A stretch of DNA of 64,000 nucleotides, taken from the NCBI RefSeq assembly GCF_011388215.1, contig NZ_CP049989.1, forward strand, positions 2,046,001-2,110,000, read 5' to 3'. The translations under genes and the position numbers were made by a program. The first letter of the stretch is position 1, and each line of letters begins with the position of its first letter. This DNA is from Hydrogenophaga crocea (GTDB lineage Bacteria > Pseudomonadota > Gammaproteobacteria > Burkholderiales > Burkholderiaceae_C). A model generated the notes under the pieces. The model worked only from the letters and a program-made list of their open reading frames with translations, was not told where the DNA came from and ran no database searches. Below are positions 1 through 64,000 of the stretch, piece after piece.

Positions 1-278
1 CGCGGGTTGAGCGTCTTGATGAGGTTGTTCTCGAGCAGCAGGGCCTCGGCCTCGCTGCGCACCACCGTGGTTTCGAGCCGCACGATGCGGCTCACCATGT
101 GGCCGATGCGCGTGCCGTCGTGGTTCTTCTGGAAGTAGCTCGACACGCGCTTCTTGAGGTTGCGCGCCTTGCCCACGTAGAGCAGCTGGCCCTGCGCATC
201 GAAGTAGCGGTAAACCCCGGGCAGCGCGGGCAGCGCGGCCACTTCATTCAGCAGTTGTTCGGAATGCGCCTCGGACAT
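1..278 (-). CDS. uvrC: UvrABC excinuclease subunit C, N-terminal part
   Basis: UvrC makes the dual incisions in nucleotide excision repair together with UvrB. Only the first 92 codons are inside the window; the gene runs off the left edge. The N-terminus shows the GIY-YIG nuclease fold: the stretch [12 protein letters not shown] followed by [18 protein letters not shown], with the Tyr and Arg residues typical of the 3'-incision site, then [13 protein letters not shown], all as in bacterial UvrC. The ATG at 276-278 is the natural start because the family begins a few residues before this motif. It is divergent from earP, with only about 50 bp between the start codons. Identification rests on family knowledge of the N-terminal motif; the UvrB-binding, RNase H-like and HhH parts are not visible here. 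Confidence 0.9.
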
Positions 279-328
279 GGCGCGTATTGTGGCCTCGGCC
301 CGGCGCGCGGCTGGTGCAAGATCGCGCC

Positions 329-1366
329 ATGCCGAGCACCGCCCCCTGGGACCTCTTCTGCCGCGTCATCGACAACTACGGCGACGCCGGCGTGTGCTGG
401 CGCCTGGCCGCGCAGCTCGCGTCGCGCGGCACGCCCGTGAGGCTGTGGATCGACGACCCCGCGCCGCTGGCCTGGATGGCGCCGCAGGGCGCGCCCGGCG
501 TGACCGTGCTGCCCTGGCGCGAGCCCTTCGATGCGCAGGGCCACACGCCCGGCGCGGTGTGGATCGAGGCCTTCGGCTGCGAACTGCCCGAGGCCTTCGT
601 GGCCGCGCGCCAGGCGGACCCGGTGTGGCTCAACCTCGAGTACCTCAGCGCCGAGGGCTTCGTCGAACGCCAGCACGGCCTGCCTTCGCCCGTGATGAGC
701 GGGCCGGGCCGCGGCCTCACCAAGTGGTTCTATTACCCCGGCTTCACCGCGCGCACCGGCGGCCTGCTGCGCGAGGACGACCTGGCCGCGCGCCAGGCCG
801 CCTTCGACCCCGCGGCCTGGCGCGCCGCGCAGGGCCTGCCCGCGGCGCCCGGTGCGCGCTGGATCACCCTGTTCTGCTACGAGCCGGCGGCCCTGCCCGG
901 CCTGATGGCCAGTGCCGACGCCCACTGGCTGGTAACCGCGGGCCGCGCCACCGCCGCGAGCGCCGGCCTGCCGCTGGCGCCGGGCGCGCAGCGCCACGCC
1001 CTGCCCCACCTCGATCAGCGCGGCTTCGACGAACTGCTGTGGGCCAGCGACCTGAACTTCGTGCGCGGCGAGGATTCGCTGGTGCGCGCGCTCTGGGCCG
1101 GCAAGCCCTTCGTGTGGCAGATCTACCCGCAGCACGACGACGCCCACCACGCCAAGCTCGAGGCGTTCCTCGACTGGCTCGACGCCCCGGCCGACCTGCG
1201 CGAATGGCACCGCCGCTGGAACGGCATGGACGCCCGGCCCGCGGCCTGGCCCGGCTGGCGCGCCGTGGAGGCCTGGGGCGAAGCGGTGCGCGCGGCGCGC
1301 GAGCGTCTGTGGGCCCGCGACGACCTGGCCACCCAGCTCGCCGGCTTCGTGGCCACAAAGGGCTAA
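329..1366 (+). CDS. earP: EF-P arginine rhamnosyltransferase EarP
   Basis: EarP transfers rhamnose from dTDP-rhamnose to Arg32 of elongation factor P in the cytoplasm, activating it to rescue ribosomes stalled at polyproline. The 345-residue product has the hallmark N-terminus [18 protein letters not shown]; Asp15 and Asp19 match the catalytic/donor-site aspartates of known EarP proteins. Near the C-terminal half, [18 protein letters not shown] carries Glu248 in the nucleotide-sugar site, followed by YPQHDDAH. The upstream in-frame start at 287 would add 14 residues; ATG 329 is preferred because it puts the conserved N-terminus at the usual distance. It lies directly upstream of efp, the usual arrangement, and the presence of Arg32 in that EF-P supports the assignment. 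Confidence 0.95.
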
Positions 1367-1452
1367 AATCGCGGGCTTTGCGACAACCGGCCGGGCGCCA
1401 GACCCTGGCCCCCTCCGTGCCCGGCCCTCGGGCGCCCCAACCGGAACCCCCT

Positions 1453-2007
1453 ATGAAAATCGCCCAAGAAATCCGCGCCGGCAACGTGATCATGCACGGC
1501 AAGGACCCGATGATCGTCCTGCGCACCGAGTACGCCCGTGGCGGCCGTGGCGCGGCCACCGTGCGCATGAAGCTCAAGGGCCTGCTCGGCAACATCGGCA
1601 CCGAAGTCGTCTTCAAGGCCGACGACAAGATGGACCAGATCATCCTGGAACACAAGGAGTGCACCTACTCCTACTTCGCCGACCCCATGTACGTGTTCAT
1701 GGACGCCGACTTCAACCAGTACGAGGTGGAAGCCGAGAACATGGGCGACGCCCTGAACTACCTCGAAGACGGCATGGCCGTCGAGGTGGTGTTCTACGAA
1801 GGCAAGGCCATCTCGGTCGAGCTGCCCACCAGCCTGGTGCGCGAAATCACCTGGACCGAACCCGCCGTCAAGGGCGACACCTCGGGCAAGGTGCTCAAGC
1901 CCGCCAAGATCGCCACCGGCTTCGAAGTGGCCGTGCCGCTGTTCGTCGACCAGGGCGACCGCATCGAAATCGACACCCGCACCGGCGAATACCGCAAGCG
2001 CGTCTGA
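1453..2007 (+). CDS. efp: Translation elongation factor P
   Basis: EF-P binds between the ribosomal P and E sites and stimulates peptide bond formation at proline stretches. The 184-residue protein has the usual length and three-domain (KOW/EFP_N, OB, EFP C-terminal) plan. The modification loop reads [10 protein letters not shown], placing Arg at residue 32, the residue rhamnosylated by EarP; organisms with the EpmA lysylation system have Lys at the equivalent position. The C-terminus ends in the family signature [11 protein letters not shown]. It follows earP by 86 bp, probably in one operon. The longer in-frame reading upstream overlaps earP in another frame and is not credible; ATG 1453 begins with the canonical MKIAQEIR. 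Confidence 0.98.
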
Positions 2008-2071
2008 CCGCAGGCATCCGTCGAAAGACACGAAGGGCTCCGCAGGGAGCCCTTCTGCATTGCACCCGCCC

Positions 2072-2950
2072 ATGGACCTCATTGCCCGCATCGCCGAGAT
2101 CATCGTTCCGGTGTTCCTGATCGTGGCCATCGGCTACGGCTACGCCCGGCGCAAGCCCACCGACCTGGTGGTGTTCAACCGCATCGCGCTCGACGTGCTG
2201 GCGCCGCTGCTGGTCTACACCGCCCTGGCCTCGCGCGATTTCGATCTCGATGGCCAGGCGCCGCTGCTGGTGGCGGGCACGGTGCTGATCCTGGGTTGCG
2301 GCCTGCTGGCCTGGCCGCTGTCGCGCGCCACGGGCGCGCAAGCGCGCACGCTGGTGCCGGTGGTGATGTTCAACAACTGCGGCAACATGGGCCTGCCGCT
2401 GGCCTTGCTGGCCTTCGGGCCGGCGCACTTCGGCGCGGCCGTGGCCCTGTTCTCGGTGAGCAACCTGCTGCACTTCTCGATCGGTGCGCGCATCACCAGC
2501 CGCGCCGCGCGCACGCGCGACCTGCTCACCAGCCCGCTCATGATCGCCACCGTGCTGGGCTTCTTCAGCGCCTTCACCGAGCTGCGCCCGCCCGCGCTCA
2601 TCGCCTCGGGCATGAAGCTGCTGGGCGAAGCCTCGCTGCCCCTGCTGCTGTTCGCCCTGGGCGTGCGGCTCACCGGCCTCACGCGGCAGGGGCTCGCGCT
2701 GGGCCTGCTGGGCGCGGTCGCCCGGCCGCTCATCGGCCTGGGCCTCGCGATCCCGCTCGCCTGGGCGCTGCAGCTCGAGGGGGCGGCACGCGGCCAGTTG
2801 CTGCTGTTCAGCGCGCTGCCCCCCGCCGTCATCCAGTACATGCTGGCCGACCGCTACCAGCAGGAGCCCGAGAAAGTCGCGGCCTCGATCCTGGTCGGCA
2901 ACGCGCTCGCGGTGGTGTTCGTGCCGCTCGCGCTGGCCCTCGCCTTGTGA
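2072..2950 (+). CDS. AEC-family (auxin efflux carrier-like) permease
   Basis: This is an inner-membrane transporter of the auxin efflux carrier family (COG0679), whose bacterial members carry small organic acids such as malate or malonate; the substrate cannot be read from sequence. The 292-residue product has about ten hydrophobic segments arranged as two five-helix halves, starting with IVPVFLIVAIGYGYARR and including the conserved central stretch VMFNNCGNMGLPLALLAF, where the NNCGNMGLP motif is diagnostic. ATG 2072 is chosen; an in-frame TTG four codons earlier at 2060 has a GGGAG about 11 nt upstream and is an alternative. It sits 64 bp downstream of efp and just upstream of a LOG gene; no functional link is evident. 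Confidence 0.85.
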   Translation: MDLIARIAEIIVPVFLIVAIGYGYARRKPTDLVVFNRIALDVLAPLLVYTALASRDFDLDGQAPLLVAGTVLILGCGLLAWPLSRATGAQARTLVPVVMFNNCGNMGLPLALLAFGPAHFGAAVALFSVSNLLHFSIGARITSRAARTRDLLTSPLMIATVLGFFSAFTELRPPALIASGMKLLGEASLPLLLFALGVRLTGLTRQGLALGLLGAVARPLIGLGLAIPLAWALQLEGAARGQLLLFSALPPAVIQYMLADRYQQEPEKVAASILVGNALAVVFVPLALALAL

Positions 2951-2997
2951 ACCCCGCTCACGCGGGAAGATCCCCCACACCCAACGGAGTCGTCATC

Positions 2998-3867
<870 letters not shown>

Positions 3868-3882
3868 GCGACCCGATCCGGC

Positions 3883-3952
3883 GCCGGGCCGCCCCAAGCC
3901 GGATCAGCCCCCTCGGGGGGCAGCGACCCGCGCAGCGGCGGAGCGTGGGGGC
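3883..3952. repeat. REP-like palindromic intergenic element
   Basis: The 87-bp gap between two convergent genes is almost filled by a GC-rich element with two hairpins: GCCCCC/GGGGGC (3907-3921, 3-nt loop) and CCGC-GCA-GCGG (3928-3938). It resembles palindromic spacers scattered between genes in Comamonadaceae genomes, recognised here from memory of such sequences rather than by a search. It could also act as a transcription barrier for both flanking genes, but no T-tract follows. Only one copy was noticed in this window. Confidence 0.5.
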
Positions 3953-3954
3953 AC

Positions 3955-5346
3955 TTACTCTTTCCAGCCACCGCCCAGCGCGGCGTAAAGCGCCACGCGG
4001 TTCTGCTGCAGCGCCAGCCGCACCTGCGCCTCGGCCTGCTGCGCCGCGAACAGCGAGCGCTGCGCGTCGAGCACGTCGAGGAAGCTGGCCACGCCATTGC
4101 GGTAGCGCAGATCGGCCAGGCGCAGGCGCTCGGTCTCGGCCACCACCTGGTCGCGCAGGGCCTGGCGCTGCTCGGCCAGCGTGGCGCGGCCCGCGAGCGC
4201 ATCGGCCACTTCGCGGAATGCGGTCTGGATCGCCTTTTCGTACTGCGCCACCGCGATGTCGCGCTCGGCCTGCGCCGACTGCAGGCCCGCGCGGTTGCGG
4301 CCGGCGTCAAAGATCGGCAGCAGCGCCTGCGGCGCCAGCGTGAAGCCCCAGGAGCCGTCCTTGAACAGGCCCGAGAGCTGGTTGCTCGCCGTGCCCACGC
4401 TCGCGGTGAGCGAGATGCGCGGGAAGAAAGCGGCGCGCGCCGCGCCGATGTTGGCGTTGGCCGCGATCAGCGCCTGTTCGGCCTGGCGGATGTCGGCGCG
4501 CCGCGTGAGCAGGTCCGAGGGCAGGCCCGCGGGCGCGTCGGCCAGCACCGCGCTGTCGGCGTCCACCACCTGCAGCAGCTCGGCCGGCACGGGCTCGCCC
4601 ACCAGCAGGTTCAGCGCGTTCGCATCGAGCGCGCGGGCGCGCTGCTGCTGCGCGTAGGCCGCGCGCGCGGTGGCCGCGAGCGATTCGGCCTGGCGCAGAT
4701 CGAGCGCCGAGGTGGCGCCGTTGTCGAAGCGCAGCCGGGTCAGGCGCAGCGAGTCCTCGCGCGTGGCCAGCGTGTCGCGCGTGATGGACAGCAGCGACTC
4801 GTTGGCCTGCAGGCTCAGCCAGCTGCTGGCCACGGCCGAGATCAGGCTGGTCTGCGCGGCATTGCGCGCCTGCTCGCTCGCCAGGTACTGCGCCAGCGCG
4901 GCTTCCTTGAGCGCACCGAGGCGGCCGAAGAAATCGATCTCCCAGGCGCTGGTGGCCAGGCCCACGCTGTAGGTGCTCTGGATGCCGCCGTTGCCGTTGG
5001 GCTGGCGGTTGCCCGTGGCCGCGGCGTTGATGGTCGGGTACTGGTTGGCGCGCGCGATCTGGTACTGCGCGCGCACGCGCTCGATGTTGAGCGTGGCCAC
5101 GCGCAGGTCGCGGTTGTTGGCCAGCGCGCGCTCGATCAGCGTGCGCAGCTGGGGGTTCTGCACGAAGTCGCGCCACGCGGTGTCGGCCGCGCTGCGCGCG
5201 CCCGGCGACTCGGGCGTCTGCGCCGAGGCCGGGAAGGCCGAAGGCACCGGCGCCGCGGGGCGTTCGTAGGTGGGGATCATCGAGCAGCCGGCCAGCACCA
5301 GGGCCGCCACCAGCGGGCTCAGGCGGACGGTGAAATCACGATTCAT
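3955..5346 (-). CDS. Outer-membrane efflux lipoprotein (OprM/NodT family)
   Basis: This is the outer-membrane channel of the tripartite RND pump encoded just upstream. The 463-residue protein starts with a lipoprotein signal (LVAALVLAGC, lipid-modified Cys21) followed by SMIPTYERPAAPVP, the typical OprM/NodT start. Two OEP repeats follow (about residues 60-250 and 270-460), rich in long Ala/Arg/Glu helices and including WEIDFFGRLGALKEAA, typical of this family, and SLTASVGTASNQLSGLF. The ATG at 5346 overlaps the end of the pump gene by 11 nt, indicating translational coupling; the track extension upstream lies inside the pump gene and is rejected. Substrates cannot be inferred. Confidence 0.93.
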   Translation of the reverse strand: MNRDFTVRLSPLVAALVLAGCSMIPTYERPAAPVPSAFPASAQTPESPGARSAADTAWRDFVQNPQLRTLIERALANNRDLRVATLNIERVRAQYQIARANQYPTINAAATGNRQPNGNGGIQSTYSVGLATSAWEIDFFGRLGALKEAALAQYLASEQARNAAQTSLISAVASSWLSLQANESLLSITRDTLATREDSLRLTRLRFDNGATSALDLRQAESLAATARAAYAQQQRARALDANALNLLVGEPVPAELLQVVDADSAVLADAPAGLPSDLLTRRADIRQAEQALIAANANIGAARAAFFPRISLTASVGTASNQLSGLFKDGSWGFTLAPQALLPIFDAGRNRAGLQSAQAERDIAVAQYEKAIQTAFREVADALAGRATLAEQRQALRDQVVAETERLRLADLRYRNGVASFLDVLDAQRSLFAAQQAEAQVRLALQQNRVALYAALGGGWKE

Positions 5347-8300
5347 CGCTGTAGGCTCCATGCGCACGGGCGCTTTCGAGGTCGCGCTGGTGCTGGCGTT
5401 CGCTGCCTTTGAACAGGCGCCGCACCACGGCAAAGAACAGGGGCACGAAGATCACCGCGAGGATGGTGCCGGTGATCATGCCGCCGATCACGCCGGTGCC
5501 GATCGCGCGCTGGCTCGCCGAGCCCGCGCCCGAGGCGATGGCCAGCGGCACCACGCCCAGCGTAAAGGCCATCGAGGTCATGATGATGGGACGGAAGCGC
5601 AGCTTGGCCGCCGCGAGCGCGGCCTCGATCGCGCTCTTGCCCTGGGCCTGCACGTCCTTGGCGAACTCGATGATCAGGATGGCGTTCTTGGCCGACAGGC
5701 CGATGATCGTGATCAGGCCCACCTGGAAGTACACGTCGTTCTGGTAGCCGCGCAGCAACGTGGCCAGCAGCACGCCCACCACGCCCAGCGGCACCACCAG
5801 GATCACCGACAGCGGGATGGTCCAGCTCTCGTACAGCGCGGCCAGGCACAGGAACACCGCGAGGATGGCGAAGCCATAGAGCACGATGGCCTGCGAGCCC
5901 GCGAGCTTTTCCTCGCGCGAGGTGCCGGTCCATTCGAAGCCGATGCCCTGCGGCAGTTGCGCCGCAATGCGCTCCATCTCGGCCATGGCGGCGCCCGTGC
6001 TCTGGCCCGGGGCCGCGCTGCCGCTGATGCGCATGGTGGGGTAGCCGTTGTAGCGCACGGTCTGCATCGGGCCCGTGACCCACTTGGTCGACGCGAACGC
6101 CGACAGCGGCACGGCCTGGCCCTGGCTGTTCACCACGTTGAGGCGCAGCAGGTCGGCCGGTTGCATGCGCGCCGCGGCATCGGCCTGCACCACCACGCGC
6201 TGCAGGCGGCCCGCGTTGGGGAAGTCGTTCACGTAGGTCGAGCCGAGCGCGGTGCCGATGGCGCTGCTGATGGCCTCGAAGCCCACGCCCAGCGCCTGCG
6301 CGCGGTCGCGGTCGATCTCGAGCTGCAGCTGCGGCGCGTCTTCGAGGCCGTCGGGGCGCACCTGGGTGAGCACCGGGCTCTGCGACGCGGCCTGCAGCAG
6401 CTGGCCACGCGCCTTGAGCAGCGCCTCGCGGCCCAGGCCCGCACGGTCCTGCAGGCGGAAGCTGAAGCCCGAAGACGCACCGAGTTCGGGAATGGGCGGC
6501 GGGCTCAGCGGGAAGATGAAGGCGTCGCGAATGCCCATGAGCGCACCGAAGGTGCGGCCCGCGATGGCCTCGGCCGAGCTGCCGGGCGCGTGGCGCTCGG
6601 CCCAGTCCTTGAGCGTGACGAAGGCGAGCGCGGCGTTCTGGCCCTGGCCCGAGAAGCTGAAGCCCAGCACGCTCACCATGCTTTGCACCTCGGGCTGCTT
6701 GAGCACGAAGTCTTCCACCTGCTGCATCACGGCCAGGGTGCGCTCCTGCGTCGCGCCCGGGGGCAGCTGCACGTTCACGAGCATGGTGCCCTGGTCTTCG
6801 TTGGGCAGGAACGAGGTGGGCAGGCTGCGGTACACCCAGGCCGCCGCGGCGCCGATCGCCAGGTAGACGATGAGCATGCGGCCGGCGCGCGGCAGCAGCT
6901 TGCCCACCAGGCTGGTGTAGCCGTTGGTGGTGCGCGCGAAGCCGCGGTTGAACCAGCCGAAGAAGCCCTTCTTCTCGACGTGGTGGCCCTTGGGAATGGG
7001 CTTGAGCAGCGTGGCGCACAGCGCGGGCGTGAGCGACAGCGCCATGAAGGCCGAGAACGCGATGGACACGCCCATGACGGCCGCGAACTGGCGGTAGATG
7101 TTGCCCACCGAGCCGCTGAAGAAGGCCAGCGGCACGAACACCGAGATCAGCACCACGGTCACGCCGATGATGGCGCCCGAGATCTGGCCCATGGCCTTGC
7201 GCGTGGCCTGCAGCGGCGGCAGGCCCTCTTCGCTCATGATGCGTTCCACGTTCTCCACCACCACGATGGCGTCGTCCACCACGATGCCGATCACCAGCAC
7301 CATGCCGAACATGGTGAGCACGTTGATCGAGAAGCCCATGGCCAGCAGCGTGGCGAAGGTGCCCAGCAGTGCCACCGGCACCACGATGGTGGGAATGACC
7401 GTGTAGCGGAAGTTCTGCAGGAACAGGAACATCACCAGGAACACCAGCGCCACGGCCTCGAGCAGGGTCTGAGCGACCTGCTGGATGGAGATCTTCACGA
7501 AGCGCGAGCTGTCGTAGGGAATGGCCCAGCTCATGCCCTCGGGGAAGAAGCGCTCGAGTTCGTTGAGCTTGGCGCGCACCGCGTTGGCCGTGGCCAGCGC
7601 ATTGCCGCTGGCCGAGAGCTGCACGCCGATGCCGGTGGAGGGCTTGCCATTCAGGCGCGCCGAGGTGGCGTAGGCCTGGGCACCGAGCTCGATGCGCGCC
7701 ACGTCTTTGAGGCGCACGGTGGCGCCGTTGGGGTTGGAGCGCAGCACGATATTGCCGAAGGCCTCGACCGAGCTGAGCTGGCCGCTCACCACCACCGTGG
7801 CCGAGATGCCCTGCCCCGCGAGGTTGGGCAGCGCGCCGATTTCACCGGCCGAGACCTGTGCGTTCTGCGCGCGGATCGCGGCGGTCACGTCCGCCGCGCT
7901 CATGTTGTAGCCGAGCAGCTTGGCCGGGTCGATCCAGATGCGCATGGCGCGCTCGGTGCCGAACAGCTGCGCCTGGCCCACGCCGGGCACGCGCTGCAGT
8001 TCGGGCAGCACACTGCGCGTGGCGTAGTCGCCCAGCGCCACCGGGTCCCACTTGGGGTCGTCGCTGGTGAGGATGGTGAAGAGCAGGAAGTTGTTGCGCG
8101 CCTGGTCCACGCGCACGCCCTGCTGGGTCACCGCAGCGGGCAGGCGCGGCGAGGCGCGCGAGAGGCGGTTCTGCACGTCCACCTGCGCGAGCGCGGGGTT
8201 GGTGCCGGGCTGGAAGCTCAGCGTGATCGAGCCGGTGCCGTTGGCCTGGGCCACCGACTCCATGTAGATCAGGCCGGGCGAGCCGTTCATTTCCTGCTCG

Positions 8301-8494
8301 ATGATGGACAGCACCGAGTCCTCGAGCGTCTGGGCCGACGCGCCGGGGTAGGTGGCGTTGATCGAGATGGATGGCGGCGCCACCGGCGGGTACTGCGCGA
8401 TGGGCAACTGCGTGATCGAGACCGCGCCCATCACCGTGATGAACAGCGCGATCACCCACGCGAAGATGGGTCGGTCGATGAAGAACTTGGCCAT
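5336..8494 (-). CDS. RND multidrug efflux pump, HAE1 family (AcrB/MexB type)
   Basis: The inner-membrane proton/drug antiporter of the operon, 1052 residues, is the normal length for AcrB/MexB. It begins MAKFFIDRPIFAWVIAL and contains the HAE1-specific QYPPVAPPSI segment. The proton-relay aspartates occur as DD in GIVVDDAIVVVENVERIM (TM4), and the partner lysine is in LIIEFAKDV (TM10). Two large periplasmic porter/docking regions separate TM1-TM2 and TM7-TM8. The gene lies 17 bp downstream of the adaptor gene and overlaps the outer-membrane gene. HAE1 pumps expel hydrophobic drugs, dyes, bile salts or solvents; specificity here is unknown. The 1222-residue reading on the opposite strand is a GC-driven shadow. 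Confidence 0.96.
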   Translation of the reverse strand: MAKFFIDRPIFAWVIALFITVMGAVSITQLPIAQYPPVAPPSISINATYPGASAQTLEDSVLSIIEQEMNGSPGLIYMESVAQANGTGSITLSFQPGTNPALAQVDVQNRLSRASPRLPAAVTQQGVRVDQARNNFLLFTILTSDDPKWDPVALGDYATRSVLPELQRVPGVGQAQLFGTERAMRIWIDPAKLLGYNMSAADVTAAIRAQNAQVSAGEIGALPNLAGQGISATVVVSGQLSSVEAFGNIVLRSNPNGATVRLKDVARIELGAQAYATSARLNGKPSTGIGVQLSASGNALATANAVRAKLNELERFFPEGMSWAIPYDSSRFVKISIQQVAQTLLEAVALVFLVMFLFLQNFRYTVIPTIVVPVALLGTFATLLAMGFSINVLTMFGMVLVIGIVVDDAIVVVENVERIMSEEGLPPLQATRKAMGQISGAIIGVTVVLISVFVPLAFFSGSVGNIYRQFAAVMGVSIAFSAFMALSLTPALCATLLKPIPKGHHVEKKGFFGWFNRGFARTTNGYTSLVGKLLPRAGRMLIVYLAIGAAAAWVYRSLPTSFLPNEDQGTMLVNVQLPPGATQERTLAVMQQVEDFVLKQPEVQSMVSVLGFSFSGQGQNAALAFVTLKDWAERHAPGSSAEAIAGRTFGALMGIRDAFIFPLSPPPIPELGASSGFSFRLQDRAGLGREALLKARGQLLQAASQSPVLTQVRPDGLEDAPQLQLEIDRDRAQALGVGFEAISSAIGTALGSTYVNDFPNAGRLQRVVVQADAAARMQPADLLRLNVVNSQGQAVPLSAFASTKWVTGPMQTVRYNGYPTMRISGSAAPGQSTGAAMAEMERIAAQLPQGIGFEWTGTSREEKLAGSQAIVLYGFAILAVFLCLAALYESWTIPLSVILVVPLGVVGVLLATLLRGYQNDVYFQVGLITIIGLSAKNAILIIEFAKDVQAQGKSAIEAALAAAKLRFRPIIMTSMAFTLGVVPLAIASGAGSASQRAIGTGVIGGMITGTILAVIFVPLFFAVVRRLFKGSERQHQRDLESARAHGAYSDES

Positions 8495-8511
8495 GGGTCA
8501 ACCGTCCTGGT

Positions 8512-9720
8512 TCAGCTCGTCTTCTGCGCCGGCTGCGCGGCCGCGGGCGCGGCGCCGGGGCGCTGCCAGGGCACGGGCTTCACGGGCGCGCCGGGCCGCA
8601 TCTTCTGGAAGCCGTCGACCACCACCTGCTCGCCGGCCTTGAGGCCGTCGAGCACCACCCACTGCGCGTTCTGCTCGCCACCGAGCTTCACGTTGCGCGG
8701 CGCCACCTTGCCTTCGGCGTCGACCACCATCACCGTGTCGCCCTGCGCGGTGCGCGTCACGGCCTGCTGCGGCAGCAGCACGGCATTGCTCGCGGTGGCC
8801 TGCTCCAGCCGCACGCGCACGTACAGGCCGGGCAGCAGCTGGCCGTCGGGATTGGGGATTTCGGCGCGCAGCGCGACCTGGCCGGTGGTGCTGTCGACGG
8901 TGAGATCGGAGAACAGCAGCTTGCCCTCGCGGCCATAGGTGCTGCCGTCTTCGAGTACCACGCGCACCTTGGCGCTGTCGCGGCTGGCGCCCTTGAGCTG
9001 GCCGGCCTCGAAGGCGCGCCGCAGCCGGTAGACCTCGCCCACCGACTGCGTGAAGTTCACGTACATGGGGTTGATCTGCTGGATCACCGCGAGCTGCGTG
9101 GCCTCGCCCTGCCCCACGAGCGCGCCCTCGGTCACGAGCGCGCGGCCGATGCGGCCCGCGATCGGCGCGGTCACGTCGGCGTAGCCCAGATTGATCTGCG
9201 CGGTGCGCACCGCGGCGCGGCCCGCGGCCACGTCGGCCTCGGCCTGCTTCTGCGCGGCCAGCGCATTGGCGTATTCCTGCTGGCTGATGGCGTTCTCTTT
9301 CACCAGCGGCGCGTAACGCTCGGCCAGGGCCTTGGCCTGGCCCAGGTTGGCCTCGGCGCGCGCGAGCGTGGCCTGCGCGCTCTGCAGCGTGGCCTGGTAG
9401 GGCGCGGGGTCGATGCGGAACAGGCGCTGGCCGGCTTTCACATCGCTGCCTTCGCGGAACAGCCGCTCCTGCAGGATGCCCGCGGCGCGGGCGCGCACCT
9501 GCGCCACGCGCGAGGCCTCGAGCCGGCCGGGCAGTTCGTTGACCAGACCGATGTCGCCGGGCTGCACGGTGACCACACCCACCTCGGGCGGCGGCATGCC
9601 ACCCCCGGGTGCCTGGGCGGGGGCCTGCGATTTGCCGCAGGCGGCCAGGGCGGCCACGATGGCCAGGGCAACAAGGGTGCGGGCCGCGCGCGGGCGCGGC
9701 AGTGACGTCGACGATGGCAT
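8512..9720 (-). CDS. RND efflux periplasmic adaptor subunit (AcrA/MexA family)
   Basis: This membrane fusion lipoprotein bridges pump and outer-membrane channel. It has 402 residues, with lipobox ALAAC (Cys28) after a hydrophobic leader. The biotinyl-lipoyl half-domain begins near RVAQVRARAAGILQERLF, a helical hairpin follows (ATLARAEANLGQAKAL and AAGRAAVRTAQINLGY), then the second lipoyl half with DVTAPIAGRIGRALV, the beta-barrel, and the membrane-proximal domain ending in a Pro/Ala-rich tail. ATG 9720 was chosen because it directly precedes the signal peptide; the upstream extension runs through the operator. It is the first gene of the adaptor-pump-channel operon, divergent from a TetR gene. 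Confidence 0.94.
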   Translation of the reverse strand: MPSSTSLPRPRAARTLVALAIVAALAACGKSQAPAQAPGGGMPPPEVGVVTVQPGDIGLVNELPGRLEASRVAQVRARAAGILQERLFREGSDVKAGQRLFRIDPAPYQATLQSAQATLARAEANLGQAKALAERYAPLVKENAISQQEYANALAAQKQAEADVAAGRAAVRTAQINLGYADVTAPIAGRIGRALVTEGALVGQGEATQLAVIQQINPMYVNFTQSVGEVYRLRRAFEAGQLKGASRDSAKVRVVLEDGSTYGREGKLLFSDLTVDSTTGQVALRAEIPNPDGQLLPGLYVRVRLEQATASNAVLLPQQAVTRTAQGDTVMVVDAEGKVAPRNVKLGGEQNAQWVVLDGLKAGEQVVVDGFQKMRPGAPVKPVPWQRPGAAPAAAQPAQKTS

Positions 9721-9765
9721 GGGAGAGACCTCGGGGTTCGGGTGGCTTCGAACGAAGGCGACGAG

Positions 9766-9789
9766 TATACATACACGTATGTATGTATA
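9766..9789. promoter_or_regulatory. TetR/AcrR-type operator palindrome
   Basis: A perfect inverted repeat with 10-bp arms, TATACATACA and TGTATGTATA, is separated by CGTA. It lies between the divergent adaptor (start 9720) and TetR (start 9830) genes. It resembles the known AcrR operator (TACATACA...TGTATGTA arms), so the encoded TetR protein probably represses both the pump operon and itself here. It is strikingly AT-rich compared with the surrounding DNA. Confidence 0.8.
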
Positions 9790-9829
9790 GTTACGGCCCT
9801 GTAATCCCTCGCTCACGAAAAGCCCATTC

Positions 9830-10552
9830 ATGGTCCGCCGCACCAAGACCGAAGCCCTGGAAACCAGAAGCCGGCTGCTCGACGCCGCCGAGCGCCTGTT
9901 CCAGGCCAAGGGCGTGTCCAGCACCACCCTCGCCGACATCGCGACCGCGGCCGGCGCCACGCGCGGCGCGGTCTATCACCACTTCCGCGACAAGGCCGAC
10001 CTGTTCAACGCCATGATGGAGCGTGTGACCATGCCCATGGAGTCCTCGCTCGCCGAGGTCGGTCGCACGGCGGCGGCGCAGGCGGATCCGCTGCAATCCT
10101 TGCGCGATTCCATGACACACGCATTGCGCCAGACCGCCACCGACGAGCGCACGCGCCGCGTGTTCGAGGTGGCCACGCACAAGGTGGAATACACCGACGA
10201 GATGCAGGCCGTGCGCGAGCGCCACCTGCGGGTGCGCAACGCCTGCGTGGCCGAGATGCGCACCACGCTGCAAGCGGCCGCTCGGCGCGAGGGCGTCGAG
10301 TTGCCCATTCCCGTGGCGGCGGCGGCGCTGGGCCTGCACAACCTGATCGACGGCCTGATCCAGAACTGGATGCTCGACCCACAGGCCTTCGACCTCGTGC
10401 AACGCGGCCGCCAGACCTTCGACACCTTCCTCGCGGGCCTGGGCTTCGGCCCTCAGAAGCGCGTGCGCTCGGGCCGCGCCGCGGGCGCGCGCAGGCGCCA
10501 GGCCACGGGCGAGGCCGAGCCCACGGCCGCGCCCACGGCCCAGAACACGTAG
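9830..10552 (+). CDS. TetR/AcrR-family efflux repressor
   Basis: A drug-responsive repressor of the divergent RND operon. The N-terminal helix-turn-helix spans about residues 15-60, with TTLADIATAAGATRGAVY and YHHFRDKADLF, the pattern of AcrR/TtgR regulators; the C-terminal ligand domain fits the TetR_C AcrR-like class (HNLIDGLIQNWMLDP is characteristic). At 240 residues it is about 25-30 residues longer than most relatives. The extra tail (RVRSGRAAGARRRQATGE...) is Arg/Ala/Pro-rich, has no recognisable fold and overlaps the end of the convergent MFS gene by 100 bp, as if the original stop codon was lost. Confidence 0.93.
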   Translation: MVRRTKTEALETRSRLLDAAERLFQAKGVSSTTLADIATAAGATRGAVYHHFRDKADLFNAMMERVTMPMESSLAEVGRTAAAQADPLQSLRDSMTHALRQTATDERTRRVFEVATHKVEYTDEMQAVRERHLRVRNACVAEMRTTLQAAARREGVELPIPVAAAALGLHNLIDGLIQNWMLDPQAFDLVQRGRQTFDTFLAGLGFGPQKRVRSGRAAGARRRQATGEAEPTAAPTAQNT

Positions 10553-11634
10553 GCCACGCCCACCGCCGCGCCCGCGGTGCCGAACAGCAGCGGCATGGCC
10601 ACGCTCGAGCCGTTGATGGCCATGGCGCGCAGGCCCAGCGCCTCGCCGTGGCGGTGCGTGGGCGTCATCTGGTGCAGCATGCTCATGATCATGGGCTGCA
10701 CCGAACCCAGGGCAAAGCCCAGCAGCACCGACAGCGCGGCCATGCCCCAGGCCACGTGCACCAGCGGGTAGGCCGCGAACAGCAGCGCGGTGGCGGCCAT
10801 GGCGCCGCCGATGACGGCCGATTCGCGCAGCCGCTCGGCGAGCCAGGGCATGAGCAGGCGGATCGCGGTGGCCGCGAGCGCGAAGCCACCGAGGATGGCG
10901 CCGATGGTGGTGGCGCTCAGGCCGCGCTCGTGGCCCAGCACGGGCACCAGGAAGGTGTGCACGTCCCAGCACGAGGACAGCATCCAGTTGATCAGCATGA
11001 GCCGGCGGAAGTCGGCGTTGCGCAACAGGTCCCAGGACGAGCGCTTGCCGCCCTCGCTGGCGGGGCGCAGCTCGGCCGGCAGCTCTTGCGTGCGCCGCAC
11101 CAGCCACCAGGCCAGCCAGGGCAGCAGCGCGAGCGCGAGGTAGGCCCAGCGAAAGCCCGCGAAGTCAATGAACAGGCCGGCGGTGAGCGGGCCCAGGAAG
11201 TTGGAGATCGAGGGGCCGACCGCCATCCAGCTGAACACCTGGCGCAGCTCGGTGGCGTCGTGCGCGAGCCGGCCCACGTGGCGCTGCAGCGCGATCATGG
11301 CCATGCCGCTGGCCGCGCCGCAGGCGGTGGCCGACAGGCACAGCACCCAGAACGTGGGCCAGACCACGGCCAGCAGGCCGCCCAGGCTGGCCACGGTCAC
11401 GGCCACGCGCACCGGGCGCTGCAGGCCGTGCCGGTCGGCGAAGCGGCCCGCGGGCAGCGCCAGGAACACCGGCGCGAGCGCGAACAGCGCGAGCAGGATG
11501 CCCACGAACAAGGGGCTGTGGCCTTCGCGCAGCGCCATCAGCGGCGCGGCCATGCGAAAGCCCGTCATGCAACCGTGCACGCAGATCTGCGAGGCGATCA
11601 GCCGCGCCAGATCGACACGTAGGCGCGGGTTCAA
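10453..11634 (-). CDS. MFS transporter
   Basis: A 393-residue major facilitator permease with about 12 hydrophobic segments. It has the loop 2-3 signature as LPAGRFADRHGLQRPVRV and a central loop (RRTQELPAELRPASEGGKR) between the halves. The best start is the TTG at 11634, which overlaps the rmuC stop as TTGA, giving the N-terminus LNPRLRVDLARLIASQIC; later starts (GTG or ATG about 18-22 codons on) would cut the first helix. Translational coupling to rmuC is likely. The substrate is unknown; the fold and length fit sugar or drug exporters alike. The 3' end overlaps the TetR gene by 100 bp in the opposite direction. Confidence 0.82.
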   Translation of the reverse strand: MNPRLRVDLARLIASQICVHGCMTGFRMAAPLMALREGHSPLFVGILLALFALAPVFLALPAGRFADRHGLQRPVRVAVTVASLGGLLAVVWPTFWVLCLSATACGAASGMAMIALQRHVGRLAHDATELRQVFSWMAVGPSISNFLGPLTAGLFIDFAGFRWAYLALALLPWLAWWLVRRTQELPAELRPASEGGKRSSWDLLRNADFRRLMLINWMLSSCWDVHTFLVPVLGHERGLSATTIGAILGGFALAATAIRLLMPWLAERLRESAVIGGAMAATALLFAAYPLVHVAWGMAALSVLLGFALGSVQPMIMSMLHQMTPTHRHGEALGLRAMAINGSSVAMPLLFGTAGAAVGVAYVFWAVGAAVGSASPVAWRLRAPAARPERTRF

Positions 11635-13028
11635 GGGGCGTCCCGGTCGGCGGGGTCGGTGTCGAGCGGCAGCAGCGCGCTGCTGCGCTCCTGCGGCAGG
11701 GCCTCGACGGTCTTGAGCGCGCGGCCCATGGCGCGGCTGCGCACCTCGGCCTGCTCGAGCGTGTTGAGCACGGTCTGCGTCTGTCCCTTGACCTTGGCCA
11801 GCACGTCGCCGAACTTGCCGAACTCGGTCTTGACCGCGCCCAGCACCTGCCAGACCTCGCTGCTGCGCTTTTCCAGCGCCAGCGTGCGAAAGCCCATCTG
11901 CAGCGAGTTGAGCATGGCCATGAGCGTGGTGGGCCCGGCCAGCGTGACACGGTGCTCGCGCTGCAGCAGCTCCATCAGGCCCGGGCGGCGCAGCACCTCG
12001 GCGTACAGGCCTTCGGTGGGCAGGAACAGGATCGCGAAATCGGTGGTGTGCGGCGGCTCGAGGTATTTCTCGGCCATGCTCTTGGCCTCGAGGCGGATGC
12101 GCTGCTCGAGCGCCTTGGCCGCGAGCTCCACGCCTTCGACGTCGGCGCGCTGCTGCGCGTCGAGCAGGCGCTCGTAGTCTTCGTTGGGAAACTTGGCGTC
12201 GATGGGCAGCCAGCACGGCGCGCCGTCTTCGCCACGGCCGGGCAGGCGCACCGCGAAGTCGACCGGGTTGCGCGTGCCCGGGCGCGTGACCACCTGGGTC
12301 GCGTACTGGTCGGGCGCGAACACCTGCTCGAGCAAAGCCCCGAGCTGGGCCTCGCCGAACATGCCGCGCGTCTTGACGTTGGTGAGCAGGTGCTTGAGGT
12401 CGCCCACGCCCTGCGCGAGCGTCTGCATCTCGCCCAGGCCCTTGTGCACCTGCTCGAGCCGGTCGGCCACCTGCTTGAAGCTCTCGCCCAGGCGCGCCTG
12501 CAGCGTGCTCTGCAACTTCTCGTCGACCACGGCGCGCATCTCGTCGAGCTTGGCCGCGTTGCCCTGCTGCAGCTGCGCGAGCTGGGCGTCGAGCGTGGTG
12601 CGGATCTCGGCCAGGCGGCGCGCGTTGGCCTCGCTCATGTCCTGCAGCTGGCGCGTGAGCGTGTCGCCGAGCGCGCCGCGCAGCTGCACGAGCTGCTGCG
12701 CGAAGGCATCGAGCTGGGCGTTCTGCGTGCGCGTGGTCTCGGCCGATTGCGCGGTGATCGAGGCCTGGAAGCGGCTCAGGCCTTCAAGCTGCTCCTGGCG
12801 CGCGTTGCGCGCGTTGTCGGTCACCTCGCGCCGCAGCTCGCCTTCCACGTGGTCCACGCGCTGGGCGATCTGCTGCAGCTGCGCGAGCACCGCCTGGCGG
12901 TGCGCGAGTTCGTCGGCCATGGGGAGGGGTTCGGGCCCGGGCGCGGGCTTGCGCAGCGCCAGCACGAGCTGCAGCCCCACGCCCGCCAGCGCGAGCACCA
13001 GCAGCGCGACGAGCAAGGCGGTGTCCAT
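11631..13028 (-). CDS. rmuC: DNA recombination protein RmuC
   Basis: RmuC limits inversions at short inverted repeats in E. coli and carries a restriction endonuclease-like fold. The 465-residue product has an N-terminal membrane helix (ALLVALLVLALAGVGLQLVL), a long coiled coil at about residues 50-200 rich in Gln/Ala/Glu, and the conserved RmuC domain (about 210-410) with TRGMFGEAQLGALLEQ, LPIDAKFPNEDYERLL (Asp/Lys of the nuclease-like site) and HTTDFAILFLPTEGLYAE. ATG 13028 shares one base with the stop of the upstream dehydrogenase (TGATG). The longer frame upstream is an antisense-like shadow of that gene. Confidence 0.93.
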   Translation of the reverse strand: MDTALLVALLVLALAGVGLQLVLALRKPAPGPEPLPMADELAHRQAVLAQLQQIAQRVDHVEGELRREVTDNARNARQEQLEGLSRFQASITAQSAETTRTQNAQLDAFAQQLVQLRGALGDTLTRQLQDMSEANARRLAEIRTTLDAQLAQLQQGNAAKLDEMRAVVDEKLQSTLQARLGESFKQVADRLEQVHKGLGEMQTLAQGVGDLKHLLTNVKTRGMFGEAQLGALLEQVFAPDQYATQVVTRPGTRNPVDFAVRLPGRGEDGAPCWLPIDAKFPNEDYERLLDAQQRADVEGVELAAKALEQRIRLEAKSMAEKYLEPPHTTDFAILFLPTEGLYAEVLRRPGLMELLQREHRVTLAGPTTLMAMLNSLQMGFRTLALEKRSSEVWQVLGAVKTEFGKFGDVLAKVKGQTQTVLNTLEQAEVRSRAMGRALKTVEALPQERSSALLPLDTDPADRDAP

Positions 13029-14026
13029 CAGGCGCGCGCCCCCTTGCCGATGATCTCGGCATTGAGCGGCGTGCGCGGCTGACCCTTCACGAGGTAGTCG
13101 ATCAGGTTGTCGGCCGCGAGCATGGCCATGGCGCGGCGCGTCTGGATGGTGGCGCTCGCGATGTGCGGCGTGAGCACCACGTTGGGCACGGTGAGCAGAT
13201 CGGGGTGCACCCGGGGCTCGCCCTCGAACACGTCGAGGCCGGCCGCGGCGATGCGGCGTTCCTTCAGGGCCTGCGCAAGTGCCGCGTCGTCGACGATGCC
13301 GCCGCGCGCGATGTTGATCAGCGTGGCCGTGGGCTTCATCTGCGCGATCTCGGCCGCACCGATGGCGTGGTGGCTGCTCGCGCTGTAGGGCAGCACCAGG
13401 ATGAGGTGATCGGCCTCGCGCAGCAGCGTGGCCTTGTCCACGTAGGTGGCCTTGCACGCGGCCTCGGTGGCGGCGTCCAGGCGCGAGCGGTTGTGGTAGA
13501 TCACCTTCATGCCGAAGCCCAGCGCGCCGCGGCGCGCGATGGCCTGGCCGATGCGGCCCATGCCCAGGATGCCCAGGGTGCTGCCGTGCACTTCGGCGCC
13601 CGCGAACATGTCGAGCGCCCAGCGGTTCCACTGGCCCGCGCGCAGGAAGTGTTCGCTCTCGGTGAGGCGGCGCGCCGTGGCCATGAGCAGCGCAAAGCCG
13701 AAGTCGGCCGTGGTCTCGGTGAGCACGTCGGGCGTGTTGGTGGCCACCACGCCGGCGGCGCTCAGCGCGGGCACGTCGAAGTTGTTGTAGCCCACCGCGA
13801 TGTTGGCCACGATGCGCAGCGCGGGGCAGGCCGCGGCCACCGCGCCGTCGATGCGCTCGCTGCCCGTGGTCATGGCGCCCACCTTGCCCTGCAGCCGTTC
13901 GATGAGCTGGTCCGGCGTGAGCACGCCATCGGTGTCGTTGTGGTCGACCTCGAAATGCGGTCGCAGATGTTCCACCACGTCGGGGAAGATCTTGCGGCTC
14001 ACGAGGATGGCGGGCTTGGCGGCCAT
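13028..14026 (-). CDS. D-2-hydroxyacid dehydrogenase (glyoxylate/hydroxypyruvate reductase type)
   Basis: A cytosolic NAD(P)H-dependent enzyme that reduces glyoxylate, hydroxypyruvate or related 2-oxoacids. The 332-residue protein has the split D-isomer dehydrogenase layout. The dinucleotide site is GMGRIGQAIARR (about residues 150-165), followed by KVIYHNRSR, where Arg-Ser at the strand end favours NADPH. Catalytic elements are Arg in NIARGGIVDD, Glu in GLDVFEGEPRVH and His in LTPHIASATIQTR. It is close to the GhrB/GyaR subgroup by this order. A GGAGACA sits just upstream of the ATG. It heads the short dehydrogenase-rmuC-MFS operon. Confidence 0.9.
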   Translation of the reverse strand: MAAKPAILVSRKIFPDVVEHLRPHFEVDHNDTDGVLTPDQLIERLQGKVGAMTTGSERIDGAVAAACPALRIVANIAVGYNNFDVPALSAAGVVATNTPDVLTETTADFGFALLMATARRLTESEHFLRAGQWNRWALDMFAGAEVHGSTLGILGMGRIGQAIARRGALGFGMKVIYHNRSRLDAATEAACKATYVDKATLLREADHLILVLPYSASSHHAIGAAEIAQMKPTATLINIARGGIVDDAALAQALKERRIAAAGLDVFEGEPRVHPDLLTVPNVVLTPHIASATIQTRRAMAMLAADNLIDYLVKGQPRTPLNAEIIGKGARA

Positions 14027-14052
14027 GCGGATGTCTCCTTGTTGGGGTTGTG

Positions 14053-15468
14053 TCAGACGAACCAGATCCAGGTCATGAGCGCGAACAGCGGCACCAGGAT
14101 GCCCACCGACCAGGCCATGTAGCCGAAGAAGCTGGGCATCTTCACGCCGCGGTCTTCGGCGATCGCCTTGACCATGAGGTTGGGGGCGTTGCCGATGTAG
14201 GTGTTGGCGCCCATGAACACCGCGCCCGCCGAGATCGCGATCAGCGTGGGCGCGAGCGCGTTCATGAGCACCTGCGGATCACCGCCCGCGGTGTTGAAGA
14301 ACACCAGGTAGGTGGGCGCGTTGTCGAGGAACGAGCTCAGCGCGCCCGTGGCCCAGAAGTACATGGCGTTGTTGGGCGAGCCGTCGGGCAGCGTCACCGC
14401 GCGGATCACCGCGGCGAAGGGGCCGTCCACACCGGCCTTGAGCATGGCGATCACCGGGATGATGGTGAGGAAGATGGCGGCGAACAGCTTGGCCACTTCC
14501 TGCATGGGCGCCCAGTTGAACTGGTTGTTCTCGTGTGCGCTCGCGGGCGTGAGGCGCAGCGACAGCAGGGTCACGATGATCAGGCCGACGTCGCGCACGA
14601 TGCCGGGCAGGCCCACCTCGGTGCCCGCGATGTTGAACGCCACCGGCGACTTCCAGAGGCCGCTCATGAGCACCAGCGCCACCACCACGCCGAGCAGCGC
14701 GAAGTTCACGCCGCCCTCGAAGCCCAGGCGCGGCGTGTCGGGCGTGGGATCGACCGGGCGGATCTCTTCGCGCCGGTGGTAGTACCACCAGTCGATCGCG
14801 TAGAACAGCGCGAGCAGCACGCCGATCAGGAAGCCGGTCTTGGCCCACATGTGGACCACGGTCCAGAAGAAGTCGACGCCCTTGAGGAAACCCAGGAACA
14901 GCGGCGGATCGCCCAGCGGCGTGAGCGCGCCGCCGGCGTTGGACACGATGAAGATGAAGAACACCACCACGTGCACCTGGTGGCGGCGGTTGTCGTTGGC
15001 GCGGATCAGCGGGCGGATCAGCAGCATGGAGGCACCCGTGGTGCCCATGAAGCTCGCGAGCACCGCGCCGATCGCGAGGATGGCGGTGTTCAGGCCGGGG
15101 CTGCCGTGCAGGTTGCCGCGCACGTAGATGCCGCCGGCCACCGTGAACAGCGCGGTGAGCAGGATGATGAACGGGATGTACTCGGCCAGCGCCGCGTGCA
15201 CCACGGCCGCGCCGGTGGCGCCGGCGCCGAAGGTGGCCGCGAAGGGCAGCAGGAAGGCCAGCGCCCAGGCCGCCGACACCTTGCCGAAGTGGTGGTGCCA
15301 GAACACCGGCGCCACCAGCGGCATGAGCGCGATCGACAGCAGCACGCCCGCAAAAGGCAGGCCCCACCAGGCCGAGAGCTGGCTGCCGTCGAGATCGGCA
15401 GCAAAAGCCAGGCCGGGCAGCAAGGCCCCGGCCAGCAGGGCCATTGCCCTGGGCATCCCGTGTGTCAT
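14053..15468 (-). CDS. Sodium:proton antiporter / CitMHS-type ion transporter
   Basis: An inner-membrane transporter of the ion transporter superfamily, of the group annotated as putative citrate transport/sodium:proton antiporter. The 471-residue product has a signal-like N-terminus (ALLAGALLPGLAFAAD), about 12 membrane segments, and family motifs SFMGTTGASMLLIRPLIRAN, SNAGGALTPLGDPPLFLG and SFLDNAPTYLVFFN, where the GD and DNAP elements sit in re-entrant loops, as in NhaD/ArsB-like proteins. ATG 15468 has a GGAG 7-8 nt upstream. Whether it moves Na+ or an organic acid cannot be decided from sequence. It is same-strand with FKBP upstream (13-bp gap), so probably co-transcribed. Confidence 0.85.
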   Translation of the reverse strand: MTHGMPRAMALLAGALLPGLAFAADLDGSQLSAWWGLPFAGVLLSIALMPLVAPVFWHHHFGKVSAAWALAFLLPFAATFGAGATGAAVVHAALAEYIPFIILLTALFTVAGGIYVRGNLHGSPGLNTAILAIGAVLASFMGTTGASMLLIRPLIRANDNRRHQVHVVVFFIFIVSNAGGALTPLGDPPLFLGFLKGVDFFWTVVHMWAKTGFLIGVLLALFYAIDWWYYHRREEIRPVDPTPDTPRLGFEGGVNFALLGVVVALVLMSGLWKSPVAFNIAGTEVGLPGIVRDVGLIIVTLLSLRLTPASAHENNQFNWAPMQEVAKLFAAIFLTIIPVIAMLKAGVDGPFAAVIRAVTLPDGSPNNAMYFWATGALSSFLDNAPTYLVFFNTAGGDPQVLMNALAPTLIAISAGAVFMGANTYIGNAPNLMVKAIAEDRGVKMPSFFGYMAWSVGILVPLFALMTWIWFV

Positions 15469-15481
15469 CGGCAACTCCGGA

Positions 15482-15829
15482 TCAGACGGCCAGCAGGTCG
15501 ACTTCGAACAGCAGCGTGGCATTGGGCGGGATCACACCGCCCGCGCCACGCGCGCCGTAACCGAGTTCGGCCGGGATCACGAGGCGGCGCGTGCCGCCCA
15601 CCTTCATGCCCTGCACGCCTTCGTCCCAGCCCTTGATGACATGGCCCATGCCCAGCGGGAATTCGAAGGGCTGGCCGCGGTCCTTGCTCGAATCGAACTT
15701 GCGGCCGGCCACGCCGTCCTGGTAGAGCCAGCCGGTGTAGTGCACCTGCACGGGGCGTCCGGCGCGGGCTTCGTCGCCCTGGCCGACCACGGTGTCTTCG
15801 TATTGCAGGCCGCTGGGGGTGGTGATCAT
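15482..15829 (-). CDS. FKBP-type peptidyl-prolyl cis-trans isomerase
   Basis: A small single-domain FKBP of 115 residues with no signal peptide, therefore cytoplasmic; it catalyses prolyl isomerisation in folding proteins. The FKBP core is intact: VQVHYTGWLYQDG, FDSSKDRGQPFEFPLG, VIKGWDEGVQGMKVGG and the C-terminal LGYGARGAGGVIPPNATL, covering the Tyr, Phe, Asp, Val-Ile and Trp residues of the active pocket. The start ATG has a strong GGAG at normal spacing. It is flanked by an antiporter and a nitroreductase on the same strand; the link is probably only transcriptional. Confidence 0.95.
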   Translation of the reverse strand: MITTPSGLQYEDTVVGQGDEARAGRPVQVHYTGWLYQDGVAGRKFDSSKDRGQPFEFPLGMGHVIKGWDEGVQGMKVGGTRRLVIPAELGYGARGAGGVIPPNATLLFEVDLLAV

Positions 15830-15861
15830 CGGGAGTCTCCTGTGATGTGGATGAGTGAGGT

Positions 15862-16578
15862 TCAGCCGAGCCACTGCGTGAACGCAGACACGGGCTCGCG
15901 CGGGGTGTGAAAGCCGTTGACCGGCGCGTCGGGATCGGCATAGCCCAGGGCCATGCCGCAGACCAGCATTTCGTCGGGGCCGGCGCCGATCAGGGGCAGG
16001 ATGATCTTGGCAAAGCCGTTCCAGGCCGCCTGCGGGCAGGTGTGCAGGCCCTGGCCGCGCGCGGCCACCATGATGTTCTGCAGGAACATGCCGTAGTCGA
16101 CCAGCGAGCCGCGGCCCATGGCGCGGTCGAGCGTGAACATCAGGCCCACGGGCGCGTCGAACAGGCGGAAGTTGCGCTGGTGCTGCGCGTGCATCTTGTC
16201 CTTCTCGCCCTTCTGGATGCCCAGCAGGCCGTACAGCCCCCAGCCGTTCTCGCGCCGGCGGTCGATGTAGGGGCTGATCCACTTCTCGGGGTAGTAGTCG
16301 TATTCCTCGCGGTACTCGGCGGCCAGCGCCGGGTTGGCGTAGATGGCGTCGTGCGCGGCCACCACCTTGTTCACCAGCTCGTCGCGCACCGCGTTCTGCA
16401 GCACGTAGACCTTCCAGGGCTGGGTGTTGGTGCCCGAGGGCGCGCGGCGCGCCACGTCGAGGATGTGTTCGATGGTCTCGCGCGGCACCGGCGTGGGCAG
16501 GAAGGCGCGCGCCGACATGCGCGTGGTGATGGCGGCGTCCACGCTCGCGGGGTCGATCACGGTCTCGGCCAGGTTCAT
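15862..16578 (-). CDS. Nitroreductase-family FMN oxidoreductase
   Basis: An FMN-dependent NAD(P)H oxidoreductase of the nitroreductase superfamily, 238 residues, cytosolic. FMN-binding signatures are [17 protein letters not shown] with [12 protein letters not shown] near residues 18-55, and late [16 protein letters not shown]. The central insertion with [17 protein letters not shown] is typical of the subgroup annotated as nitroreductase in Burkholderiales, whose natural substrates (quinones, flavins, nitroaromatics) are usually unknown. The start overlaps the stop of the thioesterase gene (ATGA), so both are in one operon with the HDAC-like gene. Confidence 0.92.
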
Positions 16579-17024
16579 CGCAGGGTCTCCAGGGTGTGTT
16601 TGAGGGCGGCCGGCAGGGGCACGGGCCGGCGCGTCTCCCGGTCCACGTACACGTGCACGAAGTGACCGTGGGCGGCCGTGGTCTCGGCGCCGTCGGCGAA
16701 CAGGCCGACTTCGTAGCGCACACTGGAACTGCCCAGGTGCGCCACGCGCACGCCGGCCCACACGGTTTGCGGGAAGGCCAGCGGTGCGAAGTAATGGCAC
16801 TGCGTCTCCACGACCAGGCCGATGACGCCGCCGGTGTGGATGTCGAGCGCACCGGCTTCGATCAGGTGCGCGTTGACGGCGGTGTCGAACCAACTGTAGT
16901 AGACGACGTTGTTGACGTGCCCGTAGACGTCGTTGTCGGCCCAGCGCGTGGAGATGGCGCGGAACGCGCGGAAGTCGCTGCGGGGCCGCGGGGTCGGGCG
17001 AGGGGCCGGGGCGTTCGCGGTCAT
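16575..17024 (-). CDS. Acyl-CoA thioesterase, 4HBT/hotdog fold
   Basis: A 149-residue hotdog thioesterase hydrolysing acyl-CoA to free acid and CoA. The catalytic signature of the 4HBT class is clear, [20 protein letters not shown], with the nucleophilic/general-base Asp before VYGHVNN. The N-terminus carries a Pro/Arg-rich stretch of about 15 residues that is not part of the fold. The order nitroreductase-thioesterase-HDAC-like, all joined by 4-nt ATGA overlaps, implies co-translation. The substrate chain length cannot be predicted; the phasin gene upstream hints at lipid/PHA-related metabolism, but that is only context. Confidence 0.88.
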
Positions 17025-18037
17025 GGGCGGGCATTGTGCCAGCGCATGCCGGCGGGGGTTGTCGCCGACCGCACCGCTTGCGCCTGCCAGCGCCGCTCGT
17101 GCTCGAGCGCGACGCGGTAGGTGTTGACCTGCACCTGCACCGTGGCCTCCAGGTCGTGGCCGTAACCGCCGCCCATGGCGAACACCAGCGGCAGGCCGCG
17201 CCGCGCGGCCCAGCCCATCACGCGACGGTCGCGCGCCTCCAGGCCGTCGAAACTCAGCTTGAGGCGGCCGAGCCGGTCGCCTTCGTGCGGATCGGCCCCC
17301 GCGAGGTACAGCACCAGGCCGGGCTCGAAGCGCCGTTCGAGCTCGTCGAGCGCGAGGTCGAGCGCGTGCAGGTACTCGTCGTCGCGCGCGCCGTCGGGCA
17401 GCTCCACGTCGAGGTCGCTGGGCTCCTTGCGGAACGGGAAATTCTTGGCGCCGTGCAGCGAGAGCGTGAACACGCTGGCGTCGTTGGCGAAGATGCGTGC
17501 CGTGCCATTGCCCTGGTGCACGTCGAGGTCCACGATGGCCACCTGCAGCGGCGCACGCGGGCCGTGGCGCCGCAGGTGTTCGGCCTGCATCAGGCGCGCG
17601 GCCACCGCGAAATCGTTGAACACGCAGAAGCCGCCGCCCTTGTCGGCATAGGCGTGGTGCGTGCCGCCCGCGAGGTTGGCCGCCAACCCGCCGCCCTGCG
17701 CCATCACGCGCCGCGCGGCCTGCAGGGTCGCGCCCACCGAACGTCGCGCGCGCTCGGCCATCGCCGGGCTCCAGGGAAAGCCGATCTCGCGTTGCAGCGC
17801 CGGGGCCAGCGTGCCGTGCGCGATCGCGTCGATGTAGGCCGGCGTGTGCACCAGGGCCAGCTCGCCGTCGGAGGCCGGCAGGGCCTCGTGAAGGGCCACC
17901 TCGGGCAGCTCGGTCGCCAGCCGCTCGCGCAGCCGGGCGTACTTGGCCATGGGGAAGCGGTGCCCGCTGGGCAGGGGCAACACGAAATGGTCGGCGTAGA
18001 AGGCGTGCACGGTGGGGCTGTCGCAGGGCGCGCGCAT
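17021..18037 (-). CDS. Histone deacetylase-family hydrolase
   Basis: A zinc-dependent arginase/deacetylase-fold hydrolase of the bacterial class II HDAC-like group; such enzymes remove acetyl groups from polyamines, lysines or small metabolites. The 338-residue protein keeps the metal and catalytic motifs: [20 protein letters not shown] (His-His dyad), [15 protein letters not shown] (Asp and His ligands) and [16 protein letters not shown] (Asp ligand), then GGGYG with the substrate-site Tyr replaced or shifted as in this bacterial group. The ATG at 18037 is preferred over a start 29 codons upstream, which would lie within the phasin promoter region. It is first in a three- to five-gene operon and divergent from the phasin gene. 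Confidence 0.88.
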
Positions 18038-18095
18038 TGTGGCCGGGCCCCGATGCCGCAGCCCGGGCCCGGGATTTAGAACCGCACCCCTAAAA

Positions 18096-18110
18096 TGTTG
18101 CAGCGCAACA
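18096..18110. promoter_or_regulatory. PhaR-like operator, site 1
   Basis: A perfect inverted repeat, TGTTGC-AGC-GCAACA, lies just upstream of the phasin -35 box. The same core returns at 18154-18170. Repeats of the form TGC-N-GCA are known targets of the PHA-responsive repressor PhaR, which controls phasin genes; assignment to PhaR is inferred from motif and context. Confidence 0.65.
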
Positions 18111-18118
18111 AAAACCGC

Positions 18119-18146
18119 TTGCACACGGCCGACCGGTCCCTATAAT
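18119..18146 (+). promoter_or_regulatory. Sigma-70 promoter of the phasin gene
   Basis: A -35 element TTGCAC (18119-18124) and a perfect -10 TATAAT (18141-18146) are separated by 16 bp. This is the best sigma-70 promoter in the window and sits in an otherwise GC-rich region about 120 bp before the phasin start. The two PhaR-like palindromes bracket it. Confidence 0.82.
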
Positions 18147-18153
18147 TCGAGCC

Positions 18154-18170
18154 ATGTTGCAGCGCAGCAT
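18154..18170. promoter_or_regulatory. PhaR-like operator, site 2
   Basis: ATGTTGC-AGC-GCAGCAT is a near-perfect inverted repeat with one mismatch and is almost identical to site 1 (59 bp centre to centre). It begins 8 bp after the -10 box, over the expected transcription start, a position suited to repression. Confidence 0.65.
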
Positions 18171-18264
18171 AAACGGACGGGAGGGACGCTTGGATCCACA
18201 AGCACCAGCGTCCACGCCGCAACCGTGAGTGCCCTCTTCCATCCACCTCTCAAGGAGTACCGAC

Positions 18265-18807
18265 ATGCTGACCGCCGAACAACTCATCGCCGCCCAGAAA
18301 GCCCAATTCGACACGCTCTTCGGCCTGACCCAGAAGGCGTTCGAAGGCGTCGAGAAGCTCGTTGAACTGAACATCCAGGCCACCAAGGCCGCGCTGTCCG
18401 AGTCCGCCAACAACACCCAGGCCCTGCTGAGCGTCAAGGACGCCCAGGAACTGCTGAGCCTGCAGGCCAGCATGGTGCAGCCCATGGCCGAGAAGTCGGT
18501 GGCCTACAGCCGCCACCTCTACGACATCGCCTCGGGCACCGGCGCCGAATTCAGCAAGGCCGCCGAAGCCACCGCCGCCGACGCGCAGAAGAAGTTCATG
18601 GCCGTGGTCGACAACGCCTCCAAGAACGCGCCCGCCGGCTCGGAAAGCGCCGTCGCCGTGATGAAGAGCGCCGTGTCCGCCGCCAACAACGCCATCGAAT
18701 CCGTGCAGAAGGCGGTCAAGCAAGCGACCGAAATGGCCGAAGCCAACTTCAACACCGTCACGGCCACCGCCGTCAACGCCACCAAGACCGCCGCCAAGAA
18801 GCGCTGA
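18265..18807 (+). CDS. phaP: Phasin (PHA granule-associated protein)
   Basis: Phasins coat polyhydroxyalkanoate granules and control their size and number. The 180-residue, low-complexity helical protein matches the phasin_2/TIGR01841 type: it begins [20 protein letters not shown], then [19 protein letters not shown], with amphipathic Ala/Lys/Glu helices to the end and a Lys/Ala-rich C-terminus ([10 protein letters not shown]). Length is close to R. eutropha PhaP1. An ideal AAGGAG lies 8 bp before the ATG, and the promoter is strong with two PhaR-like sites, so high, PHA-dependent expression is expected. No phaCAB genes are in the window. Confidence 0.94.
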
Positions 18808-19111
18808 AAAGCGCGCCTTCGGCGCCGCTGATCGCAGGACTTGACTTCCGGTCGGTTGCCCACAATTGAGTGCAGGCAGTCGACCGTAAGCTCTTTCGCA
18901 AGGTCTGCTGCCCCGGTTTTTTTCTGGTTGTCTCCTCGGGTCCCTTTCGAAATTCGATTTCATCGGACCCTTCGAAGCCCCCACCCTGCGGTGGGGGCCT
19001 TTTTTTGTGCCTGGCGCCCGGGGTATTGCCCCTGGCGGGCTTCTAAAATCCCCGCTCCCCTGGCCGGCTGGGTCGTCCGACCCACCGGCGCAGGGCAGCC
19101 CGTGAGACGCC
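18808..19111 (+). other. Phasin 3' region / possible small RNA
   Basis: This 304-bp stretch has no convincing ORF. It starts with a UUCG-type hairpin (GCGCC-TTC-GGCGC, about 18813-18825) and ends in a strong intrinsic terminator (18977-19006) placed 170 nt after the phasin stop. A TTGACT at 18841 followed by CACAAT only 14 bp later could be a weak promoter, so either a long 3' UTR or a short terminator-ended RNA is possible. The remainder up to 19111 holds the upstream region of the halogenase-like gene. Confidence 0.35.
18977..19006 (+). terminator. Rho-independent terminator
   Basis: A 9-bp perfect stem GCCCCCACC/GGTGGGGGC with a 4-nt loop (CTGC) is followed by C and seven T residues. It ends transcription of the phasin unit and isolates it from the pigment operon. 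Confidence 0.92.
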
Positions 19112-20443
19112 ATGCACCCTGCCGACCCCGCGATTCGGACCTGCGACGTACTGGTGATTGGCGGCGGACCGGCCGGCTCGACCGCGTCGACGCTGCTCGC
19201 CCGCCAAGGCCACCAGGTGGTCCTGATCGACAAGGACCACCACCCCCGTTTCCACATTGGCGAGTCGCTGCTGCCCGCCAACATGCCCCTGCTCGATGAA
19301 CTCGGCGTGGGCGAAGCGGTGCGCGCGATCGGCATGCTCAAGCCGGGCGCCGAGTTCGTCTCGCCGCAGCACAGCCACACCCAGACCTATTACTTCGCCG
19401 ACGCCTGGGACAAGTCCATGCCCACGGCCTACCAGGTCAAGCGCGCCGACTTCGACCACCTGCTGCTGCGCAACGCGCAGGCCCAAGGCGTGGAGGTGCA
19501 CGAAGGCACGCGCGCGACCGAGCTCGCCTGGTCCGGCGACCGCCAGCGGCTCGAAACCGTCACCAGCGTCGACGCGCAGGGACTGCGCACCGAATGGCGG
19601 CCGCGCTTCGTGCTCGATTGCACCGGGCGCGACACCCTGCTCGCGGGCCAGTTGCAGGCCAAGCAGAAGAACCCCGACCACAACAGCGCGGCGATCTACG
19701 CCCACTTCCGCGGCGCGCGCCGGCTCAGCGGCCACGACGAGGGCAACATCACCGTGTTCTGGTTCGACCACGGCTGGTTCTGGTTCATCCCGCTGAGTGA
19801 CGGCGCGACCAGCGTGGGCATGGTCACCTGGCCGTACCACATGAAGACGCGCGGCGAGCGCGGCCTGCAGCAGTTCCTGCTCGACAACATCGCCACTTGC
19901 CCCGGGCTGTCCGAGCGGCTGCGTGACGCCGAGATGGTCACGCCCGCCGAGGCCACGGGCAACTACTCGTACACATCGCGCCTGAGCCACGGCGAGGGCT
20001 TTCTGCTGCTGGGCGACGCCTACGCCTTCATCGACCCGGTGTTCTCCTCGGGCGTGTGGCTGGCCATGAGCAGTGCGCAGGTGGGCGCACGCACGGTGGA
20101 CACCTGCCTGCGCGAGCCCGGCAAGGCGCCGGCCGCGCTGCGCGCCTTCGACCGCCACATGCGCCACGGCCCGCGCGCGTTCTCGTGGTTCATCTACCGC
20201 ATGACCAACCCGACCATGCGCGGCTTCTTCATGTACCCGCGCAACCCCCTGCGCATGAAAGAGGCCCTGTTGTCGGTGCTCGCGGGCGACCTGTTCGGAC
20301 GCACGCCCATCGGGCCGTCGCTGCTGGCGTTCAAGAGCCTGTACTTCGCCGTCAACCTGGGCAACCCACTGCGCAGCTGGCGCGCCTGGCGGCAGCGCAA
20401 ACGCAACATCCGCCCCGGCAGCGCACTGCCCACGGGCTCATGA
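19112..20443 (+). CDS. Halogenase-like FAD-dependent oxidoreductase of the aryl polyene cluster
   Basis: A 443-residue flavoprotein of the tryptophan-halogenase/geranylgeranyl-reductase-like superfamily. The FAD site is VLVIGGGPAGSTASTLLAR (about residues 12-30), followed by HIGESLLPANMPLL, and the second FAD motif is FLLLGDAYAFIDPVFSSG. HGWFWFIPLSDG contains the WxWxIP pattern that marks flavin-dependent halogenases and their relatives. GESLLPAN and FSSGVWLAMSSA are typical of the members found in xanthomonadin/aryl polyene clusters; xanthomonadins are brominated aryl polyenes. Halogenation of the aryl head is therefore plausible, but the halogenase lysine was not verified. It heads a four-gene forward operon. 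Confidence 0.85.
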   Translation: MHPADPAIRTCDVLVIGGGPAGSTASTLLARQGHQVVLIDKDHHPRFHIGESLLPANMPLLDELGVGEAVRAIGMLKPGAEFVSPQHSHTQTYYFADAWDKSMPTAYQVKRADFDHLLLRNAQAQGVEVHEGTRATELAWSGDRQRLETVTSVDAQGLRTEWRPRFVLDCTGRDTLLAGQLQAKQKNPDHNSAAIYAHFRGARRLSGHDEGNITVFWFDHGWFWFIPLSDGATSVGMVTWPYHMKTRGERGLQQFLLDNIATCPGLSERLRDAEMVTPAEATGNYSYTSRLSHGEGFLLLGDAYAFIDPVFSSGVWLAMSSAQVGARTVDTCLREPGKAPAALRAFDRHMRHGPRAFSWFIYRMTNPTMRGFFMYPRNPLRMKEALLSVLAGDLFGRTPIGPSLLAFKSLYFAVNLGNPLRSWRAWRQRKRNIRPGSALPTGS

Positions 20444-20501
20444 GGGAACGGCGCACGCGAGCCCGCGCCCACGCCGTGGCATGTCCCCCGGAGCGAAGCC
20501 G

Positions 20502-21488
20502 GTGAGCGGGCTTCACCTGCTGGCCAACGCCCTGCCCGCCGACCCGCGCCACGCACTCGGCGGCGCCGCCGTGCGGGGCGCGCCGGGCGCGCCGGCCTGG
20601 CCCGAACAGCGCCTGCACATGGCCCCGGCTGCCGCCGACACCGCCTGGCGCGAGACCTGGTGCGCGGACGATGCCGTGAACGAAGGCCGCGAGCCGGGCC
20701 TGCATTGGCGCGCCACGCCCGATCTGCTGTTCGGCCTGATCGAGCTCGACGAGCAACCCGGTCCGGGCCGCGGCGAACGCCTGCGCGCGCTCAGCGAACA
20801 GGCCTATGGCCGCCTGTTCGCCCTGCTGCAGGCGCAAGGCATGCCGCACCTGTGGCGGGTCTGGAACTACCTGGCCGAGATCAACCGCGACGACGACGGC
20901 CTGGAGCGCTACCGCTGGTTCAACCAGGGCCGCCACGACGCCTACCGCGCTGCGGGCGCGGCCACCGAACACCTGGTGCCCGCGGCCAGCGCGCTGGGCT
21001 GCACGGGCGGACCGCTGTCCATCGCCTTCATGGCGGGCCGCGCGGCGCCCTGCCCGATCGAGAACCCGCGCCAGATCAGCGCCTTCCACTACCCGGCGCA
21101 ATACGGCCCGCGCCCGCCGGTGTTCGCGCGCGCCGCCCTGGCCTGGCACGGCTCGCGCGAGCTGTTGTTCATCTCGGGCACGGCCAGCATCGTGGGCCAC
21201 GAAAGCGTGCATCCGGGCGACGTGACCGCCCAGTGCGAGGAGACGGCGCGCAACATCCACGCCGTGCTAGGCGCGGCGCGCCGCCACAGCCGCTGCGGCG
21301 GCGTCGGGCCCGACAGCCTGGTGCACCGCGCCTACGTGCGCCACGCCGCGCACATGGATGCGGTGCGCGGTGCACTGCAACGCCACCTGGGCGGCGCCCG
21401 CCTCACGCTGCTGCAGGCCGATGTGTGCCGCACCGAATTGCTGGTCGAGGTCGAATCGCTGGCCATCGCACCGGTGGCGGGCGCATGA
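20502..21488 (+). CDS. Chorismatase, 3-/4-hydroxybenzoate synthase (XanB2/Hyg5/FkbO family)
   Basis: Chorismatases split chorismate into pyruvate and an aromatic or cyclohexadiene acid; XanB2 makes 3- and 4-hydroxybenzoate, the starter for xanthomonadin. The about 328-residue product has the family pattern: HLWRVWNYLAEINRDDDGLE, RYRWFNQGRHDAY, ASALGCTGGPLSIAF, ENPRQISAFHYPAQYGP and LLFISGTASIVGHESVHPG, whose Ser-Gly-Thr-Ala-Ser and Glu residues belong to the RidA-like active site. Two starts are possible: ATG 20481, or GTG 20502, which has CGGAG 8 nt upstream and is preferred. The 3' end overlaps the next gene by ATGA. Confidence 0.9.
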   Translation: MSGLHLLANALPADPRHALGGAAVRGAPGAPAWPEQRLHMAPAAADTAWRETWCADDAVNEGREPGLHWRATPDLLFGLIELDEQPGPGRGERLRALSEQAYGRLFALLQAQGMPHLWRVWNYLAEINRDDDGLERYRWFNQGRHDAYRAAGAATEHLVPAASALGCTGGPLSIAFMAGRAAPCPIENPRQISAFHYPAQYGPRPPVFARAALAWHGSRELLFISGTASIVGHESVHPGDVTAQCEETARNIHAVLGAARRHSRCGGVGPDSLVHRAYVRHAAHMDAVRGALQRHLGGARLTLLQADVCRTELLVEVESLAIAPVAGA

Positions 21489-22234
21489 AGATCCTGCACG
21501 CGCTGCGCGAGCACCTGGCCATGGTCACGGGCCTGGGCCTGCTCGCCCTGCTCTGCCTGAGCTGGTTCCCGCTGGCCATGGTGCTGTACCGCGTGCTGCC
21601 GCGGCGCTGGGGCCAACCGCTGGGGCGGCGCGTGGCCACCCTCACGTTCCGCTTCTACCTGTTCGCGCTCGAGCGCCTGTGCGGCTGCCGCTTCGACCTC
21701 AGCGCGCTCGAGCAACTGCCGCGCGAGGGCCCGATGATCATCGTGGCCAACCACCCGAGCCTGCTCGACGCGGTGCTGCTGATCTCGCGCCTGCCCGATG
21801 CGGTCTGCATCATGAAGGCCGGCCTGATGGACAACCCCATGTTCGGCGCGGCGGCCCGGCTCGCGCGCTACATCCGCAACGACAACCTGCTCAACGTGGT
21901 GCTGCGCTGCCGCCGCGTGCTCAACGAAGGCGGCCAGGTGGTGCTGTTCCCGGAAGGCACGCGCACCACGCGCTGGCCGGTGAACCCGCTGCTGCCCTCG
22001 ATCGGCCTGCTCGCGCAGCGCACGCGCGCCACGGTGCAGACGGTGCTGATCGAGTTCTCCTCGCCCTACCTCGGGAAACAATGGCCGCTGTGGCGCCGCC
22101 CCTCGCTGCCGCTGGTGGTGCGGGTGCGCCTGGGCCGGCGTTTCGAGCCGCCCGACGACGCGTGCGGTTTCAATCAGGCACTGCAGCAACATTTCGACGA
22201 CGAATTGCGGGCCGGACCGCACACCGCCGCGTGA
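21485..22234 (+). CDS. 1-acyl-glycerol-phosphate-type acyltransferase of the APE cluster
   Basis: A PlsC-family membrane acyltransferase of 249 residues. An N-terminal hydrophobic anchor (about residues 12-38) is followed by the HX4D catalytic motif in IIVANHPSLLDAVLLIS and the substrate-binding FPEGTRTTRWP. In aryl polyene clusters two acyltransferase types are typical, and one is thought to attach the polyene acid to a glycerol or sugar lipid. The start overlaps the chorismatase stop by ATGA, and the gene lies just before a glycosyltransferase. A role in general phospholipid synthesis is unlikely given the location, but cannot be excluded. Confidence 0.87.
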   Translation: MKILHALREHLAMVTGLGLLALLCLSWFPLAMVLYRVLPRRWGQPLGRRVATLTFRFYLFALERLCGCRFDLSALEQLPREGPMIIVANHPSLLDAVLLISRLPDAVCIMKAGLMDNPMFGAAARLARYIRNDNLLNVVLRCRRVLNEGGQVVLFPEGTRTTRWPVNPLLPSIGLLAQRTRATVQTVLIEFSSPYLGKQWPLWRRPSLPLVVRVRLGRRFEPPDDACGFNQALQQHFDDELRAGPHTAA

Positions 22235-22235
22235 C

Positions 22236-23033
22236 ATGCTCCGCCCCATGCCCCAGACGCCCGCAATGCCCCACACGTCCCGCACCCACCTCGTCCTGAT
22301 CCCCAGCTACAACCCCGGCGAGCTGCTCGCCGTCACGGTGCGCGCGGCGCGCGCGCAATGGGCGCCCGTGTGGGTGGTGGTCGACGGCAGCACCGACCAC
22401 TCCACCGCCGCCGTGCAGGCCATGGCCGAACAAGACCCGCAGCTGCGCGTGATCGTGCTGCCGCACAACCAGGGCAAGGGCGCGGCAGTGCTCGCGGGCC
22501 TGCAGGCCGCGGCCGCCGAAGGCTTCACGCATGCGCTCACCATGGACGCCGACGGCCAGCACCCGGCCGAACTCATCCCCACGTTCATGGCCACCTCCGC
22601 GGCCGCACCCGAGGCCATGGTGCTGGGCAAGCCGGTGTTCGGCCCCGAAGCGCCCGCGCTGCGCGTGCAGGGCCGGCGCGTGTCCAACGCCTGGGCCAAC
22701 CTGGAAACCCTGGGCATGGGCGTGGGCGATTCGCTCTACGGCTTTCGCGTGTACCCGATCGCGGCGCTGGTGCGCGTGATGCGGGGCACGCGCTTCATGC
22801 GCCGCTTCGATTTCGACCCCGAGGCCGTGGTGCGGCTGTGCTGGGCCGGCGTGCGGCCCATCAACGTGGACGCGCCGGTGCGCTACCTGCAGCCCGACGA
22901 GGGCGGTGTGTCGCACTTCAAATACCTGCGCGACAACGCCCTGCTCAGTTGGATGCACACCCGCCTGTTCACGGGCTTCGTGCTGAGGTTGCCGCTGCTG
23001 CTGGCGCGCCGGCTCAGGCCATCGCGCCGTTGA
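22236..23033 (+). CDS. Glycosyltransferase family 2 of the APE cluster
   Basis: A GT-A fold glycosyltransferase of about 265 residues. The nucleotide-sugar domain shows HLVLIPSYNPGELLAVTV, VVDGSTDHSTAAV and the metal-binding DXD-type ALTMDADGQHP. The C-terminal part lacks long membrane segments but has a hydrophobic patch (LFTGFVLRLPLLLARRL) that could associate with the membrane. It is last in the forward operon, starting one base after the acyltransferase stop; internal ATGs at 22248 and 22266 are alternative starts closer to the conserved fold. Its 3' end overlaps the ketoreductase gene by 20 bp, tail to tail. A role in glycosylating the pigment or its lipid carrier is inferred. Confidence 0.88.
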   Translation: MLRPMPQTPAMPHTSRTHLVLIPSYNPGELLAVTVRAARAQWAPVWVVVDGSTDHSTAAVQAMAEQDPQLRVIVLPHNQGKGAAVLAGLQAAAAEGFTHALTMDADGQHPAELIPTFMATSAAAPEAMVLGKPVFGPEAPALRVQGRRVSNAWANLETLGMGVGDSLYGFRVYPIAALVRVMRGTRFMRRFDFDPEAVVRLCWAGVRPINVDAPVRYLQPDEGGVSHFKYLRDNALLSWMHTRLFTGFVLRLPLLLARRLRPSRR

Positions 23034-23733
23034 TGCCGATCACCTGGCCGCTGATGTAGCCCGCCGCGTCGCTGGCCAGGAAGGCCACGAGCGCGGCCAC
23101 CTCGTCGGCGCGGCCCGCGCGCTGCATGGGCACGAGCTGCTTGATGGCGTTGGCGTCGAAGGCCTCGGTGGCCATGCCCGTGTCCACGATGCCCGGCGCC
23201 ACCGCGTTCACCGTGATGCCGCGCGAAGCCACTTCGAGCGCGAGCGAGCGCCCCGCCGCGTGCAGCGCGGCCTTGGCCGCCGCGTAGTTGGCCTGGCCGC
23301 GGTTGCCCATCACGCCCGAGACCGAGCTGATGTTGATCACGCGGCCCCAGCGCGTGCGGATCATGGGCAGCAGCAGCGGCTGCGTGACGTTGAAGAAGCC
23401 ATTGAGCGAGACGTCGATCACGCGGTCCCATTGCTCGCCGCGCATGCCGGCGAGCACCGCGTCGTCGTGGATGCCCGCGTTGTTCACCAGCACCTGCACC
23501 GGGCCGGCCTCGACCACCGCGGCCAGCGCCTGCGCGCAGGCCTCGCGGTCGGTGACGTCGAAGCGCAGGGCCTCGGCGCTGCCGCCGGCGTCGCGCAGGC
23601 GCTGCGCGAGCGCCTCGGCGCGTTCCAGGCCCTGGTTGGCGTGGATCAGCACATGAAAGCCGTCTTGCGCCAGGCGCTGCGCGATGGCCGCGCCCAGGCC
23701 GCCGCTGCCGCCCGTGACCAGCGCGCGCTTCAT
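23014..23733 (-). CDS. 3-oxoacyl-ACP reductase of the APE cluster (FabG/ApeQ-like)
   Basis: An NADPH-dependent SDR that reduces the beta-keto group after each extension round. It has 239 residues, with the Rossmann motif TGGSGGLGAAIAQRL at the N-terminus, NNAGIHDDAV, the Ser in INISSVSGVMG and the YxxxK pair in NYAAAKAALH; the SQNY tetrad is complete. The end, GYISGQVIGINGAMA, is typical of FabG. It is the last gene of the reverse pigment operon, overlapping the dehydratase stop by ATGA. Equivalent to ApeQ in the E. coli aryl polyene system, by position and family. Confidence 0.93.
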   Translation of the reverse strand: MKRALVTGGSGGLGAAIAQRLAQDGFHVLIHANQGLERAEALAQRLRDAGGSAEALRFDVTDREACAQALAAVVEAGPVQVLVNNAGIHDDAVLAGMRGEQWDRVIDVSLNGFFNVTQPLLLPMIRTRWGRVINISSVSGVMGNRGQANYAAAKAALHAAGRSLALEVASRGITVNAVAPGIVDTGMATEAFDANAIKQLVPMQRAGRADEVAALVAFLASDAAGYISGQVIGINGAMA

Positions 23734-24194
23734 GCCGCCCCCCCGGTCGCGGCCGCGGCATCGAGCACCGCGGCCGCGCGGCCGTCGGCCAGGGCGCCGC
23801 GCGCGCCCTCGACGCGGAACTGGTAGAGCACGCTGCCGCCGTCGCCCGACAGGCGTTCGGCGCGGATGCGCAGCGGCGCGTCGGCGGCCTCGATCGTGTC
23901 GCGGTGCAACTGCACGCCACGCACGCTCGCGAGGTAGCCGGCCTTGGGCGCGTCGTCACGGCCCGCGAGCAGCGTGCCGTGCACCGCCATGGCCTGGGCC
24001 GCGTACTCCACCGCGTGCACGGCCGACAGCGCGCCTTCGTGGCGCAGCGGGTGGGTGTCGCCGGGGTCGGGCCAGGCTTCGCACTCGATGGCCGACGCGG
24101 ACCAGTGCAGCACGCGGTCGAGCAGGCACATGCGGCCCTGGTGGGGAATGCGGCGCGCGATCGCGTCGCGCTCGAGGGTGGCGTCAGGGCTCAT
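23730..24194 (-). CDS. Hotdog 3-hydroxyacyl-ACP dehydratase (ApeP-like)
   Basis: A 154-residue hotdog dehydratase subunit. RIPHQGRMCLLDRVLHW corresponds to the FabZ-type His strand, and SAVHAVEYAAQAMAVHG to the central helix with the catalytic Glu. It differs from housekeeping FabZ in lacking the GHFPGxPxxPG motif. In the characterised aryl polyene system two unequal hotdog proteins (ApeI and ApeP) work as a heterocomplex; the second partner here is the gene at 32239-32571. It removes water to create each conjugated double bond. It lies between the chain-length factor (3-bp gap) and the ketoreductase (ATGA overlap). Confidence 0.85.
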   Translation of the reverse strand: MSPDATLERDAIARRIPHQGRMCLLDRVLHWSASAIECEAWPDPGDTHPLRHEGALSAVHAVEYAAQAMAVHGTLLAGRDDAPKAGYLASVRGVQLHRDTIEAADAPLRIRAERLSGDGGSVLYQFRVEGARGALADGRAAAVLDAAAATGGAA

Positions 24195-24197
24195 GGG

Positions 24198-24986
24198 TCA
24201 ACGCGGGGTGAAGCGCAGCTGCAGGTGCTGCGGCGCGAGGTATTCGACGGTGGCCGGCGCGGTGTCGCCGCGGGCGATGCGTTCGAGCAGGGGCAGCGCG
24301 CGCAGCGAGGGGAAGGCGGCGCGCAGGCCCTCCAGGCCCGGGTCGGCCATGGCGTCGGCGGCGCCGCGCACCAGCGCGGTCTGCACCTGGCCCAGGCTGT
24401 GCGCGCGCGGCGCGCGGCCCAGCCACAGCGCCAGGCCCGCGGCGTCGGGCAAGGGGCGGCAGGCGTGCAGCGGCTCGGGGTACTCGCTGTCGTAGGCCAC
24501 AAGCAGCACCTCGTCTTCGGTCTGGAGCTGGCCGAGCGCGTCGAGCCAGCCCGCGCCGAAGCTCGCGTCGTGCGCGCAGAGCACCTGGCTGGGCGCCATC
24601 GAGCGCGTGGCGATGCCCCAGTAGCCCGCGGCCGCGTTGTGCACCGAGTTGTGGAAGCGCGTGGGCGAGATCGCACGGTCTTCGCCCGCGAGCTGTTCGC
24701 ACAGCGCATGGCAGTTGTGGCCGTCGGCGCCCGAAGCGGTGAACACGGTGGCGATGTCGGCCGGGTCCTGGCCGTCGAGCGCCTGCAGGCCGAGCGCGAG
24801 CGCCACGCGCACCACGCGGCTGGCACGCCGGCGCTCGGCCGCGGGCAGGCGATCGGCCGGCGGCAGCACGGTGGGCGCGTTCGCCCACGCGGCTTCGCCG
24901 CGCAGCACGGTGCGCGCCTGCGTCCAATGGTCGAGGCCCGGCGCGATCAGCCCGATGCCGTGCAGCCAGAGGGAGGGCAGGCTCAT
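24198..24986 (-). CDS. Beta-ketoacyl synthase chain-length factor (ApeC-like)
   Basis: A 262-residue KS-like protein of the ketoacyl-synt_2 type, shorter than true ketosynthases. It keeps thiolase-fold segments such as ATVFTASGADGHNCHAL, SPTRFHNSVHNAAAGYWGIA and the SQVLCAHDASFGAGWL region, but the active-site Cys of the partner KS (SSACSSS) aligns with Ser in HDASFGA, and the two catalytic His motifs are missing because the C-terminal half is short. This fits a non-catalytic chain-length factor pairing with the adjacent KS, as ApeC does with ApeO. The coding regions overlap by ATGA, favouring stoichiometric synthesis. Confidence 0.87.
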   Translation of the reverse strand: MSLPSLWLHGIGLIAPGLDHWTQARTVLRGEAAWANAPTVLPPADRLPAAERRRASRVVRVALALGLQALDGQDPADIATVFTASGADGHNCHALCEQLAGEDRAISPTRFHNSVHNAAAGYWGIATRSMAPSQVLCAHDASFGAGWLDALGQLQTEDEVLLVAYDSEYPEPLHACRPLPDAAGLALWLGRAPRAHSLGQVQTALVRGAADAMADPGLEGLRAAFPSLRALPLLERIARGDTAPATVEYLAPQHLQLRFTPR

Positions 24987-26188
24987 GCGCTTCCCCTGCT
25001 GAAGACCAGGCTCGCGTTGCTGCCGCCGAAGCCGAAGGAATTCGACAGCACGTGGCGCATGCCGGGCAGCGCGCTGCCCTCGCGGCGGTAATCGATGTCG
25101 ATCGCGGGGTCGACCGTTTCGGTGCCCGGGCTGCCGGGCAGCCAGCCCTCGGCCAGCGCGATGGCGCAGACCACGGCTTCGAGCGCACCCGCCGCGCCCA
25201 GCGTGTGGCCGGTGGCGCCCTTGGTCGACGAGCAGGGCACGCCGCGGCCGAACAGCGCGGCCACGGCCAGGCCCTCGGCCGCGTCGTTGGCGGGCGTGGC
25301 CGTGCCGTGCAGGTTGATGTAGTCGATGTCGCCCGGCTGCAGGCCCGCGCTGCGCAGCGCCGCGGCCATGGCGCGCTGCGCGCCCAGGCCCTCGGGGTGC
25401 GGCGCCGACATGTGGTGCGCGTCGCTCGACTCGCCCACGCCCAGCAGGCGCAGGGGCGCGGGTGCCTGGCCCGGCTCGAGCAGCGCGAAGGCCGCGGCCT
25501 CGCCGATGGAGATGCCGTCGCGCGCGGCATCGCCCGGGCGGCAGGGTTGCGGCGAGGTGAGCTGCAGCGAGGCGAAGCCGTAGAGCGTGGTCAGGCACAA
25601 GGAATCGACGCCGCCCACCACGGCCGCGTCGATGGTGCCGGCCTGCAGCTGGCGCGCCGCGGCCGCGAATACCTTGGCGCTGGACGAGCACGCGCTCGAC
25701 AGGCTCATGGCCATGCCCTCGATGCCGAAGGCCGTGCGCACGAAGTCGGCCACCGAGTAGGTGTTGTGCGTGGTGGCGTAGTGGAAGTCGGGGGGCAGCG
25801 CGCCGCTGGCCGGGTCGCGGCGGCGGTAGGCGAGCTCGGTCTCGAGAATGCCCGAGGTGCTGGTGCCCACGAACACGCCCACGCGGTCGGCACCGCAGCG
25901 GGCCACGGCCGCGCGCACGCGCTCGGCGAAGCCGTCGGCCTGCAGCGCGAGCCAGGCCAGGCGGTTGTTGCGGCAGTCGAAGCGCTCCAGGCCGGCGGGC
26001 AAGGCCACGGCGTCCACGCCGGGCACTTCGCCGATCCAGGTCGGCAGGTCCACGGTTTCGAAGCGGCAGGGCGTGAGGCCGCTGCGGCCCTCGCGCAGCG
26101 CCCGGGTGTGCGCGGCCACGCCCTGCCCCAGGCAGGAGGTGGCGGTGTGCGCGGTGATGGCGACCGGTGGCATGACGAAGGCCTGCAT
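24983..26188 (-). CDS. Beta-ketoacyl-ACP synthase (ApeO-like)
   Basis: The condensing enzyme that extends the polyene chain with malonyl-ACP, 401 residues. All three catalytic residues are visible: Cys167 in SLSSACSSSAK, His in INLHGTATPAND and His in SSTKGATGHTLGAAGALEA. The C-terminus SNSFGFGGSNASLVF is standard for FabF/FabB. ATG 26188 shares a base with the methyltransferase stop (TGATG); an in-frame ATG five codons later (26173) is possible. It is directly followed by the chain-length factor, with which it should form a KS-CLF heterodimer. Confidence 0.93.
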   Translation of the reverse strand: MQAFVMPPVAITAHTATSCLGQGVAAHTRALREGRSGLTPCRFETVDLPTWIGEVPGVDAVALPAGLERFDCRNNRLAWLALQADGFAERVRAAVARCGADRVGVFVGTSTSGILETELAYRRRDPASGALPPDFHYATTHNTYSVADFVRTAFGIEGMAMSLSSACSSSAKVFAAAARQLQAGTIDAAVVGGVDSLCLTTLYGFASLQLTSPQPCRPGDAARDGISIGEAAAFALLEPGQAPAPLRLLGVGESSDAHHMSAPHPEGLGAQRAMAAALRSAGLQPGDIDYINLHGTATPANDAAEGLAVAALFGRGVPCSSTKGATGHTLGAAGALEAVVCAIALAEGWLPGSPGTETVDPAIDIDYRREGSALPGMRHVLSNSFGFGGSNASLVFSRGSA

Positions 26189-26907
26189 CAGCGCACCCGG
26201 CAATGCAGCATGACGTTGGCGAAGGGCTTGCGCCCGCTCATGTCGCGGTGGCTCACCTCGAAGCCCAGGGCCTCGAGGTCGCTGCGCCACTCGGCCAGCG
26301 GGCGGCAGTGCAGGCGCGGCAGCCGGTGGCCGCGCGCGAACGTGACGACCTTGTCGACCCCGTTGCACACGTGAAAGCGCCAGCCCGCCGAGGCATCGCC
26401 GATGCGCGTGAGGAACACACCGCCGCGCGGCAGCGCTTCGCGGATGCGGCGCAGCAGCGCGCGCTGGCGGTCCACATCGACGTAGTGCAGCGCGTCGAGG
26501 ATGGTCACGGCCTCGGGCTGGCCGAGCGCGCTCTCGGTCATGTCGCCGAGCTCGATGCGCACCACCGGGTGGTCGGCGCCGAAGGCCTGGCGCGCGCGCT
26601 CCACGTCGGCCGGCATGAGCTCGATGCCGCGCAGCTCGGTGGCGCGCGGCGCGGGCGCCCAGCCGGCGGGCCAGTGGCCGCGTTCGGCCATCTGCTGCGC
26701 CGCGAGCAGCCACGAGAACAGGCTGCCCTGGCCGCTGCCGAGGTCGAGCACGCGCGTGGCGCCGCCCAGCAGGCCGTGGCTCAGCACGTGGTGGAAGATG
26801 GTGTCGTGGCCCAGCTTGCCGCGCGCGTAGTGGTAGGCGAAAGGCCCACCCGCGCGGAAGCGGCTGCTCGCGTGGTCGACGAGGTCTCGGATGAAGGCGT
26901 GGCTCAT
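26188..26907 (-). CDS. Class I SAM-dependent methyltransferase of the APE cluster
   Basis: A 239-residue methyltransferase. The SAM site is ATRVLDLGSGQGSLFSWLL (motif I, about residues 51-69), with acidic ELRGIELMPADVERAR as motif II and VTILDALHYVDVDRQRALL as the post-motif segment. The N-terminal SRFRAGGPFAYHYARGKLGHD is characteristic of methyltransferases in aryl polyene clusters. The likely role is methylation of the aryl head group or its hydroxyl, since many aryl polyenes carry a methyl or methoxy group. Coding overlaps at both ends (ATGA with the upstream deacetylase, TGATG with KS). Confidence 0.87.
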   Translation of the reverse strand: MSHAFIRDLVDHASSRFRAGGPFAYHYARGKLGHDTIFHHVLSHGLLGGATRVLDLGSGQGSLFSWLLAAQQMAERGHWPAGWAPAPRATELRGIELMPADVERARQAFGADHPVVRIELGDMTESALGQPEAVTILDALHYVDVDRQRALLRRIREALPRGGVFLTRIGDASAGWRFHVCNGVDKVVTFARGHRLPRLHCRPLAEWRSDLEALGFEVSHRDMSGRKPFANVMLHCRVR

Positions 26908-27734
26908 GGGGACGGGGGAGAAAGCGTGTCGGCCAGGGTCACGGGCCGCAGGCCCAGGCGCTGCGCGTCGGCCATCAGCCGCGGCAGCAGGTGCAGCAGC
27001 ACGGGCTGACCGTCGGGCGCGCGCGCGCAGTGGCCGTCGTGCAGCAGCAGGATGTCGCCGGCCGCGAAGCCGCGCGCCAGGCGGCGGTGCACCGTGGCCA
27101 CGTCGCCCGTGCGGGTGTCGTAGCCGCGGCGCGTCCAGCTCGCGTGCACCAGGCCCAGGCCGTGCAGCACCGGGTCGAGAAAGGGGTTGCGCAGGCCCGC
27201 GGTGGGCCGGAAGAAACGCGGCGCCTGGCCGGTGATGTCGGCCAGCACCCGCTGCGCGGTGGCGATGTCGGCGCGCATGCGCCGCGGCCCGAACAGCGAG
27301 AAGGCGTTGGAGTGGCTGTGACCATGGTTCTCCACGCGGTGGCCGCGCGCGACGATGGCGCGGCACAGCGCCGGGTGGGCCTGCGCGCGGTGGCCGATGC
27401 AGAAGAAGCTCGCGCGCGCGCCGAGCGCGTCGAGCGCGTCGAGCACGCGCGGCGTGACCTCGGGGTCGGGGCCGTCGTCGATGGTGATCGCGAAGGCGCC
27501 TCGGGCCGCGGCCGCGGCGGGCAGGCGCGTCCAGTTTTCGCCCAGCCACTGCGAGCGCGGCCACAGGCTGCCAGCCACCAGCGCCGCGTGGTTGGCGACC
27601 ACGGCCGACGCGAGCCAGGGCCACCAGCCCGGCTGCCACAGGCCCAGGCCCAGCGCCGCGCCATGCAGCAGCGCGCTGGCGGGCAGCGCGGGCGCGGGGC
27701 GCCAGGGGCGCGGGGCGGTGGCGGTCGGGTTCAT
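26904..27734 (-). CDS. Polysaccharide deacetylase-like (NodB fold) membrane protein
   Basis: A 276-residue protein with two to three N-terminal hydrophobic segments (about residues 15-60) and a NodB-type domain. The metal and catalytic motifs are present: FAITIDDGPDPEVTPRVLD (Asp pair) and VENHGHSHSN (His ligands), then FFRPTAGLRNP and DILLLHDGHCARAPDG. Family members deacetylate N-acetylated sugars at the envelope. Within the pigment operon it could deacetylate the sugar of a glycosylated polyene lipid, consistent with the nearby glycosyltransferase; this is inferred. ATGA overlaps exist with both neighbours. Such a gene is found in some, not all, aryl polyene clusters. Confidence 0.86.
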   Translation of the reverse strand: MNPTATAPRPWRPAPALPASALLHGAALGLGLWQPGWWPWLASAVVANHAALVAGSLWPRSQWLGENWTRLPAAAAARGAFAITIDDGPDPEVTPRVLDALDALGARASFFCIGHRAQAHPALCRAIVARGHRVENHGHSHSNAFSLFGPRRMRADIATAQRVLADITGQAPRFFRPTAGLRNPFLDPVLHGLGLVHASWTRRGYDTRTGDVATVHRRLARGFAAGDILLLHDGHCARAPDGQPVLLHLLPRLMADAQRLGLRPVTLADTLSPPSP

Positions 27735-28408
27735 GCGGAGGCTCCGGGGCCCCGAGCGTGCCACGGCGCCAGGCCGTGGTGGAGAAAGTCCCCCCAGAGC
27801 CGGTGCCAGCAGGCCCAGTCGTGATCGGCGTCGATGCGGTGCACGGCGTGCCGGTCGGGCGCGCCCTGCAGGCGCTCGGCCATGCGGTCCATGCCGTCGC
27901 CGAAGCGGTCGGCGCTGCCATAGCCCAGCCACACGCGCAGGCTGCGCGGCGGCCGCCGCCACCAGGCCCACACGGCCAGCGCCGGGTCGCTCTCGTGCGG
28001 TTCGGGCGTCCAGGCATCGAGCCCGCCGGCCTGCGCGATGCGGCGCCAGGCCAGGCGGTCACCCGGGTAGGGCGAGAACAGGCACAGGCCGTCCACCAGC
28101 CCGGGATGGCGCGCCGCGCACAGCACCGATTGCCAGCCGCCGAGCGAGATGCCCGCGAGCCACACGCGCTGGCCCGCTTCGCGCGCGGGCCGCAGCACCT
28201 CGCCCGCGCAGCGGTCGATCGCGTCGGCGCCGTCCAGGCGTTCGGGTTCGAGGTCGATGGCGTCCATGTCGGCCGCGAAGCCGTGCGCGGCGAGCGCGGC
28301 GCCCCAGGGCTGGGCGGCGATGTCTTCGGCGCGCATGGCCGCGCCGGGCAGCCAGCACAGGCGCACGGGCGCGGGCGCGGCGTGGCGCGCCATGGGCAGG
28401 ATTCTCAC
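27731..28408 (-). CDS. Alpha/beta-hydrolase of the APE cluster
   Basis: A compact 225-residue alpha/beta-hydrolase. The nucleophile elbow is VWLAGISLGGWQSVL (GxSxG, Ser about residue 97), the acid is in VWLGYGSADRFGDGMD, and the likely His is in IDADHDWACWHRLWG. The first residues depend on the start: GTG 28408 overlaps the exporter stop as GTGA, while ATG 28393 would shorten it by five codons. A possible role is thioesterase or esterase, releasing or transferring the finished polyene; the canonical APE thioesterase is not otherwise obvious in the cluster. Function is inferred from position only. Confidence 0.8.
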   Translation of the reverse strand: MRILPMARHAAPAPVRLCWLPGAAMRAEDIAAQPWGAALAAHGFAADMDAIDLEPERLDGADAIDRCAGEVLRPAREAGQRVWLAGISLGGWQSVLCAARHPGLVDGLCLFSPYPGDRLAWRRIAQAGGLDAWTPEPHESDPALAVWAWWRRPPRSLRVWLGYGSADRFGDGMDRMAERLQGAPDRHAVHRIDADHDWACWHRLWGDFLHHGLAPWHARGPGASA

Positions 28409-30762
28409 GCGCGCGGCCCCCCGGCGGCGGACGTGGCACGCGGCGCGAGCACGGCCGACAGCAGCAGCGCGAGCAAGGCGCCGGGCGCCACGGTCTGGCC
28501 CACGGCGCTGAGCACCGGCACCGACGAGCTCGCAAGCGCGCCAAAGCCGATCACTGTGGTGGCGCAGGCCACCATGATGGACAGCAGCGACTGCGGGTCG
28601 CCGTTCTCGTCGCGCTGCCAGCGCTCGAGGAACAGCGCGTAGTTCGAGCCCACGGCCACGATCAGCAGCACGCCCACCAGGTGCAGCAGGTGCAGCCGCA
28701 CGCCCAGCGCGTGCAGGCCGGCGATCACGATCACCACCGTGACCGCGATGGGCAGCAGCACCGCGACCAGGCGGCGCGTGTGGCGCAGCGCCGCCGCCAT
28801 GAGCAGCGCGATGGCGGCCATGCCGGCCAGCGACAGCGTGATGGCCTCGTCGAGGTAGTCGCCGTAGACCGCTTCGAACTCGGTCTTGAGGTCCAGGAAG
28901 AGCACGCCGCTGCCCGCGAGCGCGTCGCGCACCGCCTGGGCCGGGATGTCCGAGCCCTCGGACGTGGCCGCGGGGCGCAGCGGCAGCAGCGCGGTCCAGG
29001 CGTCACCGTGCGGCTGCAGCAGCGAATCGACGGCCAGCGCGAGCGCCGTGCCTTCGAGGTCTTTCGCGGTGAGCGCCGGGGCGTTGCGCGCATCGGCCAC
29101 GTCCTGCACGAAGGGCGCCAGCCGCGCGGCCGACAGCGGCAGGTCTTCGGTGGCGCGGGCCAGGCTGGCACGCAGCGCCGCAGGCTCGGGCAGGCTTTGC
29201 TGGCGTTGCCGCTGCAGCGCTTCGCTGGGCAGGAAGCGCGCGGGGCTGTCGAAGCCGCCGATCAGGCCCTGCTCCACCAGCGGCGCGAGGCGCCGGCCCG
29301 CGGCCTCGGCGCCCTGCAGCGCGGCCTCGCGGCTGGGCGCGCGAACCACCACGATGTAGCGCGCATCGGGCGCGCCGAGGTCGCGGCGCAACTGCGTATC
29401 GCGCTGCGCTTCTTCGGCGCTCACCGACGACAGCGCCGACAGGTTGGGCTCCCACAGCGCCTGCCGGTGCTCGACGATGTGGGCCAGCGCCAGCACGCCC
29501 AGCGCCAGCACCGGCCAGCGCAGCACACGCAGGCGCTGCACCAGCGGCACCACGAACGCGGGCAACTGCGGCGTGCGCACCGTGAGGTCGCCGGCCATGG
29601 CCGGCAGCACCAGGCGCGTGACCGCGGCCGCGGTGATCACGCCGGTGAGCGCGTACAGGCCGAGCTGGGCCAGGCCCGGAAAGCCCGCGAACAGCAGCGC
29701 GCCGAAGCCGCACACCGAGGTCGCCACGCCCAGGCGGATGGTGGGCCAGTAGCGCCGCTGCCAGGCCTCGCGCGCGGCGCGGCCCGACTGCACGAAGTAG
29801 TAGATGCCGTAGTCGACCGCCTCGCCGATGAGCGCGGCACCGAAGCCCGCGGTGATGGCGAAGATCGAGTCGTGCACCAGCCCCACCGCGACCAGGCCCG
29901 CCACCGAACCGCTGATGACCGGCACGGTCGTGAACAGCAGCAGGCGCACGCGCCGGTACATGGCGAACAGCAGCAGGTTGATGCCGATCGCGCTGAACAG
30001 CGTGAGCTGGGCGATGTCGCCCTGGATCGCCGCGCGCGCCTGCACCGCAAAGAGACCCGGGCCCGAGATCTCGAGCCGCAGCCCGGTGTGCTCGCGCGCC
30101 ACGCCCGCGAAGGCCTCGCGCACGCGCTCGATCGCGGCGGCCTGGCCGTCGGTGTCGGTGCCCGCGGCGCGCGTCTGCAGCAGCAGCAGCGCACGCGCGC
30201 CGTCGCGCGACACCCAGACGCCATCGGCCATGGCGATCTGGCCCTGCGACTGCCAGCCCGTGAGCACCTCCAGCATCTCGCCCGTGGGATCGCGCGTGAA
30301 GTGCGGCTTGAACAACAGACCCGCGGGCGAAGAGACGAGGTCGATGCCGTCGAGGATGGCCTGGCGCAGGGGCTCGGGCTCGAAGCGCTGCTCGTCCACC
30401 GCGGGGCTGAGCTGGTACCGGTGCTGCAGCAGCACGCCGAGCTCCTTGTCGAAAGCTTCGAGCTCGCCGTTCTGTACCGCCACGAAGGTGTCGCCCCGGG
30501 CCAGCCGCTCGCGCAGTGCGCGCGAGGCCTGGCCGCGCGCGGCTTCGTCGCCGCCTTCGATGGCCACCATCAGCAGGCGCGAGACCACGCCCTCGCGCAG
30601 CTGTTCCACCAGCACCTGCTGCGCGGGCGTGGGCCTGGCGGGCAGGAAGAAGGACAGGTCGGTGGTGAAGCGCGTGTTCGCGACGAACCACGCGCCCAGG
30701 CCCAGCAGCAGGGCCCAGACCACGATCACCACGCCGGCGCGCGGCAGCTGCGCGCGGCTCAT
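28405..30762 (-). CDS. MMPL/RND-superfamily exporter of the APE cluster
   Basis: A 785-residue inner-membrane exporter with two sets of an N-terminal helix plus a large periplasmic loop plus a five- to six-helix bundle, as in MmpL/HpnN-like proteins. The sterol-sensing-like segment TAGFGAALIGEAVDYGIYYF and the paralogous VGVLLIVAVGSNYALFLERW carry the Asp/Asn and Tyr residues of the MmpL proton path. It keeps the start MSRAQLPRAGVVIVVWALL and a long periplasmic loop (about residues 40-240). In xanthomonadin/APE clusters this exporter is constant and is thought to extrude the lipid-linked pigment to the periplasm. It is joined to the LolA-like gene (ATGA) and the hydrolase (GTGA). Confidence 0.92.
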   Translation of the reverse strand: MSRAQLPRAGVVIVVWALLLGLGAWFVANTRFTTDLSFFLPARPTPAQQVLVEQLREGVVSRLLMVAIEGGDEAARGQASRALRERLARGDTFVAVQNGELEAFDKELGVLLQHRYQLSPAVDEQRFEPEPLRQAILDGIDLVSSPAGLLFKPHFTRDPTGEMLEVLTGWQSQGQIAMADGVWVSRDGARALLLLQTRAAGTDTDGQAAAIERVREAFAGVAREHTGLRLEISGPGLFAVQARAAIQGDIAQLTLFSAIGINLLLFAMYRRVRLLLFTTVPVISGSVAGLVAVGLVHDSIFAITAGFGAALIGEAVDYGIYYFVQSGRAAREAWQRRYWPTIRLGVATSVCGFGALLFAGFPGLAQLGLYALTGVITAAAVTRLVLPAMAGDLTVRTPQLPAFVVPLVQRLRVLRWPVLALGVLALAHIVEHRQALWEPNLSALSSVSAEEAQRDTQLRRDLGAPDARYIVVVRAPSREAALQGAEAAGRRLAPLVEQGLIGGFDSPARFLPSEALQRQRQQSLPEPAALRASLARATEDLPLSAARLAPFVQDVADARNAPALTAKDLEGTALALAVDSLLQPHGDAWTALLPLRPAATSEGSDIPAQAVRDALAGSGVLFLDLKTEFEAVYGDYLDEAITLSLAGMAAIALLMAAALRHTRRLVAVLLPIAVTVVIVIAGLHALGVRLHLLHLVGVLLIVAVGSNYALFLERWQRDENGDPQSLLSIMVACATTVIGFGALASSSVPVLSAVGQTVAPGALLALLLSAVLAPRATSAAGGPRA

Positions 30763-31337
30763 GGCTTGCTCACCGGCGCGCTGATGCTCATTTCGGAGCG
30801 GTCACCGTCGGCCTGCTGGTATTCGATGTGGCGCACCAGCGCCTGCTCGCCGCTGATCGCGATGCGCGTGACGATGGCCAGCATGCGCGGCTCGCGCGGC
30901 ACCAGCGTGAGCGTCCAGCGCTGGCGGTTGCCCTGGTAGGCGAGCGCGTAGTGGCGCTCGAGCCCGGCGCGGTCGCCCGCGAGCGTGCTGCGCACGCTGG
31001 CCACGAAGGCCATCACCTCGGGGCGCTGCGACACCGGCATGCTGAAGCGGCGGCGCTCGCGCTCGACCGTGAGCGTGTCTTTTTCGAGCAGCACGCGCTC
31101 GGGCCGCGGCTTGAGCGTGCGGCGTTCGAGCCAGTCGGGCGGGTAGTAGCTCATCTCGCCGCTCGATTCGAGCGGCTTGTCGAACATGGCCATGTGGCGC
31201 TTCTCGACAAAGCGCACCGTGCCGCCGGGGTTGGCGGCCAGCTCGGCCATCAGGCGGTCGATGTCGTCGGCGGCGCGGGCCGCGCCCAGGGGCAGCAGCA
31301 GCAGCAGCGCGAGCAGACAGGTCCAGCGGGTGATCAT
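30759..31337 (-). CDS. LolA-like outer membrane lipid carrier of the APE cluster
   Basis: A periplasmic 192-residue protein with a signal peptide (CLLALLLLLPLGAARA-A, cut near residue 22) and a LolA-like half-barrel: GGTVRFVEKRHMAMFDKPL, SGEMSYYPPDWLERRTL and WTLTLVPREPRMLAIVTRI. These cluster-specific LolA relatives are thought to carry the polyene lipid, not lipoproteins, from the exporter to the outer membrane. ATG 31337 directly precedes the signal peptide; longer readings lie in the acyltransferase gene. ATGA overlaps with genes on both sides. Confidence 0.88.
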   Translation of the reverse strand: MITRWTCLLALLLLLPLGAARAADDIDRLMAELAANPGGTVRFVEKRHMAMFDKPLESSGEMSYYPPDWLERRTLKPRPERVLLEKDTLTVERERRRFSMPVSQRPEVMAFVASVRSTLAGDRAGLERHYALAYQGNRQRWTLTLVPREPRMLAIVTRIAISGEQALVRHIEYQQADGDRSEMSISAPVSKP

Positions 31338-32242
31338 GCGTTCCAGAAGTCGAAGAAGTTGAACCAGTTGTAGGGCGCGGCGCGGCAGTGGGCCTGCAGG
31401 CATCGCACGTAGTCTGCCTGGGCCTGGCGCGACTGCGCCGCGCGCTGCGCGCGTTGTGCACCGCGCAGGTCGGCAATGGGCTCGAACACCAGCCGGTAGC
31501 GCCGCCCGCCCAGGTACAGGCCGGCCATGAAGAACACCGGCGCGCGCAGCACCGTGGCCATGTGCCAGGGTGCGAGCGGGAAGCCCGCGGGCGCGCCGAG
31601 GAAATCGTGCGGCACGCGGTCCTCGCGCGTGAGCGAGCGGTCGACCAGCAGGCCCACGAGCTGTCCTTGCTCGAGCCGCCGCGAGGCCTCGATCATCGAG
31701 TCGGGCTGGCCCAGGGCCACCACGTCCTGGCGCGCGTCGGGGTTGATGGCGCGCAGGGCGTCGGCCACCTTGCGCGCGTTGTCCTCGAACATCATCATGG
31801 CCACGCGGATGTCGGGGTGGCGGCGGCCCACGCAGCGCAGCACCTCGAAGCTGCCCAGGTGCGCGCCCATGAGCAGCACGCCCTGCCCGCCCTTCATGGC
31901 CTGCAGCAGCGCCTCGCCGCCTTCGATTTCGATGTCGAACAGGTCGAAGCGGTCGTTGAGCAGGAACACGCGGTCGTGCACCGTGGTGGCGAAGCTGAAC
32001 AGGTGGCGGTAGACCTCGCGCCAGTGCGCGGGCCGGCCGAGCACACGCGCCAGGTAATCGCGGCTCGCGCGCCGCGCGCGGGGCGCAAACAGCACGAAAT
32101 AGGCCGTGGCCCCGTGCAGCACCACGCGGCTCAGCGAGCGGCCGAGCAGCAGCGACAGGCGCACCATGAAGCGCAGCAGCCAGGCGTTGCTGCGCTCGGG
32201 CTGGTTGCGCCAGTCGGGGCGGGCCGCGCCGGGCTGCGTCAT
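31334..32242 (-). CDS. LpxL/HtrB-like acyltransferase of the APE cluster
   Basis: A 302-residue member of the lauroyl/myristoyl acyltransferase family (LpxL). One N-terminal membrane segment is followed by the catalytic HX4E motif in LLMGAHLGSFEVLRCVGRR, plus DRVPHDFLGAPAGFPLAPW, and it ends in APYNWFNFFDFW, matching the family C-terminus. Housekeeping LpxL acts on lipid A; this one sits inside the pigment operon, where a matching acyltransferase is conserved and may acylate the sugar-polyene or lipid anchor. Overlaps (ATGA) join it to both neighbours. Distinct from the PlsC-type enzyme on the other strand. Confidence 0.9.
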   Translation of the reverse strand: MTQPGAARPDWRNQPERSNAWLLRFMVRLSLLLGRSLSRVVLHGATAYFVLFAPRARRASRDYLARVLGRPAHWREVYRHLFSFATTVHDRVFLLNDRFDLFDIEIEGGEALLQAMKGGQGVLLMGAHLGSFEVLRCVGRRHPDIRVAMMMFEDNARKVADALRAINPDARQDVVALGQPDSMIEASRRLEQGQLVGLLVDRSLTREDRVPHDFLGAPAGFPLAPWHMATVLRAPVFFMAGLYLGGRRYRLVFEPIADLRGAQRAQRAAQSRQAQADYVRCLQAHCRAAPYNWFNFFDFWNA

Positions 32243-32571
32243 GGCGCGGCCGGTTCGGGTTTGAGCTGGCCCTGCGCCACCACCACGCCGGCGTGCAGGA
32301 ACTCGAAGGCGAAGGCCGACGACGGCAGCGCGCGCAGCCGCAGCCGCAGCAACTGCCCGGGCGCCACGGTGCGCAGGAACTTGGCCTGCGGCAGCGCCCA
32401 GCGTGCGGCGCCGGGCGCGAGCGTGCGCGCGGCCTGCAGGGCCTGGTCGAGCAGCACCACGCCGGGCAGGATGGGCTGGCCCGGGAAGTGGCCCGCGAAG
32501 GCCGGGTGGTCGGCGGGCACCACCCAGTCGCGCTCCAGGGCGAAGGCGGGGGTGGCCTCAGGCGCGCTCAT
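32239..32571 (-). CDS. Small hotdog dehydratase (FabZ-like, ApeI-type)
   Basis: A 110-residue hotdog protein carrying DHPAFAGHFPGQPILPGVVL, the FabA/FabZ active-site helix motif with catalytic His in GHFPG. The position of the catalytic acid holds Asp (VLLDQALQA), as in FabA, rather than Glu as in FabZ. It is shorter than FabZ (about 150) at both ends. It likely pairs with the ApeP-like subunit at 23730-24194. It starts inside the ligase gene (14-bp overlap) and ends in an ATGA overlap with the acyltransferase. Earlier in-frame codons (ATG upstream) would extend into the ligase; ATG 32571 (MSAPEATPAFALE) is preferred. Confidence 0.85.
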   Translation of the reverse strand: MSAPEATPAFALERDWVVPADHPAFAGHFPGQPILPGVVLLDQALQAARTLAPGAARWALPQAKFLRTVAPGQLLRLRLRALPSSAFAFEFLHAGVVVAQGQLKPEPAAP

Positions 32572-33904
32572 GCAACACCTCCCGCCGATACAGAGCACCC
32601 AGCGCCTCGCGCGTGAGCTTGCCGGTGGCGTTGCGCGGCAGGCCGGGCAAGAGCACCAGCGGGCGCGGCAGGAAGATCGGGTCGAGCCGCTCGCGCAGCA
32701 GCGCCATGAGCTGCGCGGCGCTGTGCTGCGGCGCCACCGCGAAGGCCGCGAGGCGGGTGATGCCGGGCGCGTCGTCGGCGCCGTCAGGCAGGTAGAAGGC
32801 CGCGTCGACCACGCCGGGCAGGCCCGCGAGCTGCTGGTTCAGGTAGGCCAGCGACGTGCGCTTGCCCGCGATGTTGACAAGATCGGCGATGCGGCCGTGC
32901 AGCACGAAGCGGCCGTCGGGCAGCGGCTCGAGCACGTCGGCCAGCGGCACCTCGCCCTCCACGTGACCGCCCGAGGCGGTGGCCACGTCGGCCTCGATGC
33001 GCAGGGCCACCTGCTGCATCAGGGTCCAGGGCACGCCGTCCACCGTGCGCCGGCTGGCCAGCGCCGACGACTCGGTGGAGCCGTAGATCTCGTGCACCTG
33101 CGCGCCGCTGGCGGCCTCGGCCTGGCGCGCCAGGCCTTCGGCCAGCGGCGCGGTGGCCGAGAGCACGCGCTCCAGCGGCACGCTGGGCAGCGCCGCCGCC
33201 AGCCAGTTGCCCAGGTGAAAAGGCGTGGTGACGAGCATGCGCGGCGCGGGCACGGCGGCCAGTGCGTCGGCGATGTCCTGCGGGTAGAAGGGCTTGCCCG
33301 ACCAGAAGCGGCAGCCGCCGTGCAGCGCGAGCAGCAGGGTCGACTCGAAGCCGTAGCTGTGCTGCACCGGCACCGTGCCCACCAGCGAACACGGGCGCTC
33401 GAGCAGACCCAGCGCCGCGGCCTCGGCCTGGCCGTTGCGCACCAGACGGCCCCAGTGCTTGCGGTGCGGCTGCGGCCGGCCGGTGGAGCCCGAGGTGAAC
33501 AGAATGGCCGCCACCTGCGCGTCGTCGATCAGGGGCACGGCCTCGGGCAGCGGCCCGCCCTGCCCCGCGCGCGCGGGCACCGCGAGGGCCGGCAGGTCGG
33601 CAGGCGCGGCGGTGGCGTCGACCAGGCACACCGAACCGGGATAGTCCTCGGCCACCTGGCGCAGGCTGTGCGGCGCCTGCGACGAGGGCTGCAGGCTGGT
33701 CTTGCCGCGCAGCAGACCGGCCGCAAAACCCACGGCAAAGCGGTAGCGGTCTTCACACAGGTTGATGAGCTGGCCCTGCGCCGGCAGCTGCGCGGCAAAG
33801 GCCAGGGCGTCGGCCAGGAACTCGCGCACGCTCACCGGGCCTTCGGGGCACCAGGCGAGCACGTCGTCGAGGCCGTGGCGCGTGATCAGGGGGGAACGGC
33901 TCAT
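32558..33904 (-). CDS. AMP-dependent aryl/acyl-ACP ligase (ApeH-like)
   Basis: An ANL-superfamily adenylating enzyme of 448 residues that activates a carboxylic acid as the acyl-AMP. The P-loop motif is AAILFTSGSTGRPQPHRKHW, followed by VHEIYGSTESSALASR (A5-like) and GRFVLHGRIADLVNIAGKR (A7/A8), and the C-terminal Lys motif NATGKLTREAL. In APE systems such a ligase loads hydroxybenzoate onto the carrier protein, which fits the chorismatase nearby. ATG 33904 lies four bases after the membrane gene stop. The sequence is short for ANL enzymes, as is usual for cluster-type ligases. Confidence 0.9.
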   Translation of the reverse strand: MSRSPLITRHGLDDVLAWCPEGPVSVREFLADALAFAAQLPAQGQLINLCEDRYRFAVGFAAGLLRGKTSLQPSSQAPHSLRQVAEDYPGSVCLVDATAAPADLPALAVPARAGQGGPLPEAVPLIDDAQVAAILFTSGSTGRPQPHRKHWGRLVRNGQAEAAALGLLERPCSLVGTVPVQHSYGFESTLLLALHGGCRFWSGKPFYPQDIADALAAVPAPRMLVTTPFHLGNWLAAALPSVPLERVLSATAPLAEGLARQAEAASGAQVHEIYGSTESSALASRRTVDGVPWTLMQQVALRIEADVATASGGHVEGEVPLADVLEPLPDGRFVLHGRIADLVNIAGKRTSLAYLNQQLAGLPGVVDAAFYLPDGADDAPGITRLAAFAVAPQHSAAQLMALLRERLDPIFLPRPLVLLPGLPRNATGKLTREALGALYRREVLHERA

Positions 33905-33908
33905 GGGA

Positions 33909-34556
33909 TCAGGGTCGGTGCGCGCCACGCCGGCGCTCGTGGTCGCGGCGCCAGGCCTGCACCACCGTGGCCAGGCCGGGCCGCTCGTGGGGCGGCAGCA
34001 CGCAGCGGCGCCAGAGCGATTCGAGCAGGAACATCAGGCCCAGCAGCGGGCCGGTGAGCACATTGGCGTGCACCGACCAGACCTCGCGCGGTGCCAACAG
34101 GAACAGGCCGGTGGACACGCTGGCGTTGAGCAGGAAAAACGCGGTCCAGGCCCAGGTGACCTGGCGCGTGTAGCGCAGGTTGCGCGCCGAGAGCCCGGGG
34201 CCGAAGATGCCGCGCGCCATGCGCGTGACCAGGGGCTCGGCCCCGCCCATGAGGCTGGCGCCGAACAGCGCGGCGAGCGCCAGGTGCACACCCAGGTGCT
34301 GCAGGTAGTAGAGAAAGGCGACTTGCTGGCGCAGCAGCGGCCACAGCACCCACAGCAGGCCTGCGCAGGCCAGCGCAAGCAACAGCTTCAGGAGCAGCGA
34401 GCGCCAGCGCGCCGCGACGACGAAAACCGCGAGCACCAGCGGCGCCACCGCCACCGCCACATGCAGGTCCATGGGCCCGCGCCCCGTGCTGCCCAGGTGC
34501 GACGCGGCGATCCAGCCCAGCAGCACCAGCCCGGAGCCGGCGGCGCGCAGCTTCAT
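33909..34556 (-). CDS. COG4648-type predicted membrane protein of the APE cluster
   Basis: A 215-residue integral membrane protein with about six hydrophobic segments, starting MKLRAAGSGLVLLGWIAASH and including VAVAVAPLVLAVFVVAARW, LLLALACAGLLWVLWPLL and LGVHLALAALFGASLM. It corresponds to the ketosynthase-linked membrane protein found between the ACP and ligase genes in many aryl polyene clusters; its biochemical role is not established. Charged loops RMARGIFGPGLSARNLRY and the Arg-rich C-terminus face the cytoplasm. The gene overlaps the ACP stop by ATGA. The longer frame upstream reads through the ACP gene out of frame and is not used. Confidence 0.75.
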   Translation of the reverse strand: MKLRAAGSGLVLLGWIAASHLGSTGRGPMDLHVAVAVAPLVLAVFVVAARWRSLLLKLLLALACAGLLWVLWPLLRQQVAFLYYLQHLGVHLALAALFGASLMGGAEPLVTRMARGIFGPGLSARNLRYTRQVTWAWTAFFLLNASVSTGLFLLAPREVWSVHANVLTGPLLGLMFLLESLWRRCVLPPHERPGLATVVQAWRRDHERRRGAHRP

Positions 34557-34840
34557 GTGGTGCGGTGGCGCGCGATGTGGGCCGCGAGCGAGCGCGGGCT
34601 GGCGAAGATCTGCTGGTTCTTCTCGTTGTCCGAGCGCATCTGGAAGCCGTAGCGCTTGGAGATCACCAGGGAGATCTCGAGCATGTCGATCGAGTCCAGG
34701 CCCAGGCCCTCGCCGTACAGCGGCGCATCGGGGTCCACGTCCTGCACGGTCAGCTCGAGGTTCAGCGCCTCGATGATGAGCTGCACCAGTTCGGGCACGA
34801 GCCGGTCGATCGCTTCGGGTTGAACGGCATCTTCCTGCAT
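34553..34840 (-). CDS. Acyl carrier protein (APE cluster, first)
   Basis: A 95-residue carrier with the phosphopantetheine site GLGLDSIDMLEISLV; Ser50 is the attachment residue. It is longer than AcpP (about 78) at the N-terminus, with an acidic start (MQEDAVQPEAIDRLVPE), and its C-terminal tail is basic (ASPRSLAAHIARHRTT). This carries the aryl starter or growing polyene for the cluster ketosynthases. It lies 56 bp after the KS gene and overlaps the membrane gene by ATGA; the gap before it may hold its own ribosome binding site. Confidence 0.93.
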   Translation of the reverse strand: MQEDAVQPEAIDRLVPELVQLIIEALNLELTVQDVDPDAPLYGEGLGLDSIDMLEISLVISKRYGFQMRSDNEKNQQIFASPRSLAAHIARHRTT

Positions 34841-34896
34841 GGTGGGGTTTTCCTCGGGGAACGGAAGGTGGGAATCGGGAGGTGTGTAACGGGACG

Positions 34897-36153
34897 TCAG
34901 GCGGGCGCGCCAAAGGCCAGCACCGCGTTGCTGCCCCCGAACGCGAACGAGTTGCTCAGGGCCGCGCGCAGGCCGCTCGCGCGGCGGCCTTCGAGCACGT
35001 GGTCCACGCCCTCGCAGGCGGGATCGATGCGGCCGCGCAGCTGCGCCGTGGGCGGGATGGCCTGCTCGCGCACGGCGAGCGCGGTCACCACGGCCTCGAT
35101 CGCCCCGGCCGCACCCAGCAGGTGGCCGTGCACGGACTTGGTCGAACTCACGGGCAGGCGCGGGGCCAGGGCACCGAACACGTCGCGCAAGGACTGGACT
35201 TCGATCGGATCGCCCTCGGGCGTGGCGGTTCCGTGGGCGTTGATGTAACCAATGTCTTCAGCGGCCAGGCCGGCGTCGGCCAGCACGGCGTTCAGGGCCC
35301 GCACCTGGCCCGCGCGGTCGGGCCGCACCAGGTGGGTGTGATCGCAGTTGGTGGCGTAACCGAGCAGCTCGGCGTGGATGCGCGCGCCGCGCGCCACGGC
35401 GTGGTCCCAGTCTTCGAGCACCAGGGCCGCGCCGCCCTCGCCGAGCACCAGGCCATCGCGGTCCTGGGCGAAGGGGCGGCAGGCGCGCCAGGCCGTGTCG
35501 GCGTCGCCCTTGGCCAGCACGCGCATGGCCTCCCAGGCGCGCACCACGCTCATGGACTGGCAGATGTCGGAGCCGCCCGTGACCATCACCGGCGCCTCGC
35601 CCGCGCGCACGCGGCGAAAGGCCTCGCCGATGGCGATGGTGGAGGAGGCGCAGGCCGCCGTGTGGCTGCTGCTCACACCGCCCAGTCCGAACTGGATGGA
35701 GATGTGCGCGTTGGCCGCGTTGTTCATGCCCATCACCACCGACAGCGGCGACACGCGCTCGCGGCCGTTGAGCCAGAGCTCGCGCGAGCCGCGTTCGTGG
35801 GCCGACAGGCCACCGAGCGCGGTGCCCCAGAAGCAGCCCCAGGCACTGCGGTCGCTGCCGTCGTCGGCGGCCGATTTCGCGAAGCCGGCATCGCGCCAGG
35901 CCGCGAAGGCCGCGGACACGCCGAGCTGCGAGAAGCGCTCCATCATGGAGGCCAGCGGCTTGCCCAGCTCACGCTCGGGCTCGAAGCCCTGGCACAGCAC
36001 AAAAGGGGTCTGGATCGGGCGCGGCTTTTCGTCCACCGCCATCCAGCGCACCGCCGATTCACCGGCCAGCACACGCTCGAAGAAATCGTCCAGACCACCG
36101 CCGTAGGGGCTGACCACCCCGAGGCCGGTGACCGCGACGCGACGCCGCGCCAT
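34897..36153 (-). CDS. Beta-ketoacyl-ACP synthase (ApeR-like)
   Basis: The second full ketosynthase of the cluster, 418 residues from ATG 36153. Catalytic residues: Cys168 in SSHTAACASSTIAIGEAF, His in INAHGTATPEGDP and His in SSTKSVHGHLLGAAGAIEA; C-terminus SNSFAFGGSNAVLAF. It differs from the KS at 24983 in having no adjacent chain-length factor, and probably performs the first condensation on the aryl-ACP or an independent step. A GTG at 36159, overlapping the ACP stop as GTGA, would add two residues. It lies between the two ACP genes at the head of the operon. Confidence 0.93.
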   Translation of the reverse strand: MARRRVAVTGLGVVSPYGGGLDDFFERVLAGESAVRWMAVDEKPRPIQTPFVLCQGFEPERELGKPLASMMERFSQLGVSAAFAAWRDAGFAKSAADDGSDRSAWGCFWGTALGGLSAHERGSRELWLNGRERVSPLSVVMGMNNAANAHISIQFGLGGVSSSHTAACASSTIAIGEAFRRVRAGEAPVMVTGGSDICQSMSVVRAWEAMRVLAKGDADTAWRACRPFAQDRDGLVLGEGGAALVLEDWDHAVARGARIHAELLGYATNCDHTHLVRPDRAGQVRALNAVLADAGLAAEDIGYINAHGTATPEGDPIEVQSLRDVFGALAPRLPVSSTKSVHGHLLGAAGAIEAVVTALAVREQAIPPTAQLRGRIDPACEGVDHVLEGRRASGLRAALSNSFAFGGSNAVLAFGAPA

Positions 36154-36155
36154 GC

Positions 36156-36395
36156 TCACCCCGTCTTGACCGGCGACAGCGAATCGATGATCGCGACCAT
36201 CTCGGCCACGGTCCTGGGCGGCGTCTGGTCGGACGAAATGTCGATGCCCATGCGGTCCTCCGCTTCGAACATGAGCTCGGCGAGCATGAGCGAATCGACG
36301 CCCAGGTCGGCCAGCACGGCCTCGGGCACCACGGCGGCTTCGGCCACGCCCAGGCGGTCCACGAGGAACCGGCGGATCAGTTCGATGGAGTTCAC
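36156..36395 (-). CDS. Acyl carrier protein (APE cluster, second; first gene of operon)
   Basis: A 79-residue carrier protein with the 4'-phosphopantetheine site LGVDSLMLAELMFEAEDRMG; Ser35 is modified. The start is a GTG (36395) with AGGGA at 5-6 nt upstream; an ATG five bases earlier in another frame stops after two codons. Initiating with GTG, this gene is easily missed or mis-started. It has the acidic helix II expected for ACP. It is the promoter-proximal gene of the 16-gene reverse operon. Confidence 0.9.
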   Translation of the reverse strand: MNSIELIRRFLVDRLGVAEAAVVPEAVLADLGVDSLMLAELMFEAEDRMGIDISSDQTPPRTVAEMVAIIDSLSPVKTG

Positions 36396-36670
36396 GTCAT
36401 TCCCTCTCGGTGCCGGCTCTGCTGCCGCCCGGCCAAAATCTTTGTTGGAAGCGCTCGGGTACACGCACGGGCCGATCGTGGAGCACCACCGCTGCAGCGG
36501 CGGCCAGGCCCTTCGGGAATGCCCTGGGTCGCGCTGAGAAAGCGGCGGATTATAGCGATCCACCCCCTGGGAGCCGGCTTGGCCCGAGCGCCTGCAAATG
36601 GCGTCATGGGCCTGGGTTACATTCGCGCCGATACCCCCCAAACAGCGCACCGCCGTCTGCCCGAAAGCCC
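36396..36670. promoter_or_regulatory. Divergent promoter region between APE operon and PAP2 gene
   Basis: A 275-bp intergenic region must hold the promoter of the reverse pigment operon and that of the forward PAP2 gene. It has AT-rich patches, such as GGATTATAGCGATCC near 36547-36561, but no convincing pair of -35/-10 boxes or operator palindrome was identified. No ORF with coding character was found here. Confidence 0.35.
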
Positions 36671-37369
36671 TTGAACACACACCCGACCCCAGGCTGGACG
36701 CACCGGCTCGCCGCCCGGTTCTGGACCCTGTGGTACCTGAAGGCAGCGGGCACCACCGCCTTCATGGTGCTGTTCTTCCAGGCCTATTTCTGGGTGCTGC
36801 ACCACCCGTCGAGGCCCCCCGTCGAAGTGCCGCTGCTGGCCATCGACCACTGGGTGCCGTTCACGCCCGCGGCCATCTACGCATATGGCTGGCTCTGGAT
36901 CTACGTGTCGCTGCCACCCGCGCTGATCGTGGGTTTCTGGGCGCTGGTGCGCTACGGCGTGTGGATCGCGCTGCTGTGCCTGGTGTGCCTGACGATCTTC
37001 TGGCTCTGGCCCACGCAGACACCGGTCTTCGACATCGACTGGTCCGCCCACCCCGAGCTCGCATTCCTCAAGGGTCTGGACGCCGCGAGCAACGCCTGCC
37101 CGTCGCTGCACGTGGGGGCCGCGGTGCATGCCGCTTTCTGGCTGCGCCATCTGCTGCGCGAGATCGGCGCCCCGGGCTGGCTGCGCGCGCTCAATGCGCT
37201 GCAGTGCCTGGCCATCGTGTGGTCGACCATGGCGATCCGCCAGCACGTGTTCCTCGACGTGCTCGCGGGCGCCGCGGCCGGCCTGCTGTTCGCGTGGCTG
37301 TCGCTGCGCCGCTGGCGGCCGCTGGCGCGCGCTACAGCGGTCGGCGCTTCGCGAGCAACACCTCTTTGA
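36671..37369 (+). CDS. PAP2-superfamily membrane phosphatase-like protein
   Basis: A 232-residue integral membrane protein with the PAP2/inositol-phosphorylceramide-synthase-like layout. Motif C2 reads NACPSLHVGAAVHAAFW (PSLH in place of PSGH), and motif C3 is STMAIRQHVFLDVLAG, with the catalytic His and Asp. The first helix is TTAFMVLFFQAYFWVLHH. The only reasonable start is TTG 36671 (LNTHPTPGW...); no in-frame ATG exists before the first membrane segment. Such enzymes dephosphorylate lipid phosphates or transfer head groups. It is divergent from the pigment operon and may act on its lipid carrier, which is speculative. Its end overlaps the patatin gene by 38 bp tail to tail. Confidence 0.8.
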   Translation: MNTHPTPGWTHRLAARFWTLWYLKAAGTTAFMVLFFQAYFWVLHHPSRPPVEVPLLAIDHWVPFTPAAIYAYGWLWIYVSLPPALIVGFWALVRYGVWIALLCLVCLTIFWLWPTQTPVFDIDWSAHPELAFLKGLDAASNACPSLHVGAAVHAAFWLRHLLREIGAPGWLRALNALQCLAIVWSTMAIRQHVFLDVLAGAAAGLLFAWLSLRRWRPLARATAVGASRATPL

Positions 37370-38264
37370 TCTGCGGCAGCGCGGCGCGGGCCGCCTGGCG
37401 ACCGGCCTCGATCGCGCGTTTGCGCGCCGAGAAATCGGCCCCGCTCATGCCATTGAGCGCGGGGCGAAGCACCACGTCGGCGGTGGTGAGTTCGTGCCGG
37501 TTGATGTTCTGGCCCATGATCGCGAAGGTCTGCAACACCACCTCGAGGTTGCCGACCGCTGGGTTGTGTTCGGGCACGCTGGACACGTCCACCGCCAGCA
37601 CCACCTCGGCCCCCATCTCGCGCGCCTGGCGCACCGGCACGGGCGCGGTCAGCCCACCGTCCACATACTCGGTTTCACCGATCTTCACCGGCGAGAACAC
37701 GCCCGGTACCGCGCTCGACGCGCGCACCGCGGTGGCGGCGTCGCCGCGGCGAAACAGCACCCCGCGGCCGGTCTGCAGATCGGTCGCCAGCACACCCAGT
37801 GGCAGCGCCATGTTCTCGAGCAGCTTGCCGTCGACCGCCTTGCGCACGTAGCGCTGCAGCGCCTCGCCACGCAGCAGGCCGCGGCCCAGGATGGGCAGCG
37901 ACCAGTCGGTGATCTCGGCCTCCTGCATCTGCAAGGCGACACGTTCGAGCTCGGCGCCGTTCATGCCGCTGGCGTACAAGGTGCCCACCAGGCTGCCGGC
38001 CGAGGTGCCGGCCACGAGGTCGGGCCGGATGCCCGCGCGTTCGAGCTCCTGAATCACCCCGATGTGCGCGAACCCACGCGCCGCGCCCCCGCCCAGGGCC
38101 AGGCCCAGGCGCGGTGGCCGCGTCAGCACCACCGGCGGCGTCGGCGGCGTGACGGCAGGCGGCGGCTCGGGCAGATCCACGACGGTGGGGGCGGTCGAAC
38201 ACCCCACGAGAACCACCAGGGCGCAAAGGCCCACAACACGACCAAGATACTTAGTAAGAACCAT
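37332..38264 (-). CDS. Patatin-like phospholipase lipoprotein (RssA family)
   Basis: A lipid acyl hydrolase of 310 residues. The lipoprotein signal is VVGLCALVVLVGC (Cys22), then a Pro-rich linker (PEPPPAVTPPTPPVV) of about 25 residues, and the patatin domain with oxyanion loop GLALGGGAARGFAHIGVI, nucleophile GTSAGS and Asp in EYVDGGLTAPVPV. The Ser-Asp dyad is complete. RssA-like cytoplasmic relatives lack the lipoprotein signal, so this enzyme probably acts at the outer membrane or periplasm. The ATG (38264) lies inside a Fur-like palindrome, and the gene is divergent from an iron-binding protein gene. Confidence 0.88.
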   Translation of the reverse strand: MVLTKYLGRVVGLCALVVLVGCSTAPTVVDLPEPPPAVTPPTPPVVLTRPPRLGLALGGGAARGFAHIGVIQELERAGIRPDLVAGTSAGSLVGTLYASGMNGAELERVALQMQEAEITDWSLPILGRGLLRGEALQRYVRKAVDGKLLENMALPLGVLATDLQTGRGVLFRRGDAATAVRASSAVPGVFSPVKIGETEYVDGGLTAPVPVRQAREMGAEVVLAVDVSSVPEHNPAVGNLEVVLQTFAIMGQNINRHELTTADVVLRPALNGMSGADFSARKRAIEAGRQAARAALPQIKEVLLAKRRPL

Positions 38265-38275
38265 TCTCGTTCTGA
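38255..38275. promoter_or_regulatory. Fur-like operator (putative iron box)
   Basis: The inverted repeat AGAAC-CATTCTC-GTTCT (38257-38273) reads on the reverse strand AACGAGAATGGTT, close to the GAGAATGATT half-pattern of Fur boxes. It covers the start codon of the patatin gene and lies about 80 bp before the ferric-iron binding protein gene. Possible -35/-10 elements for the latter (TTAGTA/TGATAC) flank it. Confidence 0.55.
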
Positions 38276-38352
38276 TACGATGCGCCGCACCCGACGCTGA
38301 CAAGCGTCCGATTGTCCCAAAGCGCCCTTTCAAGTTCCGGAAAGTGACATTC

Positions 38353-39402
38353 ATGAACATCTCCCGCCGTTTCACGCTCGGCCTGCTGGCCGCGGCCGCC
38401 CTGACCACCGGTGCCGCCCAGGCGCAGGACAAGGTGCTCAACATCTATTCGGCCCGCCACTACCAGACCGATGAAGCGCTTTACAGCGGTTTCACCCAGG
38501 CCACGGGCATCAAGATCAACCGCGTGGAAGCCGATGACGCCGGCCTGGTGTCGCGCCTACGCGCCGAAGGCGCGGCCTCGCCCGCCGACATCGTGCTGAT
38601 GGTCGACGCCGCGCGCATGGCCTCGGCCGACGCCCAGGGCCTGTTCCAGCCCATCAAGTCGAAGAAGCTCGACGACGCCATTCCCGCGACCCTGCGCGCC
38701 ACGCCCACGGCCGACGGCGTGACCTGGACCGGCTTCTCGACCCGCGCCCGCGTGATCGTGTACGACCCCTCGCGCGTGAAGGCCGAAGACGTGGCCACCT
38801 ACGAGCAACTGGCCGACCCCAAGCTCAAGGGCCTGCTCTGCACGCGCTCGGGATCGCACCCCTACAACATCTCGCTGTTCGCCACCGTGGTCGAACGCCT
38901 GGGCGACCAGAAGGGCGAAGAGTGGCTCAAGGGCCTGGTGGCCAACCAGGCGCGCGCCCCCAAGGGTGGCGACACCGACCAGATCCGCGGCGTGGCCTCG
39001 GGGGAGTGCGGCGTGGCGATCGCCAACAGCTACTACATGGCCCGCATCCTCAAATCGGACAAGCCCGAAGACAAGGCCGTGGCCGAGAAGGTCAAGGTGG
39101 TGTTCCCCAACCAGGCCACCTCGGGCACGCACGTGAACATCGCGGGCGCGGCTGTGGCCAAGCACGCCAAGAACCGCGACAACGCCATTGCCTTCATGGA
39201 GTACCTGGCCAGCCCCGCGGCCCAGCAGTACTTCGCCGACGGCAACAACGAGTTCGCGGCCGCCAAGGGCGTGAAGCTCAACAACCCGGCGCTCAGCGCC
39301 ATGGGCGGCGACCACTTCAAGCTCGAGACCGTGCCGCTGGCGGCCGTGTCCAAGAACCTCACCAAGGTGCAGCAGATGCTCGACCGCGTCGGCTTCAAGT
39401 GA
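38353..39402 (+). CDS. Fe(III) ABC transporter substrate-binding protein (FbpA/AfuA/FutA type)
   Basis: A periplasmic ferric-iron binding protein of 349 residues. The signal peptide RRFTLGLLAAAALTTGAAQAQ is cut near residue 23. Iron-binding elements include VLNIYSARHYQTDEALY at the mature N-terminus (His/Tyr) and ANSYYMARILK, with the paired tyrosines typical of FbpA. The closing part has a normal type II fold: GTHVNIAGAAVAKHAKN. No FbpB permease or FbpC ATPase is adjacent, so it must work with components elsewhere or bind iron alone. The start region lies behind a Fur-like site, fitting iron repression. A strong terminator follows 21 nt after the stop. Confidence 0.92.
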   Translation: MNISRRFTLGLLAAAALTTGAAQAQDKVLNIYSARHYQTDEALYSGFTQATGIKINRVEADDAGLVSRLRAEGAASPADIVLMVDAARMASADAQGLFQPIKSKKLDDAIPATLRATPTADGVTWTGFSTRARVIVYDPSRVKAEDVATYEQLADPKLKGLLCTRSGSHPYNISLFATVVERLGDQKGEEWLKGLVANQARAPKGGDTDQIRGVASGECGVAIANSYYMARILKSDKPEDKAVAEKVKVVFPNQATSGTHVNIAGAAVAKHAKNRDNAIAFMEYLASPAAQQYFADGNNEFAAAKGVKLNNPALSAMGGDHFKLETVPLAAVSKNLTKVQQMLDRVGFK

Positions 39403-39422
39403 ACGGGCTTTGCCCCTGAACC

Positions 39423-39449
39423 AAACGCCCGCGCTGCGGGCGTTTTTTT
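39423..39449 (+). terminator. Rho-independent terminator
   Basis: The stem AAACGCCCGC/GCGGGCGTTT has a 3-4-nt loop and runs into a seven-T tract (39443-39449). It ends the iron-binding protein transcript just before the convergent PPK2 gene. Confidence 0.93.
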
Positions 39450-39461
39450 GGGCGTGCCGCT

Positions 39462-40370
39462 TCAGTACACCTGCGGCACGTAGATCTCGCCAGGCACCTG
39501 GTGGCGGCGATAGCCCTCGTGGCGGATGCGCTCGGGCAGCGTGATGGAAGGCCGCTCGACCTCGTGGTACGGAATGAGCGACAGCAGGTGGTGGATGCAG
39601 TTCAGGCGCGCGGTCTTCTTGTCGTCGGCCGGCACCACCCACCACGGCGATTCGGGCGTGTGCGTGCGCGCGAGCATCTCCTCCTTGACCTTGGTGTAGT
39701 GCTCCCAGCGGCGGCGGCTCTCGAGGTCCATGGGGCTGAGCTTCCACTGCTTGAGCGGGTCGTGGATGCGGCCCAGGAAGCGCGCTTCCTGCTCCTCGTC
39801 GGAGATCGAAAACCAGTACTTCACGAGTTGGATACCTGAGCGCACGAGCATCTTCTCGAACTCGGGCACGGTGCGGAAGAACTCCTCCACCTGCTCCTCG
39901 TTGCAAAAGCCCATCACGCGCTCGACGCCCGCGCGGTTGTACCAGCTGCGGTCGAACAACACGATCTCGCCGCCCGCGGGCAGTTGCGTCACGTAGCGCT
40001 GGAAGTACCACTGGGTGCGCTCGCGGTCGTTGGGAGCGGGCAGCGCCACCACGCGGCACACGCGCGGGTTCAGCCGCTGCGTGATGCGCTTGATCACCCC
40101 GCCCTTGCCGGCCGCGTCGCGGCCCTCGAACACCACCACCACCTTGTGGCCGGTGTGCACCACCCAGTCCTGCAGCTTCACAAGTTCGGCCTGCAGCCGG
40201 AACAGCTCGCGGAAGTAGGTGCGGCGCGCCTCGCGGCGCCGCGCGGCCTCGGCCGAGTCGAGGCCATCCGGCCGATCGTCGTCCTCGATCTCCATCTCGA
40301 GCTCTTCGTCGTAGCCGTCGATGAGGTCGTCGCTGACGCGGCGCAGGAGGTCGTCGGAGGGGGTGGGCAT
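39462..40370 (-). CDS. ppk2: Polyphosphate kinase 2
   Basis: PPK2 transfers phosphate between polyphosphate and nucleotides. The 302-residue protein has the PPK2 core: Walker A in VVVFEGRDAAGKGGVIKR, Walker B/lid in IVLFDRSWYNRAGVERVM and the following FFRTVPEFEKML, LVKYWFSISDEEQ and PWWVVPADDKK segments. The N-terminus has an acidic extension of about 45 residues (DEELEMEIEDDDRPD) typical of the PPK2 class I/TIGR03707 group. ATG 40370 was chosen over longer readings, which enter non-coding DNA. It is convergent with the iron-binding protein and probably monocistronic. Confidence 0.94.
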   Translation of the reverse strand: MPTPSDDLLRRVSDDLIDGYDEELEMEIEDDDRPDGLDSAEAARRREARRTYFRELFRLQAELVKLQDWVVHTGHKVVVVFEGRDAAGKGGVIKRITQRLNPRVCRVVALPAPNDRERTQWYFQRYVTQLPAGGEIVLFDRSWYNRAGVERVMGFCNEEQVEEFFRTVPEFEKMLVRSGIQLVKYWFSISDEEQEARFLGRIHDPLKQWKLSPMDLESRRRWEHYTKVKEEMLARTHTPESPWWVVPADDKKTARLNCIHHLLSLIPYHEVERPSITLPERIRHEGYRRHQVPGEIYVPQVY

Positions 40371-40569
40371 GGGTGGCAGGTGCAGGTCACAAACCCCATG
40401 AGCTTGATCGATCTTGGTGACATCTGGATGACTGTCACAGACATCCGCCACGCCCGCCCGGGGCATGGCCGCATCGGCCATTCGCCCGGATCGAACATGG
40501 CCGGCGAACCTGCGCCACCGTACCGTTACCCACGATCGCCCCTGTTCAACGCGTATCCACCCCACACCC

Positions 40570-41175
40570 ATGAAGCCTCTCAGCAAAGCCATTTCGGGCC
40601 TGTTCAATTCCGCGCCCCCGCCCATCGAAGCCGCCGTTCCTGCTTATGTCTTCCAGAAAACGCAGCAGCTCGCGGAACTGTCGATCAATGGCAAGCCGGC
40701 CAAATTCCTCGTGCTCAAACCCACCAAAAGCGGTGACGATTTCGGATTCAAGGCCGACAGCCACCGCAAGAAGTGGTCCATCGCCAGATGGCAGGCGGCC
40801 AAGGCCTCTGCAAAGTACCAGCGCCGAGCGGCCACGCAGTACCTGAACCACGAAGACCATTCGGTCCGCAGTGCTGCCCATCGCCTCATCACCGACAAGC
40901 ATCTCGGGCTCGACAAGGGAAAGGTGACGAGCGAATACCAGGCCTGCCTGAAAATCCTCGCAGAGGCTGAAAAGCAACGCCTCCAGCCCCGTGCAGAAGT
41001 GGCCACTGAAGCGGTTCAGGCAACCCCCATCACGCCATCGCCGGCCATTGCCGACAAAGGCAGCAAACGCTTCGAGTTCGAAGGCTGGAAACGCACACCC
41101 TTGTCGTCCATCCCAGGCATCGATTGGGCCGAACTCGAGTCCATCGTTGACTCGTCCGAGGAGACACCCGACTGA
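40570..41175 (+). CDS. Hypothetical protein with atypical codon use
   Basis: A 201-residue protein of unknown function. No membrane helix, signal peptide or known motif is visible. It begins MKPLSKAISGLFNSAPPPIE, then a stretch with a possible beta-rich part (AKFLVLKPTKSGDDFGFKAD), basic helices (KKWSIARWQAAKASAKYQRR), and an acidic C-terminus (WAELESIVDSSEETPD). Third codon positions are clearly less GC-rich than in all neighbours (many AAA, GAA, CTT, CCT, ATT), suggesting recent acquisition or relaxed selection. The track extension starting at 40465 is less likely since ATG 40570 follows typical leader DNA. It ends before a terminator. Could be an orphan accessory gene. Confidence 0.6.
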   Translation: MKPLSKAISGLFNSAPPPIEAAVPAYVFQKTQQLAELSINGKPAKFLVLKPTKSGDDFGFKADSHRKKWSIARWQAAKASAKYQRRAATQYLNHEDHSVRSAAHRLITDKHLGLDKGKVTSEYQACLKILAEAEKQRLQPRAEVATEAVQATPITPSPAIADKGSKRFEFEGWKRTPLSSIPGIDWAELESIVDSSEETPD

Positions 41176-41206
41176 CGTGGTCGCGGCGCACCGGCGCGCC
41201 TCCTTC

Positions 41207-41247
41207 AACACCCGGCAAGCCCTCAATGGCTGCCGGGTGTTTTGCTT
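41207..41247 (+). terminator. Putative Rho-independent terminator
   Basis: The long stem ACACCCGGCA...TGCCGGGTGT, with additional GCC/GGC pairing past a bulge and loop CTCAAT, is followed by TTTGCTTT. It terminates the hypothetical gene just before the regulatory region of the SDR gene. Confidence 0.8.
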
Positions 41248-41288
41248 TGTGACGGTCGGGCCAGGCAGGCGTGGCACTCACGGCATAA

Positions 41289-41304
41289 TTGACGTTTACG
41301 TCAA
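41289..41304. promoter_or_regulatory. LiuR-like palindrome upstream of the SDR gene
   Basis: TTGACGTTTACGTCAA is a near-perfect 16-bp palindrome about 38 bp before the SDR start; a further half-site CGTCAA follows at 41305-41310. It matches the form of operators recognised by LiuR-type MerR regulators of branched-chain amino acid and acyl-CoA degradation. The cognate regulator is not in the window. Confidence 0.55.
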
Positions 41305-41342
41305 CGTCAACCGCCGTCCGCGGCACCCAGAGGAGCACCCGC

Positions 41343-42101
41343 ATGGAGATTGCAGGCAAGGTTTTCATCGTCACCGGCGGGGCTTCGGGCCTCGGAGAAG
41401 GCACGGCGCGCATGCTCGCGGCCAACGGCGGCAAGGTCGTCATCGCCGACATGCAGGCCGAAAAGGGCGAGGCCGTGGCCCAGGCCATCGGCGGCGTGTT
41501 CGTCAAGTGCGACGTGAGCAGCGAGGCCGATGGCCAGGCCGTGGTGGCCAAGGCCGTGTCGCTCGGCAAGCTCGTGGGCCTGGTCAACTGCGCGGGCATC
41601 GCGCCGGCCGAGAAGACCGTGGGCAAGAACGGCCCGCATTCGCTGGCCGTGTTCACCAAGACCATCATGGTCAACCTGGTGGGCACCTTCAACATGATCC
41701 GCCTGGCCGCCGACGCCATGAGCAAGAACGAGCCCGAAGCCACGGGCGAGCGCGGCGTGCTCATCAACACCGCCAGCGTGGCGGCCTACGACGGCCAGAT
41801 CGGCCAGGCCGCCTACAGCGCCACCAAGGGCGGTGTGGTCGGCATGACGCTGCCGATCGCGCGCGACCTCGCGCGCAACGGCATCCGCAACATGACCATC
41901 GCCCCCGGCATCTTCGGCACGCCCATGCTGTTCGGCATGCCCAAGGAAGTGCAGGACGCGCTGGCCGCCGGCGTGCCCTTCCCGAGCCGCCTCGGCACGC
42001 CCGAGGACTACGCCAAGCTGGCGAAACACATCATCGAGAACGACATGCTCAACGGCGAGGTGATCCGCCTCGACGGCGCGATCCGCCTGGCGCCGAAATG
42101 A
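41343..42101 (+). CDS. SDR 3-hydroxyacyl-CoA dehydrogenase (HSD17B10-like)
   Basis: A 252-residue short-chain dehydrogenase closely resembling the type II 3-hydroxyacyl-CoA/2-methyl-3-hydroxybutyryl-CoA dehydrogenases. NAD site [29 protein letters not shown]; catalytic Ser in [15 protein letters not shown] and the YxxxK pair in [15 protein letters not shown]. The segment [17 protein letters not shown] is characteristic of this group. The enzyme acts in isoleucine/fatty acid beta-oxidation, using NAD+ on hydroxyacyl-CoA. A LiuR-like operator precedes it, supporting that pathway. It ends 25 bp before the gamma-glutamyltranspeptidase gene. Confidence 0.87.
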
Positions 42102-42126
42102 GCCTCGGGGGCGTAGAGTCGCGCGC

Positions 42127-43926
42127 ATGAAGCGCTGGCCCTACCCCCTGGTTCTGTCTCTCCTGCTGGCGGCCTGCGCGCAGCCGCCCGCCACACCTAC
42201 CCAGCCGCCGCCCCCCGAGGCGGCTTCCGGTTACACCGCCAAGCCCGGCTGGTCCTTCGGCCGCTTTGCCGTGGCCGCGGCCAATCCGCTGGCCACCGAA
42301 GCGGGCGCCGCCATCCTGCGCGAAGGCGGCAGCGCGGTCGACGCGGCGATTGCCGTGCAGATGGTGCTCACGCTGGTGGAGCCGCAATCGAGCGGCATCG
42401 GCGGCGGCGCCTTCCTGCTGCACTGGAACGGCCGGCGCGTGCAGGCCTTCGACGGCCGCGAAACCGCCCCCGCGGCGGTGGACGAGCGCCTGTTCCTCGA
42501 CGCCCAGGGCAAGCCCCTGCCCTTCGCGCAAGCCGTGGCCAGCGGCCGCTCGGTGGGCGTGCCGGGCGCCGTGGCGATGCTGGCCCTGGCCCACCGCCAG
42601 CACGGCCGCCTGCCCTGGGCCCGTTTGTTCGACCCCGCCATCGCGCTCGCCGAGCGCGGCTTCGCGGTGAGCCCGCGCCTGCACACCTTGCTGGCCGCCG
42701 AGACCGCCCTGCCGCAAGACCCGGTCGCCCGCGCCTACTTTTTTCGCGCTGACGGCCAGCCCCACCCCGTGGGCCATGTGCTGCGCAACCCCGAACTCGC
42801 GGCGGTGCTGCGGCAGATCGCCGCCCTCGGCCCGCAGGCGATGAGCGAAGGCCCGATCGCCAACGCCATCGTCGCCAAGGTGCGTCAGCACCCCAGGCTG
42901 CCGGGCGCACTTTCGCTCGACGACCTGCGCCGGTACCAGCCGCGCGAGCGCGAAGCGCTGTGCCAGCCGCAGCGCGCGGGCGGGCGCTGGGTGCGCCTGT
43001 GCGGCTTTCCGCCACCGAGTTCGGGCGGCATCGCGGTGGCCCAGATCCTGGGTCTTCTCTCGCGCACGCCGCAGGCGCTCGCGGGCCTGCGCGAGGGCAA
43101 GCCCGGCGCCGACTGGCTGCACGCCTACACCGAGGCCTCGCGCCTGGCTTTCGCCGACCGCGCCCAGTACCTCGCCGACCCCGACTTCGTGTCCGCGCCC
43201 GGCGGCGACTGGCGCCTGCTGCTCGACCCCGACTACCTCAACGCGCGCGCCGCGCTCATCGGCCCGCAGCGCATGCCGCAGGTGGCGCCCGGCCGGCCCG
43301 CGGGCGGCGCCGCGCTGGCCTTCGCGCCCATGCCGGCCCAGCCCGAGTCGGGCACCAGCCACATCAGCATCGTGGACGCACACGGCCACGCCCTGGCCAT
43401 GACCACCACCATCGAAGCCGCGTTCGGCGCGCGCCTCATGGTCACCACCGACCCGTCGCGGCCCGGCGGCTTCCTGCTCAACAACGAGCTCACCGACTTC
43501 AGCTTCACCCCCGCCGACGCACAGGGCCGCCCGGTGGCCAACCGCGTGCAACCGGGCAAGCGCCCGCGTTCGTCCATGGCGCCCACGCTGGTGTTCGACG
43601 CCGAGACCGGCGAGCCGCTGATGAGCGCGGGCAGCCCCGGGGGCGCGCTCATCATCCACTACACGGCCAAGGCCTTGTTGGGCACGCTGCACTGGGGCCT
43701 GCACCCCCAGGCCGCACTCGACCTGCCGAACTTCGGCAGCCTGGGCGGCCCCTTGCTGCTCGAGAAAGACCGCTTTCCCGCGGCCACCGTGCAGGCGCTG
43801 CAGGCGCTGGGCCACACGGTGGAAGCGGTGGACATGACCAGTGGCGCCCAGGCGCTGGTGCGCCGCGGCGGGCGATGGCTGGGCGGGGCCGACCCGCGTC
43901 GCGAGGGCATCGTGAGCGGCGACTGA
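42127..43926 (+). CDS. ggt: Gamma-glutamyltranspeptidase lipoprotein
   Basis: Hydrolyses or transfers the gamma-glutamyl group of glutathione in the periplasm. The 599-residue precursor self-cleaves before Thr410 in SGTSHISIVDAHGH, giving about 45- and 20-kDa chains, as is normal for GGT. Other conserved motifs are GGSAVDAAIAVQMVL, SSGIGGGAFLLHW, FNNELTDFS (as LLNNELTDFS) and MAPTLVFD...GSPGGALI. The leader ends in LLAAC (Cys17), suggesting a lipoprotein, and the mature N-terminus is Pro-rich. It lies downstream of the SDR gene and 40 bp before dnaG, where many genomes have rpsU or yqeY instead. Confidence 0.93.
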   Translation: MKRWPYPLVLSLLLAACAQPPATPTQPPPPEAASGYTAKPGWSFGRFAVAAANPLATEAGAAILREGGSAVDAAIAVQMVLTLVEPQSSGIGGGAFLLHWNGRRVQAFDGRETAPAAVDERLFLDAQGKPLPFAQAVASGRSVGVPGAVAMLALAHRQHGRLPWARLFDPAIALAERGFAVSPRLHTLLAAETALPQDPVARAYFFRADGQPHPVGHVLRNPELAAVLRQIAALGPQAMSEGPIANAIVAKVRQHPRLPGALSLDDLRRYQPREREALCQPQRAGGRWVRLCGFPPPSSGGIAVAQILGLLSRTPQALAGLREGKPGADWLHAYTEASRLAFADRAQYLADPDFVSAPGGDWRLLLDPDYLNARAALIGPQRMPQVAPGRPAGGAALAFAPMPAQPESGTSHISIVDAHGHALAMTTTIEAAFGARLMVTTDPSRPGGFLLNNELTDFSFTPADAQGRPVANRVQPGKRPRSSMAPTLVFDAETGEPLMSAGSPGGALIIHYTAKALLGTLHWGLHPQAALDLPNFGSLGGPLLLEKDRFPAATVQALQALGHTVEAVDMTSGAQALVRRGGRWLGGADPRREGIVSGD

Positions 43927-43966
43927 GCGCCCCGGGGCCAGGGGTTAAAGTTGCCCCCCTCCCGCC

Positions 43967-45910
43967 ATGGCCATTCCCCAGAGCTTCATCCAGGAACTGC
44001 TCAGCCGCGTCGACGTGGTCGACGTGGTGGGCCGCTACGTGCAGCTCAAGAAGGGCGGCGCCAACTTCATGGGGCTGTGCCCCTTCCACGGCGAGAAGTC
44101 GCCTTCGTTCAGCGTCAGCCCGACCAAGCAGTTCTATCACTGCTTCGGCTGCGGGGCCAACGGCAACGCCATCGGCTTCCTCATGGAGCACGTGGGCATG
44201 GGCTTCGTCGAGGCGGTAAAGGAGCTGGCCTCGCAGGTGGGCCTGCAGGTGCCCGACGAAGACATCTCGCCGCAGGAGCGCGAGCGCGCCGCGCAGCAGC
44301 GCCAGCAGCAGGCCACGCTCACCGACGTGCTGGAGAAGGCCGGCAAGTCGTACCAGCAGCAGCTCAAGGGCTCGCCGCGCGCGGTCGACTACCTCAAGCG
44401 GCGCGGCCTTTCGGGCCAGATCGCCAAGGTCTTCGGCCTGGGCTACGCACCCGAGGGCTGGCGCCACCTGGCCGGCGTGTTTCCCGACTACGCCTCGCCG
44501 CTGCTCACCGAGTCGGGCCTGGTGATCGAACACGCCGACGAAAAAGGCCAGGACGGCCAGGCCAAGCGCTACGACCGCTTCCGCGACCGCATCATGTTCC
44601 CGATCCGCAACGTCAAGGGCGAGTGCATCGGGTTCGGCGGGCGCGTGCTCGACAAGGGCGAGCCCAAGTACCTGAACTCGCCCGAAACGCCCGTGTTCAG
44701 CAAGGGCCGCGAGCTCTATGGCCTGTTCGAAGCGCGCACCGCCATCCGCCAGCACGGCTACGCCCTGGTCACCGAGGGCTACATGGACGTGGTGGCGCTC
44801 GCGCAGCTCGGCTTCGCCAATGCCGTGGCCACGCTGGGCACCGCCTGCACGCCCGACCACGTGCAGAAGCTGTTCCGCTTCACGGACGCGGTGGTCTTCA
44901 GCTTCGACGGCGACGCCGCCGGCCGGCGCGCCGCGCGCAAGGCGCTCGACGCCGCCCTGCCCTGGGCCAGCGACACGCGCAGCGTGAAGTTCCTGTTCTT
45001 GCCGGCCGAGCACGACCCCGACAGCTACATCCGCGAGCACGGCACCGACGCCTTCGCCGAGCGTGTGAAAGAGGCCGTGCCGCTGTCGCGCTTTCTGCTC
45101 GAGGCCGCGGCCGCCGACTGCGACCTCAAGAGCGCCGAAGGCCGAGCACGCATGGCCAGCCAGGCCCGCCCGCTCTGGACCGCCCTGCCCGAAGGCGCGC
45201 TCAAGCGCCAGCTGCTGGGCGAAATCGCCCAAGGTGCCGGCCTCGACACCACCGACCTCGAGCGGCTCTGGTCGGCCCCCACGGGCCGAACGGGCAGCGG
45301 GACCCCGGGCCAGCGCCGTGCGGCCGGCCCCGACGACGGTGCGCCGCCGCGCGGCGACAACGAGCGTGCCTGGCGCCCGCGCCAGGCCGGCGGCCCGGGC
45401 CCGTCCGACCGCCAGGGCCGCTACGGACGTTCAGAGCGCACCGAACGGCGCGGCCCGGCCGGCGCGCGCCGCGGCCTGGTGAGCCGCGAAGACCGCGCGC
45501 TCGGCCTGTTGCTGTCCAACCCCGCGGCCTGGGACGCGCTCTCGGCCGACGACCACCACCTGCTGGCCGAACTGCCCGGCGCGCACGGTGTGCTGTTCGC
45601 CTGGCTCGAATCGCAGATCCACGAGCACGGCCCGCAACCCTGGGCGGTGCTGCGTGAAATCCTGCGCGAGCAGCCGCACGAGGCCCTGGCCCACCAGGCG
45701 GTGGAGCAGGTGGCGCTGACCCCGGGCGCGGAGCAGGACGCCGAAGAACTGGCCCACGTGATGCTGCGCCTGCGCATCGACCGCCTGAAGGTGCTCGAGA
45801 ACGAGGCCATCGCCCGCGCCGGCAGCGACCCGGCCGAACTGCGGCGTTATGCCGACATCCAGGCCCAACGCAAGGCGCTGGAGCACCAGATCGGCGCCTC
45901 GCCGGTATAA
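43967..45910 (+). CDS. dnaG: DNA primase
   Basis: Primase makes RNA primers at the replication fork and binds DnaB. The 647-residue protein has the N-terminal CHC2 zinc ribbon with Cys38, His41, Cys59 and Cys62 (LCPFHGEKSPSFSV, FYHCFGCGANGN), then the toprim domain with EGYMDVVALAQLGF (Glu) and FSFDGDAAGRRAARKAL (DGD, metal). The C-terminal helicase-interaction domain begins after a low-complexity linker rich in Arg/Gly/Pro at about residues 440-510 and ends near LEHQIGASPV. The first codon ATG 43967 is followed by IPQSFIQELLSRVDVVDVV, the standard start. It is followed by rpoD, as in the conserved macromolecular synthesis operon. Confidence 0.98.
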   Translation: MAIPQSFIQELLSRVDVVDVVGRYVQLKKGGANFMGLCPFHGEKSPSFSVSPTKQFYHCFGCGANGNAIGFLMEHVGMGFVEAVKELASQVGLQVPDEDISPQERERAAQQRQQQATLTDVLEKAGKSYQQQLKGSPRAVDYLKRRGLSGQIAKVFGLGYAPEGWRHLAGVFPDYASPLLTESGLVIEHADEKGQDGQAKRYDRFRDRIMFPIRNVKGECIGFGGRVLDKGEPKYLNSPETPVFSKGRELYGLFEARTAIRQHGYALVTEGYMDVVALAQLGFANAVATLGTACTPDHVQKLFRFTDAVVFSFDGDAAGRRAARKALDAALPWASDTRSVKFLFLPAEHDPDSYIREHGTDAFAERVKEAVPLSRFLLEAAAADCDLKSAEGRARMASQARPLWTALPEGALKRQLLGEIAQGAGLDTTDLERLWSAPTGRTGSGTPGQRRAAGPDDGAPPRGDNERAWRPRQAGGPGPSDRQGRYGRSERTERRGPAGARRGLVSREDRALGLLLSNPAAWDALSADDHHLLAELPGAHGVLFAWLESQIHEHGPQPWAVLREILREQPHEALAHQAVEQVALTPGAEQDAEELAHVMLRLRIDRLKVLENEAIARAGSDPAELRRYADIQAQRKALEHQIGASPV

Positions 45911-46207
45911 TCCACGGCTGCACCGCAAGCGCGACAGCAGCACCTCCGGCACCGGCCCGGCCCTCCTGCAAGGGCTACATGGATCACTTTCCTGGCCACC
46001 CCGCCGCCCCCCTCACCCGAGGCGGCGCGAGGAACCCCGCAAGGACTGCACACCAAATGTTCGCCCCCACAGCTTGCAGGCCCACCCGCACCGGCGCGCG
46101 GTGGGTCCGAGTGCCCTTCCAAACCACCGGTTCGGCCCCAGCTGAGGGTCTTCTGGCGGCTTCAGTGTGTTCTGCCGGTCCCGTTCGACGATTTTTTTGA
46201 GGTCTCC
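45911..46207 (+). promoter_or_regulatory. dnaG-rpoD intergenic region with likely rpoD promoter
   Basis: The 297-bp gap has no coding ORF. It contains an inverted repeat CCCACC...GGTGGG (about 46080-46105) and a seven-T run (46192-46198) right before the GAGGT ribosome binding site of rpoD. This could be an attenuating hairpin or simply the leader. An internal promoter is expected because rpoD often has additional transcription, but no clear boxes are seen. Confidence 0.45.
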
Positions 46208-48577
<2,370 letters not shown>

Positions 48578-48596
48578 TCGGGCGAGCCGACCCAAG

Positions 48597-48626
48597 AAAA
48601 AAGGGAGCCCGAGGGCTCCCTTTTTT
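48597..48626. terminator. Bidirectional Rho-independent terminator
   Basis: A perfect stem GGGAGCC/GGCTCCC with a CGAG loop is flanked by A6 on the left and T6 on the right, so it works on both strands. It lies right after the rpoD stop and abuts the last codon of the convergent tctC-like gene. Confidence 0.92.
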
Positions 48627-49615
48627 CATTCGGGCTCGATGCCCGCGGCCTTGATCACCTTGCCCCACTTGGCCGTCTCGGCCGCCTGGAACTTGGCCAG
48701 GCCGTCGGGCGTGGTGGGGAACACCTCACCGCCGCTGCTGGCGAAGAACTGCAGCACCGCCGGGCTCTTGAGCGCCTCGGCCACGAGCTGGTTGAGGCGC
48801 GCCACCACCGGCGCGGGCGTGCCCGCCGGCGCGTAGGCGGCGAACCAGTAACCCATGTCGTAGCCCTTCACGCCGGCCTCGTCGATGGTGGGCACGTCGG
48901 GCAGCACCGCGGTGCGCTTGCTCGAGGTGACACCCAGCGCGCGCAGCTTGCCCGCGGTGATCTGGGGCACGCCGGTGGAGGCGTCGGTGAACATCATGGT
49001 GATCTGGCCGCCGAGCAGGTCGGTGATGCCCATGGGGTTGCTGCGGTAGGGCACGTGCAGCAGCTGCACCTGGGCCATCTGCTGGAACAGCTCGCCCGCC
49101 ACGCGGCTCGACGAGCTGCCGCTGCCGAACGAGAGCTTGCCCGGCGCCTGGCGCGCGGCCGCGAGCACGTCGCCCACGCTGCGGTAGGGCGAATCGGCGC
49201 GCACCACCATGATCTGGCCGCCCTTGCCCAGGCCCGAGATCGGCGCGAAGTCTTTCACCGGGTCGTAGCTGAGCTTCTTGTAAAGGTGCTCGTTGGCCGC
49301 ATGCGTGGTGTTGGTGGTGATGAGCACGGTGTAGCCGTCGGCCGGCGCGCGCGCCACCTGCTGCGCGGCGATGGCGCCGCTGGCGCCGGCCTTGTTGTCC
49401 ACCACCACCGGCTGGCCGCCCTTCTCGGCCACCGACTGGCCGACCGCACGCGCGAGGCTGTCGGTGGCGCTGCCGGCCGCGAAGGGCACGACGAAGGTGA
49501 TGGGCTTGCCGGGGAAGCCATTGCCCTGGGCCAGGGCCGCGGGCAGCGCGAGCGCGGCCGCGGCCAGCACGGCCAGGCGGCGTCGCGAGAACGGGGCGGT
49601 GAAGAACGAATGCAT
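48626..49615 (-). CDS. Bug-family tripartite tricarboxylate transporter substrate-binding protein
   Basis: A periplasmic binding protein of 329 residues from the Bordetella uptake gene family. The signal peptide is AVLAAAALALPAALAQ, cut near residue 30. Bug signatures: GFPGKPITFVVPFAAGSATD, VVDNKAGASGAIAAQQVA, TNTTHAANEHLYKKLSYD, LLHVPYRSNPMGITDLLGGQ and PAGTPAPVVARLNQLV. Bug proteins bind carboxylates such as citrate, nicotinate or terephthalate through two water-mediated loops. No tctA/tctB membrane genes are adjacent, so it is orphan. It lies downstream of the AtuA pair on the same strand and could serve the same regulon. Confidence 0.9.
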   Translation of the reverse strand: MHSFFTAPFSRRRLAVLAAAALALPAALAQGNGFPGKPITFVVPFAAGSATDSLARAVGQSVAEKGGQPVVVDNKAGASGAIAAQQVARAPADGYTVLITTNTTHAANEHLYKKLSYDPVKDFAPISGLGKGGQIMVVRADSPYRSVGDVLAAARQAPGKLSFGSGSSSSRVAGELFQQMAQVQLLHVPYRSNPMGITDLLGGQITMMFTDASTGVPQITAGKLRALGVTSSKRTAVLPDVPTIDEAGVKGYDMGYWFAAYAPAGTPAPVVARLNQLVAEALKSPAVLQFFASSGGEVFPTTPDGLAKFQAAETAKWGKVIKAAGIEPE

Positions 49616-49648
49616 GGGTGTCTCCTGTGTGTGTAGAGCGAAAGGGCG

Positions 49649-50011
49649 TCACTCGGCGGGGCCGCGCAACCGGGAAACCAGGGGGCCGGGCACGCGCAGC
49701 GGCAGCTCCAGCAGATGGAACGACAGGCTCTTGCCGTGGCTGTCGAGGTTGAGTGCGTCGTTCACGCCGCCGTCCAGCGCTGCGTCGAGCACGAAGTTCA
49801 TCGCGTGCAGCCGCGGCAGCAGGTGGCGCTGCACGGCCGTGGGCCGGCGGTGGCGGAAGTGCTCGCGCACCACCTCGGGCGTGATCTGCGCTTCGATCAG
49901 CGCATAGAACTCGGGCGCCCAGGCGATCACGCTGATGTTGGAGCGGTCACCCTTGTCGCCGGTGCGGCCATGGGCGGCGCGCCACAGGGGCACGGTGATG
50001 TCCTCAGGCAT
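49649..50011 (-). CDS. AtuA-like C-terminal domain protein
   Basis: A 120-residue protein corresponding to the ferredoxin-fold C-terminal domain of AtuA (acyclic terpene utilisation) proteins, here encoded separately. It opens with the typical VPLWRAAHGRTGDKGDRSNI and ends in LDSHGKSLSFHLLELPLRVP. The start overlaps the gene for the larger AtuA part by 8 bp, so both are translated together and presumably form one complex. Function in the terpene/acyl-CoA context is inferred from the family name only; the reaction is not known. Confidence 0.83.
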   Translation of the reverse strand: MPEDITVPLWRAAHGRTGDKGDRSNISVIAWAPEFYALIEAQITPEVVREHFRHRRPTAVQRHLLPRLHAMNFVLDAALDGGVNDALNLDSHGKSLSFHLLELPLRVPGPLVSRLRGPAE

Positions 50012-51365
50012 GCGCGGCCTCCACCATCACGAAGCGCGTGGGCACCTGCGCGCGCGACAGCAGGCAGGAGAGCGTGCCCAGCGTGGGGCGCAGCGCGGTG
50101 CGGATGCCGCCGCCCCCGGCCGGGCCGCAGGTGTAGAGCGCGGTCACCTCGTTGAGCAGGCGGCGCGCGCGCGCCGGGTCGCTGTGGCGCATGGCCAGGC
50201 GCAGGCGAACGTCGCGCGCGTCGCCCGGCGGCAGGTCGGCGAGCCAGCGGCCGTGATCGTCGGCCCACACGCTGGCCACGCCGATCAGGTCGGCGCGCAG
50301 GGACACGTCCGGCCCCATGCGCTCGCGCACGGTGGCGGCCGCCAGCCGTGCGCGCGCCTCGGCGCGCGGCCCGGCGTACGACACCTCGCCCTCGGCCAGC
50401 CAGCCGCTCTCATGGCACACGTTCACCTTCAGGTGCGTGGGCCGCGGGTGGCCGCGCACGCCGCGCAGGCGCACGCGGTCGGGGCCGATCTCGTCGAGCT
50501 CGGCCGCGCCGATGTCGGCCACCACGTCGGGCGTGAGGTAGGCCGTGGGGTCGTGCAGTTCGTAGAGCAGTTGCTCGGTCACGGTGTGGCGGTCCACCAG
50601 ACCGCCCGTGCCCTCGGGCTTGGTGATCACGCAGCCGCCGTCGGCGTGCAGTTCGGCGATCGGGTAGCCCAGGCGCGCGAGCCCGGGCACGTCTTTCAGG
50701 CCGGGGTCGGCGTAGTAGCCGCCCGTGACCTGCGTGCCGCACTCGAGCAGGTGGCCCGCCATGGTCGCGCCGGCCAGGCGGTCCCAGTCGTCGAGCGCCC
50801 AGCCGAAGTGGTGCAGCGCGGGCCCGAGCGTGAGCGAGGGGTCGGCCACGCGCCCGGCCACCACGATGTCGGCGCCCGCCCGCAAGGCATCGGCGATGGC
50901 CTCGGCGCCGATGTAGGCGTTGGCGCTCACCAGCGCCAGGCTATCCAGCCCCGGCAAGGCCTCGCGCAGCGCGGGCCGGTGCGCTTCGCCGCTCACGTCG
51001 TCGCCCTCGATCACCGCGATGCGCGGTGCACGCAGGCCTTGGTCGGCGCACAGCCGGTGGATGTGCAGCGCTGCGCCCACCGGATTGGCCGCGCCGAAGT
51101 TGCTCACGATGCGGATGCCATGCCGCAGGCAGCGTGCCAGCACGGGCGACAGCATCTCGCCCAGCAGCGGCTCGTAGCCGCGCGCGGGGTCTTCGCGCCG
51201 CGCCAGTTGGGCGAGTGCGAGGGTGCGCTCGGCCAGGGTCTCGAAGATCAGGCAGGCCGGGCCGCCCGCGCGCACCAGCGCGTCGACCACCGGGCCGGCG
51301 GCATCGGCGCGGTCGCCCGAAAAACCCGCGGCCGAGGCGATGCGCAAAGTCTCCTGTCTGCTCAT
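50004..51365 (-). CDS. AtuA-family (DUF1446) protein
   Basis: A 453-residue protein of the AtuA/DUF1446 family, whose founder is required for growth on citronellol and geraniol in Pseudomonas but has no defined reaction. The N-terminus is RIASAAGFSGDRADAAGPVV; conserved parts include VSNFGAANPVGAALHIHRL, VSANAYIGAEAIADAL, VVAGRVADPSLTLGPALHHF, GHLLECGTQVTGGYY and DGGCVITKPEGTGGLVD. The missing C-terminal domain is supplied by the next gene. No other atu genes (carboxylase, dehydrogenases) are near. It is divergent from a LysR regulator with a shared palindromic operator. Confidence 0.87.
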   Translation of the reverse strand: MSRQETLRIASAAGFSGDRADAAGPVVDALVRAGGPACLIFETLAERTLALAQLARREDPARGYEPLLGEMLSPVLARCLRHGIRIVSNFGAANPVGAALHIHRLCADQGLRAPRIAVIEGDDVSGEAHRPALREALPGLDSLALVSANAYIGAEAIADALRAGADIVVAGRVADPSLTLGPALHHFGWALDDWDRLAGATMAGHLLECGTQVTGGYYADPGLKDVPGLARLGYPIAELHADGGCVITKPEGTGGLVDRHTVTEQLLYELHDPTAYLTPDVVADIGAAELDEIGPDRVRLRGVRGHPRPTHLKVNVCHESGWLAEGEVSYAGPRAEARARLAAATVRERMGPDVSLRADLIGVASVWADDHGRWLADLPPGDARDVRLRLAMRHSDPARARRLLNEVTALYTCGPAGGGGIRTALRPTLGTLSCLLSRAQVPTRFVMVEAAHA

Positions 51366-51410
51366 GGGCGGCACTGTAGGGGCCTGCCACTGATCCGCAA
51401 AACTCAAAAT

Positions 51411-51428
51411 GCCGATACATTCATCGGC
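51411..51428. promoter_or_regulatory. LysR-type operator palindrome
   Basis: A perfect inverted repeat GCCGAT-ACATTC-ATCGGC, with the T-N11-A core of LysR boxes, sits between the divergent AtuA-type gene (start 51365) and the LysR gene (start 51430). It lies immediately before the LysR start, suiting autoregulation and activation of the divergent operon. Confidence 0.72.
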
Positions 51429-51429
51429 T

Positions 51430-52326
51430 ATGCAGATCAATCTGTCGACCCGCGAACTGCGGGCCTTCGTGGCCCTGGCCGACCAGCGCAACTTCACGCG
51501 CGCGGCCGCGCTGTGCCACCTGTCGCAGCCCGCGTTCTCGGCGCTGATCCGCGCGCTCGAAGAACACGTGGGCGGCCGCCTGTTCGACCGCACCACGCGC
51601 CAGGTGGAACTCACGGCGGAGGGCGAGGCCTTTCTGCGCGCGGCGCAGCGCCTGCTCAGCGACGCCGAGGCCGCGGTGGGCGACGTGCGCGACCACGTGG
51701 CGCGGCGGCGCGGCCGGGTGGCCATCGCCGCCCTGCCCTCGCTGGCGGCGGGCTGGCTGCCGCCGCTGCTGGCGCGCTTTCACCGCGAACACCCGGGCAT
51801 CGAGCTCGACGTGGCCGACGTGCTGTCCGACGACTGCGTGGCGCGCGTGCGCGCGGGCAGCGCCGATTTCGCGCTCGCCTCCACGCGCGCCCAGACCAAC
51901 GGCCTGCGCACCGAGCGCTTCTGCAGCGACCAGTTCCACGCCGTGTTCCGCCGCGACCACCCGCTGGCGCGCGCGAGCGGCAAGCTCAAGCTTGCCGAGC
52001 TCGCGGCCTGGCCCATCGTCCAGCTCGCGCGCTCGAGCAGCGTGCGCCAGTACGTGGAGGCCGCGATCTACCCGAACCGGCTGCAGACGCTGATGGAGCT
52101 CGAGCAGCTCAGCACCGTGGCCGCCATGGTGCGCGAAGGCCTGGGCATTTCCATCGTGCCCTCGCTCACGCTGTTCCACTTCGACCACCCGGAGCTGCGC
52201 GCGCGGCCGGTGGTGTCGACCGGGCTCAAGCGGCAGGTGTTCCTGGTGCGCCGCGCCGACCGCGCGCTGTCGTCGGCGGCGCAGGGGCTTTACGAGCTGC
52301 TCATGGCGAACCGGCCGCGGGCCTGA
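51430..52326 (+). CDS. LysR-family transcriptional regulator (AtuA operon)
   Basis: A 298-residue LTTR. The winged HTH is at residues 5-65: STRELRAFVALADQRNFTRA and AALCHLSQPAFSALIRALEE. The effector domain starts near residue 90 (RVAIAALPSLAAGWLPPLL) and includes DVLSDDCVARVRAGSADFAL and EQLSTVAAMVREGLGISIVPS, typical of the CbbR/CynR-like LysR substrate-binding class. ATG 51430 was chosen because a longer start at 51409 would run into the operator. It probably controls the divergent AtuA pair and itself; the ligand is unknown. Confidence 0.92.
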   Translation: MQINLSTRELRAFVALADQRNFTRAAALCHLSQPAFSALIRALEEHVGGRLFDRTTRQVELTAEGEAFLRAAQRLLSDAEAAVGDVRDHVARRRGRVAIAALPSLAAGWLPPLLARFHREHPGIELDVADVLSDDCVARVRAGSADFALASTRAQTNGLRTERFCSDQFHAVFRRDHPLARASGKLKLAELAAWPIVQLARSSSVRQYVEAAIYPNRLQTLMELEQLSTVAAMVREGLGISIVPSLTLFHFDHPELRARPVVSTGLKRQVFLVRRADRALSSAAQGLYELLMANRPRA

Positions 52327-52350
52327 GGCCCCGGGGCAGGGGCCGCGCGC

Positions 52351-53670
52351 TCAGGCGGGCAAGGTCACGCTCACCCGCAACCCCGGGTGCGCGTTGCGAA
52401 TCTCGCAGCGCCCGCCGTGCGCCTGCGCCACCAGCCGGCACAGGTACAGCCCCAGCCCCACCCCGCCCGCGTCGCGGGTGCGGGCGCTGTCGGGGCGGTA
52501 GAAGGCCTGGCCCAGTTGCGACAGGCGTTCTTCGGGCACGCCCGGGCCGTGGTCGCGCACCACGAAGCGCACGCCGCCGTCGGCGTGCGCCAGGTGCAGT
52601 TCCACCGGCGCCGCCGCGTCGCCGGCGTGGCGCAGGGCGTTGTCGAGCAGGTTGCGCAGCAGCAGGCGCATGCGCACGCGGTCGAGCGGCACCGGGGGCA
52701 GGTTCTCGGCCACGCGCAGCACGGTGCGCTGCGCCTCGGGCCGCACGGCGGCGAGTTCGTCGATCACCTCGCGCGCGAGTGCGGCCGGGTCGGTGGGTTC
52801 GCGCTGCAGCACCGCGTGGCGGCCGGCCAGGCGCTCGCTCTCGAGCAGGTCGTTGATGAGGCGCGCCATCTCGCCGAGGTCGCGCAGCAGGGCTTCGCGC
52901 TGAGGGTTCACCTCGGCGGTCTCGGGCAGCAGCTCGGTGTTGAGCCGCGCGCGCGTGAGCGGGCTGCGCAGCTCGTGGCTGATGGCCAGCAGCAGCGCGC
53001 GCTGCGCCTGAAGCATCTGCTCGATGTCCTGGCCCATGGTGTTGATGGTGGCCGCGAGTTCGCCGAGCTCGTCGTGGCGGCGGCGCGGCGGCAGCACGAT
53101 GGGCTGGCCGAAGTCACCGGCGCCGAAGCGCATGGCGCCGGCGCGGATGTCGTCGAGCGGGCGCAGCAGCCGGCGCAGGTACCCGAAGGCCAGCGCCGTG
53201 ACGAGCAGCAGCGACAGCAGCGCCCACACCAGCATCCGCGGCCGGGCCATCGCGGCCGAGGTGTCGACGCCGAACTCGATCCGGTGGCCATCGGCGGTGC
53301 GGCGCTGCACCAGGGCTTCCCATTGCTCGGCGTCGCGGCCGTGAAAGGCGTCGCGCCGCCAGCCCCCCGCGGGCAGCTCGGGGTGCGATCGCCATTGCAC
53401 CCGCGGCCCGCTGATGTCCACCGTCACCAGCGGCAGGCGCTCGGTGAGCGCACGCGCACGCTCGGTCTCGGGCGTGCCCTGCGGCGCGATGTCGTTCGCC
53501 AGCCGGTCCAGGTAATCGGCCAGCAGCGGTTGCGCAGCCTCTTTCCAGCCCAGCGTGAACGCGCGCTGCGCGCCACCGATGAAGATGAAGGCGACCGCGA
53601 ACGCGAGCAGCAGGAACACCACCAGCAGGCGCAGCTTGACCGAATGGCGAAGGCGGTGAAAGCGCCGCAT
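52351..53670 (-). CDS. Sensor histidine kinase (CpxA/RstB-like)
   Basis: An inner-membrane two-component sensor, 439 residues. TM1 (LRLLVVFLLLAFAVAFIFIGG) and TM2 (LVWALLSLLLVTALAFGYL) enclose a periplasmic domain of about 110 residues. HAMP follows (RRLLRPLDDIRAGAMRFGAG), then the phosphoacceptor His232 in LLLAISHELRSPLTRARL, and the ATP site with NLLDNALRHAG (N box), VRDHGPGVPEERL (G1) and GVGLGLYLCRLV (G2). It lies 6 bp after the regulator gene and is co-transcribed with it. Together with the adjacent CpxP/Spy-like gene, it suggests an envelope-stress response. Confidence 0.94.
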   Translation of the reverse strand: MRRFHRLRHSVKLRLLVVFLLLAFAVAFIFIGGAQRAFTLGWKEAAQPLLADYLDRLANDIAPQGTPETERARALTERLPLVTVDISGPRVQWRSHPELPAGGWRRDAFHGRDAEQWEALVQRRTADGHRIEFGVDTSAAMARPRMLVWALLSLLLVTALAFGYLRRLLRPLDDIRAGAMRFGAGDFGQPIVLPPRRRHDELGELAATINTMGQDIEQMLQAQRALLLAISHELRSPLTRARLNTELLPETAEVNPQREALLRDLGEMARLINDLLESERLAGRHAVLQREPTDPAALAREVIDELAAVRPEAQRTVLRVAENLPPVPLDRVRMRLLLRNLLDNALRHAGDAAAPVELHLAHADGGVRFVVRDHGPGVPEERLSQLGQAFYRPDSARTRDAGGVGLGLYLCRLVAQAHGGRCEIRNAHPGLRVSVTLPA

Positions 53671-53676
53671 GGCCGC

Positions 53677-54363
53677 TCAGGCCTCGCGCCGCAGCGCGAG
53701 CGAATAGCCCGCGTTGCGCAGCGTCTTGATGCAGTCGAGCGGTTCGAGCTTGCGGCGCAGCCGGCTCACCACGATGTCGACCGCGCGCGTGAGCAGCTCG
53801 GCCTCGTGACCGCGCAGGTGGTTGAGGATGTCGTCGCGGCTGAGCACGCGCCCCGCCTCGCGCGCGAGCAGGTGCAGCAGTTCGAACTCGGTGCCGGTGA
53901 GCTCCACGCGTTCGCCCTGGCGCAGCACCTCGCGCCGCGCCGGGTCGATGCGCAGGCCTTCGAAGGCCAGCACGCCGGGTTCGGGCCGCGGCGCGGGCGC
54001 GGCCACGCGGCGGCGCAGCACGGTTTGTACGCGCGCCACGAGTTCGCGCGGCTCGAAGGGCTTGGGCAGGTAGTCGTCGGCGCCCAGTTCCAGGCCCACC
54101 ACGCGGTCCATCACGTCGCCGCGCGCGGTGAGCATCACGATGGGCAGGTCGCTCTGCTTGCGGATGGTGCGGCAGAGCTCGAAGCCGTCCATCTCGGGCA
54201 GCATCACGTCGAGGATGGCGGCGTCGAAGCCGCCGCGGCGCAACTCGGCCAGGCCCTCGCTGGGCCGAAACGCCTGCACCAGCGCCAGGTCGAAGCGCTG
54301 GAAGTAGCTCGCCAGCGGCGGGCCGAGCTGCGTGTCGTCGTCGATCAGCAGGATGCGGGGCAT
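53677..54363 (-). CDS. OmpR-family response regulator
   Basis: A 228-residue regulator. The receiver has the acidic pocket Asp8/Asp9/Asp10 (ILLIDDDTQLG), phosphoacceptor Asp52 in AAILDVMLPEMDG, Thr in IVMLTARGDV and Lys in DDYLPKPFEPREL. The DNA-binding wHTH domain is at about residues 130-228, with RVELTGTEFELLHLLAREAG and VSRLRRKLEPLDCIKTLRNA. It matches CpxR/RstA/OmpR types. It lies between the CpxP/Spy-like gene (29 bp) and the kinase gene (6 bp). Confidence 0.95.
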   Translation of the reverse strand: MPRILLIDDDTQLGPPLASYFQRFDLALVQAFRPSEGLAELRRGGFDAAILDVMLPEMDGFELCRTIRKQSDLPIVMLTARGDVMDRVVGLELGADDYLPKPFEPRELVARVQTVLRRRVAAPAPRPEPGVLAFEGLRIDPARREVLRQGERVELTGTEFELLHLLAREAGRVLSRDDILNHLRGHEAELLTRAVDIVVSRLRRKLEPLDCIKTLRNAGYSLALRREA

Positions 54364-54392
54364 GCGCGCATTCTCACACCGCGTCCGCCCCC

Positions 54393-54857
54393 TCAGCCGC
54401 GCTGGAACCAGCCGCGGCGCTTCTCCAGGAAGCCGCGAACCTCGGCCTGCTGCGTCGGGTTGAGGCTGTCGTAGAAGTCGGCCAGGGCGTTGATGACCTC
54501 GGGCGTGGCCACCTGCAACACACGGGTCTTTTCGTCGAGCAGGTGCAGGGCGCGCGCGCGGTCGAACTTCTCGCCCGCCACCAGCGCACGCATGGCCTCG
54601 CGCGGCTCGCCGGCCGGGCCCATCATGGCCTGGCGCTGGGCCACCAGCTTGTCGGCCAGCACGTCGAGCTTCTGGCGCTGGGCGGTGTCGAGATCGAGCT
54701 TGCGGCTGACACGCTCGACCGCCTTGCCGCGCCACTCGGCCACCTGCTCGGGCGAGGCCGGGCCGTGGTGGGGGCGGTGGCCGCAGGCCGCGAGGCCCCC
54801 GGCGAGCACGGTGACGCCGGTGAGGACTATGAAGGTGCGACGGATCCAGGGTTTCAT
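54393..54857 (-). CDS. CpxP/Spy-family periplasmic protein
   Basis: A 154-residue periplasmic protein of the Spy/CpxP type, which acts as an ATP-independent chaperone or as a feedback inhibitor of a CpxA-like sensor. The leader ends in GGLAAC (Cys25), so this version is probably a lipoprotein. The helical body has two LTxxQ-like repeats in degenerate form: LDLDTAQRQKLD and LNPTQQAEVRGF. The N-terminal mature region is His-rich (HRPHHG), possibly binding metals. It is first in the operon with the OmpR regulator and kinase, the same arrangement as cpxP-cpxRA. Confidence 0.82.
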   Translation of the reverse strand: MKPWIRRTFIVLTGVTVLAGGLAACGHRPHHGPASPEQVAEWRGKAVERVSRKLDLDTAQRQKLDVLADKLVAQRQAMMGPAGEPREAMRALVAGEKFDRARALHLLDEKTRVLQVATPEVINALADFYDSLNPTQQAEVRGFLEKRRGWFQRG

Positions 54858-54958
54858 GGCGGTCCTTCCGGAACGGTGTTGAACAGGCCGCCATGGTGCG
54901 ATCGGGCCCCCGACACCGGGTCTCGGGGCGGTATCGCTTGATGTCGTTTTGTTTCGGC

Positions 54959-56134
<1,176 letters not shown>

Positions 56135-56217
56135 GGCGGGGGCATCGGAGGAAAATGCCCCGCACCATAGCGGCGGATCGGCCGCGCGCCGCTCACCTGG
56201 GTGACAGCCGCGCGCGC

Positions 56218-57225
56218 TCAGTCGGCGAAGACCTCGGTGTCCACCTCGCGGTTGGCCTGGTCGCTGTAGCGGCTGCCGCTGACGGTGCGCGGGTTGATGA
56301 GCGCGTCGAGCCGTTGCATCAGGTCGGCGCTCAGCACGACGTCCGCCGCGCGGTTGTTCTCGCGCAGGTGCTCGATGTTGGCGGTGCCCGGCAAGGCGTG
56401 GATGTGCGGCGCCTTGTGCAGCACCCAGGCCAGCGAGAGCTGGGCCGGCGTGCAGCCCGCCTCGGCCGCGATGGCGCGGTAGGCCGGCAGCAGGCGCTGG
56501 TTGGCGGCCCAGTGCGGGGCGGCAAAGCGCGGCATGCTGCGGCGGATGTCCTTGGCGTCGAAGGCGGCGGGGTCGAGGTCGCCGGCGAGGAAGCCACGCC
56601 CGGTGGGGCTGAAGGCCACGAAGGCCGCGCCGATCTCGCGGCAGGCCTCGAGCACCGCGATCTCGGGGTTGCGCGTCCACAGCGAGTACTCGGTCTGCAC
56701 CGCGGCGATCGGGTGCTCGGCGTGCGCCTTGCGCAGCGTGGCGGCCGACACCTCGGACAGGCCGACCGCGCGGATCTTGCCCGCGCGCACCAGGTCGCCG
56801 AGCGCGCCCACGCTCTCTTCGATCGGCACCTGCTTGTCCCAGCGGTGCAGGTAGTACAGGTCGATGACGTCGGTGCGCAGCCGCTTGAGCGCGGCCTCGC
56901 AGGTGGCGCGCAGCGTGGCCGGGCGGCCGTCGATCACGCGCACCAGCTGGCCGTCGCCTTTCACGTCCACGCCCTGCATGCCGCACTTGCTCGCGAGCGT
57001 GAAGCGGCTGCGGTGCGCCGAGAGCACGCGGCCCACCGTGGTCTCGCTGGCGCCAAAGCCGTAGAGCGCGGCGGTGTCGAAGTGGGTCACGCCGTCGTCG
57101 AGCGCGGCCAGCAGCAGCCGCTCGGCCTGCGCGTCGGGCACCGGCGGGCCGTAGGCGTGGCAGATGTTCATGCAGCCCAGGCCGATGGCCGAGACGGTGA
57201 AGGGGCCGAGGGCGCGGGTCTGCAT
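56218..57225 (-). CDS. Aldo/keto reductase
   Basis: An NADPH-dependent AKR of 335 residues. The catalytic tetrad is visible: Asp and Tyr in HFDTAALYGFGASETTVGR (DxxxxY), Lys in FTLASKCGMQ, and His in DLYYLHRWDKQVPIEE. The C-terminal cofactor motif is in IHALPGTANIEHLRENNRAA. It is close to the AKR13/YakC-like group with GLGCMNICHAYGPP at the start. It lies 5 bp downstream of ligC, so it is probably translated in the same operon; this is not part of the classical protocatechuate pathway. Confidence 0.9.
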   Translation of the reverse strand: MQTRALGPFTVSAIGLGCMNICHAYGPPVPDAQAERLLLAALDDGVTHFDTAALYGFGASETTVGRVLSAHRSRFTLASKCGMQGVDVKGDGQLVRVIDGRPATLRATCEAALKRLRTDVIDLYYLHRWDKQVPIEESVGALGDLVRAGKIRAVGLSEVSAATLRKAHAEHPIAAVQTEYSLWTRNPEIAVLEACREIGAAFVAFSPTGRGFLAGDLDPAAFDAKDIRRSMPRFAAPHWAANQRLLPAYRAIAAEAGCTPAQLSLAWVLHKAPHIHALPGTANIEHLRENNRAADVVLSADLMQRLDALINPRTVSGSRYSDQANREVDTEVFAD

Positions 57226-57230
57226 GGCGT

Positions 57231-58196
57231 TCAACCCTGGGCGTTGAGCTTTTGCTCGAGCTCGTGCAGCACCTGGTAGCAGGCGAACACGCGGGCCACG
57301 CTGGCGTTGGGCTCGCGGCCCTCGCGGATGGCGGCGAAGAACTCGCGGTCCTGCAGCTCGATGCCGTTCATGCTCACGTCCACCTTCGAGACGTCGATCT
57401 TCTCTTCCTTGCCGTTGAACAGGTCGTCGTAGCGCGCGATGTAGGTCGCGGTGTCGCCGATGTAGCGGAAGAAGGTGCCGAGCGGGCCGTCGTTGTTGAA
57501 CGAGAGCGAGAGCGTGCAGATGGCGCCGTTGGCGGCCTTGAGCTGGATGCTCATGTCCATGGCGATGCCCAGCACCGGGTGGATCGGGCCCTGGATGGCG
57601 TTGGCCTGCACGATGGGGCTGTTGGCCTGGTAGGCGAACAGGTCGACCGTGTGCGCGGCGTGGTGCCACAGCAGGTGGTCGGTCCAGCTGCGCGGCTGAC
57701 CCAGCGCGTTGGTGTTGGTGCGGCGGAAGAAATAGGTCTGCACATCCATCTGCTGGATGTTGAACTCGCCCGCGGCGATCTTCTGGTGCACGTACTGGTG
57801 GCTGGGGTTGAAGCGGCGGGTGTGGCCGCACATGGCCACCAGGCCGGTCTGCTTCTGCAGGTCGACCACGGCCTGCGCGCCAGCCAGGCTGTCGGCCAGG
57901 GGGATCTCCACCTGCACGTGCTTGCCGGCCTTGAGGCACGCGATGGTCTGCTCGGCGTGCATCTGCGTGGGCGTGCACAGGATCACCGCGTCGAGCTCGG
58001 GGATGGCCAGCGATTCGGCAAGCTCGGTGGTGACGTGGCCGATGCCGTACTTGGCCGCGACTTCTTTGGTCTTGTCGAGCTCGCGGCCGATCAGCGAGAT
58101 CACCTCGACGCCGTCGATGTTCTTGATGCCGTCCAGGTGCTTGACGCCGAAAGCGCCCGCGCCGGCCAGCGCGACTTTGATGGTCTTGTTGCTCAT
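57231..58196 (-). CDS. ligC: 4-carboxy-2-hydroxymuconate-6-semialdehyde dehydrogenase
   Basis: LigC (PmdC) oxidises the hemiacetal of 4-carboxy-2-hydroxymuconate 6-semialdehyde to 2-pyrone-4,6-dicarboxylate with NADP+. The 321-residue protein is in the Gfo/Idh/MocA fold: N-terminal Rossmann VALAGAGAFGVKHLDGI, VILCTPTQMHAEQTIACL, then HVQVEIPLADSLAGAQA, which carries a Glu in place of the usual E-K-P, and CGHTRRFNPSHQYVHQK. DHLLWHHAAHTVDLFAYQ holds the substrate-side His residues. Length and order (directly after ligB) match Comamonas PmdC. The start ATG 58196 is 2 bp after the ligB stop. Confidence 0.95.
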   Translation of the reverse strand: MSNKTIKVALAGAGAFGVKHLDGIKNIDGVEVISLIGRELDKTKEVAAKYGIGHVTTELAESLAIPELDAVILCTPTQMHAEQTIACLKAGKHVQVEIPLADSLAGAQAVVDLQKQTGLVAMCGHTRRFNPSHQYVHQKIAAGEFNIQQMDVQTYFFRRTNTNALGQPRSWTDHLLWHHAAHTVDLFAYQANSPIVQANAIQGPIHPVLGIAMDMSIQLKAANGAICTLSLSFNNDGPLGTFFRYIGDTATYIARYDDLFNGKEEKIDVSKVDVSMNGIELQDREFFAAIREGREPNASVARVFACYQVLHELEQKLNAQG

Positions 58197-58198
58197 GT

Positions 58199-59441
<1,243 letters not shown>

Positions 59442-59442
59442 G

Positions 59443-60375
59443 TCAGACCTCCTCGGGCCAGTAAAGGCGCATCGGGTTGTCCACCAGCAGCTTCTTCTGC
59501 AACGCGGCGGTGGGCGCGATGTGCGGGATGAAGTCGACCAGCAGGCCGTCGTCGGGCATGTGGTCCTTGAGGTTGGGGTGCGGCCAGTCGGTGCCCCAGA
59601 GCACGCGGTCGGGGAAGGTCTCGACCACCTTGCGCGCAAACGGCACCACGTCGCGGTACGCGGCCTGCTCGCCGTTCAGGGCCTTGGGGCCGGCGACCGA
59701 GAGGCGCTCGGGGCAGCTCACCTTGCTCCACACGTTTTCATGCTCGCGCATGAACTTGAGGAACAGCGCGAACTCGGGGCCGTCCACGGGCTTGCTCACG
59801 TCGGGGCGGCCCATGTGGTCGACCACCACGGTGGTGGGCAGCGCGGTGAAGAAGTCCCAGAGCTCGGGCAGGTCCACCGCCTCGAAGTAGATCACCACGT
59901 GCCAGCCCAGGGCCTTGATGCGGCCCGCGATCTCCATCAGCTCGTCCTTGGGCGTGAAATCGACCAGGCGCTTGACGAAGTTGAAGCGCACGCCGCGCAC
60001 GCCCGCGGCGTGCAGCCGCTGCAGCTCGTCGTCGGTCACGCTGCGCTTGACGGTGGCCACGCCGCGCGCCTTGCCGCCGCTGCTCAGGCAGGCGTCGACC
60101 ATGGCGCGGTTGTCGGCGCCGTGGCAGGTGGCCTGCACGATCACGTTGCGCGCAAAGCCCAGGTGGTCGCGCAGCGCGAACAGCTGCTGCTTGCTCGCGT
60201 CGCAGGGCGTGTACTTGCGCTCGGGCGCGTAGGGGAATTCGGCGCCGGGGCCGAACACGTGGCAGTGCGCGTCCACGCTGCCCGCAGGCAGCACGAAGCG
60301 CGGCTTGCTCGGGCCGTCGAACCAGTCGAGCCAGCCCGCGGTCTTGGTGAAGTCGCCGGAAGTCGGTTTGCTCAT
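59443..60375 (-). CDS. ligI: 2-pyrone-4,6-dicarboxylate hydrolase
   Basis: LigI (PmdD) is an amidohydrolase-superfamily enzyme that reversibly opens 2-pyrone-4,6-dicarboxylate to 4-oxalomesaconate/carboxy-2-hydroxymuconate, without divalent metal. The 310-residue protein has SVDAHCHVFGPGAEFPYA (His-x-His strand 1), VIVQATCHGADNRAMV, GVRGVRFNFVKR, VVVDHMGRPDVSK and the terminal GTDWPHPNLKDHMPD with the catalytic Asp. Length matches the characterised enzymes (about 293-315). It lies 9 bp after the aldolase gene and 1 bp before ligA. Confidence 0.96.
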   Translation of the reverse strand: MSKPTSGDFTKTAGWLDWFDGPSKPRFVLPAGSVDAHCHVFGPGAEFPYAPERKYTPCDASKQQLFALRDHLGFARNVIVQATCHGADNRAMVDACLSSGGKARGVATVKRSVTDDELQRLHAAGVRGVRFNFVKRLVDFTPKDELMEIAGRIKALGWHVVIYFEAVDLPELWDFFTALPTTVVVDHMGRPDVSKPVDGPEFALFLKFMREHENVWSKVSCPERLSVAGPKALNGEQAAYRDVVPFARKVVETFPDRVLWGTDWPHPNLKDHMPDDGLLVDFIPHIAPTAALQKKLLVDNPMRLYWPEEV

Positions 60376-60384
60376 CGCGTGCTT

Positions 60385-61068
60385 TCAGTCGATGTATTTC
60401 AGGCCCGCGGCGGCCAGCGGTTCGCGCATCTTGTACATGTCCAGGCCGAGCACGCCGCTGGCGAGCTTGTCGCGCTTCTCGCCTTCGTTGGCCTCGCGCT
60501 TGCGCGCGGCCTCGAGCGTGGCCGCGGCCTTCTCGCGCGGCACGCAGACCACGCCGTCGTCGTCGGCCACGATCACGTCACCGGGCGTGACCCACATGCC
60601 CGCGCACACCACTGGGATGTTCACCGAGCCCAGCGTGGCCTTGATGGTGCCCTTGCTGCTGATGGCCTTGCTCCAGACCGGGAAGTTCATTTCCTTCAAG
60701 GTCTTCACGTCGCGCACGCCGGCGTCGATCACCAGGGCGCGCGCGCCGCGGGCCTGGAAGCTGGTGGCCAGCAGGTCGCCGAAGTAGCCGTCGGTGCACT
60801 CGGCGGTGATGGCCGCCACCACGATGTCGCCCGGCTGGATCTGCTCGGCCACGACGTGCATCATCCAGTTGTCGCCCGGGTGCAGCAGCACCGTGACGGC
60901 CGTGCCGCTCACCTGCGCGCCGCTGAAGATGGGGCGCATGTAGGGCTTGAGCAGGCCCACGCGGCCCATGGCCTCGTGCACGGTGGCCGAGCCCAGCGCG
61001 GCGAGCGCGTCGGCGGTTGCGCGGTCGGCGCGCTGGATGTTGCGGTAGACAACGCCAAGTTCGTACAT
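60385..61068 (-). CDS. ligK: 4-carboxy-4-hydroxy-2-oxoadipate (CHA) aldolase
   Basis: LigK (PmdF) cleaves CHA to pyruvate and oxaloacetate and also decarboxylates oxaloacetate; it belongs to the class II RraA-like aldolases that use Mg2+. The 227-residue protein shows the active-site loop [19 protein letters not shown], the Gly-rich [19 protein letters not shown] with the Arg of the RraA/HMG aldolase family, and [12 protein letters not shown] with the metal-binding Asp. ATG 61068 is preceded by GGAA; longer readings are shadows. The order hydratase-aldolase-PDC hydrolase is as in Comamonas pmdEFD. Confidence 0.95.
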
Positions 61069-61088
61069 GTCGGTTCCTTCGAAAGCGG

Positions 61089-62123
61089 TTACAGGCCCTT
61101 GGCCTTGAGGCGCGCGTCCAGGCGCGAGAACACGCGGCGCGTATTGCCTTCGTAGATCGCGTGCTTGTCGTCGGCCGACAGGATCTTCGAGGCTTCGATG
61201 TAGCGCTTGGTGTCGTCGTAGTAGTGGCCCGTGGTGGGGTCGATGCCGCGCACCGCGCCGATCATCTCGGAGGCGAACAGCACGTTCTTGACCGGGATCA
61301 CGGTGTTGAGCAGGTCGATGCCGGGCTGGTGGTACACGCAGGTGTCGAAGAACACGTTGTTGAGCACGTGCTCGGTCAGCAGCGGCTTCTTCATCTCCTG
61401 CGCCAGACCGCGGAAGCGGCCCCAGTGGTAGGGCACCGCGCCGCCGCCGTGCGGGATCAGGAACTTCAGCGTGGGGAAGTCCTTGAACAGGTCGCCCTGG
61501 ATCAGCTGCATGAAGGCCGTGGTGTCGGCGTTGAGGTAGTGCGCGCCCGTGGTGTGGAAGCAGGCGTTGCAGCTCGTGCTCACGTGGATCATGGCCGGCA
61601 GGTCGTACTCCACCATCTTTTCGTAGATGGGGTACCAGTGGCGGTCGGTCAGCGGCGGGCTGGTCCAGTGGCCGCCCGAGGGATCGGGGTTGAGGTTGAT
61701 GCCGACCGCGCCGTATTCCTTGACGCACTTCTCCAGCTCGGGGATGCAGGTGGCGGGATCGACACCGGGCGACTGCGGCAGCATGGCCACGGGCACGAAG
61801 TGCTCGGGGAACAGCGTGGACACGCGGTAGCAGAGTTCGTTGCAGATCGCGGCCCAGGTGCTCGACACGGCGAAGTCGCCGATGTGGTGCGCCATGAAGC
61901 TCGCGCGCGGGCTGAACAACGTGATGTCGCTGCCACGCTCCTTCATGAGCTTGAGCTGGTTGGTCTCGATCGACTCGCGCAGTTCGTCGTCGCTGATCTT
62001 CAGGTCGGACGCCCTGGGCATTTGCGCCGGGTCCTTGATGCCCGCGATCTGGGCATTGCGCCAGTTCTCCAGCGCCTTCGGGGCCGTGGTGTAGTGGCCG
62101 TGGCAGTCGATGATCAGTGACAT
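61089..62123 (-). CDS. ligJ: 4-oxalomesaconate hydratase
   Basis: LigJ (PmdE) hydrates 4-oxalomesaconate to 4-carboxy-4-hydroxy-2-oxoadipate. The 344-residue protein belongs to the amidohydrolase 2 superfamily, with Zn ligands in [13 protein letters not shown] (HxH), later His in [18 protein letters not shown], and [19 protein letters not shown]. It contains [20 protein letters not shown], typical of the hydratase subgroup and distinct from ACMSD decarboxylases. It is the first pathway gene after the binding-protein-like gene (35 bp), and ends 20 bp before ligK. Confidence 0.95.
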
Positions 62124-62158
62124 GGGGTCTCCTTAGGGTGTTCTGGTGTTGGAATGAC

Positions 62159-62878
62159 TCAGGCCGCGGCGGACATGCCCTGGCGCTGCTTGGCGGCGTC
62201 GGCCTCGGGCGTGTTCATGAAGTCCAGCAGCGCGCGCACCGCGTCGGCGCGCGCGGTGTTCGCGGTGATGCCCGCGCTGAACACGGTGACGATCTGGATG
62301 GCCTCGGGCAGCGGGCCCACGATGGTGATGCCCGACACATTGAGCAGCTCGCTCAGTTGCTGAAAGCCCAGCGCCACCTCGCCCTTGGCCACCAGCGAGG
62401 CCACGGGCACGCCCGGGGGCGCCTGCACCGTCTTGCCGGCCACCGCGTCGGCCATGCCCCAGCGCTCGAACAGCTTCTGCAGCGCCACGCCGCTCGGGCC
62501 GGTGGAGTAGCTGATGCGCTCGGCGGCCAGCACCGCCGACTTCACGGCCGCTTCGTTCGAGAGGTCGGGCACGGGGCTGCCTTCGCGCACGCAGGCGGCC
62601 ACGCCGCTGCGCACCAGGTCCACGCGGCCGGGCCGCAGGTGGCCGGCCGCGATCAGCTTGTCGATCGCGTCGCTGGCGAGGATCACCACGTCGAAGGCCT
62701 CACCGCCCGCAACGCGCTTGGCCGCGTCCACACCGCCCACCGATTCGATGGCCACGGCCTGGCCGCTGCGCGCGGTGTAGGCCGCGGTGAGCTCGGCCAG
62801 CACCAGGCGGGTGGCCATGGACGAAATGCCCCGCAGGGCGCCGGCTGGGGTGGAAGGGGCGGAAGGGGTATCGGGCAT
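62159..62878 (-). CDS. Substrate-binding-fold protein without signal peptide
   Basis: A 239-residue protein related to molybdate-type extracytoplasmic solute-binding proteins. Segments [36 protein letters not shown] and [18 protein letters not shown] match the type II PBP fold; [21 protein letters not shown] is the closing end. The N-terminus ([17 protein letters not shown]) has no signal peptide or hydrophobic segment, so it should be cytoplasmic. It is first in the lig operon, the place where the Comamonas pmd operon has the uncharacterised pmdU. A ligand sensor or chaperone for a pathway acid is possible; transport is unlikely without a signal. ATG 62878 is preferred over an upstream extension in the divergent promoter region. 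Confidence 0.78.
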
Positions 62879-62972
62879 GACCGCGCATTGTGGCCAGCCG
62901 CTCGCTGTGCGAAAACCCACACGTCGGGCTATCAGCTAGAACAAAATCCGATATCTCGAATCCCCCAGCCCC

Positions 62973-63878
62973 ATGGACCTCAAACAACTCGAATACTTCG
63001 TGCGCGTGGCCGAACTCGGCAGCTTCACGCGCGCCGCCATCGCGCTCGACGTGGCCCAGCCCGCGCTGTCGCGCCAGGTGCGCCTGCTCGAGGTGGAACT
63101 GCGCCAGACCCTGCTGGTGCGCAACGGCCGCGGCGCCACGCCCACCGAGGCCGGCAAGCTGCTGCTGGCCCACGGGCGCGGCATCCTGCACCAGGTCGAG
63201 CGCGCGCGCGAAGAGCTGGGTCGGGTGCGCGGTTCGCTCGCGGGCCGGGTGGCGCTGGCGCTGCCGCCCAGCCTGGCGCGCGTGCTCACGGTGCCGCTCA
63301 CACGCGCCTTCCGCCAGCGCCTGCCCGAGGCCAGCCTGTCGATCAGCGAGGGCCTGTCGACCAGCATGCAGGAATGGCTGCTCACGGGGCGCATCGACAT
63401 CGCGGTGCTTTACAACGCGCAGCCCATGCCCGAGATCGAGCTGCAGCCGCTGCGCGAGGAGGAGCTGTGGCTGGTGCAGCCGCGACCGCGGGGTCTGAGC
63501 GAAGACCCCCCGCCCTCGCCGCTGCCGCTGCGCGCGCTGGCCGAGGTGCCGCTGATCATTCCGAGCCGGCCCAACGCACTGCGCATGCAGGTGGAGGCCG
63601 AACTCGCCAACATCGGCTGCCGGCCGAACGTGGCGCTGGAGATCGACGGCGTGTCGGCCATCCTCGACCTGGTGGCCGACGGCGCGGGCGCCGCCCTGCT
63701 CTCGCGCAACGCGGTGGCCAGCTCGATCCGGCCCTCGGCCTACAGCCTGCGCGGCATCACGCCGCCGCTGCGCACGCGGCTGAGCCTGGCCACCAGCTCA
63801 CAGCGACCGGCCACGCTCACGCAGCAGCAGACGCTGGGGCTGATCGCGGAGACGCTGGAGGCAGTGAGCCGGGCCTGA
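62973..63878 (+). CDS. LysR-family regulator divergent from the lig operon
   Basis: A 301-residue LTTR with the N-terminal wHTH MDLKQLEYFVRVAELGSFTR and ALDVAQPALSRQVRLLE at residues 1-60. The effector domain (from about residue 90, GRVALALPPSLARVL) contains LSISEGLSTSMQEWLLTGRI and VPLIIPSRPNALRMQVEAEL, features of the Nac/CbbR-like subgroup often placed beside aromatic degradation operons. The 94-bp divergent region to the substrate-binding-like gene should contain its operators, but no clean T-N11-A palindrome was found. It probably activates the lig operon in response to a pathway intermediate. Confidence 0.92.
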   Translation: MDLKQLEYFVRVAELGSFTRAAIALDVAQPALSRQVRLLEVELRQTLLVRNGRGATPTEAGKLLLAHGRGILHQVERAREELGRVRGSLAGRVALALPPSLARVLTVPLTRAFRQRLPEASLSISEGLSTSMQEWLLTGRIDIAVLYNAQPMPEIELQPLREEELWLVQPRPRGLSEDPPPSPLPLRALAEVPLIIPSRPNALRMQVEAELANIGCRPNVALEIDGVSAILDLVADGAGAALLSRNAVASSIRPSAYSLRGITPPLRTRLSLATSSQRPATLTQQQTLGLIAETLEAVSRA

Positions 63879-63891
63879 GCGCGCGCAGCGC

Positions 63892-64000
63892 TCAGATCAG
63901 GCCCGCGCTGCGCGCCGCCGCCTCCAGGCCCTTGTAGTTCTCGGGCCGGGTCTCGATGTAGCGCGTGGCGCGGTTGAGCTTGAGGATCTCGGCCTGCTCG
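63892..64000 (-). CDS. Partial C-terminus of an unidentified gene
   Basis: Only the last 35 residues are present, ending NYKGLEAAARSAGLI, with stop TGA at 63892-63894. The reading EQAEILKLNRATRYIETRP has strong coding character (GC-biased third positions), on the reverse strand with the gene continuing beyond the right edge. The fragment is too short for a family assignment; a soluble binding protein or enzyme tail is possible. It is tail-to-tail with the LysR gene, 13 bp apart. Confidence 0.5.
   Translation of the reverse strand, partial: EQAEILKLNRATRYIETRPENYKGLEAAARSAGLI

Follow-up and report, generated by a model that had tools for sequence, protein, structure and literature searches.

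A probable one-piece xanthomonadin/arcuflavin-type aryl polyene gene cluster in Hydrogenophaga crocea

Results

We analysed a window of 64,000 nt from Hydrogenophaga crocea (GCF_011388215.1, NZ_CP049989.1, positions 2,046,001 to 2,110,000, forward strand), in which cluster genes were identified from an open reading frame (ORF) listing and Pfam/NCBIfam profile searches. Twenty genes stand in unbroken succession at 19112..36395, each at the place claimed for it in a preliminary description of a 20-gene aryl polyene (APE) cluster. Four plus-strand genes (flavin halogenase family, FkbO/Hyg5-type chorismatase, acyltransferase and GT2 glycosyltransferase) face sixteen minus-strand genes, from KR (23014) to ACP2 (36395), and the two convergent operons overlap at 23014-23033. 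Direct reading of the sequence located motif strings in 14 of these proteins as well as in the neighbouring PAP2 protein; two of the twenty, DH1 and the membrane protein, had weak or no family support. The features are as follows, with places named after the arc genes of Azoarcus sp. BH72:

18977..18998, plus: terminator-like hairpin and T-run between a phasin gene and the halogenase gene (terminator scan)
19112..20443, plus: FAD-dependent halogenase-family enzyme, ArcA place, 443 aa; Trp_halogenase 110 bits; GGGPAG, K77, WFWFIP, FIDPVFSSG
20481..21488, plus: FkbO/Hyg5/XanB2-type chorismatase, ArcB place, 335 aa; PF21168; TIGR04444 below its cut-off
21485..22234, plus: PlsC-type acyltransferase, ArcD place; PF01553
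22266..23033, plus: GT2 glycosyltransferase, ArcE place; PF00535; alternative start 22236
23014..23733, minus: 3-ketoacyl-ACP reductase (KR), ArcH place; PF00106/PF13561; YAAAK motif
23730..24194, minus: dehydratase DH1, weakly ApeP-like, ArcI place; PF22817 (E=0.018) and 6qsr_B (E=0.025), both below cut-off; conserved place
24198..24986, minus: ketosynthase-like chain-length factor (CLF), ArcJ place; PF13723 94 bits; PDB 7f28_A, 6qsp_B
24983..26188, minus: ketosynthase KS2, ArcK place; Cys in ACSSS; NF006618 544 bits, above cut-off; PDB 7f28_B, 6qsp_A
26188..26907, minus: SAM-dependent methyltransferase, ArcM place; PF13649/PF08242
26904..27734, minus: polysaccharide (NodB-type) deacetylase, ArcN place; PF01522
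27731..28393, minus: alpha/beta hydrolase, candidate esterase/thioesterase, ArcO place; PF00756; GISLG motif; alternative start 28408
28405..30762, minus: MMPL/RND-type exporter, ArcP place; PF03176
30759..31337, minus: LolA-like periplasmic carrier (LolA_3), ArcQ place; PF19574; flexirubin LolA2 model below its cut-off
31334..32242, minus: LpxL-type acyltransferase, ArcR place; PF03279
32239..32571, minus: ApeI-like dehydratase DH2, ArcS place; PF22818 and PF07977, above cut-off
32558..33904, minus: AMP-forming acid ligase, ArcT place; PF00501, PF13193
33909..34556, minus: membrane protein, ArcU place; no Pfam/NCBIfam match; position between ACP and ligase kept in relatives
34553..34840, minus: acyl carrier protein 1 (ACP1), ArcV place; DSI serine; PF00550; NF006617 above cut-off
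34897..36153, minus: second ketosynthase KS1, FabF-like; PF00109/PF02801
36156..36395, minus: acyl carrier protein 2 (ACP2); DSL serine; PF00550
36671..37369, plus: PAP2-family lipid phosphatase, divergent from ACP2; PF01569; start uncertain

The extent first given, 19112-36395, holds for the twenty genes but is probably too short on the right: PAP2 genes accompany some related clusters, as neighbours or internally (in 4 of the 20 family loci fetched around a chorismatase), and the one here probably extends the cluster to 37369. The hairpin at 18977..18998 is a possible left border, although terminator-like sites in the region numbered 8 against 5.6 in shuffled sequence, a weak signal. No sigma-70 consensus promoter was seen in 18700-37500, with 0.3 expected by chance and in a scan that is weak for such DNA. 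A plasmid search returned only relatives below 60% identity.

Families and motifs agree with the xanthomonadin-type APE cluster previously proposed. We found a ketosynthase of APE type with a short CLF partner, KR, dehydratases (DH1 being weak), ACPs and an acid ligase, a chorismatase for starter supply, and acyltransferases, LolA and MMPL proteins for membrane attachment and export; the expected tailoring and export genes all had Pfam matches. The KS and KS-CLF of the preliminary description are to be corrected to two ketosynthases and, as a gene of its own, a CLF. The only PDB matches of the CLF, and the top matches of KS2, are the solved pairs 7f28 and 6qsp, and KS2 and CLF were therefore counted for the APE reading. 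One point against this reading is a glutamine, present in Lysobacter ORF16, that PMC3691225 reports for all CLF homologues: it could not be located in the CLF here, and in an alignment of 70 CLFs no column conserved at 95% is a glutamine.

Beyond H. crocea, 46 genomes of the family carry a chorismatase, and we compared gene order in the loci fetched from 20 of them. In 12 of the 20, KR, DH1, ligase and ACP1 lie beside the chorismatase in similar order, and 10 of these 12 (not G071 and G053) also hold KS2 and CLF. Two loci (G122 and G119) have only a partial cluster, and the remaining six show at most isolated KR- or KS-like matches. Because a similar order recurs in 12 of 20 loci, we judge the block to be far beyond a chance grouping, and its gene content makes it very probably a complete, one-piece APE cluster of the xanthomonadin/arcuflavin type.

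The closest comparison is with the arcuflavin loci of Azoarcus sp. BH72, azo3910-3921 and azo0253-0264, which are two loci there and one cluster here (PMC3949708). By annotation (Table 1, PMC3949708), the block shares with them halogenase, chorismatase, acyltransferase, glycosyltransferase, KR, dehydratase, CLF and KS genes, as well as methyltransferase, deacetylase, hypothetical, exporter, LolA, acyltransferase, dehydratase, ligase, hypothetical and ACP genes. By annotation and order, it reads as the cores of those two loci put together, with one KS and one ACP more. KS1, ACP2 and PAP2 are extra relative to the arc loci, and counterparts of arcC, arcF, arcG, arcL, arcW and arcX are absent from the block. 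The cluster of another genome (G280) holds MipA and a Na/H exchanger, like arcC and arcG.

Other known systems share parts of this set. The Xanthomonas xanthomonadin (pig/xan) cluster, by published description, likewise has a type II polyketide synthase with a CLF-like protein, the XanB2 chorismatase and a halogenase gene; bromination is known for that pigment but not for the product predicted here. The yellow pigment cluster of Lysobacter enzymogenes has in common a KS with the CLF-like ORF16, KR, two dehydratases, ACP, exporters and a dolichyl-phosphate-mannose-synthase-like gene, but it lacks a halogenase gene and its pigment is non-brominated (PMC3691225). In E. coli CFT073, the APE cluster has ACP, membrane protein, ligase, dehydratase, acyltransferase, LolA, exporter, KS, dehydratase and KR in comparable order (PMC8253772), without chorismatase, halogenase or deacetylase (Table 1, PMC8253772); its LolB-like, lipoprotein and thioesterase genes were not seen here as such.

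Within the genus, the APE CLF occurs in 41 of 67 Hydrogenophaga genomes, the flavin enzyme in 42 and the chorismatase in 40. CLF and chorismatase are found together in 38 genomes, CLF alone in 3 and chorismatase alone in 2. Four genomes of 1-3 contigs carry the two genes 2.5-4.2 Mb apart. That the chorismatase tracks the CLF (38/41), even where they are megabases apart, supports a role in making the APE starter.

The presence of an in-cluster XanB2/Hyg5-like chorismatase was borne out by PF21168 and by Gly233, Cys316 and Glu323, which align with G240, C327 and E334 of the 3-hydroxybenzoate (3-HBA)-forming Hyg5. The CH-II (Hyg5) signature is Gly, Gly, Cys (G164, G231 and C318 of Nat-Hyg5; PMC7170507), of which the second Gly and the Cys are there and the first Gly is replaced by Ala171, at the position of Hyg5 G173; the enzyme is therefore not of the plain Hyg5 type. 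ArcB gave both 3-HBA and 4-hydroxybenzoate (4-HBA) in E. coli cultures, but only 3-HBA was enzyme-dependent in vitro (PMC3949708).

XanB2 in Xanthomonas also supplies ubiquinone synthesis (PMC5069965), and the chorismatase might likewise be mainly a source of 4-HBA for ubiquinone, a reading that we consider unlikely. It draws on the lack of UbiC in the H. crocea genome (PF04345 search) and in all 40 chorismatase genomes, compared with its presence in 6 of the 27 others (Fisher p=0.003, uncorrected for kinship or genome quality). However, the chorismatase goes with the APE core instead (38/40). In 21 of the 67 genomes neither the chorismatase nor UbiC, sought with PF04345 and with a profile built from UbiC proteins of the genus, is present, so that another source of 4-HBA probably exists. 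We also checked the malate-synthase neighbourhood in 30 genomes, 3 of them without a malate-synthase match. Ten of the 13 neither-gene genomes tested were searchable and had no UbiC in the 1.5 kb after the match, a partial test since, among the four UbiC genomes, three have UbiC at this place and one has it about 10 kb off. None was found beside malate synthase in 13 chorismatase-positive genomes either, with the controls positive in those same three. The idea of the chorismatase as sole 4-HBA source, prompted by the missing UbiC, was weakened by the 21 genomes with neither gene.

The 19112..20443 product is a halogenase-family enzyme, as its earlier label of halogenase-like implied, with the motifs GxGxxG, catalytic Lys, WxWxIP and FxxPxxSxG all present; in alignments, K77 matches the lysine of the solved halogenases, allowing for a gap of one residue. 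A structure model (mean pLDDT 72.7, built on a nine-sequence alignment) resembles CndH, CmlS, ChlB4, Mpy16 and PltA. Named halogenases are the majority of the best structural matches; rank 1 is FasV, and the first 20 include 3nix, which has the same fold and was deposited as a flavoprotein/dehydrogenase. In 29 loci of the GTDB class Gammaproteobacteria, found by profile out of 34 other genomes matched, all 15 motif residues checked are kept except for a Ser-to-Thr change at S313 in two, and 28 of these loci carry a further cluster gene in the flank that was fetched. Further relatives were the best 80 of 578 confirmed loci, found by sequence patterns that include parts of W-x-W and HPRFHIGE, so that the choice of patterns itself contributes to the conservation of these two motifs; K77 lies outside the patterns. 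The enzyme is missing from 3 of 12 APE-bearing family loci (40 kb viewed), one of which has only a 25% relative, and it is therefore not essential to the pathway. In one genome (G332), the cluster stands at the same place without the flavin enzyme, and a 52% paralogue lies elsewhere.

Discussion

The observations cover gene content, motifs, conserved order and the joint occurrence of chorismatase and APE core; from them we infer a pathway, with all of its chemistry, its anchor and the function of the flavin enzyme. The chorismatase would convert chorismate to 3-hydroxybenzoate, which the AMP ligase would load onto an ACP for extension with malonyl units by KS2-CLF, assisted by KS1. KR and the two dehydratases would yield the conjugated polyene, and the methyltransferase and flavin enzyme would modify the aryl end. 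Release of the polyene acid may fall to the alpha/beta hydrolase, and the acyltransferases, GT2 and deacetylase would attach the acid to a (glyco)lipid for transport towards the outer membrane by MMPL and LolA. Glycosylation of the product is plausible, but GT2 and the deacetylase may serve to build a lipid anchor and not to decorate the polyene.

Since the block matches the two arc loci in their core genes, the product could be a polyene esterified with a dialkylresorcinol (DAR), as in arcuflavin, but this is very improbable. Three proteins of the complete genome match the KAS III C-terminal family: an HMG-CoA-synthase-like protein, a thiolase (below cut-off) and a FabH encoded 2.4 kb from FabF. 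None passes the DarB model NF053539. The cut-off of this model is 550 bits, of which FabH reached 71; the HMG-CoA-synthase-like protein and the thiolase had no DarB-model match at E 1e-10 or better (for the thiolase, among its best 25 families). We rejected the DAR ester on the ground of these DarB-model results, and arcuflavin itself is an unlikely product.

The suggestion of a possibly halogenated product did not hold up as a prediction from the gene: arcuflavin is interpreted as non-brominated although its cluster has the annotated halogenase arcA (PMC3949708), and a halogenase gene therefore does not predict a halogen. With its halogen-free formula, C41H52O4, arcuflavin lends some weight to a possible but somewhat doubtful alternative, in which the flavin enzyme has lost, or never had, halogenase function in this pathway and instead performs an oxidation or some other tailoring of the aryl or polyene moiety, leaving the pigment halogen-free. 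The fold also includes proteins under other names (3nix; QhpG and LodB, whose models match more weakly than that of CmlS). Yet every halogenase motif residue checked is kept across the wide class sample, the best structural matches are mostly named halogenases, and xanthomonadins are brominated, with a halogenase gene in the clusters of two Xanthomonas species (PMC3691225). The enzyme is most likely a genuine CndH/PltA-type halogenase acting on the aryl ring, with halogenation perhaps only when bromide is available. A fuller version, which we rate as rather unlikely, is a halogenase lineage tied to APE clusters across the class and catalytically intact without a permanently halogenated pigment, either halogenating only with bromide or using hypohalous acid/flavin-peroxide chemistry in another tailoring step.

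The cluster had also been put forward as a possible explanation of yellow pigmentation. The same genome, however, holds a region of carotenoid, bacteriochlorophyll and reaction-centre genes (CrtB-like, below its cut-off; CrtD, BchC, BchX, PufL and PufM), by which it can probably make carotenoids and bacteriochlorophyll, so yellow colour is not assignable to the APE cluster. It is quite possible that the visible colour comes from those pigments, with the APE cluster minor or silent, given this gene set, PufLM in 23 of the 67 genus genomes and the absence of a promoter match noted above. Against this, the APE cluster is intact and conserved, APE is commoner in the genus (41/67) than PufLM, and PufLM is absent from 30 of the 41 APE genomes. 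Eleven genomes have both, 30 only APE, 12 only PufLM and 14 neither; mutual exclusion of APE and phototrophy found no support (Fisher p=0.12, 67 genomes).

The earlier view that the product is probably undescribed in this lineage did not gain support: we found no described product, but an arylpolyene region (antiSMASH class) is already in print for Hydrogenophaga sp. SL48, of the same genus, some of whose regions resembled xanthomonadin I (PMC12993520). A literature search of partial coverage on Hydrogenophaga pigment/phototrophy and aryl polyene lipids gave nothing usable.

The locus is a one-locus version of a pathway that is split in Azoarcus, and this suits it to heterologous expression. 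With 11 of 67 genomes carrying both the APE CLF and reaction-centre genes, Hydrogenophaga colour is not attributable to one pigment by sequence. The cluster also raises the question of why an intact halogenase is kept though arcuflavin, a beta-proteobacterial pigment of the same kind, has no bromine (PMC3949708). The reading of a halogenase lineage kept intact for other reasons could be examined in Hydrogenophaga, which combines APE and carotenoid genes with a halogenase in a single genome.

The aryl polyene gene block

The preliminary description placed a 20-gene block at 19112–36395, and an ORF listing with Pfam and NCBIfam matches bore out 20 consecutive genes. Four lie on the plus strand (flavin halogenase family, chorismatase, PlsC-type acyltransferase and GT2) and 16 on the minus strand: ACP2, KS1, ACP1, membrane protein, AMP ligase, ApeI-like dehydratase, LpxL-type acyltransferase, LolA, MMPL, alpha/beta hydrolase, deacetylase, methyltransferase, KS2, a KS-like chain-length factor (CLF), DH1 and KR. 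Features used below are:

18977–18998, terminator-like hairpin between the phasin gene and the halogenase gene
19112–20443, plus strand, FAD-dependent halogenase-family protein (flavin enzyme)
23730–24194, minus strand, DH1
24198–24986, minus strand, CLF
24983–26188, minus strand, KS2
34897–36153, minus strand, KS1
36156–36395, minus strand, ACP2
36671–37369, divergent from ACP2, PAP2 gene

The two operons are convergent, with a shared overlap at 23014–23033. With starts as chosen in our parts list, 11 of 18 same-strand junctions overlap by 1–14 bases, which suggests translational coupling. Motif strings were found by direct reading in 14 of the 20 proteins. The membrane protein, among the two weakest assignments, had no family match in Pfam or NCBIfam, and DH1 is weakly assigned (ApeP-like, E = 0.018 in Pfam; 6qsr_B, E = 0.025). 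Because PAP2 recurs within or adjoining some related clusters (4 of 20 family loci, plus further relatives), the right border is probably 37369. Terminator-like sites were barely above the shuffled level (8 in the region versus 5.6 in shuffles).

The best PDB matches of KS2 and CLF were the solved heterodimers 7f28 and 6qsp, which we take to come from aryl polyene (APE) pathways, the tool labels naming ketosynthase chains only. The block has a parallel in the E. coli ape cluster (PMC8253772, in excerpt). By annotation and order only, it also matches the core of the two loci for arcuflavin, a polyene-dialkylresorcinol (DAR) ester pigment of Azoarcus sp. BH72 (PMC3949708); the block is in one piece, has KS1 and ACP2 beyond the arcuflavin core, and is without counterparts of arcC, arcF, arcG, arcL, arcW and arcX. 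An arcuflavin-like DAR ester as the product is very improbable, slightly more so after a test of the own genome with a model of the DAR ketosynthase DarB, which none of the genome's three matches to the KAS III C-terminal family passes.

An arylpolyene region has already been reported for Hydrogenophaga SL48, some of whose regions are similar to xanthomonadin I (PMC12993520, in excerpt), so the suggestion that the product is probably undescribed in this lineage is not supported as it stands. Among the papers listed from an open-licence library, none gave a chemical structure for an aryl polyene from Hydrogenophaga.

Elsewhere in the window, 58199–60375 (minus strand) is probably an aromatic-acid degradation cluster: it encodes the beta subunit of a class III extradiol dioxygenase, of protocatechuate 4,5-dioxygenase type, and a protein that matches 4-sulfomuconolactone hydrolase below the cut-off. 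The genes for DnaG primase and the sigma factor RpoD lie at 43967–48577 (plus strand).

The flavin enzyme

In Pfam, the flavin enzyme matches Trp_halogenase (110 bits) and FAD_binding_3; the NCBIfam models for CmlS and QhpG match below their cut-offs. Among solved structures, the nearest in sequence are 8zop, CndH (3e1t), Mpy16 (5buk), ChlB4, CmlS, a Cytophaga flavoprotein (3nix), PltA, RadH and Bmp2 (5bul, 5bva); those closest to its predicted model (mean pLDDT 72.7) are FasV (8zop), CndH, CmlS, ChlB4, Mpy16, RadH, Bmp2, 3nix and PltA. K77 aligns, within a one-residue gap, to the lysine of these enzymes, which we take to be the catalytic one; the motifs known as WxWxIP and FxxPxxSxG are also present. 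Of the motif residues, 15, K77 among them, are retained in all of the best 80 of 578 named loci, where conservation is partly by construction (the search patterns included parts of W-x-W and HPRFHIGE; K77 lay outside them), and in 30/30 genus loci, own included. The same residues are kept in 29/29 class-level loci, except for Ser-to-Thr at S313 in two (35 of 369 genomes sampled matched, own included). A catalytic lysine is described for the family (PMC8269204, in excerpt).

Another cluster gene lies within the fetched flank at 28 of the 29 class-level loci and near 74 of the best 80 of 578 named loci, the other six (L086, L099, L121, L132, L150, L160) showing the flavin enzyme only. It occurs somewhere in the genome in 40 of the 41 genus genomes with CLF. 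Together, these neighbours and this co-occurrence mark a lineage tied to APE clusters. Nine of the first 14 named loci are Hydrogenophaga (best identity 73%), and a quick tree groups the window enzyme with same-genus genomes whose copies are identical to those of named Hydrogenophaga records, such as isolate ACE_PRO41 for G341 and IBVHS1 for G315.

Arcuflavin, C41H52O4, whose loci include an annotated halogenase (arcA), was interpreted as non-brominated (PMC3949708, in excerpt), so a halogenase gene does not predict halogen, and the halogenated product raised earlier as a possibility does not follow from the gene. A Lysobacter cluster is without a halogenase gene (PMC3691225). We lean somewhat towards the view that the putative halogenase halogenates under some condition.

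Several Hydrogenophaga (for example L220–L225) carry a second window-type flavin enzyme (50–52% identity) away from the APE cluster, in L220 adjoining what by eye is an apparent UbiE-type methyltransferase. This second enzyme falls within a Variovorax/Pseudorhodoferax/Rhizobacter group, suggesting transfer. Four genus APE loci (L208, L212, L213, L215) have a second, distant flavin enzyme (23–26% identity), some with an extra KS/CLF-like pair close by.

Pigment genes elsewhere in the genome

The own genome (one contig, 4.56 Mb) has CrtB-like (match below cut-off), CrtD, BchC, BchX and PufL/PufM genes near the contig start (G000:C1, about 15700–29062; loci L198, L228). Because carotenoid, bacteriochlorophyll and reaction-centre genes share the genome, strain colour is not ascribable to the APE cluster from sequence, and the preliminary description's suggestion that the cluster may explain yellow pigmentation is not supported. 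Across the genus (n = 67), PufLM occurs in 23 genomes: 11 have APE and PufLM, 30 APE only, 12 PufLM only and 14 neither.

Chorismatase and starter supply

The chorismatase is alignable with FkbO and Hyg5. Its Gly233, Cys316 and Glu323 occupy Hyg5 positions G240, C327 and E334, the first of which is Ala in FkbO. The Hyg5-type signature is Gly, Gly, Cys, with Glu-334 as catalytic acid (PMC7170507, in excerpt); here it is incomplete, Ala171 replacing the first Gly. Ala stands there in all 53 chorismatases within the best 80 of 578 named loci and in 18/20 family loci, where G244 has Leu and G026 has Gly instead; Gly, Cys and Glu are retained in 20/20 family loci and wherever aligned among the 53. 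On this residue pattern we would call the enzyme a 3-hydroxybenzoate-forming type near Hyg5/XanB2.

Chorismatase occurs in 40 and APE CLF in 41 of the 67 genus genomes (38 together, CLF alone 3, chorismatase alone 2). In 19 of the 38, own included, the two genes share a contig and are no more than about 18 kb apart; in G312, G343, G302 and G320 (1–3 contigs) the distance is 2.5–4.2 Mb; in the remaining 15 they are on separate contigs, a distance that drafts cannot resolve. Persistence of the association without linkage, uncorrected for kinship, supports a starter role independently of gene order.

Chorismatase may also feed ubiquinone, as XanB2 does in Xanthomonas (PMC5069965, in excerpt): no UbiC was found in the own genome, and UbiC occurs in 6/67 genus genomes, never with chorismatase (p = 0.003, kinship uncorrected). 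However, a profile built from two genus UbiC proteins recovered the same six genomes only, and neither gene is recognisable in 21/67. UbiC adjoins malate synthase in three of four UbiC genomes tested (about 10 kb off in G361); none was found beside malate synthase in 10 genomes with neither gene and 13 with chorismatase. The genus probably has some other source of 4-hydroxybenzoate, which leaves the double role possible, not required. In those 21 genomes the origin of 4-hydroxybenzoate for ubiquinone is unexplained by these genes.

Related clusters in the family and genus

Chorismatase is present in 47/299 genomes of the GTDB family. In 40-kb stretches around 20 of the 46 other matches, KR, DH1, ligase and ACP1 occur in similar order at 12 loci, 10 of them also with KS2 and CLF (absent from G071 and G053); G122 and G119 have a partial gene set only, and the remaining six show nothing beyond isolated KR- or KS-like matches. 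A window-type flavin enzyme (53–60% identity) accompanies 9 of the 12; G064 has a distant one only (25% identity), and none was found within the stretches of G227 and G053.

Other Hydrogenophaga clusters have added genes: Pfam identifies MipA with a Na/H exchanger (G280) and a UbiE-type methyltransferase (G208). Since the G280 pair matches arcC/arcG of BH72 by annotation, the window cluster has the appearance of a trimmed form. Five relatives within the genus (G301, G305, G328, G341, G332) share both the cluster and its location next to phasin and histone-deacetylase genes. At the G332 locus (L217, G332:C21), however, no halogenase gene lies between phasin and chorismatase, making G332 a natural comparison strain for the cluster without this gene.
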